Below are positions 1 through 64,000 of a stretch of 64,000 nt of DNA, in pieces. The notes beneath the pieces are model-generated. The model saw nothing but the letters and a program-made list of their open reading frames with translations, had not been told where the DNA came from and ran no database searches. The position numbers and the translations under genes are program-made. Position 1 is the first letter of the stretch, and every line of letters starts with the position of its first letter. The stretch is taken from contig NZ_VISL01000001.1 of assembly GCF_007827465.1 (NCBI RefSeq), forward strand, positions 1,755,001 through 1,819,000. The letters run 5' to 3'. The DNA comes from Dokdonia sp. Hel_I_53. Its GTDB lineage: Bacteria > Bacteroidota > Bacteroidia > Flavobacteriales > Flavobacteriaceae.

Positions 1-1
1 A

Positions 2-184
2 GTTGGTATCGCTATTGTATCTGACCAACCAGACAAGCAATCTACAGCTAATTACGAGAGTTCATTTTACAAAAAACCCTTTGAAATTTTTAATACACTT
101 AGTGAGGCGATGGAGTGGGTACATAAAGTTGTGTTAGTAAACGAGAACTCTAACAAGAAAACTAGAAAAATTATTACTAAATGA
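2..184 (+). CDS. C-terminal end of an unidentified protein (possible STAS/SEC14-like)
   Basis: An open frame enters from the left edge and runs 60 codons to a TGA at 182-184. The visible end reads YKKPFEIFNTLSEAMEWV followed by a basic Lys/Asn-rich tail. The pattern of an aromatic/Lys stretch, a short strand and a helix ending in a Trp-containing segment resembles the C-terminus of small STAS/SEC14-type proteins common in Bacteroidota, but this rests on a short stretch only. A strong hairpin follows directly, which supports a real gene end here. The start and most of the protein lie outside the window. Confidence 0.55.
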   Translation, partial: VGIAIVSDQPDKQSTANYESSFYKKPFEIFNTLSEAMEWVHKVVLVNENSNKKTRKIITK

Positions 185-185
185 A

Positions 186-213
186 AAAGCCTTCTCTTGT
201 GTGAGAAGGCTTT
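186..213. terminator. Bidirectional hairpin terminator
   Basis: Perfect 11-bp stem (AAAGCCTTCTC / GAGAAGGCTTT) around a 6-nt loop. It starts one base after the stop codon of the partial rightward gene and lies 21 bases beyond the stop of leftward glmS, so it can serve both convergent genes. Confidence 0.85.
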
Positions 214-234
214 GACAGGTTATAAATATATTAA

Positions 235-2082
235 TTATTCCACCGTTACAGATTTCGCTAGGTTGCGTGGTTGATCTACATTCTTATCAAGCATTAAAGC
301 TATATGATAGGAAAGTAGCTGTAAGGGTATTGTTGCGAGTATAGGTGTTAATGGTTCTAGTGTCTCAGGAATTTCAATAACATGATCTGCTAGTTTTTTA
401 ACTTCTTTATCACCTTCTGTAACAATTCCAATAATTTTCCCGCTACGGGCTTTTATTTCTTCTATATTACTCACTACCTTTTCATAATGCCCTTTCTTCA
501 TGGCAATTACAAAAACAGGCATTTGCTCATCTATCAAGGCTATGGGACCATGCTTCATTTCTGCTGCTGGATATCCTTCTGCATGAATATATGAGATCTC
601 TTTAAGCTTTAATGCTCCTTCAAGTGCCACTGGAAAATTATATCCACGTCCTAAATAAAGTGCATTTGAAGCATCCTTGTATTGTGCAGCAACAATCTCT
701 GCCTGGTCATTGCATTTAAGCGCTTCTTCTACTTTTTTCGGAATTCGCTCTAATTCTTGTAGATAATTTCTAAAAGTTGAATCTGACATTCTACCTGTTG
801 CCTGAGCAAGCCTTAAGGCTATTAAAGTAAGAATGGTAATTTGAGTTGTAAAAGCTTTTGTACTTGCAACGCCAATTTCTGGTCCAGCATGAGTATAAGC
901 GCCTGCATCGGTGATTCTAGATATTGAAGAACCTACAACATTGCAAACACCAAAAACGAACGCCCCTTGCTCCTTAGCTAGCTTTATAGCAGCCATTGTA
1001 TCTGCGGTCTCTCCACTTTGCGAAATAGCGATCACAACATCATCCTTAAGAATTACAGGGTTACGATATCTAAACTCAGAAGCATATTCCACTTCGACAG
1101 GGATACGTGCGAATTCTTCAAAGATATATTCTGCAACAAGACCTGCATGCCAAGAGGTACCGCAGGCAATTATAATAATGCGCCTTGCATTTTTAAATTT
1201 TTCGAGATTATCATCTACTCCAGCCATTTTAATGATCCCCTCCTTCACAAGCATGCGCCCCCTAAAAGTGTCTTTTATAGCTTGAGGTTGCTCATAAATT
1301 TCTTTAAGCATAAAATGATCGTATCCTCCTTTTTCTATTTGCTCTAGATTAAGCTTTAAGGTTTCAATATAAGGGACCACAAGTGAATCATCTTTAATAT
1401 TAAATACCTTTAATTTCTTATGGTTTCTCACTACAGCCATCTCACCATCTTTTAGGTAGATGGTCTTTTTAGTATATTCTAAAAATGGAGTTGCATCTGA
1501 TGCAATAAAAAATTCGTCTTTCCCTACACCAATAGCTAGCGGACTACCTAAACGTGCTACTACAATCTCATCTGGTTTTGACTTATCAAAAACAGCGATC
1601 GCATACGCCCCAATAGTCTGATTTAGTGCTATTTGCACCGCTTTCCCCAGCTTAACGTTCTCATTCTTTTTTACATCCTCAATAAGGTTCACCAAAACCT
1701 CAGTATCTGTATCCGATTCAAATGTATAACCTCTTTGAATTAATTCTTTTCTTAAAGGATCGTAATTTTCAATGATACCATTATGAATAATCACAAGGTT
1801 TCCAGAATTTGAAAAGTGTGGATGGGAATTCACATCATTAGGCACACCATGTGTAGCCCATCTTGTATGACCAATTCCAATCGAACCTTTCGTGCTTATT
1901 TCTGATTCTAGTTTATTTCGGAGATCTGAAACCTTCCCTTTTGTTTTTGAAAACTTTAGGTCAGTCCCATCATAAAGCGCAATTCCAGCACTATCGTACC
2001 CTCTATATTCTAGTCTTTCTAAACCTTGAACCACCACTGGATAAGCCTCTCGACTTCCTATATATCCAACAATTCCGCACAT
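235..2082 (-). CDS. glmS: Glutamine--fructose-6-phosphate aminotransferase (isomerizing)
   Basis: Makes glucosamine-6-phosphate from fructose-6-phosphate and glutamine, the first step toward UDP-GlcNAc for peptidoglycan and LPS; cytosolic. The 615-aa length is normal. The protein begins MCGIVGYIG, giving the N-terminal nucleophile Cys2 of the class II glutamine amidotransferase domain (about 2-220). Two SIS sugar-isomerase domains follow (about 290-420 and 460-595), and the C-terminus ends in the family signature PRNLAKSVTVE. It lies 13 bp downstream of the DUF4270 gene and reads as the last gene of a leftward unit. No glmS ribozyme is visible upstream, as expected when the gene is inside an operon. 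Confidence 0.98.
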   Translation of the reverse strand: MCGIVGYIGSREAYPVVVQGLERLEYRGYDSAGIALYDGTDLKFSKTKGKVSDLRNKLESEISTKGSIGIGHTRWATHGVPNDVNSHPHFSNSGNLVIIHNGIIENYDPLRKELIQRGYTFESDTDTEVLVNLIEDVKKNENVKLGKAVQIALNQTIGAYAIAVFDKSKPDEIVVARLGSPLAIGVGKDEFFIASDATPFLEYTKKTIYLKDGEMAVVRNHKKLKVFNIKDDSLVVPYIETLKLNLEQIEKGGYDHFMLKEIYEQPQAIKDTFRGRMLVKEGIIKMAGVDDNLEKFKNARRIIIIACGTSWHAGLVAEYIFEEFARIPVEVEYASEFRYRNPVILKDDVVIAISQSGETADTMAAIKLAKEQGAFVFGVCNVVGSSISRITDAGAYTHAGPEIGVASTKAFTTQITILTLIALRLAQATGRMSDSTFRNYLQELERIPKKVEEALKCNDQAEIVAAQYKDASNALYLGRGYNFPVALEGALKLKEISYIHAEGYPAAEMKHGPIALIDEQMPVFVIAMKKGHYEKVVSNIEEIKARSGKIIGIVTEGDKEVKKLADHVIEIPETLEPLTPILATIPLQLLSYHIALMLDKNVDQPRNLAKSVTVE

Positions 2083-2095
2083 AAATAATTTCTTT

Positions 2096-3832
2096 TTAAA
2101 GTCCTAAGATAAGTCCACACGGACTGTTAGGATCAATTTCTTCTGTTGTTGTATAGTAGATGCGTAATTTAAGACGCTTTGCTTCTACTGAACTTGCATT
2201 TCCATGTAAAATAGTGCCTTCAGGAGAAATAACTGAAGATCCTGGTACTCGATTGTTATTCTCAATGTTTTCTTGACCTCCTATTAGCGAATTTCCTAGT
2301 GCTGTAACATTTTGGGATACCGCAAGACCTAAACGAACATTCGTAGAATCATTCCTTACAATATTATTAATATGCTGTGTTAATCGTAATTTATAACTTA
2401 CGCCTGCACTAGTTAGGTCACCATCCACTTCTCTAGTAAGTCTTCCAAGATGATTTATTCTTGTATCCAAAGCACCACTCGTAGCACCTGTAGTTGGATC
2501 TAATGCAGCATCTAAAAGTGTTGAATTATTATCAAAGTCATAAATAAATATACGTTCAGGCTCATTAACACCAGTACCTTCTTGGCCTAAGTTTTCTTGA
2601 TCAACATAAAAAATCAGATTCGCTTCGCGAATAAGTACATTACAAGAACGCAAGATCTCTAATTCTTCTGAAAAACCATCTTCATCTCTACCGAAAAGAT
2701 CAATTAGCGCAATTGAGCCATCTCCTCCTTTTAAAAATAGGTTTTCCTCACCATCAACAGTATTTTGATTCGAATTAAAATCAACAGCTCCTATAGGGCT
2801 CATAGTAAAATCATTGTCAAACTGAACAGCATTTACACCTCCTAAGTTTAATACAATATTACCTGTATTATTATCTGAGATGGAATCTGGATCATCATTT
2901 GTATTCTCTCCAGTAAAGGAGTAGTATATAGTAATATTACTTTGAAGTGGATTGAAAATAAAATAACTCCCATTCCCTCCTATATTTTCAGCTTTAAAAT
3001 ACAGACCTCTAAAATAGTCTACAAATGAATTTTGATTAAGCAATACATTTTGACCTTCTTGATTAATAATCACCTCATTCCAATCTATCGCTCCTAATGT
3101 AACACCGTCCTCGTTCTCACTTGGGTCATCTAATCTTACTCGTAATCTTGGAGACAAACGCTCTGAAATTTCCAATTCTTCGGGGACTACTGGATCACCG
3201 TTTTCATCTAGTACGGGAGTTTTAAGTTCAATTTCAGAAGCACTTGGAGAAAATTCCGAATGTTCAAAAATAAGTTCACCTTCTACTCCTGTAAATCCAC
3301 CAATCTCATTAGAGAAATAAACAGCTGGGTTTTCAAAATCTGAGTCTGGATCAAGACTATTTAAAAAGTAATTGGAGCGGTATAAGGATAATTTCATATC
3401 TCCAGAATTACCAAATAATGAATCAATAGCGTAAGTATTGTTGCCTTCATCATCAGTGTCTACTATCTGAGAAAAATAAGGCATTGAAAAAACAACACTA
3501 TCAATAACAGTTTCATTACCAAAATCTGGATTATAATTAGAGAGTGTAACTTGAGACAATAAAGATGCTGTAGTAGGTCCGTAAACAGGATCATTATAAA
3601 ACCCTAAAACTCCTGCAGGTAGATTATTTGTTTGCACTCCATTAAAAGAAGTGCCATCTGCATAGTTTTTACTATAAGCTGCAACTTTAAAATCAGCAGC
3701 GAGGTTGGTATCAAAATTAACCTCACCAACAATATCTGTTCCTAAAGTACCAAAATCTTCTTCACACGCTACTATTAAAAATGCAAACCCTATAACCGCT
3801 AGGATTTGCTTTACAAAATTCTTTACTTTCAT
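2096..3832 (-). CDS. DUF4270 family lipoprotein
   Basis: A 578-aa protein with a lipoprotein signal: hydrophobic stretch AVIGFAFLIVAC with the lipobox Cys at about residue 23, followed by acidic EEDFGTLGTD. The body matches the DUF4270 pattern of Bacteroidota (early segment on precursor uptake and folding around GVLGFYNDPVYGPTTAS, then long beta-rich regions with Asn/Asp-rich loops). DUF4270 proteins are surface or periplasmic lipoproteins of unknown function. It sits 3 bp after the short glycogen-synthase-like gene and 13 bp before glmS, so the three are probably co-transcribed. Link to cell-envelope sugar metabolism is inference only. Confidence 0.88.
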   Translation of the reverse strand: MKVKNFVKQILAVIGFAFLIVACEEDFGTLGTDIVGEVNFDTNLAADFKVAAYSKNYADGTSFNGVQTNNLPAGVLGFYNDPVYGPTTASLLSQVTLSNYNPDFGNETVIDSVVFSMPYFSQIVDTDDEGNNTYAIDSLFGNSGDMKLSLYRSNYFLNSLDPDSDFENPAVYFSNEIGGFTGVEGELIFEHSEFSPSASEIELKTPVLDENGDPVVPEELEISERLSPRLRVRLDDPSENEDGVTLGAIDWNEVIINQEGQNVLLNQNSFVDYFRGLYFKAENIGGNGSYFIFNPLQSNITIYYSFTGENTNDDPDSISDNNTGNIVLNLGGVNAVQFDNDFTMSPIGAVDFNSNQNTVDGEENLFLKGGDGSIALIDLFGRDEDGFSEELEILRSCNVLIREANLIFYVDQENLGQEGTGVNEPERIFIYDFDNNSTLLDAALDPTTGATSGALDTRINHLGRLTREVDGDLTSAGVSYKLRLTQHINNIVRNDSTNVRLGLAVSQNVTALGNSLIGGQENIENNNRVPGSSVISPEGTILHGNASSVEAKRLKLRIYYTTTEEIDPNSPCGLILGL

Positions 3833-3835
3833 AAA

Positions 3836-4651
3836 CTATTCTTCTTCTAAAACTTGGGTAGTGTAAAATTCCTCATAAGCCTGAGGAAACTCCTCTTTCT
3901 TCTTATAAGGCAATACTGGAATCTCTGATGCATTAACAATCTCCATAAGATTCTCATCAAGTTCTGGCGAGCCAACGATTACTGCATCACTATTCTTTAC
4001 AGTAACTTTCATGAGATTCTCATAAGTAGGACTCTCTAACTCTTCAATGGTTTGAGGGTCTACACCATCAAAAGCGATTTTATTTATTAATTCTTCATTC
4101 AAAGCACCTTCAAAGCCTTGATTATATATAGATGTTACAATTTTACTTTGCGCAAATAATGGCTCACTTGCGTAATATTGCTTTAAGTAAAGTGGTAGTA
4201 GAGAAGCTAACCAACCTTGTACGTGAATAATATCTGGAGCCCAGTTTAATTTTTTTACTGTTTCTACGACACCTTTTGCAAAGAAAATGGCACGCTCATC
4301 ATTATCTGGAAAAAGGTTTCCTTCTTCATCTGTAAACGTAGCTTTACGTTTAAAATACTCTTCATTATCTATAAAGTATACCTGTATACGCTCTTTAGGG
4401 ATAGATGCAACCTTAATTATTAAGGGCATATCAAAATCATTGATAACTAAATTCATTCCCGAAAGTCGTATCACTTCGTGTAGTTGGTGTCTGCGCTCGT
4501 TAATGTTACCGTAACGCGGCATAAATATGCGTATCTGACCACCTTTGGAATTTACCATTTGTGGTGCATCAAACGACATAGAGGCAATCTCGGTCTCTGG
4601 CAGGTAAGGAATCACTTCAGATGACACGTACAATATCCTCTTATCTTTCAT
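3836..4651 (-). CDS. Short glycogen/starch synthase-like protein (GT5 N-terminal domain only)
   Basis: The 271-aa protein resembles the N-terminal Rossmann half of GT5 glycogen synthases: start ILYVSSEVIPY, the KGGQIRIFMPRYGNINER segment where the usual KTGGLGDV loop and R-x-FMPRY are expected, and DIIHVQGWLASLLPLYL corresponding to the HxHDWQ region. The whole C-terminal GT-B domain with its nucleotide-sugar site is absent, and the next gene starts 3 bp later, so no remnant is left. Short forms like this are common beside panC in Flavobacteriia. Without the second domain, normal glucosyl transfer is doubtful; role unknown. It is the first gene of the unit ending in glmS and is divergent from panC. 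Confidence 0.8.
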   Translation of the reverse strand: MKDKRILYVSSEVIPYLPETEIASMSFDAPQMVNSKGGQIRIFMPRYGNINERRHQLHEVIRLSGMNLVINDFDMPLIIKVASIPKERIQVYFIDNEEYFKRKATFTDEEGNLFPDNDERAIFFAKGVVETVKKLNWAPDIIHVQGWLASLLPLYLKQYYASEPLFAQSKIVTSIYNQGFEGALNEELINKIAFDGVDPQTIEELESPTYENLMKVTVKNSDAVIVGSPELDENLMEIVNASEIPVLPYKKKEEFPQAYEEFYTTQVLEEE

Positions 4652-4690
4652 ATATCAATTATTAGGTTGTTAATCTTTGTAAAAAACACG

Positions 4691-4698
4691 CAAAAGTA
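4691..4698 (-). promoter_or_regulatory. Candidate -7 box for the GT5-like/DUF4270/glmS unit
   Basis: Leftward TACTTTTG matches the Bacteroidota -7 consensus TAnnTTTG, about 40 bp before the start codon at 4651. A clear -33 TTG element was not found. Confidence 0.45.
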
Positions 4699-4729
4699 CG
4701 AATTTTTACGCACTTAGCAGTAATATTAG

Positions 4730-4737
4730 TAAGTTTG
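4730..4737 (+). promoter_or_regulatory. Candidate -7 box for panC-panD
   Basis: TAAGTTTG matches TAnnTTTG and lies 24 bp before the GTG start of panC. It is back to back with the leftward box at 4691-4698. A T-run at about 4703-4707 is a weak -33 candidate. Confidence 0.5.
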
Positions 4738-4761
4738 CACTCCGTTAAAATTTAAAGTAAA

Positions 4762-5610
4762 GTGCAGGTTATCACCGCTCATCATAAAATTCAGACTCAT
4801 ATCCAAGAAGCAAAAACTTCTGGAAAAACCATCGGTTTTGTACCCACAATGGGTGCACTACATGAGGGTCATGCATCATTAGTAAATTATGCCAGCAAAG
4901 ACTGTGCCTTAGTTGTAGTAAGCATTTTTGTCAACCCAACGCAATTTAACAACGCATCAGATTTAGAAACATATCCCCGTACTTTAGATGCAGACGTGGC
5001 TTTTTTAAATGCGCTTTCAAAAGATATTATCATTTATGCACCATCTGCGAAAGAGGTATATGGGGACAACATATCTTCTGATGAATACAATTTTGGAGAG
5101 CTAGAAAATGTAATGGAAGGCGCTCACAGACCCGGACATTTTGATGGTGTAGGAACTGTTTTAAATAAGCTTTTTAGACAAATAAATCCAGATAGAGCCT
5201 ACTTTGGAGAAAAAGATTTCCAGCAGCTCGCTATAGTAAAACGTCTAGTAAAAAAGGAAAGACTCAGTGTAGAAATTATAGGATGCCCCATCTATAGAGA
5301 AAATAATGGACTGGCTATGAGTAGCCGTAACGCACGTTTAACACCTAAACAACTTACCGTCGCACCTTTCATCTACAAAACATTGAAGGAGGTAAAAAAA
5401 AGATTCCACAAAGATTCTGCTAGTGTTTTAAAAGATTTTGTACAACGTAAGTTTTCAGAGATAGAGAGTCTTGAGCTAGAATACTTTGAAATAGCAAATG
5501 CACAAAACTTACAACCGCTTTCGCGAAAGCGATCTGAAACAAAATACCGTGCTTTTCTAGCAGTCTATGCTGGAGAAGTAAGACTCATCGATAATATCGC
5601 CTTAAATTAG
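4762..5610 (+). CDS. panC: Pantoate--beta-alanine ligase (pantothenate synthetase)
   Basis: Joins pantoate and beta-alanine with ATP to give pantothenate for CoA. The 282-aa length is normal. Visible family motifs: PTMGALHEGHASL (HIGH-like), FVNPTQFN, GHFDGVGTVLNKLF, YFGEKDFQQL and MSSRNARL (KMSKS-like). Start codon is GTG at 4762; no better in-frame start precedes it. panD follows about 25 bp downstream, giving the last two pathway steps in one transcript. The genome's 16-bp palindrome lies in frame near the C-terminus and encodes LSRKR in the linker before the final beta-strands. Confidence 0.97.
   Translation: MQVITAHHKIQTHIQEAKTSGKTIGFVPTMGALHEGHASLVNYASKDCALVVVSIFVNPTQFNNASDLETYPRTLDADVAFLNALSKDIIIYAPSAKEVYGDNISSDEYNFGELENVMEGAHRPGHFDGVGTVLNKLFRQINPDRAYFGEKDFQQLAIVKRLVKKERLSVEIIGCPIYRENNGLAMSSRNARLTPKQLTVAPFIYKTLKEVKKRFHKDSASVLKDFVQRKFSEIESLELEYFEIANAQNLQPLSRKRSETKYRAFLAVYAGEVRLIDNIALN
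5516..5531. repeat. 16-bp palindrome, perfect copy inside panC
   Basis: CGCTTTCGCGAAAGCG. Read in panC as codons for L-S-R-K-R. Confidence 0.9.
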
Positions 5611-5634
5611 ACCAATTTCATACCTTTGCACTCT

Positions 5635-5985
5635 ATGTTAGTAAATGTTGTAAAATCGAAAATACACCGCGTTACAGTCACAGGCGCGGAGCTTCACTAT
5701 ATAGGGAGCATCACTATAGATGAGGACTTAATGGACGCAGCAAATGTGATTGAAGGAGAGCGCGTTCAAATTGTTAATGTAACAAATGGCGAGCGACTGG
5801 AGACGTATGCAATCCCAGGACCTAGAAAGAGTGGAGAAATTACCCTCAATGGCGCAGCAGCTAGGAAAGTAGCAAAAGGAGATATTCTTATCCTAATTGT
5901 CTATGCTTTTATGGAAGTTGAGGAGGCAAAAAAATTCAAGCCTACCTTGTGTTTCCCAAATGAAGATACAAATTTGCTCAATTAA
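5635..5985 (+). CDS. panD: Aspartate 1-decarboxylase precursor
   Basis: Makes beta-alanine from aspartate for PanC. The ATG at 5635 is chosen over the upstream TTG at 5626 because it places the self-cleavage Gly-Ser pair at residues 24-25 (LHYIGS), exactly as in E. coli PanD; Ser25 becomes the pyruvoyl group. The protein is 116 aa, and further conserved parts are [12 protein letters not shown] and [19 protein letters not shown]. Directly downstream of panC and 3 bp ahead of the next gene, so part of the same rightward unit. No PanM/PanZ maturation factor is visible in the window. Confidence 0.96.
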
Positions 5986-5988
5986 CAA

Positions 5989-6945
5989 TTGGCTTCCAAA
6001 AAATATTTAAATACAATTCTAAAGATCATACTCCCACTCGTGGGAGTTTTTTTAGTCTGGTATCAGCTCAGTAAAATGACTGCCCTCGAGCGTGATTCTA
6101 TGTGGGAAGCCATTATAGCGGTTAACCCTATTTGGATTATACTATCCATTCTTTTTGGAATTTTAAGTCATCTATCAAGAGCATATCGCTGGGGTTTTTT
6201 ACTGGAGCCATTAGGTTATAAACCAAGGTTAGCCAACAGTTTTATGGCTATCATGATAGGCTATTTTGCAAATACATTTGTCATCAGATCTGGAGAAGTA
6301 CTTCGGGCTGTTTCTCTTAGTAAAACTGATAACATACCTTTTGAAAAAGGCTTTGGAACCATAGTAGCTGGTCGTATAGCAGATCTTATTTTATTAATAA
6401 TTATTATGACTACTGCTGTGATGTTACAATCTACAGCCTTGATCTCCTACTTTAAGGAACACGCAAATCCTTTAGGATTTATGATCCTATTAATTTTGGG
6501 CATAGGTATAGGCATTTTAGGACTGCGATTACTTCAAAAATCATCCCACCCTCTTATTAAAAAAATCAGAGATTTTGGCTTAGGCTTACTAGATGGTGTA
6601 AAAAGTATTTTACACTTGAAAAATAATGCTGCATTCATATTTCACTCTCTTTTTATCTGGACCATGTACATTGGCATGTTTTGGATAATGAAGTTTGCAG
6701 TAGAAGGTACCTCTGAAGCTCCCTTTGGAGTTATCCTTGCAGCATTTGTAGTGGGCGGCTTTTCAATGAGTGCCACAAATGGTGGCACAGGATTGTACCC
6801 AATAGCCATGGCTGCGATTTTTTCGTTTTTTGGATATGAAGATGGAGCTACTTTCGGATGGTTATTATGGGGAACACAAACGATCTTTAATATACTAGTA
6901 GGAGGGATTTGCTCCTTGATTTTACTATTCTATAAGAAAGATTGA
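5989..6945 (+). CDS. Lysylphosphatidylglycerol synthase TM region / UPF0104 family membrane protein
   Basis: A 318-aa integral membrane protein with about eight hydrophobic segments, beginning with KIILPLVGVFLVWYQL. The middle has AYRWGFLLEPLGY and ANTFVIRSGEVLRAVSL, typical of the AglD/UPF0104 family related to the flippase half of MprF; the later SATNGGTGLYPIAMA segment also fits. No C-terminal transferase domain is present, so it is not a lysyl-PG synthase in itself; a lipid-transport role is inferred from the family. The start is TTG at 5989, 3 bp after the panD stop, since no in-frame ATG precedes the first membrane helix. The Bacteroidota gene order panC-panD-this gene is common. Confidence 0.85.
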   Translation: MASKKYLNTILKIILPLVGVFLVWYQLSKMTALERDSMWEAIIAVNPIWIILSILFGILSHLSRAYRWGFLLEPLGYKPRLANSFMAIMIGYFANTFVIRSGEVLRAVSLSKTDNIPFEKGFGTIVAGRIADLILLIIIMTTAVMLQSTALISYFKEHANPLGFMILLILGIGIGILGLRLLQKSSHPLIKKIRDFGLGLLDGVKSILHLKNNAAFIFHSLFIWTMYIGMFWIMKFAVEGTSEAPFGVILAAFVVGGFSMSATNGGTGLYPIAMAAIFSFFGYEDGATFGWLLWGTQTIFNILVGGICSLILLFYKKD

Positions 6946-6989
6946 TATTTTTAGTACTTTCACACCTTAAATCGTATAAAATAATCACT

Positions 6990-8135
6990 ATGAAGAATTA
7001 CCTTCTAATTCTAGCTTTCATATGTACGTATTATCCTACTCTTTCTCAAATTGATTATAAAGAAATACAATCTGAAAAACTTGGATCTACACGTCAACTC
7101 AAAATACAACTACCCCGTAATTATGATGAGAATCCAGAAAAATCATACCCTATTATAATTGTATTTGATGGAGATTATCTTTTTGAGCCTGTAGCGGGTA
7201 ACGTAGACTATTACAGTTATTGGGAAGAAATGCCTCAGGTAATCGTGGTAGGAATTAATCAAGATAGATCTCGAGAAGATGATACCTATTATGAAGATGT
7301 AAATTTTTTTCCTGCAGATACAGGCGTAGATTTTTTTGAATTTATAGGGATGGAATTAATGCCATATCTAGATAAAAATTATAGAACAACTAACTTTAGG
7401 GTAGCTGTGGGACACGACCTTACAGCAAACTTTATGAATTTTTATCTTATGAAAGACCCTGTGTTGTTCCAAGGATACATCTCTCTTAGTCCTGACTTAT
7501 CTGGAAAAATGGAGGAACGTATTACATCTAGGCTTTCTGTAATAGAACAAAAATTATTCTATTATTTAGCCACTGGCACTGATGACATAAGTGTACTAAG
7601 AGACCCTATTTTAGAACTCAACAGTAAGATAAAACAGATAGATAATGAAAGTTTACAATATAATTTTGACAACTTTCAAGGAGCAACTCACTACTCATTA
7701 GTAGGTAGAGCTATTCCAAAAGCATTAGAGAAAATGTTTTCTATTTATAGACCCATTAGCAAAAAAGATTATAATGATGTTATTTTAAAAAGTGATGCTC
7801 CTTATGATTACTTAGTTGATAAATATGACACTATAGAAACATTGTTTGGGTTAATTGACCCCATCAGAGTAAACGATTATATTGCTATTTCAACTGCATT
7901 AGAAAAGAAAGAGGATTGGGAAGCACTCGAAGAATTAGGAAAATTAGCAAGAAAGCAATATCCAGATACGATGCTTGGCAATTATTATATCGCTTTGTCA
8001 CTAGAAATGTTAGGGGAGCCTAAAAAAGCTATGAGAGCTTATCAAAATGCATTTCTTCTAGAAGAAGTGTCTTACATCACCAAGGATTTAATGCTTGAAA
8101 AATCTGATAAAATCAAAGAAGATTTTGGTTACTAA
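6990..8135 (+). CDS. Secreted esterase-like alpha/beta-hydrolase with Asp in place of the nucleophile Ser
   Basis: A putative-esterase (Fes/EsteraseD-like) fold: N-terminal strand LKIQLPRNYDENPEKSYPIIIVFDG, then EMPQVIVVGINQ, and the nucleophile-elbow region VAVGHDLTANFMNFYL. The family elbow GHSxGG reads GHD here, so the usual catalytic Ser is missing. The C-terminal third (about 290-382) looks helical and TPR-like (YIALSLEMLGEPKKAMRAYQNAF). The ATG at 6990 is preferred because it begins a clean signal peptide MKNYLLILAFICTYYPTLSQ; the longer frame from 6942 overlaps the previous gene by 4 bp. Probably periplasmic. A non-hydrolytic role is inference. Terminator follows. Confidence 0.8.
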   Translation: MKNYLLILAFICTYYPTLSQIDYKEIQSEKLGSTRQLKIQLPRNYDENPEKSYPIIIVFDGDYLFEPVAGNVDYYSYWEEMPQVIVVGINQDRSREDDTYYEDVNFFPADTGVDFFEFIGMELMPYLDKNYRTTNFRVAVGHDLTANFMNFYLMKDPVLFQGYISLSPDLSGKMEERITSRLSVIEQKLFYYLATGTDDISVLRDPILELNSKIKQIDNESLQYNFDNFQGATHYSLVGRAIPKALEKMFSIYRPISKKDYNDVILKSDAPYDYLVDKYDTIETLFGLIDPIRVNDYIAISTALEKKEDWEALEELGKLARKQYPDTMLGNYYIALSLEMLGEPKKAMRAYQNAFLLEEVSYITKDLMLEKSDKIKEDFGY

Positions 8136-8143
8136 TACAATTA

Positions 8144-8158
8144 CGCTTTCGCGAAAGC
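8144..8158. repeat. Palindrome copy (15 of 16 bases), intergenic
   Basis: CGCTTTCGCGAAAGC followed by A. Lies 8 bp after the esterase-like gene and before its terminator. Confidence 0.85.
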
Positions 8159-8175
8159 AACCAATAAAATTAAAA

Positions 8176-8197
8176 AAAGGGCTTATAAAAGCCCTTT
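8176..8197 (+). terminator. Rho-independent terminator after the esterase-like gene
   Basis: 9-bp perfect stem AAAGGGCTT / AAGCCCTTT with a 4-nt loop, followed by CTTTG. It ends the panC-to-esterase unit. Confidence 0.8.
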
Positions 8198-8350
8198 CTT
8201 TGTTTATCGACATACCCCCTACAGTACGCCCATAAATTCTAATTGTAAATATATACGTAATACAAATAAGAACGGTTTTCAATTAAATAAAAAATTGAAA
8301 AAAAATTATTGTTCTATGTGATTACTTAATTTAGCTGAAAGTCTTCACCT

Positions 8351-9721
8351 ATGGCAAAAACTAAAACAACTTTCTTCTGTCAAAACTGCGGTACCCAACA
8401 TGCAAAATGGCAAGGGCAATGTAATGCTTGTAAGCAATGGAATACCATTGTAGAAGAAGTTGTTCAAAAAGCTGATAAAAAAGACTGGAAATCTGATGCA
8501 AAAAAAGTTTCTGGGATTACACGCACCAGCAAACCTTTAAAAATTGCTGACATTTCAACAACTTCAGAGGCACGTATGAACACTAAGAATGGTGAACTTA
8601 ATCGTGTTCTTGGTGGTGGCTTGGTACCCGGATCACTCACTTTACTTGGCGGTGAGCCTGGAATAGGGAAGAGTACACTTCTTCTTCAAATATCGCTAGC
8701 ACTTCCCTATAAAACACTGTATGTGTCTGGTGAAGAAAGCCAACAGCAAATAAAAATGCGTGCAGAACGCATTAATCCTAATAGCGATCAGTGTTATATT
8801 CTTACGGAAACCAAGACACAAAATATTTTTCGTCATGTGGAAGAGATTCAACCTGATATAGTAATTATAGATTCCATACAAACGCTACATTCTGACCATA
8901 TTGAAAGTACCGCTGGAAGTATTTCTCAAATACGAGAAACCACCTCTGAACTTATTCGCTTTGCAAAAGAAACTGCAACACCTGTTATCCTGATAGGCCA
9001 TATTACAAAAGACGGGAATATTGCTGGGCCAAAAATTTTAGAACACATGGTAGACACCGTTCTTCAGTTTGAAGGTGATCGCAATCATGTATATCGCATC
9101 CTTCGTGCACATAAAAATAGATTTGGTAGCACAAACGAGTTAGGCATTTATGAAATGCAAGGCAGCGGTTTACGAGAAGTAAGCAACCCAAGTGAGATAC
9201 TTATTTCAAAAAATGAAGAAGAATTAAGTGGTACTGCCATAGCGACCACTATGGAAGGAATGCGTCCACTTATGATAGAGATACAGGCTTTGGTAAGCAC
9301 GGCAGTTTATGGTACACCACAACGTAGTTCTACGGGTTACAATGTAAAGCGACTTAATATGCTACTGGCTGTTCTTGAAAAAAGAGCTGGATTTAAATTA
9401 GGCGCAAAAGATGTTTTCCTGAACGTTACTGGAGGTATTTCTGTAGATGACCCTGCAATAGATCTTGCCGTAGTGGCAGCTGTGCTTTCAAGTAATGTAG
9501 ATATACCCGTAGATAAGTCTATGTGTTTTGCTGCAGAAATTGGTCTAGCCGGCGAAGTGCGACCCGTAAATCGTGTCGAACAACGTATTGTAGAAGCAGA
9601 AAAATTAGGATTCACTAGTATTGTGATTTCAAAATATTGTAAAATTCCAGATACAAATTATCATATTACAGTAATTAAAGTAGCAAAAGTACACGATGTG
9701 GTGAGACATCTTTTTGGCTAA
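8351..9721 (+). CDS. radA: DNA repair protein RadA
   Basis: RecA-family ATPase/helicase that drives branch migration in recombination; cytosolic. The 456-aa length fits. Visible parts: N-terminal C4 zinc finger (Cys10, Cys13, Cys24, Cys27), Walker A GGEPGIGKST at 100-109, Walker B-like DIVIIDSIQT, the RadA-specific KNRFG motif at 255-259, and a C-terminal Lon-like domain (from about 290; LNVTGGISVDDPAIDLA, with the inactive protease fold typical of RadA). Monocistronic by appearance: a terminator precedes it and the next gene starts 74 bp downstream. Confidence 0.98.
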   Translation: MAKTKTTFFCQNCGTQHAKWQGQCNACKQWNTIVEEVVQKADKKDWKSDAKKVSGITRTSKPLKIADISTTSEARMNTKNGELNRVLGGGLVPGSLTLLGGEPGIGKSTLLLQISLALPYKTLYVSGEESQQQIKMRAERINPNSDQCYILTETKTQNIFRHVEEIQPDIVIIDSIQTLHSDHIESTAGSISQIRETTSELIRFAKETATPVILIGHITKDGNIAGPKILEHMVDTVLQFEGDRNHVYRILRAHKNRFGSTNELGIYEMQGSGLREVSNPSEILISKNEEELSGTAIATTMEGMRPLMIEIQALVSTAVYGTPQRSSTGYNVKRLNMLLAVLEKRAGFKLGAKDVFLNVTGGISVDDPAIDLAVVAAVLSSNVDIPVDKSMCFAAEIGLAGEVRPVNRVEQRIVEAEKLGFTSIVISKYCKIPDTNYHITVIKVAKVHDVVRHLFG

Positions 9722-9762
9722 ACACGTCACGTTGTAAAAATTCTTACACCCTATGAAAGTAT

Positions 9763-9770
9763 TAACTTTG
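9763..9770 (+). promoter_or_regulatory. Candidate -7 box for the M23 peptidase gene
   Basis: TAACTTTG matches TAnnTTTG, 25 bp before the GTG start. The nearest TTG upstream (9732-9734) is 28 bp away, longer than the usual spacer. Confidence 0.4.
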
Positions 9771-9795
9771 GCATCTTTTCTGTATAGTCCTTAGA

Positions 9796-10944
9796 GTGAA
9801 AAACCGTTTCCTCTATTTTGTAATTATTGTTTTTTTGTGCCTAAGCTGCAATCAAGTACAGCAGGCGACAGATGCCATCACCCAGCCCTCGGCAAGAGAA
9901 GTGTATGCCCGATCTTTTGACAAAGCAGATAGTTTATATTTAAAATGGAATACCGCTTTCGCGAAAGCGTATAAAGACACCTCAAAATATCCTTTAGAAG
10001 AAATTAAACTAGAACTCCCACATACCACCGTTGGTCAATTTTCTGAATTAAATTTACAACCACTATCCTATACATTTAAATTATCGCAAGGAGAAATTCT
10101 AATTGCCGAAGTCTCAACAGAGGTGGATAGTAACCTTGTTTTTCTTGATTTATTTGAGTGGGAAAATGACAGTTTAATTGGTCAACAAATATTAAAGTCA
10201 AGTCAACGAGACGAAAAAGCTTTGAAATTTGAAGTAAAAAAAACAGCAAACTATGTTTTACTACTACATCCAGAGTTAGAAGCTTCCTCCTCTTTTTCTC
10301 TTAAAATATATAGTCAGCCTCAATATCAATTTCCGGTTAGTAATAAGGGAAATAAAGCAGTTCAAAGTTTTTGGGGTGACTCGCGAGGGGGAGGCAAACG
10401 CTCACACAAGGGTATAGACATTTTTGCCTCCCGCGGCACACCTGTAATCGCTAGTACAAATGGAATTGTAACCTCCACAGGAGAGAGAGGGTTAGGTGGG
10501 AAACAAGTATGGATAAGAGATGGCTTCTTTGGTCAATCCCTATATTATGCACATCTCGATAGCATTATCGCAAGGTCTGGGCAACGCGTAAAAATAGGAG
10601 ATACTTTAGGACTCGTGGTTAATACTGGTAATGCAAGAACAACACCACCCCATCTACACTTTGGTATTTATAATCGTAGCGGTGCTGTAAATCCGTATCC
10701 TTTTGTGAAGCACCAACAGATACCCAAGATAAATGATTCTCTTAATTCCAGTTTTGGAATAATCAAAAACCTAGCAAACTTAAGACTTCAACCTAATTCA
10801 AAAGGCTTAAAAATAGCACAGCTTAACAAGAATGATTCTGTACAGGTGGTTGAAAAATCTTCAAACTGGCTTCGGGTCTCAACGCAAGATTCCTTTAATG
10901 GATATATCTATAAAACCTCTATAAAATTGATTTCAAGCAATTAA
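9796..10944 (+). CDS. M23 (LytM-type) peptidase lipoprotein with SH3 domain
   Basis: A 382-aa lipoprotein (FVIIVFLCLSC lipobox) with a beta-rich N-terminal region, a LytM/M23 domain at about 185-310 and a bacterial SH3 domain at about 322-382. Zinc ligands are visible: His204 and Asp208 in SHKGIDIF, and HLHFG with His286 and His288; the YYAHLDS motif is also present. All catalytic residues seem intact, so peptidoglycan endopeptidase activity is likely, anchored to the outer or inner membrane. Start codon is GTG at 9796. A TAACTTTG -7-like box lies at 9763-9770. A palindrome copy sits in frame at 9954, encoding AFAKA in the helical N-terminal region. Confidence 0.9.
   Translation: MKNRFLYFVIIVFLCLSCNQVQQATDAITQPSAREVYARSFDKADSLYLKWNTAFAKAYKDTSKYPLEEIKLELPHTTVGQFSELNLQPLSYTFKLSQGEILIAEVSTEVDSNLVFLDLFEWENDSLIGQQILKSSQRDEKALKFEVKKTANYVLLLHPELEASSSFSLKIYSQPQYQFPVSNKGNKAVQSFWGDSRGGGKRSHKGIDIFASRGTPVIASTNGIVTSTGERGLGGKQVWIRDGFFGQSLYYAHLDSIIARSGQRVKIGDTLGLVVNTGNARTTPPHLHFGIYNRSGAVNPYPFVKHQQIPKINDSLNSSFGIIKNLANLRLQPNSKGLKIAQLNKNDSVQVVEKSSNWLRVSTQDSFNGYIYKTSIKLISSN
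9954..9969. repeat. 16-bp palindrome, perfect copy inside the M23 peptidase gene
   Basis: CGCTTTCGCGAAAGCG, read here in the frame giving A-F-A-K-A. Confidence 0.9.
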
Positions 10945-11006
10945 CGTTTCTTTAATGAGTCCCCATGTAGAGAGCAGTATCTTTAGTTTAAGAAAAACTG
11001 ACGCTT

Positions 11007-12365
11007 ATGTTCTCAAAAATAAAACAAACCATCTCCCTACTTAAAGATGTAGACTTAACAGCTATTGCAAAACTATCTGAAAAGGTAGATCTCTCTGAAG
11101 TAATGACAGCAGTAGGCGGTCTAGATGATCGCCAACTTAAAGGACTCATGAAAATGCTTAAAAGCCAGAGTAAAAAAGGGAAAAAGCAGATTCCAGAGGT
11201 AGATGGAGATTTTTATGATCTAGCCTTGCAACTTACTCCAGAACAAAGAGCGCTACAACTAAAGGTGCGTGCTTTCATGGAGAAGGAAATAGAACCTATT
11301 GCTAATGATTTTTGGAACAGAGCTGAGTTTCCACATCACGTGATTCCAAAATTTGCAGAACTAAATATTGCTGGGCTTGCCTATCACGGTTATGGCTGCG
11401 CAGGTGAAACTTTTCTTACAGAAGGTATTATCGCTATGGAACTTGCTCGTGTAGATGTGTCTTTATCTACATTCTTTGGCGTACATAGTGGTCTTGCAAT
11501 GGGTTCTATCTACCTCTGTGGCAGTGAGGAACAAAAACAACACTGGTTACCAAAAATGCAGCGTATGGAAAAAATAGGTGCCTTTGGACTCACAGAGCCA
11601 GATGTAGGTTCTGGAGCAGCCGGTGGTTTAGGCACTACTTGTAAAAAAGAAGGAGATGAGTGGGTGCTTAATGGTCAAAAAAAGTGGATAGGCAATGCCA
11701 CCTTTGCAGATGTGATAATCATCTGGGCACGTGATGTAGATAGCGATCAAGTAAAAGGATTTTTAGTAGAAAAAGGAGCTGAAGGGTTTTCTGTTGAAAA
11801 AATGGAAGATAAAATGGCCTTGAGAACCGTTCAAAACGGACTCATCACGCTAGAAAATTGCCGCATTACAGAAAGTAATCGCTTGCAAAATGCAAATTCT
11901 TTTAAAGACACAGCGTCTGTTCTAAAAATGACACGGGCTGCTGTTGCATGGCAAGCTGTAGGATGTGCGAGGGGTGCGTATGAAAATGCACTTGCGTACA
12001 CCACAAAACGAGAACAATTTGGCAGACCCATTGCCTCATTCCAACTCATACAGAATCATCTCGTTGAGATGTTGTCTAACCTTACTGCAATGCAAACATT
12101 ATGTTTTCGGCTTTCGCAATTACAAGATCAGGAGTTACTCACAGATGAGCATGCTTCACTTGCCAAAGTGTTCTGTTCTATGCGCACACGTGATGTCGTA
12201 AGTCGTGCTCGCGAAGTAATGGGTGGCAATGGTATCTTACTAGAGCACAACGTCGCAAGGTTTGTGGCAGATGCTGAGGCTATTTATTCTTATGAAGGGA
12301 CTAAGGAAATTAACACTCTTATAGTGGGTAGAGCCATCACTGGATTTAGCGCTTTTGTGAGCTAA
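11007..12365 (+). CDS. Acyl-CoA dehydrogenase, glutaryl-CoA dehydrogenase/ACX4-like
   Basis: FAD-dependent alpha,beta-dehydrogenation of an acyl-CoA. The core (about 75-452) carries FGLTEPDVGSGAAG and WIGNATFADVIIIWARD for FAD/substrate binding, and YSYEGTKEINTLIVGRAITG with Glu430 as the probable catalytic base. The C-terminal pattern and the ALRTVQNGLITLENCRI segment are closer to glutaryl-CoA dehydrogenase and plant ACX4 than to short-chain enzymes. A helical, Lys-rich extension of about 70 residues precedes the core, longer than the usual family N-terminus. Substrate cannot be read from the sequence. Convergent with tas across a shared terminator. Confidence 0.92.
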   Translation: MFSKIKQTISLLKDVDLTAIAKLSEKVDLSEVMTAVGGLDDRQLKGLMKMLKSQSKKGKKQIPEVDGDFYDLALQLTPEQRALQLKVRAFMEKEIEPIANDFWNRAEFPHHVIPKFAELNIAGLAYHGYGCAGETFLTEGIIAMELARVDVSLSTFFGVHSGLAMGSIYLCGSEEQKQHWLPKMQRMEKIGAFGLTEPDVGSGAAGGLGTTCKKEGDEWVLNGQKKWIGNATFADVIIIWARDVDSDQVKGFLVEKGAEGFSVEKMEDKMALRTVQNGLITLENCRITESNRLQNANSFKDTASVLKMTRAAVAWQAVGCARGAYENALAYTTKREQFGRPIASFQLIQNHLVEMLSNLTAMQTLCFRLSQLQDQELLTDEHASLAKVFCSMRTRDVVSRAREVMGGNGILLEHNVARFVADAEAIYSYEGTKEINTLIVGRAITGFSAFVS

Positions 12366-12384
12366 AGAGTACTATTGATTTGTA

Positions 12385-12400
12385 CGCTTTCGCGAAAGCG
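12385..12400. repeat. 16-bp palindrome, perfect copy, intergenic (20-bp extended form)
   Basis: Extended palindrome TACGCTTTCGCGAAAGCGTA at 12383-12402, between the acyl-CoA dehydrogenase stop and the terminator. Confidence 0.9.
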
Positions 12401-12415
12401 TAACTCTAAACCTAA

Positions 12416-12447
12416 AAGACCTGTCTATTTAAATATAGACAGGTCTT
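12416..12447. terminator. Bidirectional terminator between acyl-CoA dehydrogenase and tas
   Basis: 13-bp perfect stem AAGACCTGTCTAT / ATAGACAGGTCTT with a short AT loop and T-rich right flank; lies between two convergent genes. Confidence 0.85.
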
Positions 12448-12484
12448 AACTTTTAAAGTGGATTCTTAATTCTATTGCTAAAAA

Positions 12485-13519
12485 CTATGGTGCTGGATTA
12501 GGAATTGCCTGATGCACCTCATCTATTTTCTTCAAAACTTCATCTGATAAAGCGATCTCTACACTTCCTATATTCTCTTCGAGTTGTTCTAAACTTGTGG
12601 CTCCAATAATATTTGAGGTCACAAAAGGTCTATCTGTTACAAAAGCCAGCGCCATTTGAGTGAGACTCAAGTTAAAATCCTTGGCTATCTGTTGATAACG
12701 CCTGGTTGCCTCAAATGAGTTATCGTTGTGATAACGATTGTAATTAGGGAACAAATCTACGCGACTATTTTTAGGTGTTCCATTTAAATATTTACCCGTA
12801 AGCTGTCCAAAACCTAGCGGAGAATACGGCAAATGGCCTACATTTTCCCTATGTAAAACTTCGGTGAGTCCTACCTCATCTTTTCTATTTAATAAACTAT
12901 AAGGGTTCTGTACGGTAATCATTTTTGGAGCTCCCTTGCGAGCTTCTTCCATAAAACGCATCACGCCGAATGGCGATTCATTAGAAAGCCCAATATGTCT
13001 AATTTTACCAGCTTTAATGTACCCTTCTAGAGTTTTTAGAATTTGGGCGATATTATCTTTCCACTGCTCGTCTGGATTGTGTGTATATCCTCTTTGTCCA
13101 AAAAAATTAGTGTTACGCTCTGGCCAGTGCAACTGGTACAAATCAATATAATCCGTCTGTAACCTTTTTAAACTCCCGTGCAGTGCATCGTCTAATGCCT
13201 TTTTAGAGAAACCTAAGTTATCCCTAATCGGTTCAAATGTAGGACTAGGTCCTGTAATTTTTGAAGTTAAAATAACCTGATCTCGATTGTTATTTTTCTG
13301 TAGCCAAGTTCCAATAATTCGTTCTGTCTCACCAAAGGTTTTCTCTTGAAAAGGGACACTATACATCTCTGCAGTGTCTATAAAATTGACTCCTTTATCA
13401 AGAGCAAAGTCCATTTGTGCATGGCCCTCTTCTTCTGTGTTTTGCCTGCCCCAAGTCATAGAGCCGAGACAAATCTTAGAAACCTTAATATCCGTATGAG
13501 GAAGATTTGTATATTTCAT
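12485..13519 (-). CDS. tas: NADP(H)-dependent aldo/keto reductase, Tas family
   Basis: A 344-aa TIM-barrel oxidoreductase. It follows E. coli Tas closely from end to end (start MKYTNLPHTDIKVSKICLGSMTWGRQN, DTAEMYSVP, LHGSLKRLQTDYIDLYQLHWPER, QNPYSLLNRKDEVGL, end HQAIPNPAP). The tetrad is visible: Asp and Tyr in FIDTAEMY, Lys in LTSKITG, His in YQLHWPE. Physiological substrate unknown. It lies 34 bp after the OmpA-family gene on the same strand, so it may be the last member of an xth-ompA-tas transcript; the terminator at 12416-12447 ends it. Confidence 0.92.
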   Translation of the reverse strand: MKYTNLPHTDIKVSKICLGSMTWGRQNTEEEGHAQMDFALDKGVNFIDTAEMYSVPFQEKTFGETERIIGTWLQKNNNRDQVILTSKITGPSPTFEPIRDNLGFSKKALDDALHGSLKRLQTDYIDLYQLHWPERNTNFFGQRGYTHNPDEQWKDNIAQILKTLEGYIKAGKIRHIGLSNESPFGVMRFMEEARKGAPKMITVQNPYSLLNRKDEVGLTEVLHRENVGHLPYSPLGFGQLTGKYLNGTPKNSRVDLFPNYNRYHNDNSFEATRRYQQIAKDFNLSLTQMALAFVTDRPFVTSNIIGATSLEQLEENIGSVEIALSDEVLKKIDEVHQAIPNPAP

Positions 13520-13553
13520 AGTGGCTTAATTAATACTGTCTAGAGTTAAACGA

Positions 13554-14534
13554 CTAATCAATATCATTAAGTAAAGCGTTTACTTCATCTAACTTTGGTG
13601 TTAATATAACCTCAATTCTTCGGTTTTTAGCTTTATTTTCTGCAGTATCATTTGGAACTACAGGTGCATATTCTCCACGGCCAGCTGCTGTCAAATTCTT
13701 TGGGTCAATATTACTATTCATTCGTAATATATTTACGATAGCAGTCGCACGCTTTGCCGAAAGATCCCAGTTACCTACTAAATTCCCACTACCTCCGTAA
13801 GGCACATTATCTGTGTGTCCTTCTATAAGTACAGCAATTTCAGGGTTTTGTGCAAGCACATTACCTAATTGTTTTACCGCTCTAGTACCATTTGCACCTA
13901 CAGTCCAGCTACCAGAGTCAAACAGTAATTTATTTTCTAGAGATACATATACTTTACCATCACGTTGCTCCACCGTAAGTCCTTTGCCTTCAAAATCTGT
14001 TAGTGCCTTTGAGATAGATTCTTTAAGATTGCGCATTTTTGCATCCTTTGCAGCGATTACTCCCTCTAGTTCATCTACGCGAGCAGATCGATCTGCTAAG
14101 TCTCTTTGTAGTTGTTCTAGTCTTTTACGTTCAGCTTCTAGTGCATTTGTCTTTGCGGTAAGATCGTTTTGCTTTGCTTCTAGTTGTGTAAGTAACTCAC
14201 GATTTTTTCTAGTATTCTCTGCTATAGTGGCACTACTATTTGATGCTAATGCCTCGTAACTACTCTGTAATTGTTCAAGTTGCGCTTTCGCGGAAGCGTA
14301 ATCACGCTCCATCTCTTCTACTTTAGTAGTAGACTCGCGAAGATCTTGTGAGACCTTGTCGTAAGCATTGTTAAGTTTTTCTAGTTCTCTGTTTGCTTCT
14401 TCAAGATCATCTGTGAGTGAGCGATTATCACCACGAAGTCGGTTAAATTGAGCCTCAAGGTCCGTATAACTTTTTCTAGATACACATGAGGTTAGTGTAA
14501 TTCCTGCTAGTAAGAGTATTGCTATTTTTTTCAT
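13554..14534 (-). CDS. OmpA-family lipoprotein with long coiled coil
   Basis: 326 aa: lipoprotein signal LLLAGITLTSC, then a long charged coiled coil (about 22-180) rich in Leu, Glu, Gln and Arg heptads, then an OmpA C-terminal peptidoglycan-binding domain (about 195-315). In the latter, LFDSGSWTV, EGHTDNVPYGG, NWDLSAKRATAIV and the NRRIEVIL end are the family motifs, with the Asp and Arg that bind diaminopimelate. It tethers the outer membrane to peptidoglycan. It starts 6 bp after xth. A one-mismatch palindrome copy (14283-14298) lies in frame in the coiled coil and encodes ASAKA. Confidence 0.92.
   Translation of the reverse strand: MKKIAILLLAGITLTSCVSRKSYTDLEAQFNRLRGDNRSLTDDLEEANRELEKLNNAYDKVSQDLRESTTKVEEMERDYASAKAQLEQLQSSYEALASNSSATIAENTRKNRELLTQLEAKQNDLTAKTNALEAERKRLEQLQRDLADRSARVDELEGVIAAKDAKMRNLKESISKALTDFEGKGLTVEQRDGKVYVSLENKLLFDSGSWTVGANGTRAVKQLGNVLAQNPEIAVLIEGHTDNVPYGGSGNLVGNWDLSAKRATAIVNILRMNSNIDPKNLTAAGRGEYAPVVPNDTAENKAKNRRIEVILTPKLDEVNALLNDID
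14283..14298. repeat. Palindrome copy with one mismatch inside the OmpA-family gene
   Basis: CGCTTTCGCGGAAGCG: one base breaks the symmetry. Coding frame on the minus strand gives A-S-A-K-A. Confidence 0.75.
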
Positions 14535-14540
14535 TAGTAT

Positions 14541-15308
14541 TTATTTTGTAAAATTTAATTCAACTGTATGCGGGCAGTGGTCACTGTGTTTTGCGTCTTT
14601 TAAAATAACCGCTCGATCAATATATTGCTGTAAAGGGTCACTTACCATATTATAATCTATGCGCCAGCCTTTATTATTTGCACGAGCATTAGCTCGGTAA
14701 CTCCACCACGTATAATTATCTGGCTCCTTATTGAGATGTCTAAAAGAATCTGTAAATCCACTTTCTATAAAATTACCAATCCATTCTCTTTCTACTGGTA
14801 AAAAACCACTAGTATTTTTATTACGCACTGGGTCGTGAATATCTATTGCCTCATGACAAATATTAAAATCACCGCCTATAACTAGATTAGGTTTATCTTG
14901 TTTGAGCTCATTTACATAATCTTGAAATAAATCCATGTACTCCAATTTATGCTCTAGCCGAGCAATATTAGTTCCAGAAGGTAAATACAAACTCATTACA
15001 GATAACTCGTCAAAGTCTATTCTAATATTACGACCTTCAAAATCCATGGAAGCTATTCCAGTACCATAATCAACTCCTTTTGGTGTTTTTTTAGTAAGAA
15101 TCGCTACACCACTATACCCTTTTTTTTGAGCGCTAAACCAGTAGTGCTCGTAGCCTAAATTTTCAAAGACTGCTACATCTACTTGGTCTGGCGTAGCTTT
15201 TGTTTCTTGTAACAATACCACATCTGGATTTGCTTGTTGTAACCACTCTGCAAATCCCTTACGTAATGCGGCTCGTATACCATTAACGTTATAAGAGATA
15301 ATCTTCAT
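14541..15308 (-). CDS. xth: Exodeoxyribonuclease III
   Basis: AP endonuclease / 3'-5' exonuclease of base excision repair. The 255-aa length is normal. Motifs: MKIISYNVNGIRAAL, LLQETKA with metal-binding Glu35, YSGVAILTK, GGDFNICHEAIDIHDP, WWSYRANARANNKGWRIDY and the terminal SDHCPHTVEL with the catalytic His and Asp. First gene of the leftward xth-ompA group, divergent from the large outer-membrane protein gene across 118 bp. Confidence 0.96.
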   Translation of the reverse strand: MKIISYNVNGIRAALRKGFAEWLQQANPDVVLLQETKATPDQVDVAVFENLGYEHYWFSAQKKGYSGVAILTKKTPKGVDYGTGIASMDFEGRNIRIDFDELSVMSLYLPSGTNIARLEHKLEYMDLFQDYVNELKQDKPNLVIGGDFNICHEAIDIHDPVRNKNTSGFLPVEREWIGNFIESGFTDSFRHLNKEPDNYTWWSYRANARANNKGWRIDYNMVSDPLQQYIDRAVILKDAKHSDHCPHTVELNFTK

Positions 15309-15376
15309 ACATTATACATTGAAGTGCTAAGTTATAAATACTGCTGTGGTGAGACACATAAAAATGGCAGAAAGTT

Positions 15377-15384
15377 TAACTTTG
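15377..15384 (+). promoter_or_regulatory. Candidate -7 box for the large outer-membrane protein gene
   Basis: TAACTTTG matches TAnnTTTG, 43 bp before the ATG at 15427. No good -33 element seen. Confidence 0.4.
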
Positions 15385-15426
15385 AAATGCATGTACTTTT
15401 TATTTAATATGTGAGTTTTACTATTG

Positions 15427-18400
15427 ATGCGACTAGGTCACTTTCTACTCTTCTTCATTTTTACTACAACAATTCTTGCACAAGAAGTACGAAGTAAAAA
15501 AATAGCTGTGCGTGAAACTGTTTTAATAGATACGGTTTCAATAAATCCGTTTCAGTTCAAAGTCCTCACTATAGATGGCGGAGTAGTAGACTCTACTTTA
15601 TATTCAATTAATTATCCTAAAAGTATTTTTTCGATTAAAGCGAAAAGAGAAAAACTTCCAGATTCTCTATTGATAACTTATCGCGTTTATCCAGAATTTT
15701 TGACAAAGACATACCGTGCATTTGATCCAGAGGTAATAGTTAATAGTTCTGGTTTATTAAATAAGGTAATTAGTCTAAATACAGAAGACAAAAGGAGCAT
15801 CACAACGCCCTTTTCTGGATTAAATGTAACTGGAAGCATTTTGAGGGGTGTTACCTCTGGCAATAATCAAAATAGCACAATAAACTCAGAACTAGACTTG
15901 CAAATAAGTGGAAAACTAAGCGAAAAAGTTACTCTCAGAGCATCTATACAAGACGCAAACATCCCTAGTCAGCAAGGAGGTTATTCACAAAATCTAGACG
16001 AATTTGATCAAGTTTTTATCGAATTACTTTCTAATAATTGGAAAATACGCGCAGGAGATATCAACCTTCAGAATTCTGAGTCCTATTTTGGGCAGTTCAC
16101 AAAAAAAATTCAAGGACTTTCACTAGGTGGCACTATTAACCATTCAGATACAAAAAAATCAGATTTATTTGCCTCTGGAGCTCTTGTACGTGGTGTATTT
16201 ACTCAAAGTATTTTTACAGGACAAGAAGGTAATCAAGGTCCTTATAAGCTAACAGGGCCTAACGGCGAACTTTTTGTATTAATTGTCTCAGGAAGTGAGA
16301 CTGTGTACGTAAATGGATTTCCACTCACACGCGGAGAATCTGAAGATTACGTCATAGACTATAACGCAGGAGAAATCCGTTTTAACCCTACCTATCCTAT
16401 AAATAGCGAAATGCGGATTAATGTAGAGTATCAATACTCTGAAAGACGTTATACTCGTTTTCTTGCCTATGGAGGTGGTAGCTTTCAAGAAAATGATAAA
16501 CTTAAAATTTCTGCGCATGTGTATTCAGAAAGTGATTCAAAAAACCAACCCTTACAGCAAAACCTTACCCAAGAGCAAGTGGCTATTCTTCAAGCCGCTG
16601 GAGATAATATGGATCAAATGATTGCACCTAGTGCCATTGCAGAGACTTATGATGAGAACAAAATTTTATACCGAAAAATATTAGTAAATGGAGTAGAAAC
16701 TTTTGAATTTAGCTCAGATCCAGACGAAAATCTTTTTCAAGTACGATTCACTAATGTAGGTGAGAATCAAGGTGACTATATTTTGAGCACAACAAACACG
16801 CTGCAACGAACTTTTGAGTATGTAAGCCCTGTTAATGGAGTTTCTCAAGGTTCTTTTGCTCCACAAGTCCAGCTATTTGCCCCCAGTCTTCTACAACTAG
16901 CTGTTATAAATGGAACTTATACTCCTTCTAATAAAACGCTCATAAATTTTGAGGCCGCTGGTAGTAAAAATGATATGAATACTTTATCTGATTTTGATGA
17001 CAATAATAATGATGGCTACGCCACGCACATAGATCTAAATCATCAATTATTTTCAAAAGATAGTGCTAAAACGCTCCACGTGTTTGGAAAATGGGATTAC
17101 ATACAAGAAAGTTTTCAAAACATTGAAGGTCTATATAACGTAGAGTTTAATCGCGATTGGAACTTAGAAAATTCGCTAGCAAACGCAAGTGGTAAATTAT
17201 TAGGTACTCAAAATTTTACAACATTAGGCCTTGCTTATAAGTCTATAAAAGACTTAAATATTGTATATACGTTTGAGAACTTGCATTTTTTAAATTACTA
17301 TAATGGACTAAAACATAACCTTCGGGGCGCTTGGTCTACAGGGAGTTTAAGGACATCTGTTACAGCAAGCACACTCACTACAAATGACACCCTACTCGAA
17401 ACTGATTTTAATCGTATAAATACCGTTGCTGTATATGATTTTAATAAAAAATGGATAGGCACACATTATCAACTTGAAGATAATTTAAGGGTCAATAAAA
17501 GAAATGATTCCATTACAGGAGATAGCCAACGCTTTTATGAATATGGTGCTTTTGCAGGAGTGGGGGATAGCACAAACGTATATATAGAATTGGGATATCG
17601 CTTTCGCGAAAGCGATAGTCTAAGACTTAATAGGATTACATCTGTCAATACATCGGACACATATTATTTAAAGTCACAACTCATAAAAAACGAAAAGACT
17701 AACTTATCTCTATTTACAAATTACAGAACGCTACACTATAGCGACGATCGTGAAGATGAAAATTCCCTGAATTCAAGATTACTATATGATCAGCAATTTG
17801 CGAATGGCATCGTACGAACGAATACGGTTTTTGAAACCAATAGCGGTACGCAACCACAACAAGAGTTTACATATTTACAAGTAGATGAAGGACAAGGTAC
17901 TTTCACTTGGAATGATTATAATAATGACACAGTACAGCAACTAGAAGAGTTTGAAATAGCGCAATTTCAAGATCAAGCTAAGTATATAAGGGTCTTATTA
18001 CCTAATCAAGTATTTGTACGTACTCATCAAAACAAAATAAGCCAGCAAGTTACACTCAACCCTTCACAATGGTCTGGAAAAAAAGGCGTTAAGAAATGGC
18101 TTGCTAGATTCTATAATCAAACTAGTTATCTGCTAGACAAACGAATATTAAGGTCTACAAATGATTTTAGGTTAAATCCTTATAAAGAATCTAAAGATGA
18201 GATTGGAGCTAATATCAGTTTTAGAAATACACTTTTTTTTAATCGTGGAAAACAACGGTATACCACATCGTACACGCTCCTCTCAAGTAACACAAAAAAC
18301 TTACTTTCTACTGGGTTACAAGAGAATGATTTAAAAAGTCATCAATTTAGTTTTTTACACAAAGTAAAGGAGAGTTGGCTATTTAATTTGAAAAGTGAGC

Positions 18401-18852
18401 TGGGTTTTAACCGTAGTGAATCTGAGAATTTTGCGCAGCGTAGCTTTGACTTAAAAACCACCAGCTGGAATCCTACAATCTCTTATTTATTTGGGAAGCA
18501 ATCACGTGCTTCTCTTTTTTATCAATTTCAACGTAAAGAAAATACTATTCAAGAAATGGAGTCTCTTTCCCAAAATAATATTGGTGTCTCCTTTGCGCTT
18601 GCAGATTATGAAAAAGTCTCTATTAATGGTGAGCTCAAGTATATTGAGAATAGTTTTGAAGGAAGTGCCTTTACTCCCGTTGCTTATCAAATTTTAGAAG
18701 GCTTGCAACCAGGCACGAATCTCACTTGGACTCTTGTAGCACAGAAAAGAATTACAAAATTTCTTGATTTAAATCTTTCTTATTTTGGAAGATCAAGTAA
18801 ATCTTCTCGAACAGTACATACAGGAAATGTGCAAATTAAGGCGTTCTTCTGA
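15427..18852 (+). CDS. Large uncharacterised outer-membrane beta-barrel-like protein
   Basis: 1141 aa from the ATG at 15427 (a TTG sits one codon upstream). Signal peptide ends at about ILAQ. The N-terminal 100 residues look like a small soluble domain. From about residue 130 the sequence alternates polar and hydrophobic residues as in an outer-membrane barrel, and the C-terminus ends in aromatic Phe (QIKAFF), typical of barrel proteins. ITTPFSGLNVTGSILRG, KVTLRASIQDANIPSQQGG and FDQVFIELLSNNWKIRAGD recall the DQ/GD-type motifs seen in part of SprA-like flavobacterial proteins, but it is half the length of SprA. Function unknown. A perfect palindrome copy lies in frame at 17599. Confidence 0.7.
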   Translation: MRLGHFLLFFIFTTTILAQEVRSKKIAVRETVLIDTVSINPFQFKVLTIDGGVVDSTLYSINYPKSIFSIKAKREKLPDSLLITYRVYPEFLTKTYRAFDPEVIVNSSGLLNKVISLNTEDKRSITTPFSGLNVTGSILRGVTSGNNQNSTINSELDLQISGKLSEKVTLRASIQDANIPSQQGGYSQNLDEFDQVFIELLSNNWKIRAGDINLQNSESYFGQFTKKIQGLSLGGTINHSDTKKSDLFASGALVRGVFTQSIFTGQEGNQGPYKLTGPNGELFVLIVSGSETVYVNGFPLTRGESEDYVIDYNAGEIRFNPTYPINSEMRINVEYQYSERRYTRFLAYGGGSFQENDKLKISAHVYSESDSKNQPLQQNLTQEQVAILQAAGDNMDQMIAPSAIAETYDENKILYRKILVNGVETFEFSSDPDENLFQVRFTNVGENQGDYILSTTNTLQRTFEYVSPVNGVSQGSFAPQVQLFAPSLLQLAVINGTYTPSNKTLINFEAAGSKNDMNTLSDFDDNNNDGYATHIDLNHQLFSKDSAKTLHVFGKWDYIQESFQNIEGLYNVEFNRDWNLENSLANASGKLLGTQNFTTLGLAYKSIKDLNIVYTFENLHFLNYYNGLKHNLRGAWSTGSLRTSVTASTLTTNDTLLETDFNRINTVAVYDFNKKWIGTHYQLEDNLRVNKRNDSITGDSQRFYEYGAFAGVGDSTNVYIELGYRFRESDSLRLNRITSVNTSDTYYLKSQLIKNEKTNLSLFTNYRTLHYSDDREDENSLNSRLLYDQQFANGIVRTNTVFETNSGTQPQQEFTYLQVDEGQGTFTWNDYNNDTVQQLEEFEIAQFQDQAKYIRVLLPNQVFVRTHQNKISQQVTLNPSQWSGKKGVKKWLARFYNQTSYLLDKRILRSTNDFRLNPYKESKDEIGANISFRNTLFFNRGKQRYTTSYTLLSSNTKNLLSTGLQENDLKSHQFSFLHKVKESWLFNLKSELGFNRSESENFAQRSFDLKTTSWNPTISYLFGKQSRASLFYQFQRKENTIQEMESLSQNNIGVSFALADYEKVSINGELKYIENSFEGSAFTPVAYQILEGLQPGTNLTWTLVAQKRITKFLDLNLSYFGRSSKSSRTVHTGNVQIKAFF
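17599..17614. repeat. 16-bp palindrome, perfect copy inside the outer-membrane protein gene
   Basis: CGCTTTCGCGAAAGCG, extended to ATCGC...GCGAT. Read as R-F-R-E-S between predicted strands. Confidence 0.9.
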
Positions 18853-18891
18853 TATTTTTTTCGATCTTTAGACATCTTAAAATAACAAACT

Positions 18892-19242
18892 ATGAATATG
18901 AAAACATACCTAACAGGACTTTCACTTGTTGCGGCAGTTGCGCTTTCTTGCTGTGGACAAAAAGCTGCTTCAGAAGAAAGCAACAAGTCAGCTTTAACTG
19001 AAGAAGTAACATTTAATCCTAAGGGTTATACTTCTGGAACGATTGTGCAATCAAAGGCTCAAGGAGACTGTGAGTGGGCAATACAACTTGAAAACGGTGA
19101 TTTTGTCGAAACTATGGATATGGATAAAACCTTTTTAGAATCTGGCAAGAAAGTTTGGCTTAAGTATACTCCACAACGTAGAATGCAACGTTGTACGAAA
19201 GCCTCTCCAGTTGCTGTTTCAGAAATGGTTATAAGAGATTAA
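18892..19242 (+). CDS. Small uncharacterised lipoprotein
   Basis: 116 aa with a signal peptide ending in a lipobox-like ALSCCGQ (Cys-Cys). The mature part is about 95 residues: a Ser/Glu-rich linker and a small beta-rich domain with two further Cys (GDCEWAIQL and MQRCTKASP) that could form a disulfide. No family recognised. It begins 39 bp after the outer-membrane protein gene, so it may be co-transcribed, and it ends at a strong terminator. Either ATG (18892 or 18898) could start it. Confidence 0.75.
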   Translation: MNMKTYLTGLSLVAAVALSCCGQKAASEESNKSALTEEVTFNPKGYTSGTIVQSKAQGDCEWAIQLENGDFVETMDMDKTFLESGKKVWLKYTPQRRMQRCTKASPVAVSEMVIRD

Positions 19243-19261
19243 ATTTTTAAGCTTTGCTTAT

Positions 19262-19298
19262 AAAAAAACCGTTATCACAATTGATAACGGTTTTTTTT
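19262..19298. terminator. Strong bidirectional terminator
   Basis: Stem AAACCGTTATCA / TGATAACGGTTT with loop CAAT, flanked by A7 on the left and T8 on the right. Serves the small lipoprotein gene and the convergent 984-aa gene. Confidence 0.92.
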
Positions 19299-19312
19299 GA
19301 CTTTAAGTTAAG

Positions 19313-22267
19313 CTATTTTACTATAATGCGCCCTACTTTTGCTTTTTCTGCATTTCCTAAGCGTACAATGTACACTCCTGCTGCAGCGTATGACATGTCG
19401 AGATCATACTGATAACCAGTGCCGTTATTTAAAATTCTTCTATTTAATAGTCGTTGACCATTTAAATTGTAAACATCTAAATCTAACCTCTCAGTAATAT
19501 CTTGAGTATTTAAATTGAGTCTATAAAGATTCTCTCCTAGATCAAAAATTTCAAAATTTGACTTTGATGATAGATCTTCAGGTACTCCAAGAACTTCTGA
19601 TGCACACAACTGAATAGACCAACTATTTAAGGTTCCGCCGTCATCATTTGCATTATCAGTAATTCTTAACTTCCAATCTCCTCCTGACGTTAATCCATTT
19701 AGAATTCCTAAGTCTTCTAGAGGAGCGAAAGTTCCAGTAAAAGGTGCAGTACCTTCATTAATGCTAAGATTTGAATCGCTATCAAACAAAGTGTTAATAT
19801 AATTATCACCACTGTTACCGGTTCCACCAGTTCTATTAGCAAGCACCACCGCTGTCCCATCTGGAGCAATAATTTCGATAAGTAAATCACCTACCCAAGT
19901 ATGATTTATATTTACAGTCACATTAACATCAGTTAACACAAAATCCTGATCAATAGTTATGATAGATTCTGTAACCGCATTACTATCTGGTCCCACTGCT
20001 TGAGAAGTGGTATTATCACTTCCTAAACATGATTGATTAGAAAACTGTGTGGTAAATGAATCATTAGCCGGAGTCCCATCATTGTCAAGAAGTGTTGAAG
20101 CTGTAAGCTCATATTCCTCAATGGCTGATACGTTAATTGTCTGACTAAATGTATACTCAAGTGTAGCACCAGACTCTATAGTGTTATTTACAGTTTCAAC
20201 AACAGTAGCCCCTCCATTTAACACATAACTTACATCAAAATTTGTTTGACTATCAGCTCCAAAATTTTCTATTAATATGGTCACTTCTTCACTATCTGTT
20301 AAACCTTCTTGACTTATCGGGCTAAGTAAAGCTACAACACCTAGGTCGTTTGGCTCTAACAATGTAACTTCGATAGTCTTACAATCATTGTTATCATCAC
20401 CATCTCCAGTAAGTGAAGTACAAACCGCAATCTCATAGGTAGTACCTGATGATCCGTTTAGATTTGCAGTTGCATCAAATACGTAAGATGAAGTTTCTCC
20501 AGGGTTAATTACATCAGCAAATGTTTCAGTTACAACAGCACCTCCATCAATTTGAAATGAAACTTCAAAATTTGATATAGCTTCAGATCCGTAATTGAAT
20601 ATCTCAATACCAATTTCAGCTGAGGGATTTGCTAATAATCCAATATTAGGAGAGTTTAATAATACCACTCCTGCATCATTAGTTAACGTAGGAGCTAATT
20701 GAAAAACACCTAATACATTTGCTCTACCTTGATCACCAACATATTCATTTAAAAACCAAAAAGCCCTATCACCTATTGGGTCAACATCCATTTTTCCGTA
20801 ATCACCATATCGTTCTGAACCTGGAATATTACCAGCTCCAGTTGCAATTAATGTTTCTTGTACAGACATCACTCCAAGTTCATCATTTGCAAATCTTCCT
20901 GTATAATAAGAACTGAGGGTGAGTTCAACACTACCATCAGTTACAGTATTTGGCCCTCCCATAGAGGTGTATCCTAAACCAATATTCCCCTGTGCATCCA
21001 TAGCCATACTCCCATGCCAGGCATGCTTATTGTCAGGAGCTGTATATGTTCCCTCTTGATACAGAGACCATGTCCCACCATCTTCTGCTTGTCTAAATTC
21101 CATCCATCTTATACCCGCTAGTTTTTCATCTGTTGCATCTGTATCTACTACAAAATTAAAAATAGCAGAATTATGATTATCAAATTTTCTGAACTGAGCT
21201 TGATTCATTATAGTAGCTTGAAGAGCATCAATAGCTTGACCACCATTAGGCTGGGGTAAATTTGCAAAGCTACCTCCATCAAAAACTGATATAAAGTCAC
21301 TAACTACGATCTCTTGAGGATCTGATATGGTAGAGTTTGAGAAATTGTTTGTATCCAAATCAATTTCCCATAACTTAATATGGTCATTATCTACACCCGT
21401 CCAAGCATCATCCTGCATATAAACAATTGCAGCAGGACCTGTTTTGGGGTGAACATCATTTGTAATATTAAATGCTTGAGCACTATTAAAACCATTCGTT
21501 ACAAGACCTGGTAATGAAAATCCTATGATTTGTGCATCTTCATTACCTGCAAGTGCAGCGGCTCTATCTAGAACCCAAACTTCATTAGGACTTCCGTTTT
21601 GAGTAATGTAGTAACCATCTCTCCATACAGAAAGCTTATTATAATCAGCAATATTTGGAAATAAATACACATTCCAACTATCATTAACTGGATCTGGACC
21701 ATCAGAAACAGCAACTTGTACACCATTAGTAGAACTAAGAATAGATACTATCCATCTATCTGCTAGATTGTCATAAGATACAGTAAGATCACAACATTGA
21801 TTATTCTCAGGAAAAATATTTAAAACACCTAACTCTTGCGTTAAAGCGTTTCCATCTTTATCAAAAATTCTAAATCCTGTATTAAAAACAGCAAAATAAT
21901 GATTACGACCTATAGCACCAGAAGGATCTGTAGGTTGAGAATTTGATTGTGCAGTCTCGAACACCAAAGATGGCATTTTTCCTACTATCGCCCCTTCCAT
22001 TTTACTTGGGTTATTTGCAAAAAAGTCTGGTGTATTATTTCCTTTTCCTATAATTACTTCGTGTCTGGTTGCTCTCCCATCTTGTACCTCACCCGTTTTT
22101 TCTGTAGAAGGATAGAGTGTTTTTTTGGAGGAAATAGAAGGCATCTTAGTTACACTAAAAGCCTTTTTAACCGAAAAAGGTTTATTTATCTGCTTTGCAT
22201 CTTGAGCATAAAAATCTTGACTCAAGAAAAACAATATTGGTAGTATTAAAAAGGTAATTTTCTTCAT
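19313..22267 (-). CDS. T9SS-secreted protein with CARDB-like repeats and a proprotein-convertase P domain
   Basis: 984 aa: signal peptide ending SQDFYAQ; an N-terminal region of about 500 residues with Trp/Asp-rich propeller-like segments (DRWIVSILSS, VWRDGYYITQN, GNIGLGYTSMGGP, PGSERYGDYGKMDVDP); two CARDB-like beta domains (about 535-635 and 640-740); a P domain (about 765-885; NHTWVGDLLIEIIAPDGT, GGDWKLRITDNANDDGGTLNSW); and a C-terminal T9SS sorting domain (about 905-984). No protease active site was recognised although P domains often sit beside subtilisins. Secreted or surface bound; function unknown. A perfect 23-bp inverted repeat lies 70 bp upstream of its start. Confidence 0.85.
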   Translation of the reverse strand: MKKITFLILPILFFLSQDFYAQDAKQINKPFSVKKAFSVTKMPSISSKKTLYPSTEKTGEVQDGRATRHEVIIGKGNNTPDFFANNPSKMEGAIVGKMPSLVFETAQSNSQPTDPSGAIGRNHYFAVFNTGFRIFDKDGNALTQELGVLNIFPENNQCCDLTVSYDNLADRWIVSILSSTNGVQVAVSDGPDPVNDSWNVYLFPNIADYNKLSVWRDGYYITQNGSPNEVWVLDRAAALAGNEDAQIIGFSLPGLVTNGFNSAQAFNITNDVHPKTGPAAIVYMQDDAWTGVDNDHIKLWEIDLDTNNFSNSTISDPQEIVVSDFISVFDGGSFANLPQPNGGQAIDALQATIMNQAQFRKFDNHNSAIFNFVVDTDATDEKLAGIRWMEFRQAEDGGTWSLYQEGTYTAPDNKHAWHGSMAMDAQGNIGLGYTSMGGPNTVTDGSVELTLSSYYTGRFANDELGVMSVQETLIATGAGNIPGSERYGDYGKMDVDPIGDRAFWFLNEYVGDQGRANVLGVFQLAPTLTNDAGVVLLNSPNIGLLANPSAEIGIEIFNYGSEAISNFEVSFQIDGGAVVTETFADVINPGETSSYVFDATANLNGSSGTTYEIAVCTSLTGDGDDNNDCKTIEVTLLEPNDLGVVALLSPISQEGLTDSEEVTILIENFGADSQTNFDVSYVLNGGATVVETVNNTIESGATLEYTFSQTINVSAIEEYELTASTLLDNDGTPANDSFTTQFSNQSCLGSDNTTSQAVGPDSNAVTESIITIDQDFVLTDVNVTVNINHTWVGDLLIEIIAPDGTAVVLANRTGGTGNSGDNYINTLFDSDSNLSINEGTAPFTGTFAPLEDLGILNGLTSGGDWKLRITDNANDDGGTLNSWSIQLCASEVLGVPEDLSSKSNFEIFDLGENLYRLNLNTQDITERLDLDVYNLNGQRLLNRRILNNGTGYQYDLDMSYAAAGVYIVRLGNAEKAKVGRIIVK

Positions 22268-22336
22268 AGTTTATGGTTTAACATTGTGTTCTAAATGAAT
22301 ATCAAAAGTAATCAATTTAATAACTCTTTAACAAAC

Positions 22337-22359
22337 AAATGTCCACTTAGTGGACATTT
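22337..22359. promoter_or_regulatory. Perfect 23-bp inverted repeat upstream of the 984-aa gene (possible operator)
   Basis: AAATGTCCACT-T-AGTGGACATTT: two 11-bp arms with a single-base centre, too tight for an ordinary terminator loop. It lies between the glyS stop (22380) and the start of the 984-aa gene (22267), on the 5' side of the latter. A homodimeric regulator site is the likeliest reading; a hairpin ending glyS transcripts is the alternative. Confidence 0.5.
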
Positions 22360-22379
22360 ATCTACTGAAAGTAAGTGAT

Positions 22380-23915
22380 TTATGACATCCAGTGTTTGAA
22401 ATTAATCTTTTTATCTAATAATGTTTGTAATTCATCGATATCAACTCTTTCTTGCTCCATAGAATCTCGATCTCTTACTGTTACTTTACCATCTTCTTTA
22501 GTATCATGATCTACCGTGATACAAAATGGTGTTCCAGCGGCATCTTGACGACGATAGCGACGACCTACTGCATCCTTTTCATCGTAGATAACATTGTAGT
22601 CAAATTTTAGATTGTCAATAATTTGATGAGCGATTTCTGGAAGGCCATCCTTCTTAACAAGTGGTAATACTGCAGCTTTTACGGGCGCAAGTACTGCTGG
22701 TAATTTTAAGACAGTCCTAGAAGATCCATTATCAAGCTCCTCTTCTTGTAGTGCAGTTGAGAATACTGCTAAAAACATACGATCCAAACCTATCGAAGTT
22801 TCTACCACATAAGGAACGTAACTTTCATTAAGTTCTGGATCAAAAAATTGTAATTTTTTGCCAGAAAATTCTTCGTGAGCTTTAAGATCAAAATCTGTTC
22901 GTGAATGTATTCCTTCCAGTTCTTTAAATCCAAAAGGAAAGTTAAACTCAATATCTGCAGCTGCGTTTGCATAGTGTGCAAGTTTCTCATGATCGTGAAA
23001 CCTATAATTTTCATCACCTAGACCTAATGATTTATGCCACATAAGTCTAGTTTCTTTCCAGTGCTCATACCATTTCATTTCTTCTCCTGGTCGCACAAAA
23101 AATTGCATCTCCATCTGTTCAAACTCACGCATACGAAAAATAAATTGTCGCGCAACAATTTCGTTTCTAAATGCCTTACCGGTTTGAGCGATACCAAAAG
23201 GGATTTTCATTCTCCCTGTTTTTTGCACGTTCAGAAAATTGACAAAAATTCCTTGGGCTGTCTCCGGGCGTAAGAAAAGATCTGTTGCAGTCTCTGCAGA
23301 AGCTCCTAATTTTGTGCCAAACATAAGGTTGAACTGACGTACATCTGTCCAGTTTTTTGACCCGGATTCTGGACACGCTATTTCTAATTCTTCAATAAGT
23401 GCTTTAACAGCTGTTAAGTCATCTGCATCCAGGTATTTTGCAAGTCTAGCTGTTGCACTTTTTTGCTTTTCTCTATACCCTATTACCCGAGGGTTAGTCG
23501 CTTCATATTGCTCACGATCAAAACTATCTCCAAAGCGTTTTTCTGCCTTAGCTATTTCCTTCTCTGCTTTTATATTGAGCTTCTCAGCATAATCTTCAAC
23601 AAGTACATCTGCTCGATAGCGCTTTTTTGAGTCTTTATTATCAATAAGTGGATCTGAAAATGCATCCACATGACCTGAGGCTTTCCATGTAGTTGGGTGC
23701 ATAAATATGGCAGAGTCCAAACCTACGATGTTTTGATTCATTTGAACCATACTCTTCCACCAGTATTCTCGGATATTTTTTTTGAGTTCGGCACCATTTT
23801 GCCCGTAGTCATATACCGCACTAAGTCCGTCATAAATTTCACTACTTGGAAAAATATATCCGTATTCTTTGGCGTGGGAAATCACTTTTTTAAACTGGTC
23901 TTCTTGCTTTGCCAT
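22380..23915 (-). CDS. glyS: Glycine--tRNA ligase, single-chain dimeric type
   Basis: Class II aminoacyl-tRNA synthetase charging tRNA-Gly; cytosolic. The 511-aa single-chain form (archaeal/eukaryotic-like alpha2) is the usual one in Bacteroidota. Motifs: N-terminal IFPSSEIYDGLSAVYDYG, motif 2-like AFRNEIVARQFIFRMREFEQMEMQFFV, FLRPETAQGIFVNF, IGLDRMFLAVF (motif 3) and a C-terminal anticodon-binding domain (about 405-505; YDEKDAVGRRYRRQDAAGTPFCITVD). Upstream is an intergenic stretch of 175 bp holding a palindrome copy. Confidence 0.97.
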   Translation of the reverse strand: MAKQEDQFKKVISHAKEYGYIFPSSEIYDGLSAVYDYGQNGAELKKNIREYWWKSMVQMNQNIVGLDSAIFMHPTTWKASGHVDAFSDPLIDNKDSKKRYRADVLVEDYAEKLNIKAEKEIAKAEKRFGDSFDREQYEATNPRVIGYREKQKSATARLAKYLDADDLTAVKALIEELEIACPESGSKNWTDVRQFNLMFGTKLGASAETATDLFLRPETAQGIFVNFLNVQKTGRMKIPFGIAQTGKAFRNEIVARQFIFRMREFEQMEMQFFVRPGEEMKWYEHWKETRLMWHKSLGLGDENYRFHDHEKLAHYANAAADIEFNFPFGFKELEGIHSRTDFDLKAHEEFSGKKLQFFDPELNESYVPYVVETSIGLDRMFLAVFSTALQEEELDNGSSRTVLKLPAVLAPVKAAVLPLVKKDGLPEIAHQIIDNLKFDYNVIYDEKDAVGRRYRRQDAAGTPFCITVDHDTKEDGKVTVRDRDSMEQERVDIDELQTLLDKKINFKHWMS

Positions 23916-23967
23916 CGTATCTATAATTGGTTTCCTTTACATTGCTAAAATGGTTTTATGAGAAATA

Positions 23968-23983
23968 CGCTTTCGCGAAAGCG
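23968..23983. repeat. 16-bp palindrome, perfect copy, intergenic (20-bp extended form)
   Basis: TACGCTTTCGCGAAAGCGTA at 23966-23985, 53 bp upstream of glyS. Nothing else recognisable in 23916-24090. Confidence 0.9.
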
Positions 23984-24090
23984 TACTCATTTTAAACCCA
24001 TTTAGTATGAAAAGCTATTAGTTATTTTGCTTAAAAAATGTAGGTAGTAAAAATAGCGATACATCTGTAGTTACCGAAATGGAGTGGTCT

Positions 24091-24969
24091 TTATTTTAAA
24101 CCAAGCTCTGTAGAAATCAATAATTCTTGATCGTGGTATACATTTATTGTATAATCACCTCCATTCATTTTCTGAATGGGAAGTACCAGCTCACATATAG
24201 TATAGGCCTCTTGATTATAAGGGATAGTTGTTTTTGTGTTATAAATGATGGTGGTACCATCTGGCCAATCTTCATAACGCTGTACCCCAATTACTTTGTT
24301 TTTATAGCTCACTTGCACATAAAACGTCTTATTTCCTTCTTGTGTTAGTTTATTTTCATTAATCGTAAAACAGACTTGAATCATCTCTGCCCGATTTGCT
24401 CTTGAAGTATTTGCAAACTTGCCACTATTACGTTGTATTACACCACGAGCAGCAAGATTGCTTATCGTAAGTCGTGCTCCCTGCATGAGTCTTTCTGATA
24501 ATTCTTTATTAGACTTTTGAATACTATCTTGAGATTTTGTTACTAACTCAAGCGCTTTTTGAGTTTCTTCTTGTAGAGTGGCTAAACGTTTAGTCTCAAG
24601 TTGCAAACTATCATTTTGTGTACTAAAAAATTCTCTTTCTCTACGGAGTCTTCTTATTTCGATTTGCAATTTTTGTACAGTAGTTCTTGTGATTTTGTTA
24701 CTAGTGAGGGTTTTCTTTAATTGTTTTAATCTTGTTTGAGCCTGTTGTAGGTTAGTTTTGAGTGCATTTTTCTCCTCTAGCAGTGCATTATAATTAGATA
24801 ATTCTTCTTCTAGTTGTTGTACTACTCTTTCCTTTTCTTCTGCCAGCTGCGCTTCTCTTGCCTGAACTTCACTATGAAATCCATACGTATAGTAACCTAA
24901 TGCTGTAACTACTAGGCATAAAAGAATAACGAGAATAAGAAGTGTATTATTTGTACTTTTAGTACTCAT
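24091..24969 (-). CDS. Membrane-anchored coiled-coil protein, uncharacterised
   Basis: 292 aa from the ATG at 24969 (a TTG three codons upstream extends the frame). One N-terminal membrane helix (about 9-26; LLILVILLCLVVTALGYY) is followed by a long coiled coil (about 35-165) rich in Glu, Gln, Leu and Lys, then a C-terminal beta-rich domain (about 190-292; VQVSYKNKVIGVQRYEDW, YTICELVLPIQ). No enzymatic motif. Likely periplasmic and structural. Conserved flavobacterial genes of this shape exist but I know no assigned function. Divergent from comF across 53 bp. Confidence 0.75.
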   Translation of the reverse strand: MSTKSTNNTLLILVILLCLVVTALGYYTYGFHSEVQAREAQLAEEKERVVQQLEEELSNYNALLEEKNALKTNLQQAQTRLKQLKKTLTSNKITRTTVQKLQIEIRRLRREREFFSTQNDSLQLETKRLATLQEETQKALELVTKSQDSIQKSNKELSERLMQGARLTISNLAARGVIQRNSGKFANTSRANRAEMIQVCFTINENKLTQEGNKTFYVQVSYKNKVIGVQRYEDWPDGTTIIYNTKTTIPYNQEAYTICELVLPIQKMNGGDYTINVYHDQELLISTELGLK

Positions 24970-25022
24970 TGATGACAACGTATCTGTTAAAAAAGGGTTA
25001 AATTAGAAAAAAAGAACAACAC

Positions 25023-25703
25023 TTGCTACAATCCCTACGATCTCTATTTTTTTCTAAAACCTGTAACTGTTGTGATCTAGATCTATACGGTACAGAAAAA
25101 TGTATTTGTACTGCTTGTCGCCTAGAGCTTCCTCTTACAAATTTTCATACTTACAACGATAGTGCTATCAAAAAAGTATTTTATGGTCGCATCAATCTAC
25201 AAAATGCGACATCCCTTTTTTATTTTGAAAAAAAAGGACCTGTACAAAAGCTTATGCATAACCTTAAATATAAAGGTCATCATGAAATAAGCTCCGTCTT
25301 GGGGAATTGGCTGGGTGTGGAACTTGCAAAAATTGATGGATATATGGATATCGATGTTGTAATTCCAGTACCTATTCATCCTAAAAAAAAGCGAGTAAGA
25401 GGCTATAACCAAGTTACTGGGTTTGGGAGACAAATCGCGCATCACTTAAACGCTATATATAGAGATGATATACTTTTAAAATCTAAAAATACCAAAACAC
25501 AAGTGTTTAAAGGGAGATTTAAGCGGAGTGATGAGGTTTTAGATGCATTTATGATTTCTCCCTATTCAAATTTAGAAGGAAAACACATTTTACTTTGTGA
25601 TGACATTCTTACTACGGGTGCTACCTTAGAATCTTGTGCATTACAATTATTGAAAATTCCTAACATTACGTTGAGTATTGCAGTAATGGCAATAGCTCAA
25701 TAG
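25023..25703 (+). CDS. comF: ComF family protein (phosphoribosyltransferase-like)
   Basis: 226 aa: N-terminal zinc-finger-like region with CNCCDLDLYG and CICTAC (four Cys), then a type I phosphoribosyltransferase domain with the PRPP loop LLCDDILTTGATLES (Asp193, Asp194) and the ComF signature PVPIHPKKKRVRGYNQ. In competent bacteria ComF supports DNA uptake; its exact biochemical role is not settled. Start codon is TTG at 25023. The next gene follows about 40 bp downstream on the same strand. Confidence 0.92.
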   Translation: MLQSLRSLFFSKTCNCCDLDLYGTEKCICTACRLELPLTNFHTYNDSAIKKVFYGRINLQNATSLFYFEKKGPVQKLMHNLKYKGHHEISSVLGNWLGVELAKIDGYMDIDVVIPVPIHPKKKRVRGYNQVTGFGRQIAHHLNAIYRDDILLKSKNTKTQVFKGRFKRSDEVLDAFMISPYSNLEGKHILLCDDILTTGATLESCALQLLKIPNITLSIAVMAIAQ

Positions 25704-25744
25704 ATCTTTCGTTTAGTTAAAAATAATTGTTTCTTTGCAGACAG

Positions 25745-27421
25745 ATGGAAAACTCGCATTGGTATCACGTTAATTTAATAAAAGGAATAAAGCTAGCTAT
25801 TCTCATGCTATTGCTATCTATCACACTTACTAATTGTGCAAAGAGGGGTAGACCTGAAGGGGGGGCAAAGGACAGTATACCTCCAGTATTTGTAAAAGCT
25901 ACACCTCCTAATTTTACAACAAATTTTGATGCAGATGAAGTACGTATCTACTTTGATGAGTTTATTAAACTAAAAGACTTACAAAAACAACTTATTGTAT
26001 CACCTCCCATTGAGAATTATTCTATCTCCCCACAAGGTTCTGCCTCTAAATATATAAAGATTTCCATACAAGATACACTTGCAGAGAACACGACTTATGT
26101 TTTTAATTTTGGATTGAGTATTGTTGACAATAATGAAGGGAATCCATTTGCTTCTTTCAAATATGTGCTATCAACAGGTAATTTTGTTGATAGTTTAAAA
26201 GTAAAAGGTACTATTATAGATGCTGTTAAGGAGAAACCAGCAAATTTTGTAACAGTGATGCTTTACAAAGCAGATAGTTCCTATACAGATTCTATTATCT
26301 ATAAGGAACGGCCATTGTATGTTACAAATACTCTTGATAGCCTAACAACGTTTGAGCTGGATTATCTTAAGGAAGGAAAGTATGCCCTAGTAGCTATGAA
26401 AGACGAGGATGCAAACTTTACCTTTCAACCTAAAAAAGACCAAATCGGCTTTTTACAAGAATTTATAACCGTACCTGCTGACACGTCATATACTTTAAAA
26501 TTATTTTCTGAAGAGCTAGCTTATAAATCTTCTCGACCAAAACATGCGGCGCAAGGAAGAATTGCATTTGGGATAGAAGGAGATAGAGACAGTATTAGCA
26601 TCAAAAGACTAACGACAGTAGATAAAAAGCTTACCACAATTATCACAGAAAAAGCTAAAGACACACTCTACTACTGGTATAAACCAAAAATTACTTTAGA
26701 TTCTTTGATATTTAACGTTAAGGCGCCTGGATATTCTGATATTCTGCAAGTACGTATACGAACCCCAAAACAAGATTCTCTGAGCTTCTCTTCAAGATCG
26801 CGTACTAACATTCCCTTTGATAAGCCGTATCGTATTCAATCAAATATTCCTTTGGATAGTATCAAAAAAGAATTAATTAAAGTTGTAGAAGACTCTACGG
26901 AAATACCTTTCACCTATAGTTTAGAAGAAAATACTACAGCACTGGATCTAAATTTTGACCGTAAGGAAGCTACTTCCTACAAGATCCAAATGATGCCAAA
27001 TGCCATTACAGACTTCTTTGGGCAAAAGAATGACACACTTACCTTTTCCGCAAAGACAAAAGAACTTTCAGATTACGGTGAGATAGAGCTTACCTTATCA
27101 AATGCAACAAACTTCCCGTATATCATACAACTTCTCGACTCAGACATGGAAGTGATAGAAAAAAGGTATGCTACAGAAGAACTCATCTTTACATTCGGGT
27201 ATTTAAATCCAGGTCAGTATAGAATAAGGATAATAGAAGATGCTAACAAAAACAGGACATTTGACACTGGTAGTTTCTTATCAAACAGACAGCCAGAAAA
27301 GGTAATTAATTACCCTAAAGTGATTGAAGTAAGACCTAGCTGGTTTGCAAAAGAACTATTTGAGCTTAATACAAATAATCTTCCTGCCACTATACAAGGT
27401 GATGATATCATAGAAGAGTAA
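25745..27421 (+). CDS. Lipoprotein with N-terminal bacterial Ig-like (SbsA-type) domain
   Basis: 558 aa from the ATG at 25745 (the frame opens at a TTG at 25727). Signal LAILMLLLSITLTNC ends in a lipobox Cys. The first domain, AKDSIPPVFVKATPPNFTTNFDADEVRIYFDEFIKL, is the SbsA/Big_5 Ig-like fold seen in many Bacteroidota lipoproteins, where it is often followed by beta-rich repeats as here. Near the end, YIIQLLDSD...LNPGQYRIRIIEDANKNRTFDTG is a calcium-loop-like strand segment. Function unknown. It overlaps the convergent amidase gene by 14 bp. Confidence 0.85.
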   Translation: MENSHWYHVNLIKGIKLAILMLLLSITLTNCAKRGRPEGGAKDSIPPVFVKATPPNFTTNFDADEVRIYFDEFIKLKDLQKQLIVSPPIENYSISPQGSASKYIKISIQDTLAENTTYVFNFGLSIVDNNEGNPFASFKYVLSTGNFVDSLKVKGTIIDAVKEKPANFVTVMLYKADSSYTDSIIYKERPLYVTNTLDSLTTFELDYLKEGKYALVAMKDEDANFTFQPKKDQIGFLQEFITVPADTSYTLKLFSEELAYKSSRPKHAAQGRIAFGIEGDRDSISIKRLTTVDKKLTTIITEKAKDTLYYWYKPKITLDSLIFNVKAPGYSDILQVRIRTPKQDSLSFSSRSRTNIPFDKPYRIQSNIPLDSIKKELIKVVEDSTEIPFTYSLEENTTALDLNFDRKEATSYKIQMMPNAITDFFGQKNDTLTFSAKTKELSDYGEIELTLSNATNFPYIIQLLDSDMEVIEKRYATEELIFTFGYLNPGQYRIRIIEDANKNRTFDTGSFLSNRQPEKVINYPKVIEVRPSWFAKELFELNTNNLPATIQGDDIIEE

Positions 27422-28187
27422 AGGTATCTCTATCTTCTAAGAATGGAAGCTTCTTTCTGGTTTCATTGAGGTCAGGCTTAGATAAGGTAATTGACGTAAT
27501 TCCCTCTTTTTCTTCTATCTGGGACATCTCATTTCCCAACATGTCATAAGCACCACTGTGACCTACATACTCCAGTTGATTTCCGTCGAAACCTACTCGA
27601 TTTACACCTATACAGTAACTTATATTTTCTATAGCGCGAGCCTTTAACAAGGTGTCCCATGCGGCAATCCTAGTTTTAGGCCAATTTGCAACATATAGTA
27701 TGGCATCATAATGCATCGTATTGCGCACAAAAACAGGGAAACGTAGGTCGTAACATATTTGAGGAAATAGAGACCAGCCTAAATAGTTGATAATTATTTG
27801 CTCTACTCCAGCTGTATACCTCTCTCCCTCACCAGCCATGTTAAATGTATGTCTTTTGTCATAATGCACGATAGTGCCATCTGGCTTTACAAATAAAAAA
27901 CGGTTGTAAAAACTATCATTTTCTGACACCACAACACTTCCGCATATAGCCATCTTTAGTTTTGATGACCAATCTTTAAGCCAGTTCACGGTCTCACCAT
28001 CCATAGTTTCAGCGATTAGTTTTGGGTTCATCGTAAATCCTGTGGTAAACATTTCTGGCAAAACAACAACATGACAATCTTCTCGTAATTGTTTAAAATA
28101 ACGTTCACATTTAATTTTATTTGCAGAGGGATTTTCCCAAACGAGTTCAAGTTGTAAAAGTGAAATCTTAAGGTTCTTTGTTTTCAT
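27408..28187 (-). CDS. yafV: Omega-amidase, carbon-nitrogen hydrolase family (YafV-like)
   Basis: 259 aa nitrilase-superfamily enzyme. The triad is visible: Glu45 (VVVLPEMFTTGF), Lys111 (HYDKRHTF) and Cys145 (FPQICYDLRFPVF). The RHTFNMAGE segment and the WPKTRIAAWDTLLKARAIEN segment match YafV/Nit2 omega-amidases, which hydrolyse alpha-ketoglutaramate or ketosuccinamate formed by transaminases. The methionine transaminase-type gene at 45005-46147 (ybdL-like) would produce the ketoacid partner in the methionine salvage scheme, though it is 17 kb away. Convergent overlap of 14 bp with the Ig-like lipoprotein gene. Confidence 0.92.
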   Translation of the reverse strand: MKTKNLKISLLQLELVWENPSANKIKCERYFKQLREDCHVVVLPEMFTTGFTMNPKLIAETMDGETVNWLKDWSSKLKMAICGSVVVSENDSFYNRFLFVKPDGTIVHYDKRHTFNMAGEGERYTAGVEQIIINYLGWSLFPQICYDLRFPVFVRNTMHYDAILYVANWPKTRIAAWDTLLKARAIENISYCIGVNRVGFDGNQLEYVGHSGAYDMLGNEMSQIEEKEGITSITLSKPDLNETRKKLPFLEDRDTFTLL

Positions 28188-28251
28188 ATCATAAATATAC
28201 AGTATACTTCAAAATGATCTTTAGTATCTTTATATAAATGAAACATCTGGT

Positions 28252-30162
28252 ATGCAGAACACTATTGCGCATCGCATTTACGATTTTCTAAAGCAATTTC
28301 CGCCATTTAGTTTTATGGCAAAAGAAGACTTACTAAACATATGTACACAAGCCACTGTAATTTATATTGATAAAGAAGATGTCCTTTTTGAGCGAGATGC
28401 AGTTTACAAGGATCGATTTTATATAGTACAACAAGGAGCCGTGAGACTTTCACGACCTTCTGGCGATCAGATTAAAGTGGTAGATATTTGTGATGAAGGA
28501 GATCTTTTTGGCTTAAAAGTAACCTCAGAAGATACCTATCGAACTACTGCTACAGCAAATGAGGAAACTATACTGTATACGCTACCTGTGGTGGAGTTTT
28601 CCGCTTTCGCGAAAGCGAATAAAACCATCTCCAATTATCTAATTGCTACTTTTGCGTCTAACATAAAAGATCCCTACACGCTTCAAAAAAGCGGTGCATT
28701 ATTTACTGAATATGAGCCAGAAAAAGGAGGTGACCTTCTTGGTTTTGAGCAAGCTAGATATAGCACAGATATTATTTCTTGCAGTCCTACTACATCTATT
28801 AAAAAAGCTGCCCAGTTGATGCAAGAGCATCAAATAGGATGTCTTGTTGTAACAATAAATAACATTCCACAAGGAGTGTTGACTAATCGTGAATTGCGTA
28901 ATGCAATTGCAAATGACATCCTTAAAGAAGAAACAACCGTGACTGATGTCATGGTTAACGATGTAGTATGCGCAGGTGTCAAGGTTACAGTCGCTGAGTC
29001 ACAACTATTATTATTAAAAAATGGTATTAGTCATTTAGTAATTACTCAAGATAGCACCCAACAAACTGAAGTAGTAGGCATATTGAGTAAGCACGACATA
29101 GTGGTGGCTTACGGTCACAGCCCTGGAGAATTGATAAAAGAAATAAAACGTGCGCCTAAAACTAAAATACTACGTCTAGCTTGGGAAAAGGCAATGATCT
29201 TACTTAAACGATATCTTGATCAAAATTTACCCTTATCTCATATTTTGAGCGTATTTGCTCCACTTAAAGATGCTTTGATTCAGCGTGCCATGGAGTTATC
29301 ACTGCGCAAGATGAAAGAGAGTCCACCAGTACCATTTGCCTGGCTATCACTAGGAAGTCAAGGTAGAGAAGAACAGCTTTTATACACAGATCAAGATAAT
29401 GCCATTATTTATACAGATGTGCCAAAAAACCAGTCTATAGCCATCAAATCCTATTTTCTAAAACTGGCTAATAGAATGAATAAACGTTTGCATAAAATAG
29501 GGTATGATTACTGCCCAGCAGATATGATGGCTAGTAATCCACTATATTGTTTATCACTATCTGAGTGGCAACATCAATTTGCTACTTGGATCACCAGCCC
29601 ATCTCCCGAGAGTATGCTGTTATCTGGGATCTTTTTTGACTATCGCTTTGTATATGGTGATAAAAAACTTGCAGAACAGCTTACTGCAGATATATTTAGT
29701 CGCCTACAAGAATCCTCTGTTTTTTTTAGATTTATGGCAAAGGATGCCCTTAAAAACCCACCACCTGTAAGTTTTTTTCGCAACTTTTTAGTAGAATCTA
29801 ACGGTGAACATAAAGACGAGTTTGACATTAAAAATCGAGCAATGGCTCCTCTCATAGGTGCCGCCCGCGTGTTGTCATTATATCATAATGAGCGTGGTAT
29901 ACATAATACCACAGCTAGGTTTGAAAAGCTGGCTGTTATCGAACCAAACAATAGTGAACTATATGAAAGCTGCGCGTATGCATTTAAAGCACTATTAAAA
30001 TTTAGAGTAAAGCAAGGCTTAGAAAATGGTACTAGCGGGAGGTTTATTACGCTTGCAAATCTATCTAAATCAGAACGTCTTAAGTTGAAACGTTGTTTCA
30101 AACCTTTAAGAGATGTTCAAGAATTAATACAAGTGAGGTTCCAAACGCAAAATCTAAGCTAG
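28252..30162 (+). CDS. cNMP-binding / CBS pair / DUF294 nucleotidyltransferase-like signalling protein
   Basis: 636 aa, cytosolic. Domains in order: cyclic-nucleotide-binding fold (about 12-135; FYIVQQGAVRLSRPSGDQ), two CBS motifs (about 165-290), DUF294 putative nucleotidyltransferase (about 325-470) with GSQGREEQLLYTDQD at 368-382 including Asp380 and Asp382 as metal ligands, and a DUF294 C-terminal helical domain (about 500-625). The combination suggests a nucleotide sensor with nucleotidyl transferase or uridylyltransferase-like output, but target is unknown. The stop TAG overlaps the GTG start of the next gene by one base, so the two are translationally coupled. A palindrome copy lies in frame at 28602 (AFAKA, end of the cNMP domain). 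Confidence 0.9.
   Translation: MQNTIAHRIYDFLKQFPPFSFMAKEDLLNICTQATVIYIDKEDVLFERDAVYKDRFYIVQQGAVRLSRPSGDQIKVVDICDEGDLFGLKVTSEDTYRTTATANEETILYTLPVVEFSAFAKANKTISNYLIATFASNIKDPYTLQKSGALFTEYEPEKGGDLLGFEQARYSTDIISCSPTTSIKKAAQLMQEHQIGCLVVTINNIPQGVLTNRELRNAIANDILKEETTVTDVMVNDVVCAGVKVTVAESQLLLLKNGISHLVITQDSTQQTEVVGILSKHDIVVAYGHSPGELIKEIKRAPKTKILRLAWEKAMILLKRYLDQNLPLSHILSVFAPLKDALIQRAMELSLRKMKESPPVPFAWLSLGSQGREEQLLYTDQDNAIIYTDVPKNQSIAIKSYFLKLANRMNKRLHKIGYDYCPADMMASNPLYCLSLSEWQHQFATWITSPSPESMLLSGIFFDYRFVYGDKKLAEQLTADIFSRLQESSVFFRFMAKDALKNPPPVSFFRNFLVESNGEHKDEFDIKNRAMAPLIGAARVLSLYHNERGIHNTTARFEKLAVIEPNNSELYESCAYAFKALLKFRVKQGLENGTSGRFITLANLSKSERLKLKRCFKPLRDVQELIQVRFQTQNLS
28602..28617. repeat. 16-bp palindrome, perfect copy inside the cNMP/CBS/DUF294 gene
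   Basis: CGCTTTCGCGAAAGCG read as A-F-A-K-A in the helix that ends the cNMP domain. Confidence 0.9.
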
Positions 30163-30857
30163 TGCCTGTTTTTAAAAAGAATAAAGCTCTTGCAACCCCA
30201 GAATTCTGGCAGAAATATCAAGAAGCATTTGCAGTGGAAAAATCTAAGACTGGCTTTTTAGGTAACACCCTTAATCATCTCGATCTACAAACAACTCGCT
30301 TTATCGTTTTTGACACAGAAACGACCGGACTTAATTATAAGGAAGATAGAATTTTATCTATAGGCGGGGTTGCTGTCATAGGCAATCAAATATCTGTAAT
30401 AGATAGTCTTGAACTGCTTGTAAAACAAGATGTTTATAACCCTGAAACCGCTGCCATACACGGCATATTAAAACAGGGGCATTACAAAAAAGTTAGTGAA
30501 GAAAAAGCGATACAAAAATGCTTAGAATTTATAGGGACAGGGATTCTAGTGGGTCATCATATAGGATTTGATATTGCTATAATCAACCAAGCGCTCAAAC
30601 GCAATAAGCTCGGGAAGCTCAAGAATAAAATTCTTGACACAGAATTTCTATATAAAAGGTTAGTGCACCCTATAAATAATCAACTACAGGAAAAAAGATA
30701 TACGCTAGATGAGCTTGCAGAGTCTTTAAAAATTCCGCTACAAGACAGACATACTGCTGCTGGAGATGCTCTTATTACAGCATTAATATTTATTAAAGTT
30801 ATAAAGAAGTTAAATAGCGATGGCTGTCTTAAAGTAAAACATCTTTTTAGAAGGTAG
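30162..30857 (+). CDS. DEDDh 3'-5' exonuclease (DnaQ-like)
   Basis: Start placed at GTG 30162, sharing one base with the preceding stop (TAGTG); the longer frame from 30093 would run 70 bp into the upstream gene. The product is 231 aa. Exonuclease motifs: FDTETTGL (ExoI Asp, Glu), GHHIGFDIAIIN (ExoII Asp) and HTAAGDALIT (ExoIII His, Asp), so the active site looks complete. It resembles PolC/DnaQ epsilon-like proofreading exonucleases of Bacteroidota that are commonly encoded right after a cNMP/CBS/DUF294 protein. Joint function of the pair is unknown. Confidence 0.9.
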   Translation: MPVFKKNKALATPEFWQKYQEAFAVEKSKTGFLGNTLNHLDLQTTRFIVFDTETTGLNYKEDRILSIGGVAVIGNQISVIDSLELLVKQDVYNPETAAIHGILKQGHYKKVSEEKAIQKCLEFIGTGILVGHHIGFDIAIINQALKRNKLGKLKNKILDTEFLYKRLVHPINNQLQEKRYTLDELAESLKIPLQDRHTAAGDALITALIFIKVIKKLNSDGCLKVKHLFRR

Positions 30858-30883
30858 TGTTATCTATAACCCTTTTAGAAATT

Positions 30884-31351
30884 TCACTCTTTTACAATAT
30901 CCATTAATGTGTTAGCTCCTTGCATTTTTGCATGATCGTAGGCAGTATTCCCTTTATCATCCTTATGTGAAGTATCTGCCCCGTTATTTACAAGAAGCTG
31001 GGCAATCTCTGCTTGTGCAAATGTAGCCGCATATATAAGAGCAGTAGCGTTGTTATGATTTACCTCATTTACATTTGCACCGTGGTCGATAAGTAATTTT
31101 GCAATCACACTATACCCTTTAAAACAAACTCCCATCAATGCTGTATTCCCAGAACTATCTTTTGCATTGATGTCTGGATTTTGTTTTAGTAATGCTTCTG
31201 CAATATCTTGATTACCATAATATGTTGATAAAAGTAATGGTGTGGATCCACGCTGATCTTTAACATTTACAAGTTCTGGATGAGCCGTGATGATCGCCTT
31301 TACCATTTCTAAATCTCCATTGCGGATCGCATCAAAAAGTTTATCGTTCAT
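30884..31351 (-). CDS. Ankyrin repeat protein
   Basis: 155 aa made almost wholly of four to five ankyrin repeats: e.g. GSTPLLLSTYYGNQDIAEALL, SGNTALMGVCFKGYSVIAKLL, NATALIYAATFAQAEIAQLL and a final GNTAYDHA. No signal peptide. A protein-binding scaffold; in other bacteria similar small ankyrin proteins sit beside catalase genes, but here the catalase is 17 kb away. Convergent with the exonuclease gene across 26 bp with no visible terminator. Confidence 0.92.
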   Translation of the reverse strand: MNDKLFDAIRNGDLEMVKAIITAHPELVNVKDQRGSTPLLLSTYYGNQDIAEALLKQNPDINAKDSSGNTALMGVCFKGYSVIAKLLIDHGANVNEVNHNNATALIYAATFAQAEIAQLLVNNGADTSHKDDKGNTAYDHAKMQGANTLMDIVKE

Positions 31352-31461
31352 AATACCAACATTCCTAGGAAGTACTAGTGTAGCCCCATCTTTTAAAATT
31401 GATTATAAATATAAATACAAAAAATTTACAATTGTATAACGTTTAGATTTATTTAGCGTGG

Positions 31462-31617
31462 TTATGGAACTTTACTTCTATACATTTCTTTTACACTAAA
31501 GTAACGAGAGAACTCTGGTTTTCTGTACTCATCTAGTTTAAGTGGATTTGAAAATAGCTCGGTGAATTTAAGAGTACGCTTTCGCGATAGCATGATGGAG
31601 TCTGGCCACTTAAACAT
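31462..31617 (-). CDS. Possible small protein, 51 aa, partly built from a degenerate palindrome copy
   Basis: An ATG at 31617 opens 51 codons to a TAA at 31462-31464. The N-terminus MFKWPDSIMLSRKRTLKF includes the LSRKR reading of the degenerate palindrome (31577-31590); the rest is charged and aromatic (LFSNPLKLDEYRKPEFSRYF). It lies in a 324-bp gap (31352-31675) and is divergent from the following gene. No family recognised. Composition looks coding-like, but the length gives little certainty; it may instead be a gene relic. Confidence 0.35.
   Translation of the reverse strand: MFKWPDSIMLSRKRTLKFTELFSNPLKLDEYRKPEFSRYFSVKEMYRSKVP
31577..31590. repeat. Degenerate palindrome copy
   Basis: CGCTTTCGCGATAG: left arm intact, right arm altered. 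Confidence 0.55.
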
Positions 31618-31652
31618 CTGTTAAATCCATCTCACATCTATAAACACCTTCC

Positions 31653-31660
31653 TATATTTG
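31653..31660 (+). promoter_or_regulatory. Candidate -7 box for the YagU-like gene
   Basis: TATATTTG matches TAnnTTTG, 15 bp before the ATG. No -33 TTG at the expected distance. Confidence 0.35.
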
Positions 31661-31675
31661 AGTAAATAAAAAAAC

Positions 31676-32188
31676 ATGAGCAACTCTGAACTTTCTAATT
31701 GGCTTGAAAAAGATACAATGACATCAACAGCAACACGTGGTGTTATTTCTGGGGTATTGGGTGGTCTTGCAGGAACGATTGTAAAATCTGCAATAGAGAA
31801 AATTTTACCTGTACGCAGTCCAGACACCACTAGTGCACAACTAAAACTGGTAGATAACATCTCTACCAAGCTCACCGGTGAGCCCGTAAGTTCTTCAAAC
31901 CGTGAACTAGCAGAGCAACTTGTAAATATTCCTATAGGAGTAAGTTTAGGTGCTAGTTTAGGCTATGCAAAAAAAGACCGCCCAGAAACAAATTTAGTAG
32001 AAGGAGCACTTTTTGGCACAACCGCATATCTTGCTACTCATGAAACTTCGCTCCCTATGATGGGACTTGAAGAAGCACCTAAAGATATTCCAGTAAAATT
32101 ACAGGCAAATGAGTTTCTAGCGCATGTGGCTTTTGGCATCACTGCAGAACTCGTACGGGGCTGGGTTGCTAGGAGGTTAGATGATTAA
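31676..32188 (+). CDS. Small membrane-associated protein, possibly YagU/DUF1440-like
   Basis: 170 aa. Features: TATRGVISGVLGGLAGTIVKSAIEKILPVRSPDTT near the start, a Gly/Ala-rich IPIGVSLGASLGYA and EGALFGTTAYLATHETSLPMMGL, and a C-terminal NEFLAHVAFGITAELVRGWVARRL. The order (glycine-rich helix, K-x-x-x-E-x-x-x-P-x-R-x-P, later H and E in helices) resembles the YagU/DUF1440 inner membrane family, which is linked to acid resistance in E. coli. This is a tentative assignment by pattern. A TATATTTG -7-like box lies just upstream at 31653-31660. Convergent with the first giant secreted gene. Confidence 0.7.
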   Translation: MSNSELSNWLEKDTMTSTATRGVISGVLGGLAGTIVKSAIEKILPVRSPDTTSAQLKLVDNISTKLTGEPVSSSNRELAEQLVNIPIGVSLGASLGYAKKDRPETNLVEGALFGTTAYLATHETSLPMMGLEEAPKDIPVKLQANEFLAHVAFGITAELVRGWVARRLDD

Positions 32189-32203
32189 GAATAATTTTCT
32201 ATA

Positions 32204-32218
32204 CGCTTTCGCGAAAGC
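32204..32218. repeat. Palindrome copy (15 of 16 bases), intergenic
   Basis: CGCTTTCGCGAAAGC then A; between the YagU-like stop and its terminator. Confidence 0.85.
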
Positions 32219-32235
32219 ATTGCTATTTAAAGTAA

Positions 32236-32264
32236 AAAAGGGTTGCCATATAGCAACCCTTTTT
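32236..32264. terminator. Bidirectional terminator (copy 1 of a duplicated hairpin)
   Basis: 11-bp stem AAAAGGGTTGC / GCAACCCTTTT with loop CATATA. Ends the YagU-like gene and the leftward 1228-aa gene; nearly the same hairpin recurs at 36178-36203. Confidence 0.88.
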
Positions 32265-32314
32265 GCGTTACATCTTCAGTGGAGGCTGAAAACATAAACA
32301 CCCTACCTACTTAA

Positions 32315-35300
32315 CTATTTTTTAATCACTCTTTTATAAGAAGATCCTTGACCTGTCGTGATATGTACAAAATAGATCCCTGTTGAAAGGGTACTCATTT
32401 CCACTTGGCTACTAGTGGTACTAAACACTTTTTGTCCCGATAGTGCATAAACATTCACTTTTTCTACAGGCGTAGCTGTATCAATCATAAGTATATCAGT
32501 CACTGGGTTAGGATAAACGCTGACTTTAATAGCCGACTGATCTTTTATCGAAAGTGTTTCATCTACTGTAAGGTTAAAGCTACAGTCTACACTGTTACCA
32601 CTTGGATCTGTTGCAGTAAAAGTAATAGTCTGCACACCGGCACCTATTGTAGTTCCAGCAGCTGGACTCTGGCTTACTGTTGCACTACAATTATCTTGAA
32701 AAGAAAGGGTATAGTTAGGTATTGTATATTGATCCCCTTGATCTACAGAAACAGTTTCATCTGATGGACAGGTAATTGTTGGTGCTTCATTATCTTCTAC
32801 AGTAATTGTCGCTGTACAAGTATCTGAGTTTCCTGCTGCGTCCGTCACAGTAAGTGTAACCATAGTGATTCCAATATTTGAGCAATCAAATGAAGTGATA
32901 TCGATTGTTGTACTTGCCACACCTACATCATCACTACTTCCGTTATCTACTTGAGCAGCAGTTAATGTAGCAGTACCATTGCTGTCTAATTGTAGTGTTA
33001 CATCCTGACAAACTGCTACTGGATTTGTTGTGTCTGCATTTTCAGTAACTGTTATATCAAAGCTACAATTGCTTGTATTCCCACTTGGATCTGTCGCAGT
33101 AAAAGTTACTGTGTGTACTCCTACACCCACCATCGTTCCAGCAGCTGGACTTTGACTCAATGTTGTACTACAATTATCATTTGATACAGCAGTATAATTT
33201 GGAATGCTATATTGCGCACCTTGATTAACTACCACAGCCACATCTGATGGACAAGTCACAGTAGGTGCTTCATTATCCTCTATTATAACTGTCGCTGTAC
33301 AAGTATCTGAATTTCCTGCTGCATCCGTCACCGTTAGTGTTACCATAGTAGCTCCGACATTTGAACAATCAAATGATGTGATATCAATTGTTGTACTTGC
33401 AACACCTACATCATCACTACTTCCATTGTCTACTTGAGCAGCAGTTAATGTAGCGGTACCATTGCTGTCTAATTGTAGTGTTACATCCTGACAAACTGCT
33501 ACAGGATTTGTTGTGTCTGCATTTTCAGTAACTGTTATATCAAAGCTACAATTGCTTGTATTCCCACTTGGATCTGTCGCAGTAAAAGTTACTGTGTGTA
33601 CTCCAACACCAACCATCGTTCCAGCAGCTGGACTTTGACTCAATGTTGTGCTACAATTATCATTAGATACAGCAGTATAATTTGGAATGCTATATTGCGC
33701 ACCTTGATTAACTGCCACAGCCACATCTGATGGACAAGTCACAGTAGGTGCTTCATTATCTTCTACAGTAACTGTCGCTGTACAAGTATCTGAGTTTCCT
33801 GCTGCATCCGTCACCGTAAGTGTTACCATAGTAGCTCCGACATTTGAACAATCAAATGTTGTGATATCAATTGTTGTACTTGCCACACCTACATCATCAC
33901 TACTTCCGTTATCTACTTGAGTAGCAGTTAATGTAGCGGTACCATTGCTGTCTAATTGTAGTGTTACATCTTGACAAACTGCAACAGGATTTGTTGTGTC
34001 TGCATTTTCAGTAACTGTTATATCAAAGCTACAATTGCTTGTATTCCCACTTGGATCTGTCGCAGTAAAAGTTACTGTGTGTACTCCTACACCCACCATC
34101 GTTCCAGCAGCTGGATTTTGACTCAATGTTGTGCTACAATTATCATTAGATACAGCAGTATAATTTGGAATGCTATATTGTGCACCTTGATTAACTGCCA
34201 CAGCCACATCTGATGGACAAGTCACAGTAGGTGCTTCATTATCCTCTATTATAACTGTCGCTGTACAAGTATCTGAGTTTCCTGCTGCGTCCATCACCGT
34301 AAGTGTAACCGTATTGGTTCCCACATTTGAGCAATCAAATGATGTGATATCAACTGTTGTACTTGCCACACCTACATCATCACTACTTCCGTTGTCTACT
34401 TGAGCAGCAGTTAATGTAGCGGTACCATTGCTGTCTAATTGTAGTGTTACATCTTGACATACTGCAACTGGATTTGTTGTGTCAGTAGTATTTGAACAAT
34501 TATTACTATAACTTGCAGTTGCATCTTTTTGCCATCCTGATGGAGGTGTAAAACCAGTATCAATCTGAATGCAACTTAATGCACTATTCGATGTTGAATT
34601 AAAAGTAGTTATTGCAGAGTTGTTACCATTAGCAACGTCTAAAATTGATAATTGATTATTAGCAAGGTCTATATACGTTAGTGCATCATTTGAGCTTAAA
34701 TCAATGGTAGTTAAATTATTATTATTTAACGACAAAAAGGTGAGAGCTGTTAATGTAGAAAGATCAACAGACGAAAGAGTATTTTGATTAGCCAACAACC
34801 CAGTTAGCTGTGTATTTGCACTTAAGTTAAGGGAGCTTAAATTATTTTCATCCAAATTTAAATTTAAGAGATTTGTGTTAGAAGACAGGTCAATATTGTT
34901 TAATACATTTTTCGATGCAAACAATATTTCCAAATTTGACTGATTGGATAAATCAAGCGCTGATAAATTATTATTAGTAACATTTAAAGACTCTAAGAGA
35001 GTATTAGCACTTAAATCTAACGTAGTTAAATTACTGCCTCTCAGATCAAGAGTAGTCAAGGAAATATTATTTTGAAGATTAATTGAAGTAAAATTATTTC
35101 TATCTGCAATTAAACCAGTGATGCTAGTAAAAGCTTCAATACCAGTTAAATCATTAAAATTTGCATTACTAATATTAATCTGACCATTAAAATTGCTTGC
35201 CTCTGCACATTGGATCTCTCCATCACCATTTGTATTTATTCCAGAATCTGCAACCAAAGCTGCTTTAAAATTTGCATCAGGAATATTTACAATACAGGCT

Positions 35301-36001
35301 CTCGGGTCTGTAGCATTAAAAAGACTTGTAACCTCAGCTTGAGATAATGCTCTTTCGTATAAAACAACATCATCCATTGTCCCGGAAAAAGCCTGACCTG
35401 TAAATGGCGATAATTTAAATGTTGCGTTTGATGTAAGGAATTGTGAAACCCTATTTGAGGATATAGCAGAAGATACATTTGCATCCAAAACTCCATTTAT
35501 ATAAAAATTATTACTAAATCCAGTACTCGTTTGTTCTATGGTAAGTGCTAGATGTACCCACTGTCCTTTTGGAACCGATACTGTACCTGCAGATTTAGCA
35601 TCATTGACACTTTCAAAATCTACCTGTGTTAAAGGCCCATTCGGTTGATATGTTATTTTAAAACCCTTACCAGAATTATCAATTAACTGCACTAACCTTT
35701 GAGTAGCAGGATCGTTTACAGAGATATTTACCCAGAAAGAGATTGACACATTATTATTGGTACCCGTATATGTATAGCCATTAAATATATTACTATCAAT
35801 ATAAATGGAGCTTAGTGCATTGCCGAAGCGATCTGAGAAGTAGGTCAACGAGCTTGCGGAGGTTGTAAAATCCTGACTGCCTGCACTATTGTCTAGATTA
35901 CCAGAAAAATAATATTCTCCTACAGCTCCAGGAGGTACTTGACCACTAGCACAGAGACTAGCAATACAAAATGTAAAGATTAATAGTAATTTTATTTTCA
36001 T
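32315..36001 (-). CDS. Giant T9SS-secreted surface protein: LamG, leucine-rich module, four HYR units, sorting domain
   Basis: 1228 aa. Order: signal peptide (1-21, ends CASGQ); LamG/concanavalin-like domain (about 25-230; GAVGEYYFSGNLDNSAG, SISFWVNIS); one leucine-rich module (about 236-505) opened by NIPDANFKAALV and an EF-hand-like loop NTNGDGEIQCAEA, then LRRs of about 21 residues (LNNNNLTTIDLSSN); four HYR-type units (about 507-1145), three almost identical at 162 residues; and a T9SS sorting domain (VSVYPNPVTDILMID, TGIYFVHITTG, end KRVIKK). Likely a surface adhesin or glycan-binding protein. It is the shorter tandem paralog of the next gene and shares its N-terminus, C-terminus, terminator and upstream region. 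Confidence 0.9.
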   Translation of the reverse strand: MKIKLLLIFTFCIASLCASGQVPPGAVGEYYFSGNLDNSAGSQDFTTSASSLTYFSDRFGNALSSIYIDSNIFNGYTYTGTNNNVSISFWVNISVNDPATQRLVQLIDNSGKGFKITYQPNGPLTQVDFESVNDAKSAGTVSVPKGQWVHLALTIEQTSTGFSNNFYINGVLDANVSSAISSNRVSQFLTSNATFKLSPFTGQAFSGTMDDVVLYERALSQAEVTSLFNATDPRACIVNIPDANFKAALVADSGINTNGDGEIQCAEASNFNGQINISNANFNDLTGIEAFTSITGLIADRNNFTSINLQNNISLTTLDLRGSNLTTLDLSANTLLESLNVTNNNLSALDLSNQSNLEILFASKNVLNNIDLSSNTNLLNLNLDENNLSSLNLSANTQLTGLLANQNTLSSVDLSTLTALTFLSLNNNNLTTIDLSSNDALTYIDLANNQLSILDVANGNNSAITTFNSTSNSALSCIQIDTGFTPPSGWQKDATASYSNNCSNTTDTTNPVAVCQDVTLQLDSNGTATLTAAQVDNGSSDDVGVASTTVDITSFDCSNVGTNTVTLTVMDAAGNSDTCTATVIIEDNEAPTVTCPSDVAVAVNQGAQYSIPNYTAVSNDNCSTTLSQNPAAGTMVGVGVHTVTFTATDPSGNTSNCSFDITVTENADTTNPVAVCQDVTLQLDSNGTATLTATQVDNGSSDDVGVASTTIDITTFDCSNVGATMVTLTVTDAAGNSDTCTATVTVEDNEAPTVTCPSDVAVAVNQGAQYSIPNYTAVSNDNCSTTLSQSPAAGTMVGVGVHTVTFTATDPSGNTSNCSFDITVTENADTTNPVAVCQDVTLQLDSNGTATLTAAQVDNGSSDDVGVASTTIDITSFDCSNVGATMVTLTVTDAAGNSDTCTATVIIEDNEAPTVTCPSDVAVVVNQGAQYSIPNYTAVSNDNCSTTLSQSPAAGTMVGVGVHTVTFTATDPSGNTSNCSFDITVTENADTTNPVAVCQDVTLQLDSNGTATLTAAQVDNGSSDDVGVASTTIDITSFDCSNIGITMVTLTVTDAAGNSDTCTATITVEDNEAPTITCPSDETVSVDQGDQYTIPNYTLSFQDNCSATVSQSPAAGTTIGAGVQTITFTATDPSGNSVDCSFNLTVDETLSIKDQSAIKVSVYPNPVTDILMIDTATPVEKVNVYALSGQKVFSTTSSQVEMSTLSTGIYFVHITTGQGSSYKRVIKK
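32560..34500. repeat. Tandem 486-bp HYR-coding repeats
   Basis: Units of 486 bp (162 aa) repeat head to tail: the DTTNPVAVCQDVTLQL start recurs at about 33,000, 33,490, 33,975 and 34,460. Three units are nearly identical in nucleotide sequence; the one nearest the 3' end is more diverged. A site for copy-number change by recombination. Confidence 0.85.
35292..36001. repeat. Duplicated LamG-coding segment, copy A (matches 40231-40940)
   Basis: About 710 bp almost identical by eye to 40231-40940 at a constant offset of 4939 bp; only a few substitutions seen, one changing Ala to Thr (VLDANVSS / VLDTNVSS). Confidence 0.9.
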
Positions 36002-36048
36002 ATTGAAATATTTAAAATTGTTGATTTAATGCAAATATGATTTAATTT

Positions 36049-36060
36049 GCTTTCGCGAAA
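36049..36060. repeat. Partial palindrome copy upstream of the 1228-aa gene
   Basis: GCTTTCGCGAAA followed by ACAG: the right arm has decayed. It occupies the same place as the intact copy at 40987 upstream of the paralog. Confidence 0.65.
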
Positions 36061-36177
36061 ACAGCGAAATTGCTGAAAACAGCGTTTGAACTGCTTAAAG
36101 GAAACAACACGTAAAGTTCAATTGCTGTCTAAAAAATCAAGAATTAAATTAATTTACACTGAGAATTGATTTAAAAA

Positions 36178-36203
36178 AAAGGGTTGCTATATAGCAACCC
36201 TTT
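36178..36203 (-). terminator. Terminator of the 1560-aa gene (copy 2 of a duplicated hairpin)
   Basis: AAAGGGTTGCTAT / ATAGCAACCCTTT, a 26-bp perfect palindrome with A-run and T-run, 55 bp beyond the stop at 36258. Same stem as 32236-32264. The rest of 36002-36257 holds no gene. Confidence 0.85.
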
Positions 36204-36257
36204 ATGGTTTATATACTAAAGTTACCTAAGCATACAAACACCCTTAAGTTATACAAC

Positions 36258-39200
36258 TTACTGCTTAATAACTCTTTTATAAGAAGATCCTTGACCTGTC
36301 GTGATATGTACAAAATAGATCCCTGTAGAAAGTGTACTCATTTCCACTTGGCTACTAGTGGTACTAAACACTTTTTGTCCCGATAGTGCATAAACATCCA
36401 CTTTTTCTACAGGCGTAGCTGTATCAATCATAAGTATATCAGTCACTGGGTTAGGATAAACGCTGACTTTAATAGCCGGCTGATCTTTTACCGAAAGTGT
36501 TTCATCTACTGTAAGATCAAAGCTACAATCTGAAGTATTACCACTTGGATCTGTTGCAGTAAAAGTAATAGTCTGCACACCTGCACCTATTGTAGTTCCA
36601 GCAGCTGGACTCTGGTTTATTGTTGCACTACAATTATCTTGAAAAGAAAGAGTATAGTTAGGTATTGTATATTGATCCCCTTGATCTACAGAAACAGTTT
36701 CATCTGCCGGACAGGTAATTATTGGTGCTTCATTATCTTCTACAGTAATTGTCGCTGTACAAGTATCTGAGTTTCCTGCTGCGTCCATTACCGTAAGTGT
36801 AACCGTAGTGGATCCTACGTTTGAACAATCAAATGAAGTGATATCAATTGCAATACTTGCAACACCTACATCATCACTACTTCCATTATCTACTTGAGCA
36901 GCAGTTAATGTAGCGGTACCATTGCTATCTAACTGTAACGTTACATCCTGGCAAACTGCAACTGGATCTTGTATATCTGTTGTATTTGAACAATTATCAC
37001 TATAGTTTGCTGTCGCATCTTTAAGCCAATTATTAGACGGTGGTGTAAACCCACTATCAATCTGAATACAAGTAAGGTCTGGGTTATTAGTAACACGTAC
37101 TACGGCTAATGTCGGATTATTACCGTTTGCTAAATCTAAATCTGTTAATTGATTATTTATTAAGTTAACAGAAGTTAGAGCGGGATTATTACTAAAATCA
37201 ATAGACGTAAATTGATTAGAATTTAATGTTGTAATTCTCAACATAGACAAATTGGTAGTATTAATAGTACTAAGAGAATTTTGTCCCAAATTGATTACCT
37301 CCAAATTTATATTATTACTAACGTCTATAGTATTAAGATTATTGAATGATAAGTCTAGGGTCTCTAATTTAATATTTTGAGATAGGTCAATACTGCTTAT
37401 ACCATTTTCACCAGCAGTAAGTGACTCTAATTTTATAAGATTTGTGACATCTAGAGAAGTTAGATTATTACCTAAAAATGAAATTGTTAATAGTTCAGTA
37501 TTATTTTGTAAATCGATCGAACTTAATCCGTTATCCTCAGCAAAAAGTTGAGTTAAGTTGGTAAATGCTTCAATGCCTGTAAGATCAAAAATATTCTGAT
37601 TGCTTACATCTATTGTTCCCGTAAATAGACTTGCTTCATCACATTGTATCTCTGCATCTCCATTTGTATTAATAGCTGTATCCCCAATTAATGCAGCTTT
37701 AAAGTTTGCGTCTGGAAGATTTACAATACAATTACTTGCTGCACAGTTATCACTATAACTGGTTGTGGTATCTTTTGTCCAAGTTGATGGAGGGGAAAAA
37801 CCTGCATCTATTTGGATACAAGATAAATTAGAATTGCTAGTAGCATTCATTGTACCCAAAGCTGCATTATTTCCATTTGCAAGATTAAGTTCTGTTAGTT
37901 CATTAGTCGACACATTTAATGTAGTTAAGTTGCCGTTATTTGTAATATCTATAGTGTTTAAATCATTATTTGCCACAGATAAAAATGTAAGAAGATTATT
38001 TTGTGTAATGTCTAATGTACCCGCTAAGGCATTACCCTCTGCAACTATAATATCTAGATTTAAGTTGTTTGTAACGTTTAGAGTTGCTAATTGATTTCCG
38101 CTAATAGATAAAGTGGTAAGGTTAATATTTTGGGAAAGATCTATTGTATTGAGACTATTTGAGCCACAGGATAAAACTTCAAGATTAACAAGATTGCTTA
38201 CATCTAACGCAGTTAGCGAATTAAAAGTTAAATCTATATCGACAAAAGCTGTATTGTTGGATAAATCTACATTTGAGAGGTTATTACGAGAAGCACGTAA
38301 AATGGTAGCATTTATAAAGGCTTCTATACCAACAAGACTATTGATATTTGAATTCCCTAGATTTATAGCACCAGTATATTGACTTGCCTCATCACATTGT
38401 ATCTCTGCATCTCCATTTGTATTTATTGCTGTATCCCCAATTAATGCAGCTTTAAAGTTTGCATCTGGAATATTTACGGTACACGCACTAGCATTACAAT
38501 TATCACTATAACTAGTTGTAGCATCTTTTTGCCATCCTGATGGAGGTGTAAATCCACTGTCTATCTGGATGCATCCCAGATTAGGATTTGATGTTGCGTT
38601 TAGGGTAGTAATTGCAGAATTGTTATTATTTGCAATGTTTAAACTTGTTAATTGATTATCAAAAACAAAAATTTTCTCCAATAAATTATTACTTGTTAAA
38701 TCTAAATTTTGTAAAGAATTTTGAGTTAAGTCTATTAATGTAAGCGAGGCATTTGAGCTTAAATCTATAGAAGCAATATTATTATTGCCTAAAGACAAAT
38801 TAGTTACGGATGTTAAAGCTGAGACATCAATTGATGTAAGTGAGTTACTAACAATACCCAGAATATCTATAAGAGTATTTGAACTTAAATCAATGGTACT
38901 AATATTATTATTACCTAATCCTACGGTCAATAAATTTGTATTAGTAGACAAGTCTATAGAATTTATTGCATTACCTGACGCCAAAAATGTTTCTAAACTG
39001 GGCTGACTTGATACATCTAAAGCTACTAAATTATTATTAATAACATTGAACGTTTCTAGCAGGGTATTTGCACTTATATCTATGGTGTTTAAATCATTTC
39101 CTCCCAAATTTAAGTTGGTTAAAGAAGTGTTGTTTTGAAGATCAATTGTAGTTAAATTATTATTAACTAGAATTAATCCAGTAATATTTGTGAATGCTTC

Positions 39201-40940
39201 AATCCCTGTCGCATCGTTTATATTAAAACGAACAAAATTAATTTCTCCATTGTAATTACTAGCTTCAGAACATTGGATTTCAGCATCCCCATTAGTGTTA
39301 ATTGTTGTATTTGCTACTAGTGCAGCTTTAAAGTTTGCATCTGGAATATTTACAGTACACGCACTAGCATTGCAATTATCACTATAACTAGCTGTAGCAT
39401 CTTTTTGCCATCCTGATGGAGGTGTAAATCCACTGTCTATCTGGATGCATCCCAGATTAGGATTTGATGTTGCCCTTAGTGTATTAATTGCAGCATTGTT
39501 ATTATTTGCAATGTTTAAACTTGTTAATTGATTATCAAAAACAAAAATTCGCTCTATTAAATTATTATTTGTTAAATCTAAATTTTGCAAAGAATTTTGA
39601 GTCAAGTCTATGTAAGTAATCGCGGTATTTGAGCTTAAATCTATAGAAGCAATATTATTATTGCCTAGAGACAAGTCAGTTAGAGATACTAATGGAGAGA
39701 CATCAATCGATGAAAGTGAATTACCAACAATACTTAGATCACCTATTAGAATATTTGAACTCAAATCAATAGTACTAATATTATTATTACCTAATCCTAC
39801 GGTCAATAAATTTGTATTAGTAGACAAGTCTATAGAATTTATTGCATTACCTGACGCCAAAAATGTTTCTAAACTGGGTTGACTTGATACATCTAAAGCT
39901 ACTAAATTATTATTGATAACATTTAACGTTTCTAGCAAGGTATTTGCACTTATATCTACGGTGTTTAAATCATTTCCTCCCAAATTTAAGTTAGTTAAAG
40001 AAGTGTTGTTTTGAAGATCAATTGTAGTTAAATTATTATTAGCTAGAATTAATCCAGTAATATTTGTAAATGCTTCAATCCCTGTTGCATCGTTTATATT
40101 AAAACGAACAAAATTAATTACTCCATTATAATTACTTGCTTCAGAACATTGGATTTCAGCATCCCCATTGGTGTTAATTGTTGTATTTGCAACTAAAGCT
40201 GCTTTAAAGTTGGCATCTGGAATATTTACAGTACATACTCTCGGGTCTGTAGCATTAAAAAGACTTGTAACCTCAGCTTGAGATAATGCTCTTTCGTATA
40301 AAACAACATCATCCATTGTCCCGGAAAAAGCCTGACCTGTAAATGGCGATAATTTAAATGTTGCGTTTGATGTAAGGAATTGTGAAACCCTATTTGAGGA
40401 TATAGCAGAAGATACATTTGTATCCAAAACTCCATTTATATAAAAATTATTACTAAATCCAGTACTCGTTTGTTCTATGGTAAGTGCTAGATGTACCCAC
40501 TGTCCTTTTGGAACTGATACTGTACCTGCAGATTTAGCATCATTGACACTTTCAAAATCTACCTGTGTTAAAGGCCCATTCGGTTGATATGTTATTTTAA
40601 AACCCTTACCAGAATTATCAATTAACTGCACTAACCTTTGAGTAGCAGGATCGTTTACAGAGATATTTACCCAGAAAGAGATTGACACATTATTATTGGT
40701 ACCCGTATATGTATAGCCATTAAATATATTACTATCAATATAAATGGAGCTTAGTGCATTGCCGAAGCGATCTGAGAAGTAGGTCAACGAGCTTGCGGAG
40801 GTTGTAAAATCCTGACTGCCTGCACTATTGTCTAGATTACCAGAAAAATAATATTCTCCTACAGCTCCAGGAGGTACTTGACCACTAGCACAGAGACTAG
40901 CAATACAAAATGTAAAGATTAATAGTAATTTTGTTCTCAT
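36258..40940 (-). CDS. Giant T9SS-secreted surface protein: LamG, four leucine-rich modules, one or two HYR units, sorting domain
   Basis: 1560 aa. Signal peptide (1-21); LamG domain (about 25-230) nearly identical to that of the neighbour; four leucine-rich modules starting near residues 236, 528, 822 and 1071, each opening with CTVNIPDANFKAAL or a variant and an NTNGDAEIQC loop, then about ten LRRs; HYR region (about 1320-1480); sorting domain (VSVYPNPVTDILMID...KRVIKQ). The Cys residues at module borders (NLGCIQID, YSDNC) recur regularly and may form disulfides. Modules 1 and 2 are the closest pair (876-bp offset). Probable adhesin; the expanded LRR part against the expanded HYR part of the paralog shows that the two genes diverged by module copying. 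Confidence 0.9.
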   Translation of the reverse strand: MRTKLLLIFTFCIASLCASGQVPPGAVGEYYFSGNLDNSAGSQDFTTSASSLTYFSDRFGNALSSIYIDSNIFNGYTYTGTNNNVSISFWVNISVNDPATQRLVQLIDNSGKGFKITYQPNGPLTQVDFESVNDAKSAGTVSVPKGQWVHLALTIEQTSTGFSNNFYINGVLDTNVSSAISSNRVSQFLTSNATFKLSPFTGQAFSGTMDDVVLYERALSQAEVTSLFNATDPRVCTVNIPDANFKAALVANTTINTNGDAEIQCSEASNYNGVINFVRFNINDATGIEAFTNITGLILANNNLTTIDLQNNTSLTNLNLGGNDLNTVDISANTLLETLNVINNNLVALDVSSQPSLETFLASGNAINSIDLSTNTNLLTVGLGNNNISTIDLSSNILIGDLSIVGNSLSSIDVSPLVSLTDLSLGNNNIASIDLSSNTAITYIDLTQNSLQNLDLTNNNLIERIFVFDNQLTSLNIANNNNAAINTLRATSNPNLGCIQIDSGFTPPSGWQKDATASYSDNCNASACTVNIPDANFKAALVANTTINTNGDAEIQCSEASNYNGEINFVRFNINDATGIEAFTNITGLILVNNNLTTIDLQNNTSLTNLNLGGNDLNTIDISANTLLETFNVINNNLVALDVSSQPSLETFLASGNAINSIDLSTNTNLLTVGLGNNNISTIDLSSNTLIDILGIVSNSLTSIDVSALTSVTNLSLGNNNIASIDLSSNASLTLIDLTQNSLQNLDLTSNNLLEKIFVFDNQLTSLNIANNNNSAITTLNATSNPNLGCIQIDSGFTPPSGWQKDATTSYSDNCNASACTVNIPDANFKAALIGDTAINTNGDAEIQCDEASQYTGAINLGNSNINSLVGIEAFINATILRASRNNLSNVDLSNNTAFVDIDLTFNSLTALDVSNLVNLEVLSCGSNSLNTIDLSQNINLTTLSISGNQLATLNVTNNLNLDIIVAEGNALAGTLDITQNNLLTFLSVANNDLNTIDITNNGNLTTLNVSTNELTELNLANGNNAALGTMNATSNSNLSCIQIDAGFSPPSTWTKDTTTSYSDNCAASNCIVNLPDANFKAALIGDTAINTNGDAEIQCDEASLFTGTIDVSNQNIFDLTGIEAFTNLTQLFAEDNGLSSIDLQNNTELLTISFLGNNLTSLDVTNLIKLESLTAGENGISSIDLSQNIKLETLDLSFNNLNTIDVSNNINLEVINLGQNSLSTINTTNLSMLRITTLNSNQFTSIDFSNNPALTSVNLINNQLTDLDLANGNNPTLAVVRVTNNPDLTCIQIDSGFTPPSNNWLKDATANYSDNCSNTTDIQDPVAVCQDVTLQLDSNGTATLTAAQVDNGSSDDVGVASIAIDITSFDCSNVGSTTVTLTVMDAAGNSDTCTATITVEDNEAPIITCPADETVSVDQGDQYTIPNYTLSFQDNCSATINQSPAAGTTIGAGVQTITFTATDPSGNTSDCSFDLTVDETLSVKDQPAIKVSVYPNPVTDILMIDTATPVEKVDVYALSGQKVFSTTSSQVEMSTLSTGIYFVHITTGQGSSYKRVIKQ
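38480..40235. repeat. Tandem 876-bp leucine-rich-module repeats
   Basis: Two head-to-tail units of 876 bp (292 aa); for example ACACGCACTA occurs at 38481 and 39357 in matching context. Two further, more diverged units of about 750 bp lie at about 36,990-38,480. Confidence 0.85.
40231..40940. repeat. Duplicated LamG-coding segment, copy B (matches 35292-36001)
   Basis: Counterpart of copy A at a 4939-bp offset. The similarity continues into the first 60-100 bp upstream of both genes at a lower level. Confidence 0.9.
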
Positions 40941-40986
40941 ATTGAAAAATTTAAAAAGTAAGTTTGATGCAAATATTCTTCAATTT

Positions 40987-41001
40987 GCTTTCGCGAAAGC
41001 G
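40987..41001. repeat. Palindrome copy (15 of 16 bases) upstream of the 1560-aa gene
   Basis: GCTTTCGCGAAAGCG, 46 bp before the start codon. Equivalent position to 36049-36060 in the paralog. Confidence 0.85.
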
Positions 41002-41111
41002 ATCAATCTTCTAAAACAAGAGTTTCAACTGCTAAAGCAATTTTACTCTATAAAATTCTAATTAAACGACTTAAATCTTCACTCATATGAAATTGCCATG
41101 TAATGCGATTG

Positions 41112-41861
41112 TTACATATTAGCAACTAGCTGTAGAAACATTTCCCTTTTATCCTTAGAGATAGATACTGAAACATCATTTGTCATTAAAATATAGCCTC
41201 CGTCACTTTTGACATATTTTTTTATGAAATTGAGATTAATTAGATATGAACGGTGTGTTTTATAGAAATAAGAAACATCCTTGAGAAGATCAGTAAAATG
41301 TCTCAACGGTTTACTGATAAGAATTTTTTCGTCATCTATAGTTGTTACAGTCGTATACATACCGTCTGCTTGGAAGAAAATGATATCTTTAAAGTTGACA
41401 AACTTAATTCCATCGCTCACAGGCAATGCAATTTTCTTAAAGTTTTGAGTGGCTAGACTTTCTTTGAGTGCTTCTATTTTTTTATTGTTTTTACTAGAAG
41501 ATTTTTGGTCAATTACCTTTTGAACAGCGCTAATTACTTTAGAAGGTCTTAAGGGTTTCAACAAATAATCTATTGCTGATAATTCAAAGGCTTGTACAGC
41601 ATATTCACTATAAGCCGTTGTAAAAATAATCTCAAAGTTAATGGTGTTTGGATCAAGAAATTCTAAAATTTCTAAACCAGAATTTTCTGGCATTTCTATA
41701 TCTAAAAAAACAATATCAGGTTTTTCATTCTTGATGATATCAATTCCAGAAAGCAAATCTTGAGCGGTAAGTACATTTGTAATTTCTTTACAGTTTTCTT
41801 CTAATATTGTAGATAGAAGTATTCTAGCTTTTTTTTCATCGTCAATAATTATTGCTTTCAT
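41112..41861 (-). CDS. LytTR-family response regulator
   Basis: 249 aa. Receiver domain (1-120) with acidic DDE at 7-9, phosphorylation site Asp54 (IVFLDIEMPENSG), and Lys in LLKPLRPSK. A LytTR DNA-binding domain follows (about 145-249; FKDIIFFQADGMYTTVTT, FYKTHRSYLINLNFIKKY). It lies 21 bp after the propeller sensor kinase on the same strand, so they form a two-component pair of the LytS/LytR type. Possible targets include the adjacent giant secreted genes; this is inference from position only. Confidence 0.95.
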   Translation of the reverse strand: MKAIIIDDEKKARILLSTILEENCKEITNVLTAQDLLSGIDIIKNEKPDIVFLDIEMPENSGLEILEFLDPNTINFEIIFTTAYSEYAVQAFELSAIDYLLKPLRPSKVISAVQKVIDQKSSSKNNKKIEALKESLATQNFKKIALPVSDGIKFVNFKDIIFFQADGMYTTVTTIDDEKILISKPLRHFTDLLKDVSYFYKTHRSYLINLNFIKKYVKSDGGYILMTNDVSVSISKDKREMFLQLVANM

Positions 41862-41882
41862 ATCCTTATTTTCTTCTAGAAT

Positions 41883-44834
41883 TTATACCAGAGGTATGGT
41901 AATAACTACACAAGTACCTATTGCATTACCTTCACTATCCATTAGATCTTTATAACTCACCCCTATTAAAGCAGCTGTGCGCTTTCGCATCAATTGTAAT
42001 CTTTTTTCTGTCGCTCTTGTTGCAAATGGCTTGTGCCTCTTTGAATTATAATGTGCAGATTTTTTATAGTTTCTTCCTACTCCATTATCCTCAATAGACA
42101 CTTGAAGTGCCTCTCTGTCAGTTCTATAATTGATAATATTTCCAGAAATTATAAGAATTTTCTCACCTCTTTTATGTAGTAACCCGTGTTTAAGTGCGTT
42201 TTCTATATATGGCTGCAATAACATTGTAGGTATTTCATAATCATTTTCTCTAGACTGTCTATCAAAAGAAAATCTATAAGAAAAATCTTCTTCAAAACGC
42301 ATTCTCTCAAGTTCAAGATAGGTTTCTAGTCCATTAATTTCATCAATTAGTAAAATCCTATCCTGGGAGCTATTATCCAGATATCCTCTAATGAGATCAC
42401 TAAATTTACCTAAGTAATCACTAGCCAAATCTTTCTGATTAAGAATTATGTATTCTTGAATACTATTAAGAGCATTAAAAATAAAATGAGGATTCATTTG
42501 AGACCTGAGGTTTTCAAGTTCTAAATGAACAAGATCGTTCTGGAGATTTGCTAACTCTAATTTTTCTTCTTGCTTACGTTCTTTTTTAAGCAATAGTTGT
42601 TGAAAAACTAAACCTGCAGTGATTACTGTAACTAAGATGCAAAGAGACAAAAACCACCATCTCTTCCAAAATGGACTCTCGATAGTAAATGCGATACTCG
42701 CAGCATTTGGAAAAGTAACATATCCAAAATTTTTAGGACGCACTTGCAATTCATAATTACCACTTTCCAAAGCATTAAAGGATATAGTATTTTCTCCTTC
42801 ATTCAATAATTTCCAATTTTTATTTGAATTTAGTTTGTACTCAAATATTGAATTTTGGTCTTCTTGAAAGGAATTTGTATTGACCGTAAATGATAAATTA
42901 TTTTTGTCATAAGGAAGCGTATACAAATTCTTAATTATAGTATCACGATCTTGAATTTTCACATTTGAAAAATAGATATGTGGTGGTCTTACTGTTTTAA
43001 ATACTTTTGATCTATGTATACCAAAAAGTCCAGAATTACTTGCAAAAATAATTTGCTCTCCTATTTTCTCAATCCCTTTAATTTTGAATGAGGGAATTCC
43101 ATCTCTTTTATCGAGGGATTTAAACGTTTTAGATTTAGTGTTAAACGCTTGAATTGCATTATTACTCACTAGCCACAGATTATCTCCATCGCTAAACACT
43201 TCTGAGACCTGATTTGATAACAAACCATCATCCGTCGTGTAATTGTCAACTGCTATACCGTTAAAAATTTTGTAAATGCCATTTTTAAAAGTACTTACCC
43301 AGATTGCACCTTCATCATCCTCTGTTATGGAAATAGCAAAAATACTCTGATTCTTAAAGCGAATTGGAAATGGCTGAAAGTCCTGATCGTACCTTGTTAA
43401 ATCATCTACGTGCGATACATAAAAATCTTTACCGTTCTTGCTTTTATAACTTGAATAACCGCGATTACTTGATATAATTTTTCGATTTTCTAAAGTACTC
43501 GGTTTATGCGCATTTTCAACTAATCCTGTACCAAAATATGATGTAATTAATATATCATCTTTATTTTGAAGTTCAATATCTTTAGCATTTGCAAATCCTT
43601 TTGTAGTCAAAATTTCATTTGTCTTGAGATTAATTACCTGAGCAATATTATCTTGACTCACATAAAGAATATCTCGGTAAGGATTAACCTTAATTGAGCT
43701 CACATTTGCTTCTGTAAGTAATTTTGTCAATTGAAGGCTATTGTTACTAAAATTATATACCCCCATTTTTCCATTAGTGGTCCCAAAAACAATTTGATCA
43801 TTACCAAGCTTTTCTAAAGCGCTTAAATTTTTGCTATTCTTCCCATTATGAAATATACTTACGTGAATATTTGTTATTACATACACGCCATTACGTAAGG
43901 AAGTGAACCAGTAGTTATCGTCCTTATCAACGATAACATCAGAAATTGTTTCAGACGTAAGAAAGCTTTTTACAAAGCGGTAATCTTTACTTTTTTCAAA
44001 AAAATAAACACCCTTATTTGTACAAAATATCAGATGATTTTTGTGAACTACAAATTTTAAAACTGAAAGTCCAGTCAGGATTTCAAAACCTTTCATAGCT
44101 TTCTTCACTATAGCCCCATCTTTTAATTTAAATATTGCATGCCCATTTATTAATTTATGACTTAATAACGTGTCCTTGTTAAAAATTAAAACTTGTGGCA
44201 CATTGTCTAACTGAAATTTTTGTCCCCTAGTCGTGTTATATAAATCTGAAATATCTGAGATTACCCTTTGTTGAAATGTTTTGTCAAGTGAAATAATCTT
44301 TTTATCTCCAACAAATAGATAATTTTCACCATAACGAGATGGTTCACCAACTGGGCCAGTATCTAATCCATTATTGTACTGTAATTTTATTTGCTTAGTA
44401 GTTATATTAATGGAATAGATGTTTTTTTTACCAAAAACCAATAAGTGGTTGTTCACTACTTTGATATTAGGTAGATTCCCTTTCAGTTCGGATCTTAAGT
44501 CAATGAAAGTTTTTAGCTTATTCCCTTCAGAGTAGAAAATTTGACCAGAAATATTTACGCACCATATTCTTCCTTCATCATCTTCATTAAGTCCAAAAAC
44601 GGAAAGTCCTCTTTTTTCAGAATTTGTATACTGTAAAAAATCTCTACCATCATATCTAAATAATCCACGATCTGCAGCAAGCCAGATAAAACCTTTTTTA
44701 TCCTCTAAGACATCATAGAATTCAATATCAGGCAGACCATCTTTTTCTGTAAGGTGAATGGATACAGGCTCTTGACTTTGTAAAGTAAGCCCAATAAAAA
44801 ATATCCAGATAAACAATCTGACTTTAATTTTCAT
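41883..44834 (-). CDS. Propeller-type sensor histidine kinase (LytS-like kinase core)
   Basis: 983 aa from the ATG at 44834, which begins a signal peptide (KVRLFIWIFFIGLTLQSQ); a TTG seven codons upstream would extend it. Periplasmic two-component-regulator propellers (about 25-610; repeated WLAADRGLFRYDG, IWVSTFKNGIYKI, LWLVSNNAIQAF), a Y_Y_Y domain (about 630-715; FEYKLNSNKNWKLLNEGENTISF), one membrane helix (about 725-750), then His_kinase core NPHFIFNALNSIQEY with His783 and an HATPase domain (DNGVGRNYKKS). Unlike classic hybrid regulators of polysaccharide loci, the output is a separate LytTR protein. The ligand is unknown. Confidence 0.93.
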   Translation of the reverse strand: MKIKVRLFIWIFFIGLTLQSQEPVSIHLTEKDGLPDIEFYDVLEDKKGFIWLAADRGLFRYDGRDFLQYTNSEKRGLSVFGLNEDDEGRIWCVNISGQIFYSEGNKLKTFIDLRSELKGNLPNIKVVNNHLLVFGKKNIYSINITTKQIKLQYNNGLDTGPVGEPSRYGENYLFVGDKKIISLDKTFQQRVISDISDLYNTTRGQKFQLDNVPQVLIFNKDTLLSHKLINGHAIFKLKDGAIVKKAMKGFEILTGLSVLKFVVHKNHLIFCTNKGVYFFEKSKDYRFVKSFLTSETISDVIVDKDDNYWFTSLRNGVYVITNIHVSIFHNGKNSKNLSALEKLGNDQIVFGTTNGKMGVYNFSNNSLQLTKLLTEANVSSIKVNPYRDILYVSQDNIAQVINLKTNEILTTKGFANAKDIELQNKDDILITSYFGTGLVENAHKPSTLENRKIISSNRGYSSYKSKNGKDFYVSHVDDLTRYDQDFQPFPIRFKNQSIFAISITEDDEGAIWVSTFKNGIYKIFNGIAVDNYTTDDGLLSNQVSEVFSDGDNLWLVSNNAIQAFNTKSKTFKSLDKRDGIPSFKIKGIEKIGEQIIFASNSGLFGIHRSKVFKTVRPPHIYFSNVKIQDRDTIIKNLYTLPYDKNNLSFTVNTNSFQEDQNSIFEYKLNSNKNWKLLNEGENTISFNALESGNYELQVRPKNFGYVTFPNAASIAFTIESPFWKRWWFLSLCILVTVITAGLVFQQLLLKKERKQEEKLELANLQNDLVHLELENLRSQMNPHFIFNALNSIQEYIILNQKDLASDYLGKFSDLIRGYLDNSSQDRILLIDEINGLETYLELERMRFEEDFSYRFSFDRQSRENDYEIPTMLLQPYIENALKHGLLHKRGEKILIISGNIINYRTDREALQVSIEDNGVGRNYKKSAHYNSKRHKPFATRATEKRLQLMRKRTAALIGVSYKDLMDSEGNAIGTCVVITIPLV

Positions 44835-45004
44835 ATGTAGAACCCAGTTATTCAAGATATATGGAATTTGTAATTTTAAATAAATTTGGTTAAGGCAAAC
44901 CGATGTCTTGTCCGTAACCCTGCTAAATTATAGCTATAGTCCACTTTAAAGAAACGATAATTGCCAAAACATGCATTCTAACTTCTAAATAAAAAGAAAC
45001 TTAG

Positions 45005-46147
45005 TTACACAGCACACAAAATTTCTCCAGCGCGTTTTAAAACATCATCATCTTTGGCATAGCAAAATCGTAGCATTTTATAATCCTCTTGATGTAGGTT
45101 AAAAACTGATGTGGGTATAGCAGCTATTTTGTATTGTTTTGTAAGTTTTTTTGCAAAATTAACGTCAGATTCATCTGTAATGGCGCTATAGCCTAGCATC
45201 TGAAAATAGGTGCCAGCACTTGGTGTATACGTAAATCGTGATCCCTTGATAGCCTCTAGAAATACATCTCTTTTTTGCTCGAAAAATTTGCTAAGCTGCA
45301 TGTACTTTTTCTCATTTTCTAAATACTGACTAAGCGCATGTTGAGAAGGATGATGCACAGAAAATACGTTAAACTGATGTACTTTTTGAAATTCTTGCAT
45401 TAACTCCTTAGGTGCTAGTGTATAGCCTAATTTCCATCCCGTAGTATGAAATGTTTTACCAAATGATGCGGTAATAAAACTTCGTTCTCTTAAACCTGGA
45501 TAGCGAGCCACACTTTCATGTTGTTTTCCGTCAAAAACCATGTGCTCATACACCTCATCACTTAACAAAATAATATCCGTATTTTTTAGAATGCGTTCTA
45601 GAGCAATCATATCTGATTTTTCCAAAATTGTTCCCGTAGGATTATGCGGGGTATTTATAATAAACATCTTAGTTTTTGGAGTAATCGCGTGCGCTACTTC
45701 GCTCCAATCAACTTTGTAACTTGGTGCTTTTAGTTGAATAGGGACTACCTTACCACCATTTACAATCACTGCAGGTTCATAACAGTCATATGCTGGCTTA
45801 AGGACTATAACTTCATCGCCCGGTCTTATAAATGTGGAAACTATGGTAAAAATAGCTTGTGTTGCACCTGCTGTAATGGTTATATCAGAACCTGGAGCAT
45901 ACTCACTCCCGTAAAGTGAGTTTGTTTTTTCGGTGATTTTTTCGCGTAAGCGAAAGATACCTGGCATAGGTGCATACTGATTGTAACCCTTTGCCATTGC
46001 CTGAGAAACCAAGTTATGAAGTTTAGGATCGCTACCAAAACCTGGAAATCCTTGCGCTAGATTTAGTGCTCCCTCCTCATGCGCAAGCTTACTCATTATA
46101 GAAAATATCGTAGTTCCTACGTTGGGCAATTTTGATGTGTGCTTCAT
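45005..46147 (-). CDS. ybdL: Methionine/kynurenine-type aminotransferase (YbdL-like)
   Basis: 380-aa PLP-dependent class I/II aminotransferase. Motifs: NLAQGFPGF (substrate loop), ITAGATQAIF, INTPHNPTGTI, LLSDEVYEHMVFDG, and SFGKTFHTTGWKLGY with PLP Lys231. The pattern follows E. coli YbdL, a methionine aminotransferase, and kynurenine aminotransferase, and pairs metabolically with YafV-type omega-amidases such as the one at 27408-28187. A TATCTTTA -7-like box lies at 46164-46171, 17 bp upstream. The 149 bp between it and the sensor kinase (44856-45004) hold nothing recognised. Confidence 0.92.
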   Translation of the reverse strand: MKHTSKLPNVGTTIFSIMSKLAHEEGALNLAQGFPGFGSDPKLHNLVSQAMAKGYNQYAPMPGIFRLREKITEKTNSLYGSEYAPGSDITITAGATQAIFTIVSTFIRPGDEVIVLKPAYDCYEPAVIVNGGKVVPIQLKAPSYKVDWSEVAHAITPKTKMFIINTPHNPTGTILEKSDMIALERILKNTDIILLSDEVYEHMVFDGKQHESVARYPGLRERSFITASFGKTFHTTGWKLGYTLAPKELMQEFQKVHQFNVFSVHHPSQHALSQYLENEKKYMQLSKFFEQKRDVFLEAIKGSRFTYTPSAGTYFQMLGYSAITDESDVNFAKKLTKQYKIAAIPTSVFNLHQEDYKMLRFCYAKDDDVLKRAGEILCAV

Positions 46148-46201
46148 GCGATTGTTTGAAACCTAAAGATAGCAATTGGCTTTCTTTTGAATCATAAAAG
46201 A

Positions 46202-46768
46202 CTATTTTCCTAAATCTTGAGCTGCTTTTTCTAACTCTGCATACCACTCTTCTCCAAATTTTCGAATAAGAGCATTCTTTGTAAACTTATAAACGGGTAC
46301 TTTAAGTTCTGCGCCTAGCGTACAAGCATCGTCACAAATAGGCCATCTATGGTAATTTACGGCAGAAAATGAGCTGTATTTTTGGACACGCACAGGATAT
46401 AAATGACATGAAATAGGCTTTCTCCAGTCTATCTTGCCATCATTATACGCATCTTCTATCCCACAACTTGCCCAGCCTTTATCATTAAAAGTGACATAAG
46501 CACACTCTGCACCGTTTACAAGTGGTGTCTCTAGCTCCCCATCTCTAGATATAGAGGTACCTTGTGCCTCAATAGCCGCAATTCCTTCTGGTCTTAAAAA
46601 AGGCTTTACATCATCATAAATATCTTGCATGATTTGTACCTCCTCTTCTTCCAGAGGTGCTCCAGCTTCTCCAGCTATACAGCATTCACCTTTACAGGCA
46701 TTAAGATTACAGACAAAATCTTTTTCGATTATATCTTCTGATACGATTGTTTGTTTGAGTTGAAACAT
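46202..46768 (-). CDS. DUF3109 family protein
   Basis: 188 aa, cytosolic, with many Cys in family positions: FVCNLNACKGECCIAGEAGAPL near the start, ECAYVTFN, ASCGIEDA, ISCHLYPVRV and ICDDACTLGAEL. The eight or more Cys with CxxxCxGxCC spacing suggest a metal or Fe-S site, as in the related YkgJ-type zinc/iron chelating proteins. Function unknown. It lies 54 bp upstream of the aminotransferase gene on the same strand. A perfect TATCTTTG box sits only 8 bp before the ATG. Confidence 0.92.
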   Translation of the reverse strand: MFQLKQTIVSEDIIEKDFVCNLNACKGECCIAGEAGAPLEEEEVQIMQDIYDDVKPFLRPEGIAAIEAQGTSISRDGELETPLVNGAECAYVTFNDKGWASCGIEDAYNDGKIDWRKPISCHLYPVRVQKYSSFSAVNYHRWPICDDACTLGAELKVPVYKFTKNALIRKFGEEWYAELEKAAQDLGK

Positions 46769-46775
46769 AAGTTCA

Positions 46776-46783
46776 CAAAGATA
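46776..46783 (-). promoter_or_regulatory. -7 box very close to the DUF3109 start (possible leaderless mRNA)
   Basis: Leftward TATCTTTG matches TAnnTTTG and ends 7 bp before the ATG at 46768. Transcription would begin at or near the A of the ATG. Confidence 0.4.
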
Positions 46784-46825
46784 GTTTCTCCTACTAGAAA
46801 AACAACACCTTCTGTAACTGGAATT

Positions 46826-47686
46826 CTAGGCTATTAGAAGTTTATAACCCACCCCATGAACGTTAGTTATTTTAATTTGTGGATCGTCTTCTAACTTCTT
46901 ACGCAGTTTTGAGATGTATGTGTCCAGACTTCTACCTACAATCACACCGTGATCTTCCCACACAGCTTTAGTTATGACCTCTCGCGTTACTACTTGGTTA
47001 ACATTAGTTGCCAGTAATGTTAAAATCTCGCCCTCCTTCCTAGAGAGTTTAATGTCCTTATCTGCTACCACAAGTTTACTTTGTTCTTTATAGAATTGAA
47101 AGATTCCTAAAGTTTCATACTCTTGTACAAGTGGATTTTGAGTTGCTAGTTTTACGCTTTCGCGAAAGCGTACCCCAAGAAATATAAGTAGTCCCAGTGC
47201 GAGTGCTGCTATACTCACCTTACTTAGTGAAAGAGTTGTACTGCTGTCGTTAAAAGTGACTTCTATACGATGACATGCTTCAGGAACTTCTCGTCCTTTA
47301 CAGGGTACAATGGTTTTGTCCCAATTCGTATGCATTTGATAACTGTAAGAAATCTCTTGATCTTTACAGCGTACCACCTCAACGATATAATTTTTTGACA
47401 AGTCTGCTTTTTCAAAGTTACTATCCAAAAGTGCTACAAGACTATCTGGTAAAATGGCTATATCTCTCTCAAATGAAAGTTGAAACTGCTGTAAACCTAT
47501 TTCCTTAACTGGTAATACCAAACTAGAACTATCACCATCCAGCAACAAAAGCTCATTACCCGCATTACGCAGGGCAATTTTTACTCGTTCTGGTGTATTC
47601 CCGTGGCTAGGCTGTTCAAATGGAATCGCCCAAGAGAGAGTAATTAAACAAATGGCAGCTATACTTATGTAAAGACTATTTTTCAT
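46826..47686 (-). CDS. Membrane-bound winged-helix (OmpR/PhoB-type) regulator without receiver
   Basis: 286 aa from the ATG at 47686; the longer frame to 47758 has no ATG and no membrane signal before this Met. Layout: signal-anchor (SLYISIAAICLITLSWAI), a periplasmic domain (about 25-155) with three Cys, a transmembrane helix (about 160-178; ALALGLLIFLGV), then a cytoplasmic trans_reg_C winged helix (about 205-286; LSRKEGEILTLLATNVNQVVTREVITKAVW, RSLDTYISKLRKKL, GVGYKL). This is ToxR-like topology turned round: DNA-binding at the C-terminus. Divergent from the YceI gene, which it may control. A palindrome copy encodes RFRES right after the membrane helix. Confidence 0.88.
   Translation of the reverse strand: MKNSLYISIAAICLITLSWAIPFEQPSHGNTPERVKIALRNAGNELLLLDGDSSSLVLPVKEIGLQQFQLSFERDIAILPDSLVALLDSNFEKADLSKNYIVEVVRCKDQEISYSYQMHTNWDKTIVPCKGREVPEACHRIEVTFNDSSTTLSLSKVSIAALALGLLIFLGVRFRESVKLATQNPLVQEYETLGIFQFYKEQSKLVVADKDIKLSRKEGEILTLLATNVNQVVTREVITKAVWEDHGVIVGRSLDTYISKLRKKLEDDPQIKITNVHGVGYKLLIA
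47155..47170. repeat. 16-bp palindrome, perfect copy inside the winged-helix regulator gene (20-bp form)
   Basis: TACGCTTTCGCGAAAGCGTA at 47153-47172; coding frame on the minus strand gives V-R-F-R-E-S-V at the cytoplasmic edge of the membrane helix. Confidence 0.9.
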
Positions 47687-47757
47687 TATAAATACAAATA
47701 ACTGATATCTGCCTGAGAATTGACACCTATTGACACTTCTTTTACACTCTTTTGACA

Positions 47758-47786
47758 TTTGGTAGGTTCACTTAAAGGTAGTTTTA
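47758..47786 (+). promoter_or_regulatory. Promoter of the YceI gene
   Basis: TTTG at 47758-47761, 17-bp spacer, then TAGTTTTA at 47779-47786, near the Bacteroidota TTTG-N17-TAnnTTTG pattern; the ATG follows 16 bp later. Confidence 0.5.
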
Positions 47787-47802
47787 GGCAAAACTATATT
47801 TT

Positions 47803-48366
47803 ATGAGAACATTCTGCCTAATTATTCTTATTTGCACTGCTTATGTCTGTAATGCACAATACCTAAACACTGTTTATGATCTTGACATTGACAAAAGTTT
47901 TATTGAGTGGAAGGGAAGTTATTCTTTCAATTTTGGAAACCACAAAGGATTTGTTAAGCTCAAAAGTGGCAGTATTACCACTTATAACAACACTATAATT
48001 GATGGCGAGTTCGTGATAGATATGACCACGATTGCTAGTGATCCTGAGCAAGACCATCTAAGCCCTATAAAACATTTAAAAAACGAGGATTTCTTTTATG
48101 TAGAAAAATTTCCAGTGGCAACTTTAAAATTTAATGAGGTCAAGTATATACCGGAGAAGAATATACATGAAATAGTTGCAGCTCTGACCATTCGAGGGGT
48201 TACAAAAACTCAAAAGTTTTATGCGACTGCAAATGGCGCAGAAAAGTCATTTGTCACCCAACTAAAAATTGACCGAACTCGTTGGGGAATCATTTACAAT
48301 CACAAACTAAAAGATGACGCTATAAGCGATGCGATAGAATTTGACGTTCGACTGTTTTTTAATTAA
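47803..48366 (+). CDS. YceI family periplasmic lipocalin-like protein
   Basis: 187 aa with signal peptide (RTFCLIILICTAYVCNA). YceI features: DLDIDKSFIEWKGSYSFNFGNHKGFVKLKSG near the start, the DMTTIASDPEQDHLSPIKHLKNEDFFYVEKFP segment, and AALTIRGVTKTQKF with the RTRWGIIYN motif. YceI proteins bind polyisoprenoids or similar lipids in a lipocalin barrel. Divergent from the membrane-bound winged-helix regulator, sharing a 116-bp promoter region. Ends at a strong terminator convergent with katG. Confidence 0.93.
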   Translation: MRTFCLIILICTAYVCNAQYLNTVYDLDIDKSFIEWKGSYSFNFGNHKGFVKLKSGSITTYNNTIIDGEFVIDMTTIASDPEQDHLSPIKHLKNEDFFYVEKFPVATLKFNEVKYIPEKNIHEIVAALTIRGVTKTQKFYATANGAEKSFVTQLKIDRTRWGIIYNHKLKDDAISDAIEFDVRLFFN

Positions 48367-48381
48367 AGGGTTGAGAATTAA

Positions 48382-48411
48382 AAAACCCTTGATAAAAGTA
48401 TCAAGGGTTTT
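48382..48411. terminator. Bidirectional terminator between the YceI gene and katG
   Basis: 13-bp perfect stem AAAACCCTTGATA / TATCAAGGGTTTT with loop AAAG. Confidence 0.9.
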
Positions 48412-48422
48412 AAATATCTGTT

Positions 48423-48438
48423 CGCTTTCGCGAAAGCG
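48423..48438. repeat. 16-bp palindrome, perfect copy, intergenic
   Basis: CGCTTTCGCGAAAGCG, 5 bp beyond the katG stop and just after the terminator. Confidence 0.9.
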
Positions 48439-48443
48439 GAAAC

Positions 48444-50663
48444 TTATTTTTTCACATCAAAGCGATCTGCATCCATCACTTTTACAAATGCTTTTACAAA
48501 ATCATTTATAAAACGCTCTTCACCATCGGCAGCTCCATAAACTTCTGCAACAGCTCTAAGCTCAGTATTTGAACCAAAAATTAAGTCTGCTCTTGATCCT
48601 GTAAATTTCATTTCTCCCGTGCGACGATCTGTACCAGAAAACAAAGTGTCATCTGATGAAAGCCCTTTCCAGGTATAGGTAAAGTCTAAAAGATTTGTAA
48701 AAAAGTCATTAGTTAGTTGACCTGGTCTGTCTGTAAGAACTCCTACTTTAGAATTATCATAATTGGCTCCTAATACACGTAAACCACCTACAAGCGCCGT
48801 CATTTCTGGTATAGAAAGATTGAGCAATTGTGCGCGATCAATCAACATGTTTTCGGCTGCTGTATCCTTCTGTGTCTTTGAAACGTAGTTTCTAAAACCG
48901 TCTGCCTTAGGCTCTAGGTAGCCAAAACTGTCTTTATCTGTATCTTCTTGTGTGGCATCTACACGTCCTGGTGTGAATGGTACTGTAATGTCATGACCCG
49001 CATCCATTGCAGCCAGCTCTACTCCTACAGATCCTGCTAAGACAATTAAATCTGCTAATGAAACTTCACTTTCAAAAGTATCTTTAATGTCTTTTAATAT
49101 AATAAGTACTTTATTAAGTTGCTCAGGATTATTTACTTCCCAGTGGCTTTGCGGTGCGAGTTGAATACGCGCTCCGTTTGCACCACCCCTTTTATCAGAA
49201 TTTCTAAACGTTGAAGCACTTGCCCAAGCCGTAGTAACCATTTCAGAAACGGTTAAGTCACTATCTGCGATTGCATTTTTGAGTAGGACAATTTGTCCTT
49301 CATCTAAGGTGTAACCGTTTGCTTCTGGCAATGGGTCTTGCCAAAGTAATTTTAATTTAGGTACTTCTGGCCCTAAATATCTAGATAGTGGACCCATGTC
49401 ACGATGGGTTAACTTATACCAAGCGCGTGCAAAGGCATCTGTAAAAGCTTGATGATCCTTGTGAAATTTCTGTGAAATTCTCAGATACTCTGGATCTGTT
49501 TTAAGTGCAATATCTGCCGTAGTCATCATCAAACGTTGCTTTTTTGAAGCATCTCCGGCAGTAGGAGCCATGCGTGCATTGCTTTCTTCTGTAGGCGTCC
49601 ACTGATGTGCACCTGCAGGACTCTTTGTTAACTCCCAATCATAATTTAATAGTACATCAAAATAATCTGCATCCCATTGTGTAGGGTTAGGAGTCCATGC
49701 TCCTTCAATACCAGAGGTAATTACGTCATCTAAAACACCTGACTTATAACTGTTTTTCCATCCTGTGCTCATTTCTTCTATAGATGCACCGTGTGGTTCT
49801 GTCCCTACATACTTATCTGGATCTGCAGCTCCGTGTGCTTTACCAAAAGTGTGTCCTCCAGCTACTAAGGCTACGGTTTCTTCATCATCCATTGCCATGC
49901 GACCAAACGTTGTTCTAATATTTGCTGCAGATCCCATAGGATCTGGGTTACCATTAGGACCTTCTGGGTTTACGTAAATCCAGCCCATCATAACTGCGCC
50001 AAGTGGTGCTTCTAGCTCGCCATCTTCATAACGCTCATCATTTGCTCCCCATTCAGTTTCTCTTCCCCAGTAAATATCTTGTTCTGGCTCCCATACATCT
50101 TCACGACCACCTGCAAATCCAAGTGTTGGAAAGCCCATAGATTCTAAAGCACAATTCCCCGCTAATATCATTAAATCTGCCCAGGAAATTTTATTACCAT
50201 ATTTTTTCTTGATTGGCCATAATAGGAGACGTGCCTTGTCCAAATTTCCATTATCTGGCCAACTATTAAGAGGTGCAAATCGCTGTGTACCCGAACTAGC
50301 GCCACCACGTCCATCACCTATTCTATAGGTTCCTGCACTATGCCAAGCCATACGTATCATAAAGCCTCCGTAATGACCATAATCTGCAGGCCACCAATCT
50401 TGAGAGTCTGTCATTAAGTCAAGCACCTCTTGCTTAAGAGCTTTAAAGTCTAGACTATTAAAAGCTGTAGGGTAGTCAAAATCTTCACCCATAGGATCAG
50501 ATTTCTTAGCATTTTGACGTAGTATATTTAGTCTTAATTCATTAGGCCACCAGTCTCGGTTCGTTGTACCTCCACCAGCTGTTTTTTTATGAGCTCCCCC
50601 CATAAAAGGGCAATTTGCAATTGCAGCTGGGTCGTTTAGGTCAAAAGTTTCTGTATTTTTCAT
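48444..50663 (-). CDS. katG: Catalase-peroxidase
   Basis: 739-aa haem enzyme that breaks down hydrogen peroxide and also has peroxidase activity. Distal site [19 protein letters not shown] (Arg, Trp, His), proximal haem ligand in [16 protein letters not shown], and the usual C-terminal non-haem half (from about 430). The Trp-Tyr-Met crosslink residues are plausible: Trp in MAWHSAG, Tyr in [13 protein letters not shown], Met in [12 protein letters not shown]. Monocistronic. No OxyR or PerR gene is nearby. A TATCTTTA -7-like box lies at 50696-50703 on the minus strand. Confidence 0.98.
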
Positions 50664-50695
50664 ATCTTAAGGTTGTGATTCACAAGTTTGAATCC

Positions 50696-50703
50696 TAAAG
50701 ATA
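50696..50703 (-). promoter_or_regulatory. Candidate -7 box for katG
   Basis: Leftward TATCTTTA, one base off TAnnTTTG, 32 bp before the ATG. Confidence 0.35.
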
Positions 50704-50828
50704 TTTAATATACCACGATTATAGTATAGTTTATTATTAAAATTAAATGATCTGCTATAGAATATATTTATAGTAAATTTTACAATTTGTTCATATTGAA
50801 TCTACAGGTTTAATGGATTAGAATAGAG

Positions 50829-50836
50829 TACCTTTG
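50829..50836 (+). promoter_or_regulatory. Candidate -7 box for marC
   Basis: TACCTTTG matches TAnnTTTG, 24 bp before the ATG of marC. No TTG at the usual -33 spacing. Confidence 0.45.
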
Positions 50837-50860
50837 CCGGCATTTTAAAATAGTACAGCA

Positions 50861-51445
50861 ATGAATTTTGATTTAAAAGAGACACTTACAGCTACAATGG
50901 TTCTTTTTGCAGTAATAGATATTATAGGGAGTATTCCTATTGTATTGAAACTTCGTAAAAAAACAGGACATATACAAAGTGAGAAGGCCGCTGTTGTGGC
51001 CCTAGTTGTAATGATCCTTTTTGTGTTTGTAGGAGAAAGTATTCTTGGGCTTATTGGTATTAATGTTTACGAGTTTGCCGTTGCAGGTTCTTTCATTTTA
51101 TTCTTTATAGCCTTAGAGATGATTTTAGGAGTAAGTATATTTAAAGATGATGATACGCTTAGTAAGAAAACCGTTTCCGTATTTCCGCTTGCTTTCCCAT
51201 TAGTCGCTGGACCAGGTACCCTAACCTCGCTTCTTGCATTACGTGCAGAATATAACTTAGTCAACATCATAATTGCCATCGTGCTTAACATCCTTCTTGT
51301 ATATGTTGTGCTTAAAACCTCAAGACATATTGAGCGTTTTTTAGGTAAAAACGGGATTGCTGTGATACACAAAGTTTTTGGTGTAATTTTGTTAGCCATT
51401 GCTGTGAAACTTTTTACAGCAAACATTCAAGAACTTTTTAAATAA
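50861..51445 (+). CDS. marC: MarC family integral membrane protein
   Basis: 194 aa with about six membrane helices. Family motifs: TLTATMVLFAVIDIIGSIPIVLKL, AGSFILFFIALEMILG, SVFPLAFPLVAGPGTLTSLL, and a C-terminal IHKVFGVILLAIAVKLFTANIQEL. MarC/UPF0056 proteins are inner membrane proteins of unclear transport role; the old antibiotic-resistance link of E. coli MarC was not upheld. A small membrane protein gene follows 6 bp later. Divergent from katG. Confidence 0.93.
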   Translation: MNFDLKETLTATMVLFAVIDIIGSIPIVLKLRKKTGHIQSEKAAVVALVVMILFVFVGESILGLIGINVYEFAVAGSFILFFIALEMILGVSIFKDDDTLSKKTVSVFPLAFPLVAGPGTLTSLLALRAEYNLVNIIIAIVLNILLVYVVLKTSRHIERFLGKNGIAVIHKVFGVILLAIAVKLFTANIQELFK

Positions 51446-51451
51446 CCACAT

Positions 51452-51646
51452 ATGAAATATATCATTCCAATTGGAATTTTAATGGCTTTAGCGCTTCTTA
51501 TTTATAATGCTATACTTATAGACTATTCTGATCCCTTTAGAAATGATAGTAGTGTAGCCCTTATTGGTGTAATTGCCTGTGCCTGTGCGATTTTATTACT
51601 TCTTATCTTAAGAACCTCTCGTAAAATAGCTGCTAAACACCAATAA
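51452..51646 (+). CDS. Small two-helix membrane protein
   Basis: 64 aa with two hydrophobic helices (IPIGILMALALLIYNAIL and VALIGVIACACAILLLLIL) and a basic tail RTSRKIAAKHQ. It starts 6 bp after marC, so probably co-transcribed. No family recognised. Confidence 0.75.
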   Translation: MKYIIPIGILMALALLIYNAILIDYSDPFRNDSSVALIGVIACACAILLLLILRTSRKIAAKHQ

Positions 51647-51679
51647 CTTGTCTGTTTTGTTTCTATCTTATAGTTTTAA

Positions 51680-51694
51680 GAAAGTCCAACTTTC
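51680..51694. terminator. Weak hairpin between convergent genes
   Basis: GAAAGT / ACTTTC with CCA loop and T-rich flank; only 6 bp of stem. May act as a weak terminator for the marC pair. Confidence 0.3.
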
Positions 51695-51698
51695 ATTT

Positions 51699-51992
51699 CT
51701 ACATTAAGTAAATGATAGACGGGTTATAAATCTCGTAAATCAGTCCTATTATAAAAGTTAGAATTGCTAGTATAGAAAATAACTTATGTAACTTTTGATA
51801 TAATAGATTACGGCGTAATTTTGAAATTAACCTTTTATCCTTAAGATTCTCAATCTGAGATAAAATGACCGGAGGTTTCAAATAAAATGGACTAACTGAA
51901 ATTCCATGGTTTATAAGTAGTGCAGCACTATTATCAAGCAATCTAAAGATGATAGCAATGATGTAAACAAAAAAAGCCACTACCATTAACAT
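51699..51992 (-). CDS. Small membrane protein downstream of the S41 protease
   Basis: 97 aa with two hydrophobic helices (VVAFFVYIIAIIFRLL and LFSILAILTFIIGLIYEIY) around a charged middle segment (QIENLKDKRLISKLRRN). The start ATG overlaps the protease stop by one base (TAATG), which points to translational coupling. No family recognised. Confidence 0.7.
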   Translation of the reverse strand: MLMVVAFFVYIIAIIFRLLDNSAALLINHGISVSPFYLKPPVILSQIENLKDKRLISKLRRNLLYQKLHKLFSILAILTFIIGLIYEIYNPSIIYLM

Positions 51993-53581
51993 TACTTATC
52001 TTCTTTTGTAAGTTCTATAATTTTCTTTATCATACTATCCTCTTCATTAACCATCATTTCAAACATGTTGTTTCCATAAAGTTGACGAGCCATGGTTGCT
52101 TTCAAGTATTTCTTATATAATTCTCGATATTTGACAGCTTTTAAGCTAATATTACTTAATTGTGCAAATGCAATAAATTCTTCTACTACCTGATCGTCCA
52201 CAAGAACCTCTTTTTTAAAGCGGACTATAGGTAGATTACGATAATAAGGCCTGTTTTTCTCTAGTTGTTCAAAAATAAACCTACTCATAAATCCAGACCT
52301 AAGTACATAATTGAGATGTTCTATCTCATAATCTGTATTCTTTGGCACAAATATATCAGGTATGATCCCACCGCCACCATATACAATTTTACCTAATGGG
52401 GTTCTAAATTTTAATGAATCTGCAACCTTAATACTATCTGCACTTCTAAGCTCTCCATTTTCATACCTATTGAGATAGTCTTCAAAATAATCTTTATTAC
52501 CTAACTCATACGGTTTCTGAATAGAGCGTCCAGTAGGAGTATAATATCTTGCAATGGTTAATCTTACGGCACTTCCATCTCCTAAATCCATCTCACGCTG
52601 CACTAATCCCTTTCCAAAGGATCTTCGCCCCACAATTAGTCCTTTATCATTATCTTGTAAAGCTCCAGCTACAATTTCACTGGCGCTGGCAGAATTTTCG
52701 TTAATCAATACAAACACCTCTCCATCTTCAAAGAGACCATCATCAAGAGAAAAGCTATTTGAAATATTACCTGTTTTATTTTTTGTGAATAGTATGAGCT
52801 TATCTTCTTCTAAAAATTCATCTGCAACACCCTCTGCACTGGATATATACCCTCCGGGATTATCTCTAAGATCTAATGCTAATTGCGTAGCACCTTTTCT
52901 TTTGAGCTCCCTTAATGCAGTCCTAAATTCATCATGGGTAGTTTCTGCAAATCGATTAATTTTTATATAGCCCAACTCATCTGTAATCATATAACTCCCC
53001 ACCACACTGGAAATAGGCACGTGATCCCTCTTGAATTTAAAGGTAAGAAGCTTGTCTAAGCCAGGTCTTTTCACTTTGATTTCTATGGGTGTTCTTATCT
53101 TACCCTTTAGAATTTTTGATAATGAATCATCTGTAATTTCATTGTCCGTTAACTCTATACCATTTGCATAAACAATACGATCTCCTCCTTTAATACCAGC
53201 CTTCTCACTAGGCCCACCTTTAATCGCTTGTATCACTGCAACAGAGTCTTTATAAGGATAGAAACTAACACCTATTCCCACAAAGTCCCCTTTCATGTTT
53301 TCTTCTAAAACTTGATATTCGTCTGATGGTATATAAGTTGAGTGGGGGTCTAAATTATCTAAAATGCCATTTACTGTGACATCTACGATACTATCTGTAT
53401 TAATAGCATCCACATACTCATAATCAATGTAATCTATGAGCTTGTTAAGTTTCTCTTTTTTTGCGTTAGATGTAAATAGCGCTGTATCATTGTACCCAAA
53501 ATCTAATAGACTTCCCAGAAAAATACCCAAGGCAATGCCTAGGCCTAATAATATGGGAATATACTTTCTACTAATGTTCAT
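51992..53581 (-). CDS. S41 family C-terminal processing protease
   Basis: 529 aa. N-terminal signal-anchor (YIPILLGLGIALGIFLGSLL), a PDZ domain (about 88-172; FVGIGVSFYPYKDSVAVIQAIKGGPSEKAGIKGGD), and the S41 protease domain (about 195-375) with ALDLRDNPGGYISSA, NENSASASEIVAGALQD (Ser299 by spacing) and GRRSFGKGLVQ (Lys324), the usual Ser-Lys dyad 25 residues apart. Periplasmic, processing envelope proteins. It begins immediately after the dCMP deaminase stop without any gap and is followed by the small membrane protein gene. Confidence 0.95.
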   Translation of the reverse strand: MNISRKYIPILLGLGIALGIFLGSLLDFGYNDTALFTSNAKKEKLNKLIDYIDYEYVDAINTDSIVDVTVNGILDNLDPHSTYIPSDEYQVLEENMKGDFVGIGVSFYPYKDSVAVIQAIKGGPSEKAGIKGGDRIVYANGIELTDNEITDDSLSKILKGKIRTPIEIKVKRPGLDKLLTFKFKRDHVPISSVVGSYMITDELGYIKINRFAETTHDEFRTALRELKRKGATQLALDLRDNPGGYISSAEGVADEFLEEDKLILFTKNKTGNISNSFSLDDGLFEDGEVFVLINENSASASEIVAGALQDNDKGLIVGRRSFGKGLVQREMDLGDGSAVRLTIARYYTPTGRSIQKPYELGNKDYFEDYLNRYENGELRSADSIKVADSLKFRTPLGKIVYGGGGIIPDIFVPKNTDYEIEHLNYVLRSGFMSRFIFEQLEKNRPYYRNLPIVRFKKEVLVDDQVVEEFIAFAQLSNISLKAVKYRELYKKYLKATMARQLYGNNMFEMMVNEEDSMIKKIIELTKEDK

Positions 53582-54010
53582 TTATAGGTCTATATCTTCT
53601 AAGTGTACTATCTCAACGCCAGCTTTGGCTAAAAATTCTACTCCAGCTAAATCTTTATATGAATTTGTATAAACGACTCTTTTAATGCCTGCTTGGTGTA
53701 CTAATTTACTACAATCTTTACATGGGCTTAATGTAATGTATAATGTTGCTCCATGACAAGACTGAGTAGAACTTGCAACTTTTAAGATTGCATTTGCCTC
53801 TGCATGCAATACATACCATTTTGTTATCCCATTATCATCTTCACATACATTCTCAAAACCAGTAGGCGTTCCGTTATAACCATCTGAGATTATCATTTTA
53901 TCTTTAACAATAATAGCACCTACCTGTTTGCGCTCACAATGAGAAAGTTTCCCCCACTCCCGTGCCATGCGTAGATAAGCGATATCATATTTAAGTTGCT
54001 TTGAAGACAT
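53582..54010 (-). CDS. comEB: dCMP deaminase family protein
   Basis: 142-aa zinc-dependent deaminase that turns dCMP into dUMP for thymidylate synthesis. Zinc site HAE (His69, with Glu71 as proton shuttle) and PCKDC (Cys97, Cys100); GYNGTPTGFENV is the substrate-binding motif of the family. No gap to the S41 protease. Upstream is the HupE/UreJ-like gene, 83 bp away, with a partial palindrome between. Confidence 0.95.
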   Translation of the reverse strand: MSSKQLKYDIAYLRMAREWGKLSHCERKQVGAIIVKDKMIISDGYNGTPTGFENVCEDDNGITKWYVLHAEANAILKVASSTQSCHGATLYITLSPCKDCSKLVHQAGIKRVVYTNSYKDLAGVEFLAKAGVEIVHLEDIDL

Positions 54011-54024
54011 TGTTGCTTTTTTTA

Positions 54025-54037
54025 TTTCGCGAAAGCG
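54025..54037. repeat. Partial palindrome copy, intergenic
   Basis: TTTCGCGAAAGCG (left end replaced by a TTTA run), upstream of the dCMP deaminase gene. Confidence 0.7.
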
Positions 54038-54093
54038 TAATTATCCACACTCTTTTCTAAAAATAGTCTTAACACTAGGCTGTAAAGGTTTCA

Positions 54094-54687
54094 TTAAAAA
54101 TTTATACTTGAAAGTGCTGTTCTAAATACTGGTATTGCCACCCCAATTACTATAGATGAAATTACCATAACCCAATCTCTCAACGAAAATCTAAAAATAG
54201 CTTGTCCCACAAAACTTATGATAAGCACTATAAACACAATTATGAGTTGTGCGGCTTCTATACCTAAAGTATATTCTAATAAAGGTAGTAATTTACTTTC
54301 TTTACCAGCGGTCATCATCTTAAAATAGGTAGAAAACCCTAATCCGTGGATGAGGCCAAAGAAGAGAGCCGCAAATAGGTGTATATTGATTTTTGAATTG
54401 CGAGATTTTTTTCCCGCAGTAAAAATATTATATAGTGCTGTAATTAATATGGTAATAGGAATAAGCACCTCTACTAAAGAAGTATTTACGGCAATAATAC
54501 CGTAAGCAGATAATGCTAGTGATACTGTGTGTCCTATGGTAAAAACAGTAACTAAAGTGAGTAATTTTTTCCAGTTTGAAAATAGGTAAGGAACTGTTAA
54601 AACTACAAGGAAAAGAATGTGATCATATGCATCCCAATCTAATACGTGATAAAGTCCTTCTTTAAAATAGAACCAAAATGTATCCAT
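54094..54687 (-). CDS. HupE/UreJ family membrane protein
   Basis: 197 aa with about six to seven membrane helices. Family pattern: GLYHVLDWDAYDHILFLVVLTVPYLF near the N-terminus, FTIGHTVSLALSAYG, and FFGLIHGLGFSTYFKMM; conserved His and Asp in membrane segments (H14-D18/D22-H23 and GHT, IHG) could bind Ni or Co. Neither hydrogenase nor urease genes are near, so the metal and role are open. Confidence 0.9.
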   Translation of the reverse strand: MDTFWFYFKEGLYHVLDWDAYDHILFLVVLTVPYLFSNWKKLLTLVTVFTIGHTVSLALSAYGIIAVNTSLVEVLIPITILITALYNIFTAGKKSRNSKINIHLFAALFFGLIHGLGFSTYFKMMTAGKESKLLPLLEYTLGIEAAQLIIVFIVLIISFVGQAIFRFSLRDWVMVISSIVIGVAIPVFRTALSSINF

Positions 54688-54777
54688 CTGCTAATTTTAG
54701 GGGGTTTTTATCAAATGTACAAATTAAAAATGGTCAATAAATAGCTATATTTGACACTCTATTTTAAAATTAAAATT

Positions 54778-55206
54778 ATGTCTTTTTCAGATTTATATGA
54801 TAGCGGTTTCCGCACTAGAAACCAAGATCACTTTGCCTCAATTGTTAGAGTGGCGATGGATGATGGAGTAATTTCAGATGCAGAAAAATCTTTTTTAGAT
54901 CGATTGGCTCGTAACCTTTCCATATCTATGGAAGAATACGACGTCATACTTGAAGATTATATGTCTCACCCTATCAATCCTCCTACGACATATGATAGGA
55001 GATTAGAGCGCTTATATGACCTTACGAGAATGGTGCATATTGATCATAAATTTGATGAAGAAGAGCCTCTTTTAAAAAGACTTGCTATAGGCTTAGGATT
55101 TTCTATTAGCAATGTGAAATATGTGGTTGATAAAGCTCTTAATCTAGTTAGAGAAGGTGTGGATATTGATACGTTTCAAGAGGAAATTAAAAGTATGCAC
55201 AAATAA
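54778..55206 (+). CDS. TerB-like protein
   Basis: 142 aa from the ATG at 54778; the longer frame opens at a TTG at 54751. The helical bundle has the TerB acidic pattern: ASIVRVAMDDGVISDAEKSFLDRLARNLSIS and a second half RMVHIDHKFDEEEPLLKRLAIGLGF, two repeats with D/E-rich metal-binding loops. TerB domains are linked to tellurite resistance and stress complexes; no other ter genes are visible. A TATATTTG -7-like box sits at 54746-54753. Confidence 0.88.
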   Translation: MSFSDLYDSGFRTRNQDHFASIVRVAMDDGVISDAEKSFLDRLARNLSISMEEYDVILEDYMSHPINPPTTYDRRLERLYDLTRMVHIDHKFDEEEPLLKRLAIGLGFSISNVKYVVDKALNLVREGVDIDTFQEEIKSMHK

Positions 55207-55223
55207 AAGATAAAGTCTATTAA

Positions 55224-55262
55224 AAAAAAGTGGGGCTACACTGGTGTAGTCCCACTTTTTTT
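55224..55262. terminator. Bidirectional terminator between the TerB-like gene and fbp
   Basis: Long stem AAAAAAGTGGG-G-CTACAC / GTGTAG-T-CCCACTTTTTT with one G-T pair and a tight loop. Confidence 0.9.
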
Positions 55263-55293
55263 ATTTTGTATAAACTCTTTTCTAGTAAAGCAA

Positions 55294-56298
55294 TTATTCA
55301 TTACTCATAAATTCTTCTGCTTTTTCTACCATAAGCTTGCTTCCACAGAAAAATGGTACTCTCTCGTGTAATTCTTTAGGCTTAATATCCAGTATTCTAG
55401 TAAACCCATCGCTTGCTTTTCCTCCAGCTTGCTCAGTAATAAAAGCCATTGGGTTACATTCGTAAAGTAATCTCAGTTTACCATTTTGTGCTCTAGAGCT
55501 TTTAGGATAAATATAGATCCCGCCTTTTATCATGTTGCGGTGTATATCTGACACTAAAGAACCTATATACCTTGAAGTATAAGGTCTTCCTTCTCCCTCT
55601 TCTTGACAGTATTTAATATATTTCTTTACTCCTTCTGGAAAGTGCACATAATTTCCCTCATTGACAGAGTAAATAGGCCCCATCTCTGAGAATGTCATAT
55701 TAGGGTGGGAAAGATAAAATGTTCCTATAGCAGGATTTAAGGTAAAACCATTAACTCCATGACCCGTTGTATATACTAACATTGTAGACGTTCCATATAT
55801 AATATATCCAGCGGCTACTTGTTCTCTTCCTGGTTGCAAGAAGTCCTCTAATTTAACAGGAGTGCCAGCCGGAGTAATACGTCTATAAATCGAAAAAATA
55901 GTCCCTACAGATACATTGACATCAATATTAGAAGATCCATCCAGTGGATCCATAAGTAAGACATATTTATTATTATGATCTTCGCCTTGTCCTTGGATCG
56001 TTATAAAATCGTCGTTTTCCTCACTTGCAATTCCACAAACAATGTTTCGGTTAGTGAGTGTAGATATAAATGTCTCATTTGCCATCACATCTAACTTCTG
56101 TTGATCTTCACCCTGGATGTTTGTTTCTCCTGCTGTACCCGTTATATCTACAAGACCTGCTTTATTTACTTGATGATTTACCACTTTTGCGGCAAGCCTT
56201 ATAGAATTTATTAACCTGGATAATTCTCCAGAAGAATATTGAAACTCTCCTTGATTCTCAATAATAAATTCGCCTAGGGTTTGATTTTTACGTGACAC
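55294..56298 (-). CDS. fbp: Fructose-1,6-bisphosphatase class I
   Basis: 334 aa, gluconeogenic hydrolysis of fructose-1,6-bisphosphate. Motifs: [30 protein letters not shown] (metal and substrate site), [52 protein letters not shown]. Start codon GTG at 56298. Divergent from the GNAT gene. Grouping of fbp, GNAT and aspartate kinase genes is common in Flavobacteriia. Confidence 0.97.
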
Positions 56299-56416
56299 TA
56301 GAAGTAGATTTTATAAATTTCCGTAAAAATACTTTTATTTGTGATTACTACAACGTTTTAGACCTTTATTAATGGGTTATATTCTTTATTTTCGTTAAGA
56401 ACCATTACTATACTAT

Positions 56417-56896
56417 ATGTCATTTTCTATACGCAAAGCTACCTCAGAAGATATGGACGGTGTGCTAGACCTTATAAAAGAACTAGCTGTTTTTGAAAAG
56501 GAGCCACATGCTGTAAAGATAGATAGTGAGATTCTACGCAAGTACGGCTTAGGAACGCACCCTCTATTTACCTGCTTTGTTGCAGCAATAAAAGAAAATA
56601 TCGTAGGGATAGCATTAGTTTATAATCGCTTCTCTACTTGGGCAGGAAAATCTCTACATCTTGAAGACTTGATTGTTTCTCAAAAATACAGAGGTCAAGG
56701 CATAGGGCAATCTTTATACGACAGGGTAATGACTCACGCACATGAGAATGATGCTAAACGGGTAGAATGGGTTGTATTAGATTGGAATAAAAATGCCATT
56801 GATTTTTACAAAAAAAGTGGCGCACAATTTTTAAAAGATTGGTATTTGGTGCAAATGGATGAGAAGCAATTATCATCTTATGTAAAGAGATTATAG
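56417..56896 (+). CDS. GNAT family N-acetyltransferase
   Basis: 159 aa. Acetyl-CoA binding motif KYRGQGIGQSLYDRV, preceded by SLHLEDLIV and followed by RVEWVVLDWNKNAIDFYKKSGAQFLKDW. The layout matches diamine/spermidine-type GNAT enzymes (SAT-like), but substrate cannot be read. It precedes the aspartate kinase gene by 78 bp, with two partial palindromes between. Confidence 0.92.
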   Translation: MSFSIRKATSEDMDGVLDLIKELAVFEKEPHAVKIDSEILRKYGLGTHPLFTCFVAAIKENIVGIALVYNRFSTWAGKSLHLEDLIVSQKYRGQGIGQSLYDRVMTHAHENDAKRVEWVVLDWNKNAIDFYKKSGAQFLKDWYLVQMDEKQLSSYVKRL

Positions 56897-56898
56897 TC

Positions 56899-56911
56899 CG
56901 CTTTCGCGAAA
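56899..56911. repeat. Partial palindrome copy, intergenic
   Basis: CGCTTTCGCGAAA, right arm missing; 2 bp after the GNAT stop. Confidence 0.7.
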
Positions 56912-56946
56912 ATTTGAAAGCCTAAAATTAATTCGTAATGAAAATA

Positions 56947-56959
56947 TTTCGCGAAAGCG
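56947..56959. repeat. Partial palindrome copy, intergenic
   Basis: TTTCGCGAAAGCG, left arm missing; 48 bp after the previous partial copy and 16 bp before the aspartate kinase ATG. Together the two halves carry one full set of arms. Confidence 0.7.
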
Positions 56960-56974
56960 GAAACATAGAGAGTT

Positions 56975-58225
56975 ATGCAAATATTTAAATTTGGTGGTGC
57001 ATCTGTAAAAGATGCATCTGGTGTTAAAAATATCGTTGCCGTTTTACAAACGATGGAAGCTTCTAATAAAGTGGTTGTAATCTCTGCCATGGGTAAAACG
57101 ACAAATGCGATGGAAGCTGTGGTTAAGGCATACTTCAAAGAGACTTCAAGTGCGATTATACAATTACAAGAGTCTATAGATTATCATGCCTCGATTGTAA
57201 AAGAATTATTTAAGGAAGGGCATCAAGTCCATACATCAATACAGCTTTTGTTTGACGAGCTTAAAGGCTTTTTATTCTGGAATAAATCCCCCAAATATGA
57301 CTTTGTATACGATCAGATTGTAAGTTATGGCGAGCTTATTTCTACTACCATAGTAAGTTTCTATTTGAAAGAACAAGGAATAAAAAATACTTGGTTAGAT
57401 GCTAGAAATCTTATTAAAACAAATTCTAATTATAGAGATGCTAGCGTAGATTGGGATCAAACACAACGCAATATCAAAGAAAATATAGTTTCTAAGGGGC
57501 TTTATATCACACAAGGTTTCATCGCATCAGATAGCAATAATTTTACAACTACATTAGGAAGGGAGGGCTCTGACTATACTGGAGGGATTTTTGCATATTG
57601 TCTAGGTGCGCAGAGTCTTACAATTTGGAAAGATGTTCCTGGTGTATTAAATGGAGATCCACGTGTTTTTGAAAATACCGCACTATTGCATGAAATTCCT
57701 TACGAGGAAGCTATTGAACTGGCGTTTTATGGAGCCTCAGTCATACACCCTAAAACGTTACAACCTTTACAAAGAAAAGAGATTACACTTTTTGTAAAAT
57801 CTTTTAAAAACCCTACCGCTAGTGGTACTTCTGTCACAAATACAAAGTCACTTGTACCTTTAATACCCTGTTATATAGTAAAAAAAGGCCAGGTTCTTAT
57901 ATCGCTCTCCTCTTTAGACTTTTCCTTTATGATGGAAGACCATATAGGTGAGGTATTTAAATTACTAGCTCAATATAAAATGAAAGTAGATCTTATACAA
58001 AACTCGGCGATAAGTTTTTCTGTTTGTGTAGATAATAAGTTTAACCGATTAGAGGAACTCACTCAACAGCTCAAAGGAAAATTTAAGATAGACGTGCAAA
58101 AAGATGTTTCATTATATACTGTAAGACACGCTACAACAAAGAAGCTAGAAGAGTTTACTAAGGGCAAAAACATTCTTTTAAAGCAAGTAGCTGGCCGTAC
58201 AGTACAGCTTATAGTACAAGAATAA
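56975..58225 (+). CDS. lysC: Aspartate kinase (monofunctional)
   Basis: 416 aa. Phosphorylates aspartate, first step to lysine, threonine, methionine and diaminopimelate. Kinase domain: KFGGASVKD (KFGGTS variant), VVVISAMGKTTNAM, TTLGREGSDYTGGIFAY and WKDVPGVLNGDPR; ELAFYGASVIHPKTLQPL is the usual substrate helix. A C-terminal region (about 305-416) has ACT-like regulatory strands (LISLSSLDFSFMMEDHIGEVFKLLAQYKMKVDLI). No homoserine dehydrogenase is fused. Confidence 0.94.
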   Translation: MQIFKFGGASVKDASGVKNIVAVLQTMEASNKVVVISAMGKTTNAMEAVVKAYFKETSSAIIQLQESIDYHASIVKELFKEGHQVHTSIQLLFDELKGFLFWNKSPKYDFVYDQIVSYGELISTTIVSFYLKEQGIKNTWLDARNLIKTNSNYRDASVDWDQTQRNIKENIVSKGLYITQGFIASDSNNFTTTLGREGSDYTGGIFAYCLGAQSLTIWKDVPGVLNGDPRVFENTALLHEIPYEEAIELAFYGASVIHPKTLQPLQRKEITLFVKSFKNPTASGTSVTNTKSLVPLIPCYIVKKGQVLISLSSLDFSFMMEDHIGEVFKLLAQYKMKVDLIQNSAISFSVCVDNKFNRLEELTQQLKGKFKIDVQKDVSLYTVRHATTKKLEEFTKGKNILLKQVAGRTVQLIVQE

Positions 58226-58297
58226 TCTTTGTTTCTTATTTTTTCAATTTATGAAGGCTCGCTATACTCAAAGAGCTCTCTTAAAGTGTGTATTGCC

Positions 58298-58305
58298 TAT
58301 ATTTG
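58298..58305 (+). promoter_or_regulatory. Candidate -7 box for the bifunctional acyltransferase gene
   Basis: TATATTTG matches TAnnTTTG, 23 bp before the ATG. No -33 TTG at usual spacing. Confidence 0.4.
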
Positions 58306-58328
58306 TTATCTAATATTCTTTTAAAAAT

Positions 58329-60155
58329 ATGGGTCTTGTTACCGCAAAAGAGGTTGCACATGCTATTAAAGTCGATAAGCTAGGTTTTATAGGCACGTTT
58401 ATGGGGTGGTCACTAATGAAAGTGCTCAAGATTTCTACGGCAAATAAGATCTACAACCGAAACAAACACCTTAACGATCTAGACTTCTTAAATGCGCTTC
58501 TAGATGAATTCCAAATTAAATTTGAAATACCCGAAGAAGATTTAAAAAGGCTCCCTAAAGATGGTGCTTATATTACAATCTCTAACCACCCATTAGGCGG
58601 AATTGATGGCATTTTATTACTTAAATTAATGTTAGAACAGCGCCCAGATTTTAAAATCATTGCAAATTTTCTACTACATCGTATTGAGCCCTTGAAGCCC
58701 TATGTAATGCCAGTAAATCCTTTTGAAAACAACAAGGAGGTAAAGTCAAGCATTGCAGGTTTCAAGCATGCTATTAAACATTTAAAAGATGGGCATCCAC
58801 TTGGAGTTTTTCCAGCAGGAGAAGTCTCTACGTATAAGGATGAGAAACTTGTCGTTGATAAACCTTGGGAAGAGGCAGCTATGAAATTAATCCAACGCGC
58901 AGAAGTCCCTGTGGTTCCCATTTATTTTCACGCAAAAAACAGTAGACTTTTTTATCAGCTATCCCGCATTAGTGATACTTTAAGAACAGCTAAGTTACCT
59001 AGTGAACTTCTTTCTCAAAAAAATAGGGTAATCAATGTGCGTATAGGCAATCCAATTAAAGTTGCAGCTCAAAAAGAACATGCATCCATACCAGAATTTA
59101 CTGAGTTTTTACGCAAGAAAACGTATATGCTCGCAAAGACTTTTGAGAAGAAAAGTTTACTTAGTAGTATTCCTGGCACACTAAAATCAACAAAAGAGCC
59201 CAAGGAGATTATCACAGAAACTAGTGCACGACTCATAGCAAAAGAAATTGAAAAGCTTAGAAATGACGATAAAAGACTATTACAATCTAAAAACTACGAA
59301 GTCTTTTTAGCACCCGCAAAAGAGATCCCTAACACCTTACAAGAAATAGGCAGATTACGTGAAATTACTTTTAGGGCCATAGGTGAAGGAACCAATGAAG
59401 CAACAGATGTCGATAAATTTGACCGTTATTATTACCACATGTTCTTGTGGGATAATAATGCAAAGAAAATGGCAGGTGCTTACAGAATGGGGCTTGGGTC
59501 TAAGATTTATAAAAAGTATGGTATAGATGGTTTTTACTTACAAGATCTATTTAGATTTGAACCTGAGCTGCACAAAATGATGAGTCAGAGTATTGAAATG
59601 GGTAGAGCTTTTATTGTAAAAGAATATCAACAAAAACCAATGCCACTATTCTTACTTTGGAAGGGAATCGTTCATACTACACTTCGTTTTCCAGAACATA
59701 AATTTTTAATTGGCGGTGTTAGTATTTCAAATCAATTTTCAAACTTCTCGAAGTCGTTAATGATTGAGTTTATGAAATCGCATTACTACGATCCATATAT
59801 CGCACAATACATAAGGCCTAAAAAAGAATTTAAAGTCAAGCTTACTGATGCAGACAAAGAATTTGTTTTTGACGAAAGTGAAGCCGATTTAAATAAATTT
59901 GATAAATTGATAGAAGAAGTAGAGCCGGGCTCTTTAAGGCTTCCAGTGCTTATCAAAAAATACATCAAACAAAATGCAAAGGTTATTGCATTTAACGTAG
60001 ATCCGTTGTTTAACAATGCTGTAGACGGCTTAATGTATATAAAGATTTCTGATTTACCAGAAAGTACTGTAAAACCAGTTATGGAAGAATTTCAAGAAGA
60101 ATTAGAGAAGAAATATGGAAATATAGCTTCTACTACATTAGATAGCGATAATTAA
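58329..60155 (+). CDS. olsF: Bifunctional PlsC-GNAT acyltransferase, OlsF/GlsF type (aminolipid synthesis)
   Basis: 608 aa fusing two acyltransferase families. N-terminal half (about 60-290): PlsC-like O-acyltransferase with ISNHPLGGIDG (H-x-x-x-x-D-like motif) and GVFPAGEVSTYKD, then VVPIYFHAKNS. C-terminal half (about 315-510): haemolysin-like GNAT N-acyltransferase (REITFRAIGEG, YHMFLWDNNAKKMAGAYRMGLG, EMGRAFIVKEYQ). This order is that of OlsF, which makes ornithine lipids, and of related glycine-lipid synthases in Bacteroidota. It probably makes a phosphorus-free aminolipid of the outer membrane; which amino acid is used cannot be read. Convergent with the DUF1206 gene with a 4-bp gap. 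Confidence 0.88.
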   Translation: MGLVTAKEVAHAIKVDKLGFIGTFMGWSLMKVLKISTANKIYNRNKHLNDLDFLNALLDEFQIKFEIPEEDLKRLPKDGAYITISNHPLGGIDGILLLKLMLEQRPDFKIIANFLLHRIEPLKPYVMPVNPFENNKEVKSSIAGFKHAIKHLKDGHPLGVFPAGEVSTYKDEKLVVDKPWEEAAMKLIQRAEVPVVPIYFHAKNSRLFYQLSRISDTLRTAKLPSELLSQKNRVINVRIGNPIKVAAQKEHASIPEFTEFLRKKTYMLAKTFEKKSLLSSIPGTLKSTKEPKEIITETSARLIAKEIEKLRNDDKRLLQSKNYEVFLAPAKEIPNTLQEIGRLREITFRAIGEGTNEATDVDKFDRYYYHMFLWDNNAKKMAGAYRMGLGSKIYKKYGIDGFYLQDLFRFEPELHKMMSQSIEMGRAFIVKEYQQKPMPLFLLWKGIVHTTLRFPEHKFLIGGVSISNQFSNFSKSLMIEFMKSHYYDPYIAQYIRPKKEFKVKLTDADKEFVFDESEADLNKFDKLIEEVEPGSLRLPVLIKKYIKQNAKVIAFNVDPLFNNAVDGLMYIKISDLPESTVKPVMEEFQEELEKKYGNIASTTLDSDN

Positions 60156-60159
60156 AAAA

Positions 60160-60942
60160 TTAGCTAGATTGTGAAACCACAAGGCTGCTATATTTTGCCT
60201 TGATAATCATAAAAACTCCATAGCCAACTAATCCAAGAGCTACAATACCCATAACAATAGACCCAAATTCGTCTTGAATAAAACTAAAAGCGTCTGTTTT
60301 ACTAAGCTTTTGAGCATTATCACCTAGACCAGCTTTTACAAAAAGAAAGCCAAGTACACCTGCAACAATACCCCTCGAAGTATATCCTACTTTACCAGCT
60401 TTCATAATAAATTTTTGAGCTCTATGATCAAGGCCAGCAGACTCAACTTCATCTTTAAATTTACCTGAATAACCTTGATAAAATTCATAGACACCTTTTC
60501 CTACTAATATCAACCCAATAATTATAGCACTTGCAGTGGCATATTCTGAATTAAAAAGTTTAGAAAAAAATGAATTTCCTCCTTGAGAATTGTCTCCCAT
60601 TACAATTTTTATGGCTGTATAGGCCAGTGAGCCATAAAGAATACCACTCACAAAATATGCAACTCTTTTTATAATGCCCTTACTGTCGTTATCTAAGTTG
60701 TTTGGATTTGCAATTGCTTGATACCACCTCCAGAAGACATACCCTAAAAGACCTATAGCTAATACAATAAGTATAAATTTTCCATAAGATTGAGAGGATA
60801 GGAATTCTAAAACAGTTGTAGAGTTAGATTTTTTACCTCCGTATCCAAAGGCTGTCATAGCAGTCAAAAGACCTATTATAAAATAAACAATTCCTTTTGT
60901 TGCAATTCCAAAGCTGGCAAGACGTTCTCTTTTACTACTCAT
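60160..60942 (-). CDS. DUF1206 domain membrane protein
   Basis: 260 aa with six membrane helices arranged as three DUF1206 repeats, each starting with a similar amphipathic turn: FGIATKGIVYFIIGLL, RVAYFVSGILYGSLAYTAI and KVGYTSRGIVAGVLGFLFV, each followed by a second helix (IVLAIGLLGYVFWRWYQA, IIGLILVGKGVYEFYQGY, IVALGLVGYGVFMIIKA). Function unknown. Its stop lies 4 bp from the acyltransferase stop, with no terminator between. Confidence 0.93.
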   Translation of the reverse strand: MSSKRERLASFGIATKGIVYFIIGLLTAMTAFGYGGKKSNSTTVLEFLSSQSYGKFILIVLAIGLLGYVFWRWYQAIANPNNLDNDSKGIIKRVAYFVSGILYGSLAYTAIKIVMGDNSQGGNSFFSKLFNSEYATASAIIIGLILVGKGVYEFYQGYSGKFKDEVESAGLDHRAQKFIMKAGKVGYTSRGIVAGVLGFLFVKAGLGDNAQKLSKTDAFSFIQDEFGSIVMGIVALGLVGYGVFMIIKAKYSSLVVSQSS

Positions 60943-61044
60943 TGTATATCATTTTCATGCAATTTATTTTAAAATAAAGAGAAGTGTACTAATTTTTAGA
61001 TACTTTATTATTTATTGTTAAAGAAATGTTGGGAAATTAACTTA

Positions 61045-61060
61045 CGCTTTCGCGAAAGCG
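61045..61060. repeat. 16-bp palindrome, perfect copy, intergenic (20-bp extended form)
   Basis: TACGCTTTCGCGAAAGCGTA at 61043-61062, between the DUF421 stop and the DUF1206 start. Confidence 0.9.
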
Positions 61061-61101
61061 TATATAGAAAATTTATATACTATTTTAAGACAATTTGCTT
61101 T

Positions 61102-61632
61102 TCAAGACTCAACTCCATCTAAAATATAGTCATCTACAGAGATATTTTCTGAAGTATGAAGAACGCTTACATCCCCCGTAGTTTCTAAAATCACAGCTTT
61201 AACATGGCTCAATTGTAAGGCATTAGCCTCTCGTAGTTTACCTCTAAGCTCTGCTTCTGTAATTTTTGTTCTTTCAAGATTTTTGTGTAATAGTTTCCCA
61301 TCTTGCATTAATAGAATAGGAGAATTATCTATAGCTTCCTCTATGTTTTTACTCCTATATCTAGCTAAGGTAATTAGATAGTTGAATAAATATAAGACAC
61401 CTATAATTAGCGCCCCTAGTAAGGGACCTGGCTTTGCGGTGGCAATACTCATTGCTAATAAGTTACCGATAGCCAGCGTATTGAGAAAGTCAAAGCCTGT
61501 CATTTTACTGAAGCTCTTCAATCCAAATATTTGTGTATATAAGAGCACAAGTATGTAAACTCCTACTGCTGCAATAATAGACTCTGGTAATTTATCAAAG
61601 CCTTGTAAAAAGTAATTCCAATTGATATCCAT
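61102..61632 (-). CDS. DUF421 (YetF-like) membrane protein
   Basis: 176 aa with three membrane helices in the first half (SIIAAVGVYILVLLYTQIFG, FLNTLAIGNLLAMSIA, LLGALIIGVLYLFNYLITL) and a soluble C-terminal domain matching the DUF421 pattern (PILLMQDGKLLHKNLERTKITEAELRGKLREANALQLSHVKAVILETTGDVSVL). Function unknown in most bacteria; homologs occur with spore and stress functions in Bacillus. Confidence 0.93.
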   Translation of the reverse strand: MDINWNYFLQGFDKLPESIIAAVGVYILVLLYTQIFGLKSFSKMTGFDFLNTLAIGNLLAMSIATAKPGPLLGALIIGVLYLFNYLITLARYRSKNIEEAIDNSPILLMQDGKLLHKNLERTKITEAELRGKLREANALQLSHVKAVILETTGDVSVLHTSENISVDDYILDGVES

Positions 61633-61749
61633 AACTCCATGTTTTTTTATGAAGTTACATGAAATAGAACGAATGCAATATCAATAGCAAAAATTTCACA
61701 TAGCTTTAGCAAAATCACGTCTATGTTGAATGATCACTAGTAAATAAAA

Positions 61750-62166
61750 TTAATTGTTTGCATGCATTTCCATTTGTTGCGAAAGTGTTTTTAGTTTATC
61801 TTGACTTATAGGTTTAACCACAAAGTTTTTGACATTAGAGTAAGACGCTGCCTTTTCTTGATCTCTTGGATCGATAGAGCTTGTCACAACAAATATTGTC
61901 ACCTCTTTAATTACTTCTATCCCAATTATTGCATCTAAAAACTGCCATCCATCAAGAACAGGCATATTTATATCTAGCAAAATCACAGAGGGAATAGCAG
62001 ATTCTATATCACCTCGCAATACTGGAAGTAAATGATCTAATGCTTTCTGTCCGTCGTGAAAAATTAAAAATCCTTTACAGAAATTTGACATTTTCATTAA
62101 GCGCTGTGCGCCAAAAACGAAAATGGGATCATCATCGATTATACATGCTATGTCTATTGGTTTCAT
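61750..62166 (-). CDS. Stand-alone receiver-domain response regulator
   Basis: 138 aa made of one receiver domain: acidic DDD at 11-13 in ACIIDDDPIF, phosphorylation Asp65 in VILLDINMPVLDGW, Thr/Ser in FVVTSSIDP and Lys in FVVKPIS. No output domain. It overlaps the kinase gene by 4 bp (ATGA) and is surely co-expressed with it. Confidence 0.95.
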   Translation of the reverse strand: MKPIDIACIIDDDPIFVFGAQRLMKMSNFCKGFLIFHDGQKALDHLLPVLRGDIESAIPSVILLDINMPVLDGWQFLDAIIGIEVIKEVTIFVVTSSIDPRDQEKAASYSNVKNFVVKPISQDKLKTLSQQMEMHANN

Positions 62167-63656
62167 TTTTTTAGATAGATTTTAAATGTTGTTCCTATTC
62201 CTTCTTCACTCTCTACAAGTACTTTGCCACCCATAGCTTCTATTTGATTTTTAACTATAAAAAGTCCAAGACCTCTTGAGTCAGGATGTCTATGAAATGT
62301 TTTATACATTCCAAAAATTTTACTGCCGTGTAAGTCTAAGTTTATGCCAAGCCCGTTGTCTTTAAAGCTTACTATGGTATAATCCTCACTAATATCTATT
62401 TTAATTGTAATGTTTAATACCTCTGTTTGCTTTCTGTATTTAACAGCATTTGTTAATATGTTGAGAAAAGAACTTCGCAAATATTCTGGAATCACTGTAA
62501 CTTTAATAGCGTCTTCTTTCGAAAAACTAATATTGCAATTAACTTCATCTAATAATGCTTTTATACTTACAATACTACGTTCTATTTCTTTACATAAATC
62601 TACTTCAATATAATCTTCTTTCCTGCAGTTTTCAAAACCAGAAATATCGCTAAGGTTTACAATGGTTTCCTGCAAATTCTTAAACGCTTCCTTTAATAAT
62701 GAGAATACCTCAACATCCTTAACTTGTGGTACATCATTTTCAAGGAAACCTAATAACATATCAAGATTACTCGTGTGAGATCTTAAATTATGAGAAACTA
62801 TGTGTTTAAAATTTAGAAGTTTATTATTCTTGCTTTCTGTCTCTTCTAAGAGTAGTTCAATCTTTTTATTAGCATTTTTAAGAGAGCTAATATTTGTTAT
62901 TTGAGAAATAAAGTAAGACGGTGTTTTATGTTTAGTGCGCACTAAAGAGACAGACAGTATGCACCAAATAATATCCCCAGATTTATGGATATAGCGCTTC
63001 TCAATCTGATAATTATCATCAACACCTGCAAGCAACCTGTTGACATTTTTGAGATCCTTAGCTAGATCATCTGGATATGTTAATTCTTGAAAAGTTCGAG
63101 TTAACAATTCTTCTTCTGTATAACCTAATATGGTAGATAATTGCTTATTGGCCTTGATCCACTTCCCATCTAAGGAAACCAATGCTACGCCATTAGGAGC
63201 ACTTTCAAAAGTTTGTTGAAATTTCTCTTCACTTTGATATATAAGTGCTTCGGCTTTTTTTTGCTGATCTATATCTTGAAAAACACCATATACCTTAACG
63301 CACTTTCCATTATTAAAAACAGGGACCCCTACAGATCTTACCCATTTTTCTTTTCCAGATTTAGTGACTATAATATATTCCTCATCAAATTCTTCACCTG
63401 TTTCAATAGAATTGTTAAAGTCTCGAGAAATTTTGTCCCTGTGAAATCCCTCCTTATAAAAATTTATAGCTTCTTCTATAGAAGGGTCGTAATCTAAACA
63501 AACTTCATGAATTCTTTTTGTAGTATCACTCCACTTAACGGTATTAGATTCAATGAAAACTTCCCAAAGACCCACTGACGCAGCTTTCTGAAGCAATTTA
63601 TAGGATTTTTCCCTTCTTGAAAGAGAAAGTTTTTTAGGGATTTTAAAACTTTTCAT
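62163..63656 (-). CDS. PAS-domain sensor histidine kinase
   Basis: 497 aa, no membrane helix, so cytosolic. Two PAS/PAC units (about 20-135 and 140-260; WVRSVGVPVFNNGKCVKVYGVFQDI and ILGYTEEELLTRTFQELTYPDDLAKD), a coiled linker, an H-box with His289 (FKHIVSHNLRSHTSNLDML), and a HATPase_c domain (about 370-497; SSFLNILTNAVKYRK, VSFKDNGLGINLDLHG, RGLGLFIVKNQIEAMGGKV). The H-box SHNLR is the variant usual in flavobacterial PAS kinases paired with small receiver proteins as here. Confidence 0.95.
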   Translation of the reverse strand: MKSFKIPKKLSLSRREKSYKLLQKAASVGLWEVFIESNTVKWSDTTKRIHEVCLDYDPSIEEAINFYKEGFHRDKISRDFNNSIETGEEFDEEYIIVTKSGKEKWVRSVGVPVFNNGKCVKVYGVFQDIDQQKKAEALIYQSEEKFQQTFESAPNGVALVSLDGKWIKANKQLSTILGYTEEELLTRTFQELTYPDDLAKDLKNVNRLLAGVDDNYQIEKRYIHKSGDIIWCILSVSLVRTKHKTPSYFISQITNISSLKNANKKIELLLEETESKNNKLLNFKHIVSHNLRSHTSNLDMLLGFLENDVPQVKDVEVFSLLKEAFKNLQETIVNLSDISGFENCRKEDYIEVDLCKEIERSIVSIKALLDEVNCNISFSKEDAIKVTVIPEYLRSSFLNILTNAVKYRKQTEVLNITIKIDISEDYTIVSFKDNGLGINLDLHGSKIFGMYKTFHRHPDSRGLGLFIVKNQIEAMGGKVLVESEEGIGTTFKIYLKK

Positions 63657-63787
63657 TTGTATGTTATTCGACTATAACTAATCGGGGGAGTACTTCAACT
63701 TCGTGATTTAATATTAAATATGAAAATGATATATTAAGTTTAATACAATTATAAGTAAATAATCGGTAAAAACAACATTTATATCGA

Positions 63788-64000
63788 TCAAATGCAATAA
63801 TCGAAAATAAATTGTTTACAGTAGGCCTTTATTTCCTCCCTAGCCTTTTCAAAAGCTAATTCAGTTTCTTGAGGTGAACCTTCAAATTTTGAGGGATCGT
63901 AGAAGTCATGGTGCAGCCTTACCGCGTTAGGAGCAGCTATAAATGGGCATTTTTCGTAAGCATGATCACATACCGTAATTATATAATCCCAAGTTACATC
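63788..64000 (-). CDS. Low-molecular-weight phosphatase / arsenate reductase-like protein, C-terminal part
   Basis: The frame runs off the right edge; the last 70 codons are visible and end in TGA at 63788-63790. Visible motifs WDYIITVCDHAYEKCPF and AVRLHHDFYDPSKFEGS, then a helix ETELAFEKAREEIKAYCKQF, match the C-terminal half of ArsC-type low-molecular-weight tyrosine phosphatase-fold proteins (the TVCD-x-A-x-x-x-CP and H-x-x-F-x-DP segments, followed by the R-x-EI helix). The N-terminal P-loop Cys lies outside the window, so activity cannot be judged. The stretch 63657-63787 before the kinase gene shows nothing else. Confidence 0.8.
   Translation of the reverse strand, partial: DVTWDYIITVCDHAYEKCPFIAAPNAVRLHHDFYDPSKFEGSPQETELAFEKAREEIKAYCKQFIFDYCI

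Follow-up and report, generated by a model that had tools for sequence, protein, structure and literature searches.

Dokdonia sp. Hel_I_53 and its relatives in three genera of marine flavobacteria carry hundreds of copies of an exact 14-bp palindrome, and the even spacing and conservation of this palindrome point to an undescribed, putative reader protein tending the chromosome. None of the known kinds of element considered here matches every tested feature. Our best guess, a tentative one, is a Chi-like genome-maintenance site acting in two directions, its main rival being the site of a nucleoid protein.

In the window, that is, the whole stretch of 64,000 nucleotides analysed, all nine perfect copies of a 16-bp palindrome claimed in an earlier note were found, as were the one-mismatch copy at 14283 and the four perfect copies (12385, 23968, 47155 and 61045) that extend to the 20-bp form TACGCTTTCGCGAAAGCGTA. 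The copies described as 15 bases long are single-mismatch copies at 8144, 32204 and 40986 (the last had been placed at 40987), and the five half copies are all present, at 31577 and 56899 as given and at 36048, 54022 and 56944 instead of 36049, 54025 and 56947. In total, 18 matches to the 16-mer with at most three mismatches occur in the window, compared with 0.08 expected and a largest count of 1 in 100 shuffles. The observation is real and larger in extent than first noted. The sites are as follows, with the strand in brackets ('.' throughout):

5516..5531 (.), perfect 16-mer within panC (Pantoate_ligase, 4762-5610 +)
8144..8159 (.), 14-mer site with one outer mismatch, directly beyond an ORF end
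9954..9969 (.), perfect 16-mer close to the 5' end of an M23 peptidase gene
12385..12400 (.), perfect 16-mer with TA/TA extension, in a convergent-gene spacer
14283..14298 (.), decayed copy, single interior mismatch, core broken
17599..17614 (.), perfect 16-mer, coding (15424-18852 +)
23968..23983 (.), perfect 16-mer with TA/TA extension, intergenic between tandem genes
28602..28617 (.), perfect 16-mer, coding, in a DUF294/CBS protein
31577..31592 (.), decayed copy with two mismatches
32204..32219 (.), 14-mer site with one outer mismatch, past an ORF end, convergent
36048..36063 (.), partial site, core plus one GC arm
40986..41001 (.), 14-mer site with one outer mismatch, intergenic
47155..47170 (.), perfect 16-mer with TA/TA extension, coding, in a Trans_reg_C protein
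48423..48438 (.), perfect 16-mer in a convergent-gene spacer
54022..54037 (.), partial site, core plus one GC arm
56899..56914 (.), partial site right behind an ORF end
56944..56959 (.), partial site with the opposite arm intact, 45 bp from the 56899 site
61045..61060 (.), perfect 16-mer with TA/TA extension, intergenic between tandem genes

Across the 2.93-Mb genome the 16-mer occurs 452 times, the 14-mer GCTTTCGCGAAAGC 700 times and the core TTTCGCGAAA 832 times, against 13 occurrences of the reversed core pattern, a strong over-representation, and the earlier note was right to describe a highly iterated palindrome that lacks strand polarity. In a 464-kb sample (twenty 20-kb samples and the window, about 16% of the genome), TTTCGCGAAA was found 131 times, with 0.52 expected from independent bases, and the longer forms CTTTCGCGAAAG, GCTTTCGCGAAAGC and the 16-mer 116, 113 and 81 times, respectively. 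Deviation was confined to the outermost base in 28 of the 35 one-mismatch 16-mers of this sample and lay elsewhere in 7, beside the 81 perfect copies, and the actual unit is the 14-mer GCTTTCGCGAAAGC, not the 16-mer. Each site is built as a rigid 14-bp palindrome, in which GC arms enclose the core TTTCGCGAAA and TA extensions are preferred, and outward of it there is a base preference without any conserved sequence. The partial sites, some of them orthologues, retain the entire core and exactly one arm in 41 of 41 cases, and the unit may therefore be directional.

The genome-wide count and the check in relatives proposed in the earlier note gave neither a number near expectation nor absence from close relatives, since all 18 Dokdonia genomes searched are rich in the 16-mer (138-711 copies per genome). 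Within a family sample of 397 genomes from 231 genera, more than 13 16-mers were found only in Dokdonia, Nonlabens and one third genus. The genus g77 holds 12-13 per genome, and in the 160 kb of it examined there were no cores, the 12-14-mer palindromes seen two or three times being AT-rich only; likewise, 20-kb samples from 10 other genera contained no 12-14-bp palindrome more than once. Our literature search returned no account of the sequence, of HIP in flavobacteria or of a Dokdonia/Nonlabens palindrome. Sites are also carried by a copper-resistance-like region common to different genera and by phage-like contigs without host assignment, and they are absent from two Nonlabens phages whose annotation includes ERF and YqaJ recombination proteins of their own.

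The spacing of about 3.5 kb agrees with that noted earlier and, tested against random, is far more even (CV of 0.54 versus 0.98 in genome G000, with 0 of 20,000 simulations that low; pooled CV of 0.56-0.59, with 0 of 2,000 simulations as low), and 2 of 99 gaps between sites are shorter than 1 kb. Each of the twenty 20-kb samples contains 2-9 cores, with no regional bias. About half of the 14-mers in the 464-kb sample (54/113) lie within genes, while convergent-gene spacers, which make up about 11% of intergenic length, hold 13 of the 57 non-edge intergenic 14-mers, and 38% of 69 intergenic core sites are at most 30 bp from a stop codon, versus 13% of random intergenic points.

Genome pairs of 93%, 88% and 94% identity kept 46/49, 46/49 and 22/22 aligned 14-mers, against retention of 48%, 28% and 55% for random 14-mers in the alignments, and in more diverged comparisons (77-81% identity) the cores were kept in 24/27 (77% identity), 36/41 and 32/38 cases. 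Of 17 other Dokdonia genomes, 15 could be aligned at the panC site at 5516, and all 15 have the core in the same place; the loci of the other 2 did not cover the site. These alignments indicate that position-specific purifying selection holds the sites within the genus, where tested. Among the ten site differences listed, seven consist of one or two substitutions, and the remainder are two stretches of greater divergence and one gap. A mobile or REP-like miniature element, as suggested in the earlier note, is ruled out by these orthologous positions and mostly small substitutions, by the lack of conserved sequence beyond the site and by the lack of an insertion or fast-turnover signature within the genus. 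Between genera, no more than 2 of the 11 Nonlabens-Dokdonia pairs share a site position (10 of 43 queries with a hit; 1 of 10 positive), and 0 of 2 comparisons of the third genus with Dokdonia do (15 queries; Nonlabens hits for none), so that site positions have turned over between genera.

Each side of the palindrome has a flank of about 15 nt in which the strand that enters the palindrome in the 5' to 3' direction is poor in C (7% at flank positions 4-18, against a background of 18%) and rich in G and T, and T is favoured at every third flank position, intergenic sites included, a pattern that recurs in Nonlabens. None of 2,000 permutations reached the 3-nt phase of T seen in Dokdonia (486 half-sites), in its intergenic subset (122) or in Nonlabens (114). 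In Nonlabens, period 3 ranked first among nine periods (0.79), with 10.5 close behind (0.71). The third genus (28 half-sites) had no 3-nt phase and a weak C depletion (16%). No left-right covariation of the flanks was found, indicating that they do not lengthen the stem, and the 3' side of the palindrome is A/C-rich and holds no T tract.

In the Chi-like reading, a sequence-specific DNA-processing machine would read the sites. A break-processing enzyme, AddAB-like, would meet the site from either side and stop or switch on reaching it, so that the resulting 3' tail would terminate at the palindrome; the phased G/T-rich flank may then be where RecA-type filaments, in which DNA is arranged in triplets, nucleate. 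We propose that the site, because it is palindromic, would act in both directions without orientation along the replichore, and that selection for at least one site per few kb would produce the even spacing. This spacing, the positional purifying selection, the strand-asymmetric flanks and the one-arm partial sites were counted in favor of the Chi-like reading, as were an AddB-like PDDEXK match in 44/44 genomes, the sites on the shared copper-resistance-like region and the phage-like contigs, and their absence from the two Nonlabens phages with recombination proteins of their own; RecC was found in 0/44 genomes searched. A second, AddA-like PDDEXK match occurs in 39/44 genomes; two of the three Nonlabens lack it, which weighs against the reading, although the protein may still be present there, as the family model matches it weakly. 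The AddA and AddB labels derive from length and adjacency. Counted against it are the known Chi sites, which are 5-8 nt long and not palindromic: instead of a short, non-palindromic sequence in one orientation we found a perfect palindrome, though the 41 partial sites retain one arm. The identity around the sites was counted in favor in the G001/G016 pair, where it falls from 0.955 at 100-800 bp to 0.85-0.89 beyond 2 kb, and against in the other 3 of 4 genome pairs, which show no such fall; a hot-spot signature in divergence was rejected, the fall being seen in one of four pairs only. Flanks 12-50 bp out were more diverged than shifted controls in 2 of 4 pairs. AddAB was rejected as the cause of the taxon limit, since the AddB-like match is present in all 44 genomes and the motif in three genera only. 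In the AddB tree the motif genera all fall on one side of one branch, weakly supported (28/91, 25% of bootstrap trees), and a single origin across the three genera is possible. A literature search found nothing linking Chi, RecA, GT-rich sequence and AddAB. A broader version, which we consider doubtful, is a two-way milestone system in which evenly spaced palindromes, flanked on both sides by triplet-phased G/T-rich loading zones, would mark the chromosome as self and, whichever way it approaches, guide a machine for DNA end processing and strand exchange. Mobile DNA resident in these hosts would acquire the marks.

A lineage-specific nucleoid-organising protein (MatP/SlmA/Noc-like), bound as a dimer and condensing or bridging the chromosome at regular intervals, is somewhat unlikely but would account for the chromosome-wide spread (2-9 cores per 20-kb sample), the even spacing and the positional conservation, and a fully specified palindrome of such length is typical of these sites. 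Known nucleoid systems comprise tens of sites, often limited to part of the chromosome, whereas here there are far more, and no confinement as for MatP/Noc was found in the twenty 20-kb samples; moreover, C depletion on one strand, with its 3-nt phase, does not resemble the usual recognition of double-stranded DNA, and mobile DNA carries sites too. A Noc-like ParB duplicate was not found, each of the 14 motif-rich genomes, and each of all 44, having a single full-strength HTH_ParB match; an extra weak match occurs in G002 and G013 among the 14 and in 5/30 others. From the chromosome-organising protein site considered in the earlier note, the class of chromosome-level protein sites survives, with a putative reader. 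An RNA-level element, either a processing site or a 3'-end hairpin folding in either transcript, would suit the enrichment just past stop codons and between convergent genes, but is most improbable given the 54/113 14-mers in genes, the stem not lengthened by covarying flanks, the lacking T tract on an A/C-rich 3' side and the absence of Rfam matches in the window.

Density, even spacing and the enrichment of intergenic cores near stop codons would also fit a DNA uptake sequence for natural transformation, built up by biased uptake and recombination. Uptake sequences are accompanied by many near-match copies, whereas near-matches are few here (7 non-outermost single mismatches against 81 perfect copies in 464 kb), positions are very stable within the genus and phage-like contigs hold sites, which makes this explanation decidedly unlikely, even though Riemerella columbina reportedly prefers its own DNA in uptake (PMC7965970). 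Our search on uptake sequences in Flavobacteria gave, judged by title, nothing on the motif genera. A HIP1-like signature left by a methylation-coupled repair ratchet, which we regard as very unlikely, shares with our sites a GC-rich iterated palindrome in genes and spacers and, as reported for HIP1 by Elhai (PMC4390886), a tendency of one-base deviations to fall on the outer base (28/35 here). This ratchet leaves the even spacing, the 14-bp length and the phased flanks unaccounted for, and no methylase partner was common to the 14 motif-rich genomes in a comparison of three families: C5 is missing in 7/14, N6_N4_Mtase over cut-off in 12/14 and MethyltransfD12 in 6/14, and G004, G007 and G252 have none over cut-off. 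The methylation target suggested in the earlier note, and with it HIP1-type methylation, is thus disfavoured.

About 830 evenly spaced cores in a single genome, individually conserved where tested, would amount to a whole-chromosome function written in a readable DNA code, whose putative reader could uncover a novel bacterial means of organising, repairing or recognising the cell's own chromosome. Besides, in metagenomes and mobile elements the palindrome may serve to flag Dokdonia/Nonlabens DNA.

Compared with known systems, the palindrome shares with HIP1 (GCGATCGC) and the alternate cyanobacterial HIPs a GC-rich, hugely over-represented and taxon-restricted sequence in genes and spacers, but it has 14 bp rather than 8, is evenly spaced and position-conserved, carries asymmetric 3-nt-phased flanks and has no common methylase among three families. 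The DUS/USS of Neisseriaceae and Pasteurellaceae likewise occur genome-wide in hundreds of copies, often near gene ends; the sequence described here differs in being palindromic, in having few near-matches and in mostly keeping its positions at 73-81% DNA identity. Palindromic mini-elements such as REP/RAYT are also repeated palindromes, whereas our sites show no insertion or fast-turnover signature within the genus, are about half intragenic and have no conserved sequence beyond the site. Sites of MatP (matS), SlmA, Noc and ParB are similar in length, fully specified and palindromic, in genes and spacers, but roughly 10-fold fewer, and the phased flanks, the lack of regional bias and the lack of a second full-strength ParB set our sites apart. 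Chi occurs genome-wide at one per several kb, with a G/T-rich strand leading to it; while the palindrome is longer, without orientation and limited to three genera, it resembles the Chi of RecBCD/AddAB in density, genome-wide spread and G/T-rich leading strand, in genomes with AddAB-like genes.

Selection very probably maintains the palindrome as a recognition site for a system that spans the chromosome. Every copy listed in the earlier note is present in the window; when three mismatches or fewer are allowed there are 18 matches, where shuffled sequences predict 0.08. The suspicion that the motif is highly iterated was borne out across the 2.93-Mb genome, a single contig, with 452 copies of the 16-mer, 700 of the 14-mer (the 10-bp core TTTCGCGAAA plus GC arms) and 832 of the core, compared with 0, 0 and 13 for the pattern read backwards. 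Across 464 kb of this genome (the window and twenty 20-kb stretches), copies numbered 131 (10 bp), 116, 113, 81 (16 bp), 35 (18 bp) and 25 (20 bp) with increasing palindrome length, and the outermost base was the mismatch in 28 of the 35 one-mismatch 16-mers. Dokdonia and Nonlabens sequence together, with some copies orthologous, yielded 280 complete 14-mers alongside 41 partial sites. Each partial site has an intact core with a single GC arm, and in no case were both arms missing; the tally leaves aside copies whose core is disrupted, for instance the one at 14283. The footprint in aligned pairs is 14 bp, with per-position identity of 0.96-1.00 against about 0.76-0.98 in the flanks (88% level).

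Positions of the sites are strongly retained among relatives, when retention is counted over aligned 14-mers and unaligned sites are kept apart. Between Dokdonia genomes G004 and G007 (93% identity), 46 of 49 were kept in one direction (4 more unaligned) and 46 of 48 in the other; from G004 to G005 (88%) the figure was again 46 of 49 (4 unaligned), and in reverse 54 sites aligned (5 did not), of which 46 were kept as 14-mers and 50 when only the core is scored. For G001 and G016 (94%) it was 22 of 22 and, in reverse, 22 of 23 (11 unaligned). By comparison, only 48, 28 and 55% of random aligned 14-mers were unchanged in the 93, 88 and 94% pairs, respectively. At 77-81% identity, 24/27, 36/41 and 32/38 cores were kept, and at 73-74% identity 9/10, 9/11 and 4/5 window cores, these distant counts including cores that map to the opposite strand (at offset 9, equivalent because the motif is palindromic) and those found in a matching syntenic gap. 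All 15 alignable genomes keep the site in panC (5516), which lies in sequence of 68-74% identity; the four further sites in that sequence were uncovered or not alignable in the compared loci. Among ten site differences listed, seven comprise one or two substitutions, two fall in more diverged stretches and one is a gap. We read these alignments as site-by-site purifying selection rather than drift or transposition.

The sites are also more evenly spaced than chance predicts. Gaps below 1 kb between 14-mers made up 4% of the total against 23% in simulations (seven pooled stretches). The first 100 cores of the genome had a mean gap of 3.48 kb, in keeping with the 3-4 kb given in the earlier note, with a CV of 0.54 and no gap shorter than 651 bp. 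Core counts per 17.3 kb gave a variance/mean of 0.27, each of twenty 20-kb samples around the chromosome held 2-9 cores, and pooling seven stretches from six genomes, closely related in some cases, gave a CV of 0.59 for cores and 0.56 for 14-mers.

Since 54 of 113 14-mers were genic while genes, predicted with a simple hexamer caller, covered 89% of the sequence, spacers are enriched more than fourfold. Intergenic cores (n=69) lay within 30 bp of a stop codon in 38% of cases, against 13% of random intergenic points, and near starts in 10% against 15%. Some coding copies translate as AFAKA, one of them inside the signal peptide of a CusC-like protein (labelled by eye). Two further gene features of the window are:
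8351-9721 (+), RadA/Sms-like ATPase (name inferred from AAA_25, Zn ribbon and ChlI/Lon_C matches), flanked by two palindrome sites, probably by chance
32315-40940 (-), two neighbouring very long secreted proteins sharing Laminin_G_3, HYR and Por_Secre_tail domains, which may reflect tandem duplication of T9SS surface proteins

The sequence beside the palindrome is biased as well. On the strand running 5' to 3' into it, flank positions 4-18 are G- and T-rich at both coding and intergenic sites, with C reduced to 7% in Dokdonia and 6% in Nonlabens (background 18%), and the bias has faded by about 20-30 bp. T is maximal 4, 7, 10 and 13 bases out from the 14-mer, and none of 2,000 within-site permutations reached the period-3 power seen in Dokdonia, in its intergenic subset or in Nonlabens. 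In Nonlabens, period 3 was the strongest of nine periods tested (0.79; 10.5 was near, at 0.71). As site positions mostly differ between Dokdonia and Nonlabens, these genera serve largely as independent replicates. The 28 half-sites of G202, from a third motif-rich genus, had no 3-nt phase and no strong C depletion (16%). Across the sites analysed, left and right flanks did not covary.

All 18 Dokdonia genomes searched carried 138-711 16-mers, extending the count to relatives as the earlier note had suggested. Among 397 Flavobacteriaceae genomes (231 genera), 48 had at least one, and only six had more than 13: two Dokdonia, three Nonlabens (448-579) and G202 (153; GC about 45% in the sample). 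The remaining 42 had 1-13 each. When 385 proteins were compared with 55 loci (BBFL7 grouped with Nonlabens), 29 had a hit, the best being in Dokdonia for 20 (median identity 75%) and in Nonlabens for 9 (63%). In the order-level sample the 14-mer was present in 13 of 147 genomes, at no more than 4 copies in all except the Hel_I_53 genome; the illustrative GTDB matches listed with at least two copies were Dokdonia, Nonlabens, Flavobacteria bacterium BBFL7 and one Aquimarina record.

In low-copy genera, 19 of 20 regions around copies had a stretch of more than 400 bp in common, at 67% identity or higher, with at least one other sequence in a set of 25, and they fall into at least two groups. Copies of the larger group probably travelled with a copper-resistance-like region, since its member L021 encodes proteins resembling efflux and metal-binding types (judged by sequence look). 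In two near-identical copper-type regions (L026:10085-10176, and L025), about 80 extra bases containing GAAGTTTATGCTGAGCGAAGACGAAGTG lie within the palindrome of the CusC-like signal peptide, a sequence similar to a known flavobacterial repeat. Genomes G093 and G296 (both genus g77) and G068 stood above other low-copy genomes with 12, 13 and 11 16-mers, which may be clustered on mobile DNA, as 160 kb of g77 contained no core. A viral scan returned at least 120 stretches, and among those listed 11 carried at least two 14-mers, GC being below 0.42 in 8. Six such loci were examined: L237, L172 and L258 encode portal, capsid or terminase proteins or match a tape-measure protein, the tape-measure match of L186 is weak, and L264 and L203 encode a primase and a depolymerase-like domain, respectively. 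The core and TCGCGA were both absent from Nonlabens phages P12024S and P12024L (35.7 kb each), for which base composition gives an estimated 3-4 TCGCGA per phage; this is weak evidence of avoidance, because the two phages are related.

Candidate readers of the sites were sought in 44 genomes. C5 methylases occurred in 7 of the 14 motif-rich genomes and in 16 of the 30 others, D12 methylases in 8 and N6_N4_Mtase above cut-off in 2 of the motif-rich set, and full-strength ParB once in each of the 44. RecC was found in none of the 44; an AddB-like PDDEXK match was found in all 44 and a second, AddA-like match in 39, with none in Nonlabens G027 and G252. The Nonlabens AddA/AddB pair may be separated or diverged, given the very long branch of its AddB (L362, L397, L398), the AddA-like match on a separate contig in G396 and the lack of that match in G027 and G252.

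Neither the palindrome nor the system matched anything in the literature searched, which lay mostly outside subscription papers. The function of the site is inferred. A nucleoid protein reading the sites is nearly as likely as Chi-like action. Chi-like action would account for the density of the sites, their absence of polarity, the G/T-rich strand that runs up to each site and the triplet phase, 15 nt corresponding to five or so RecA protomers.
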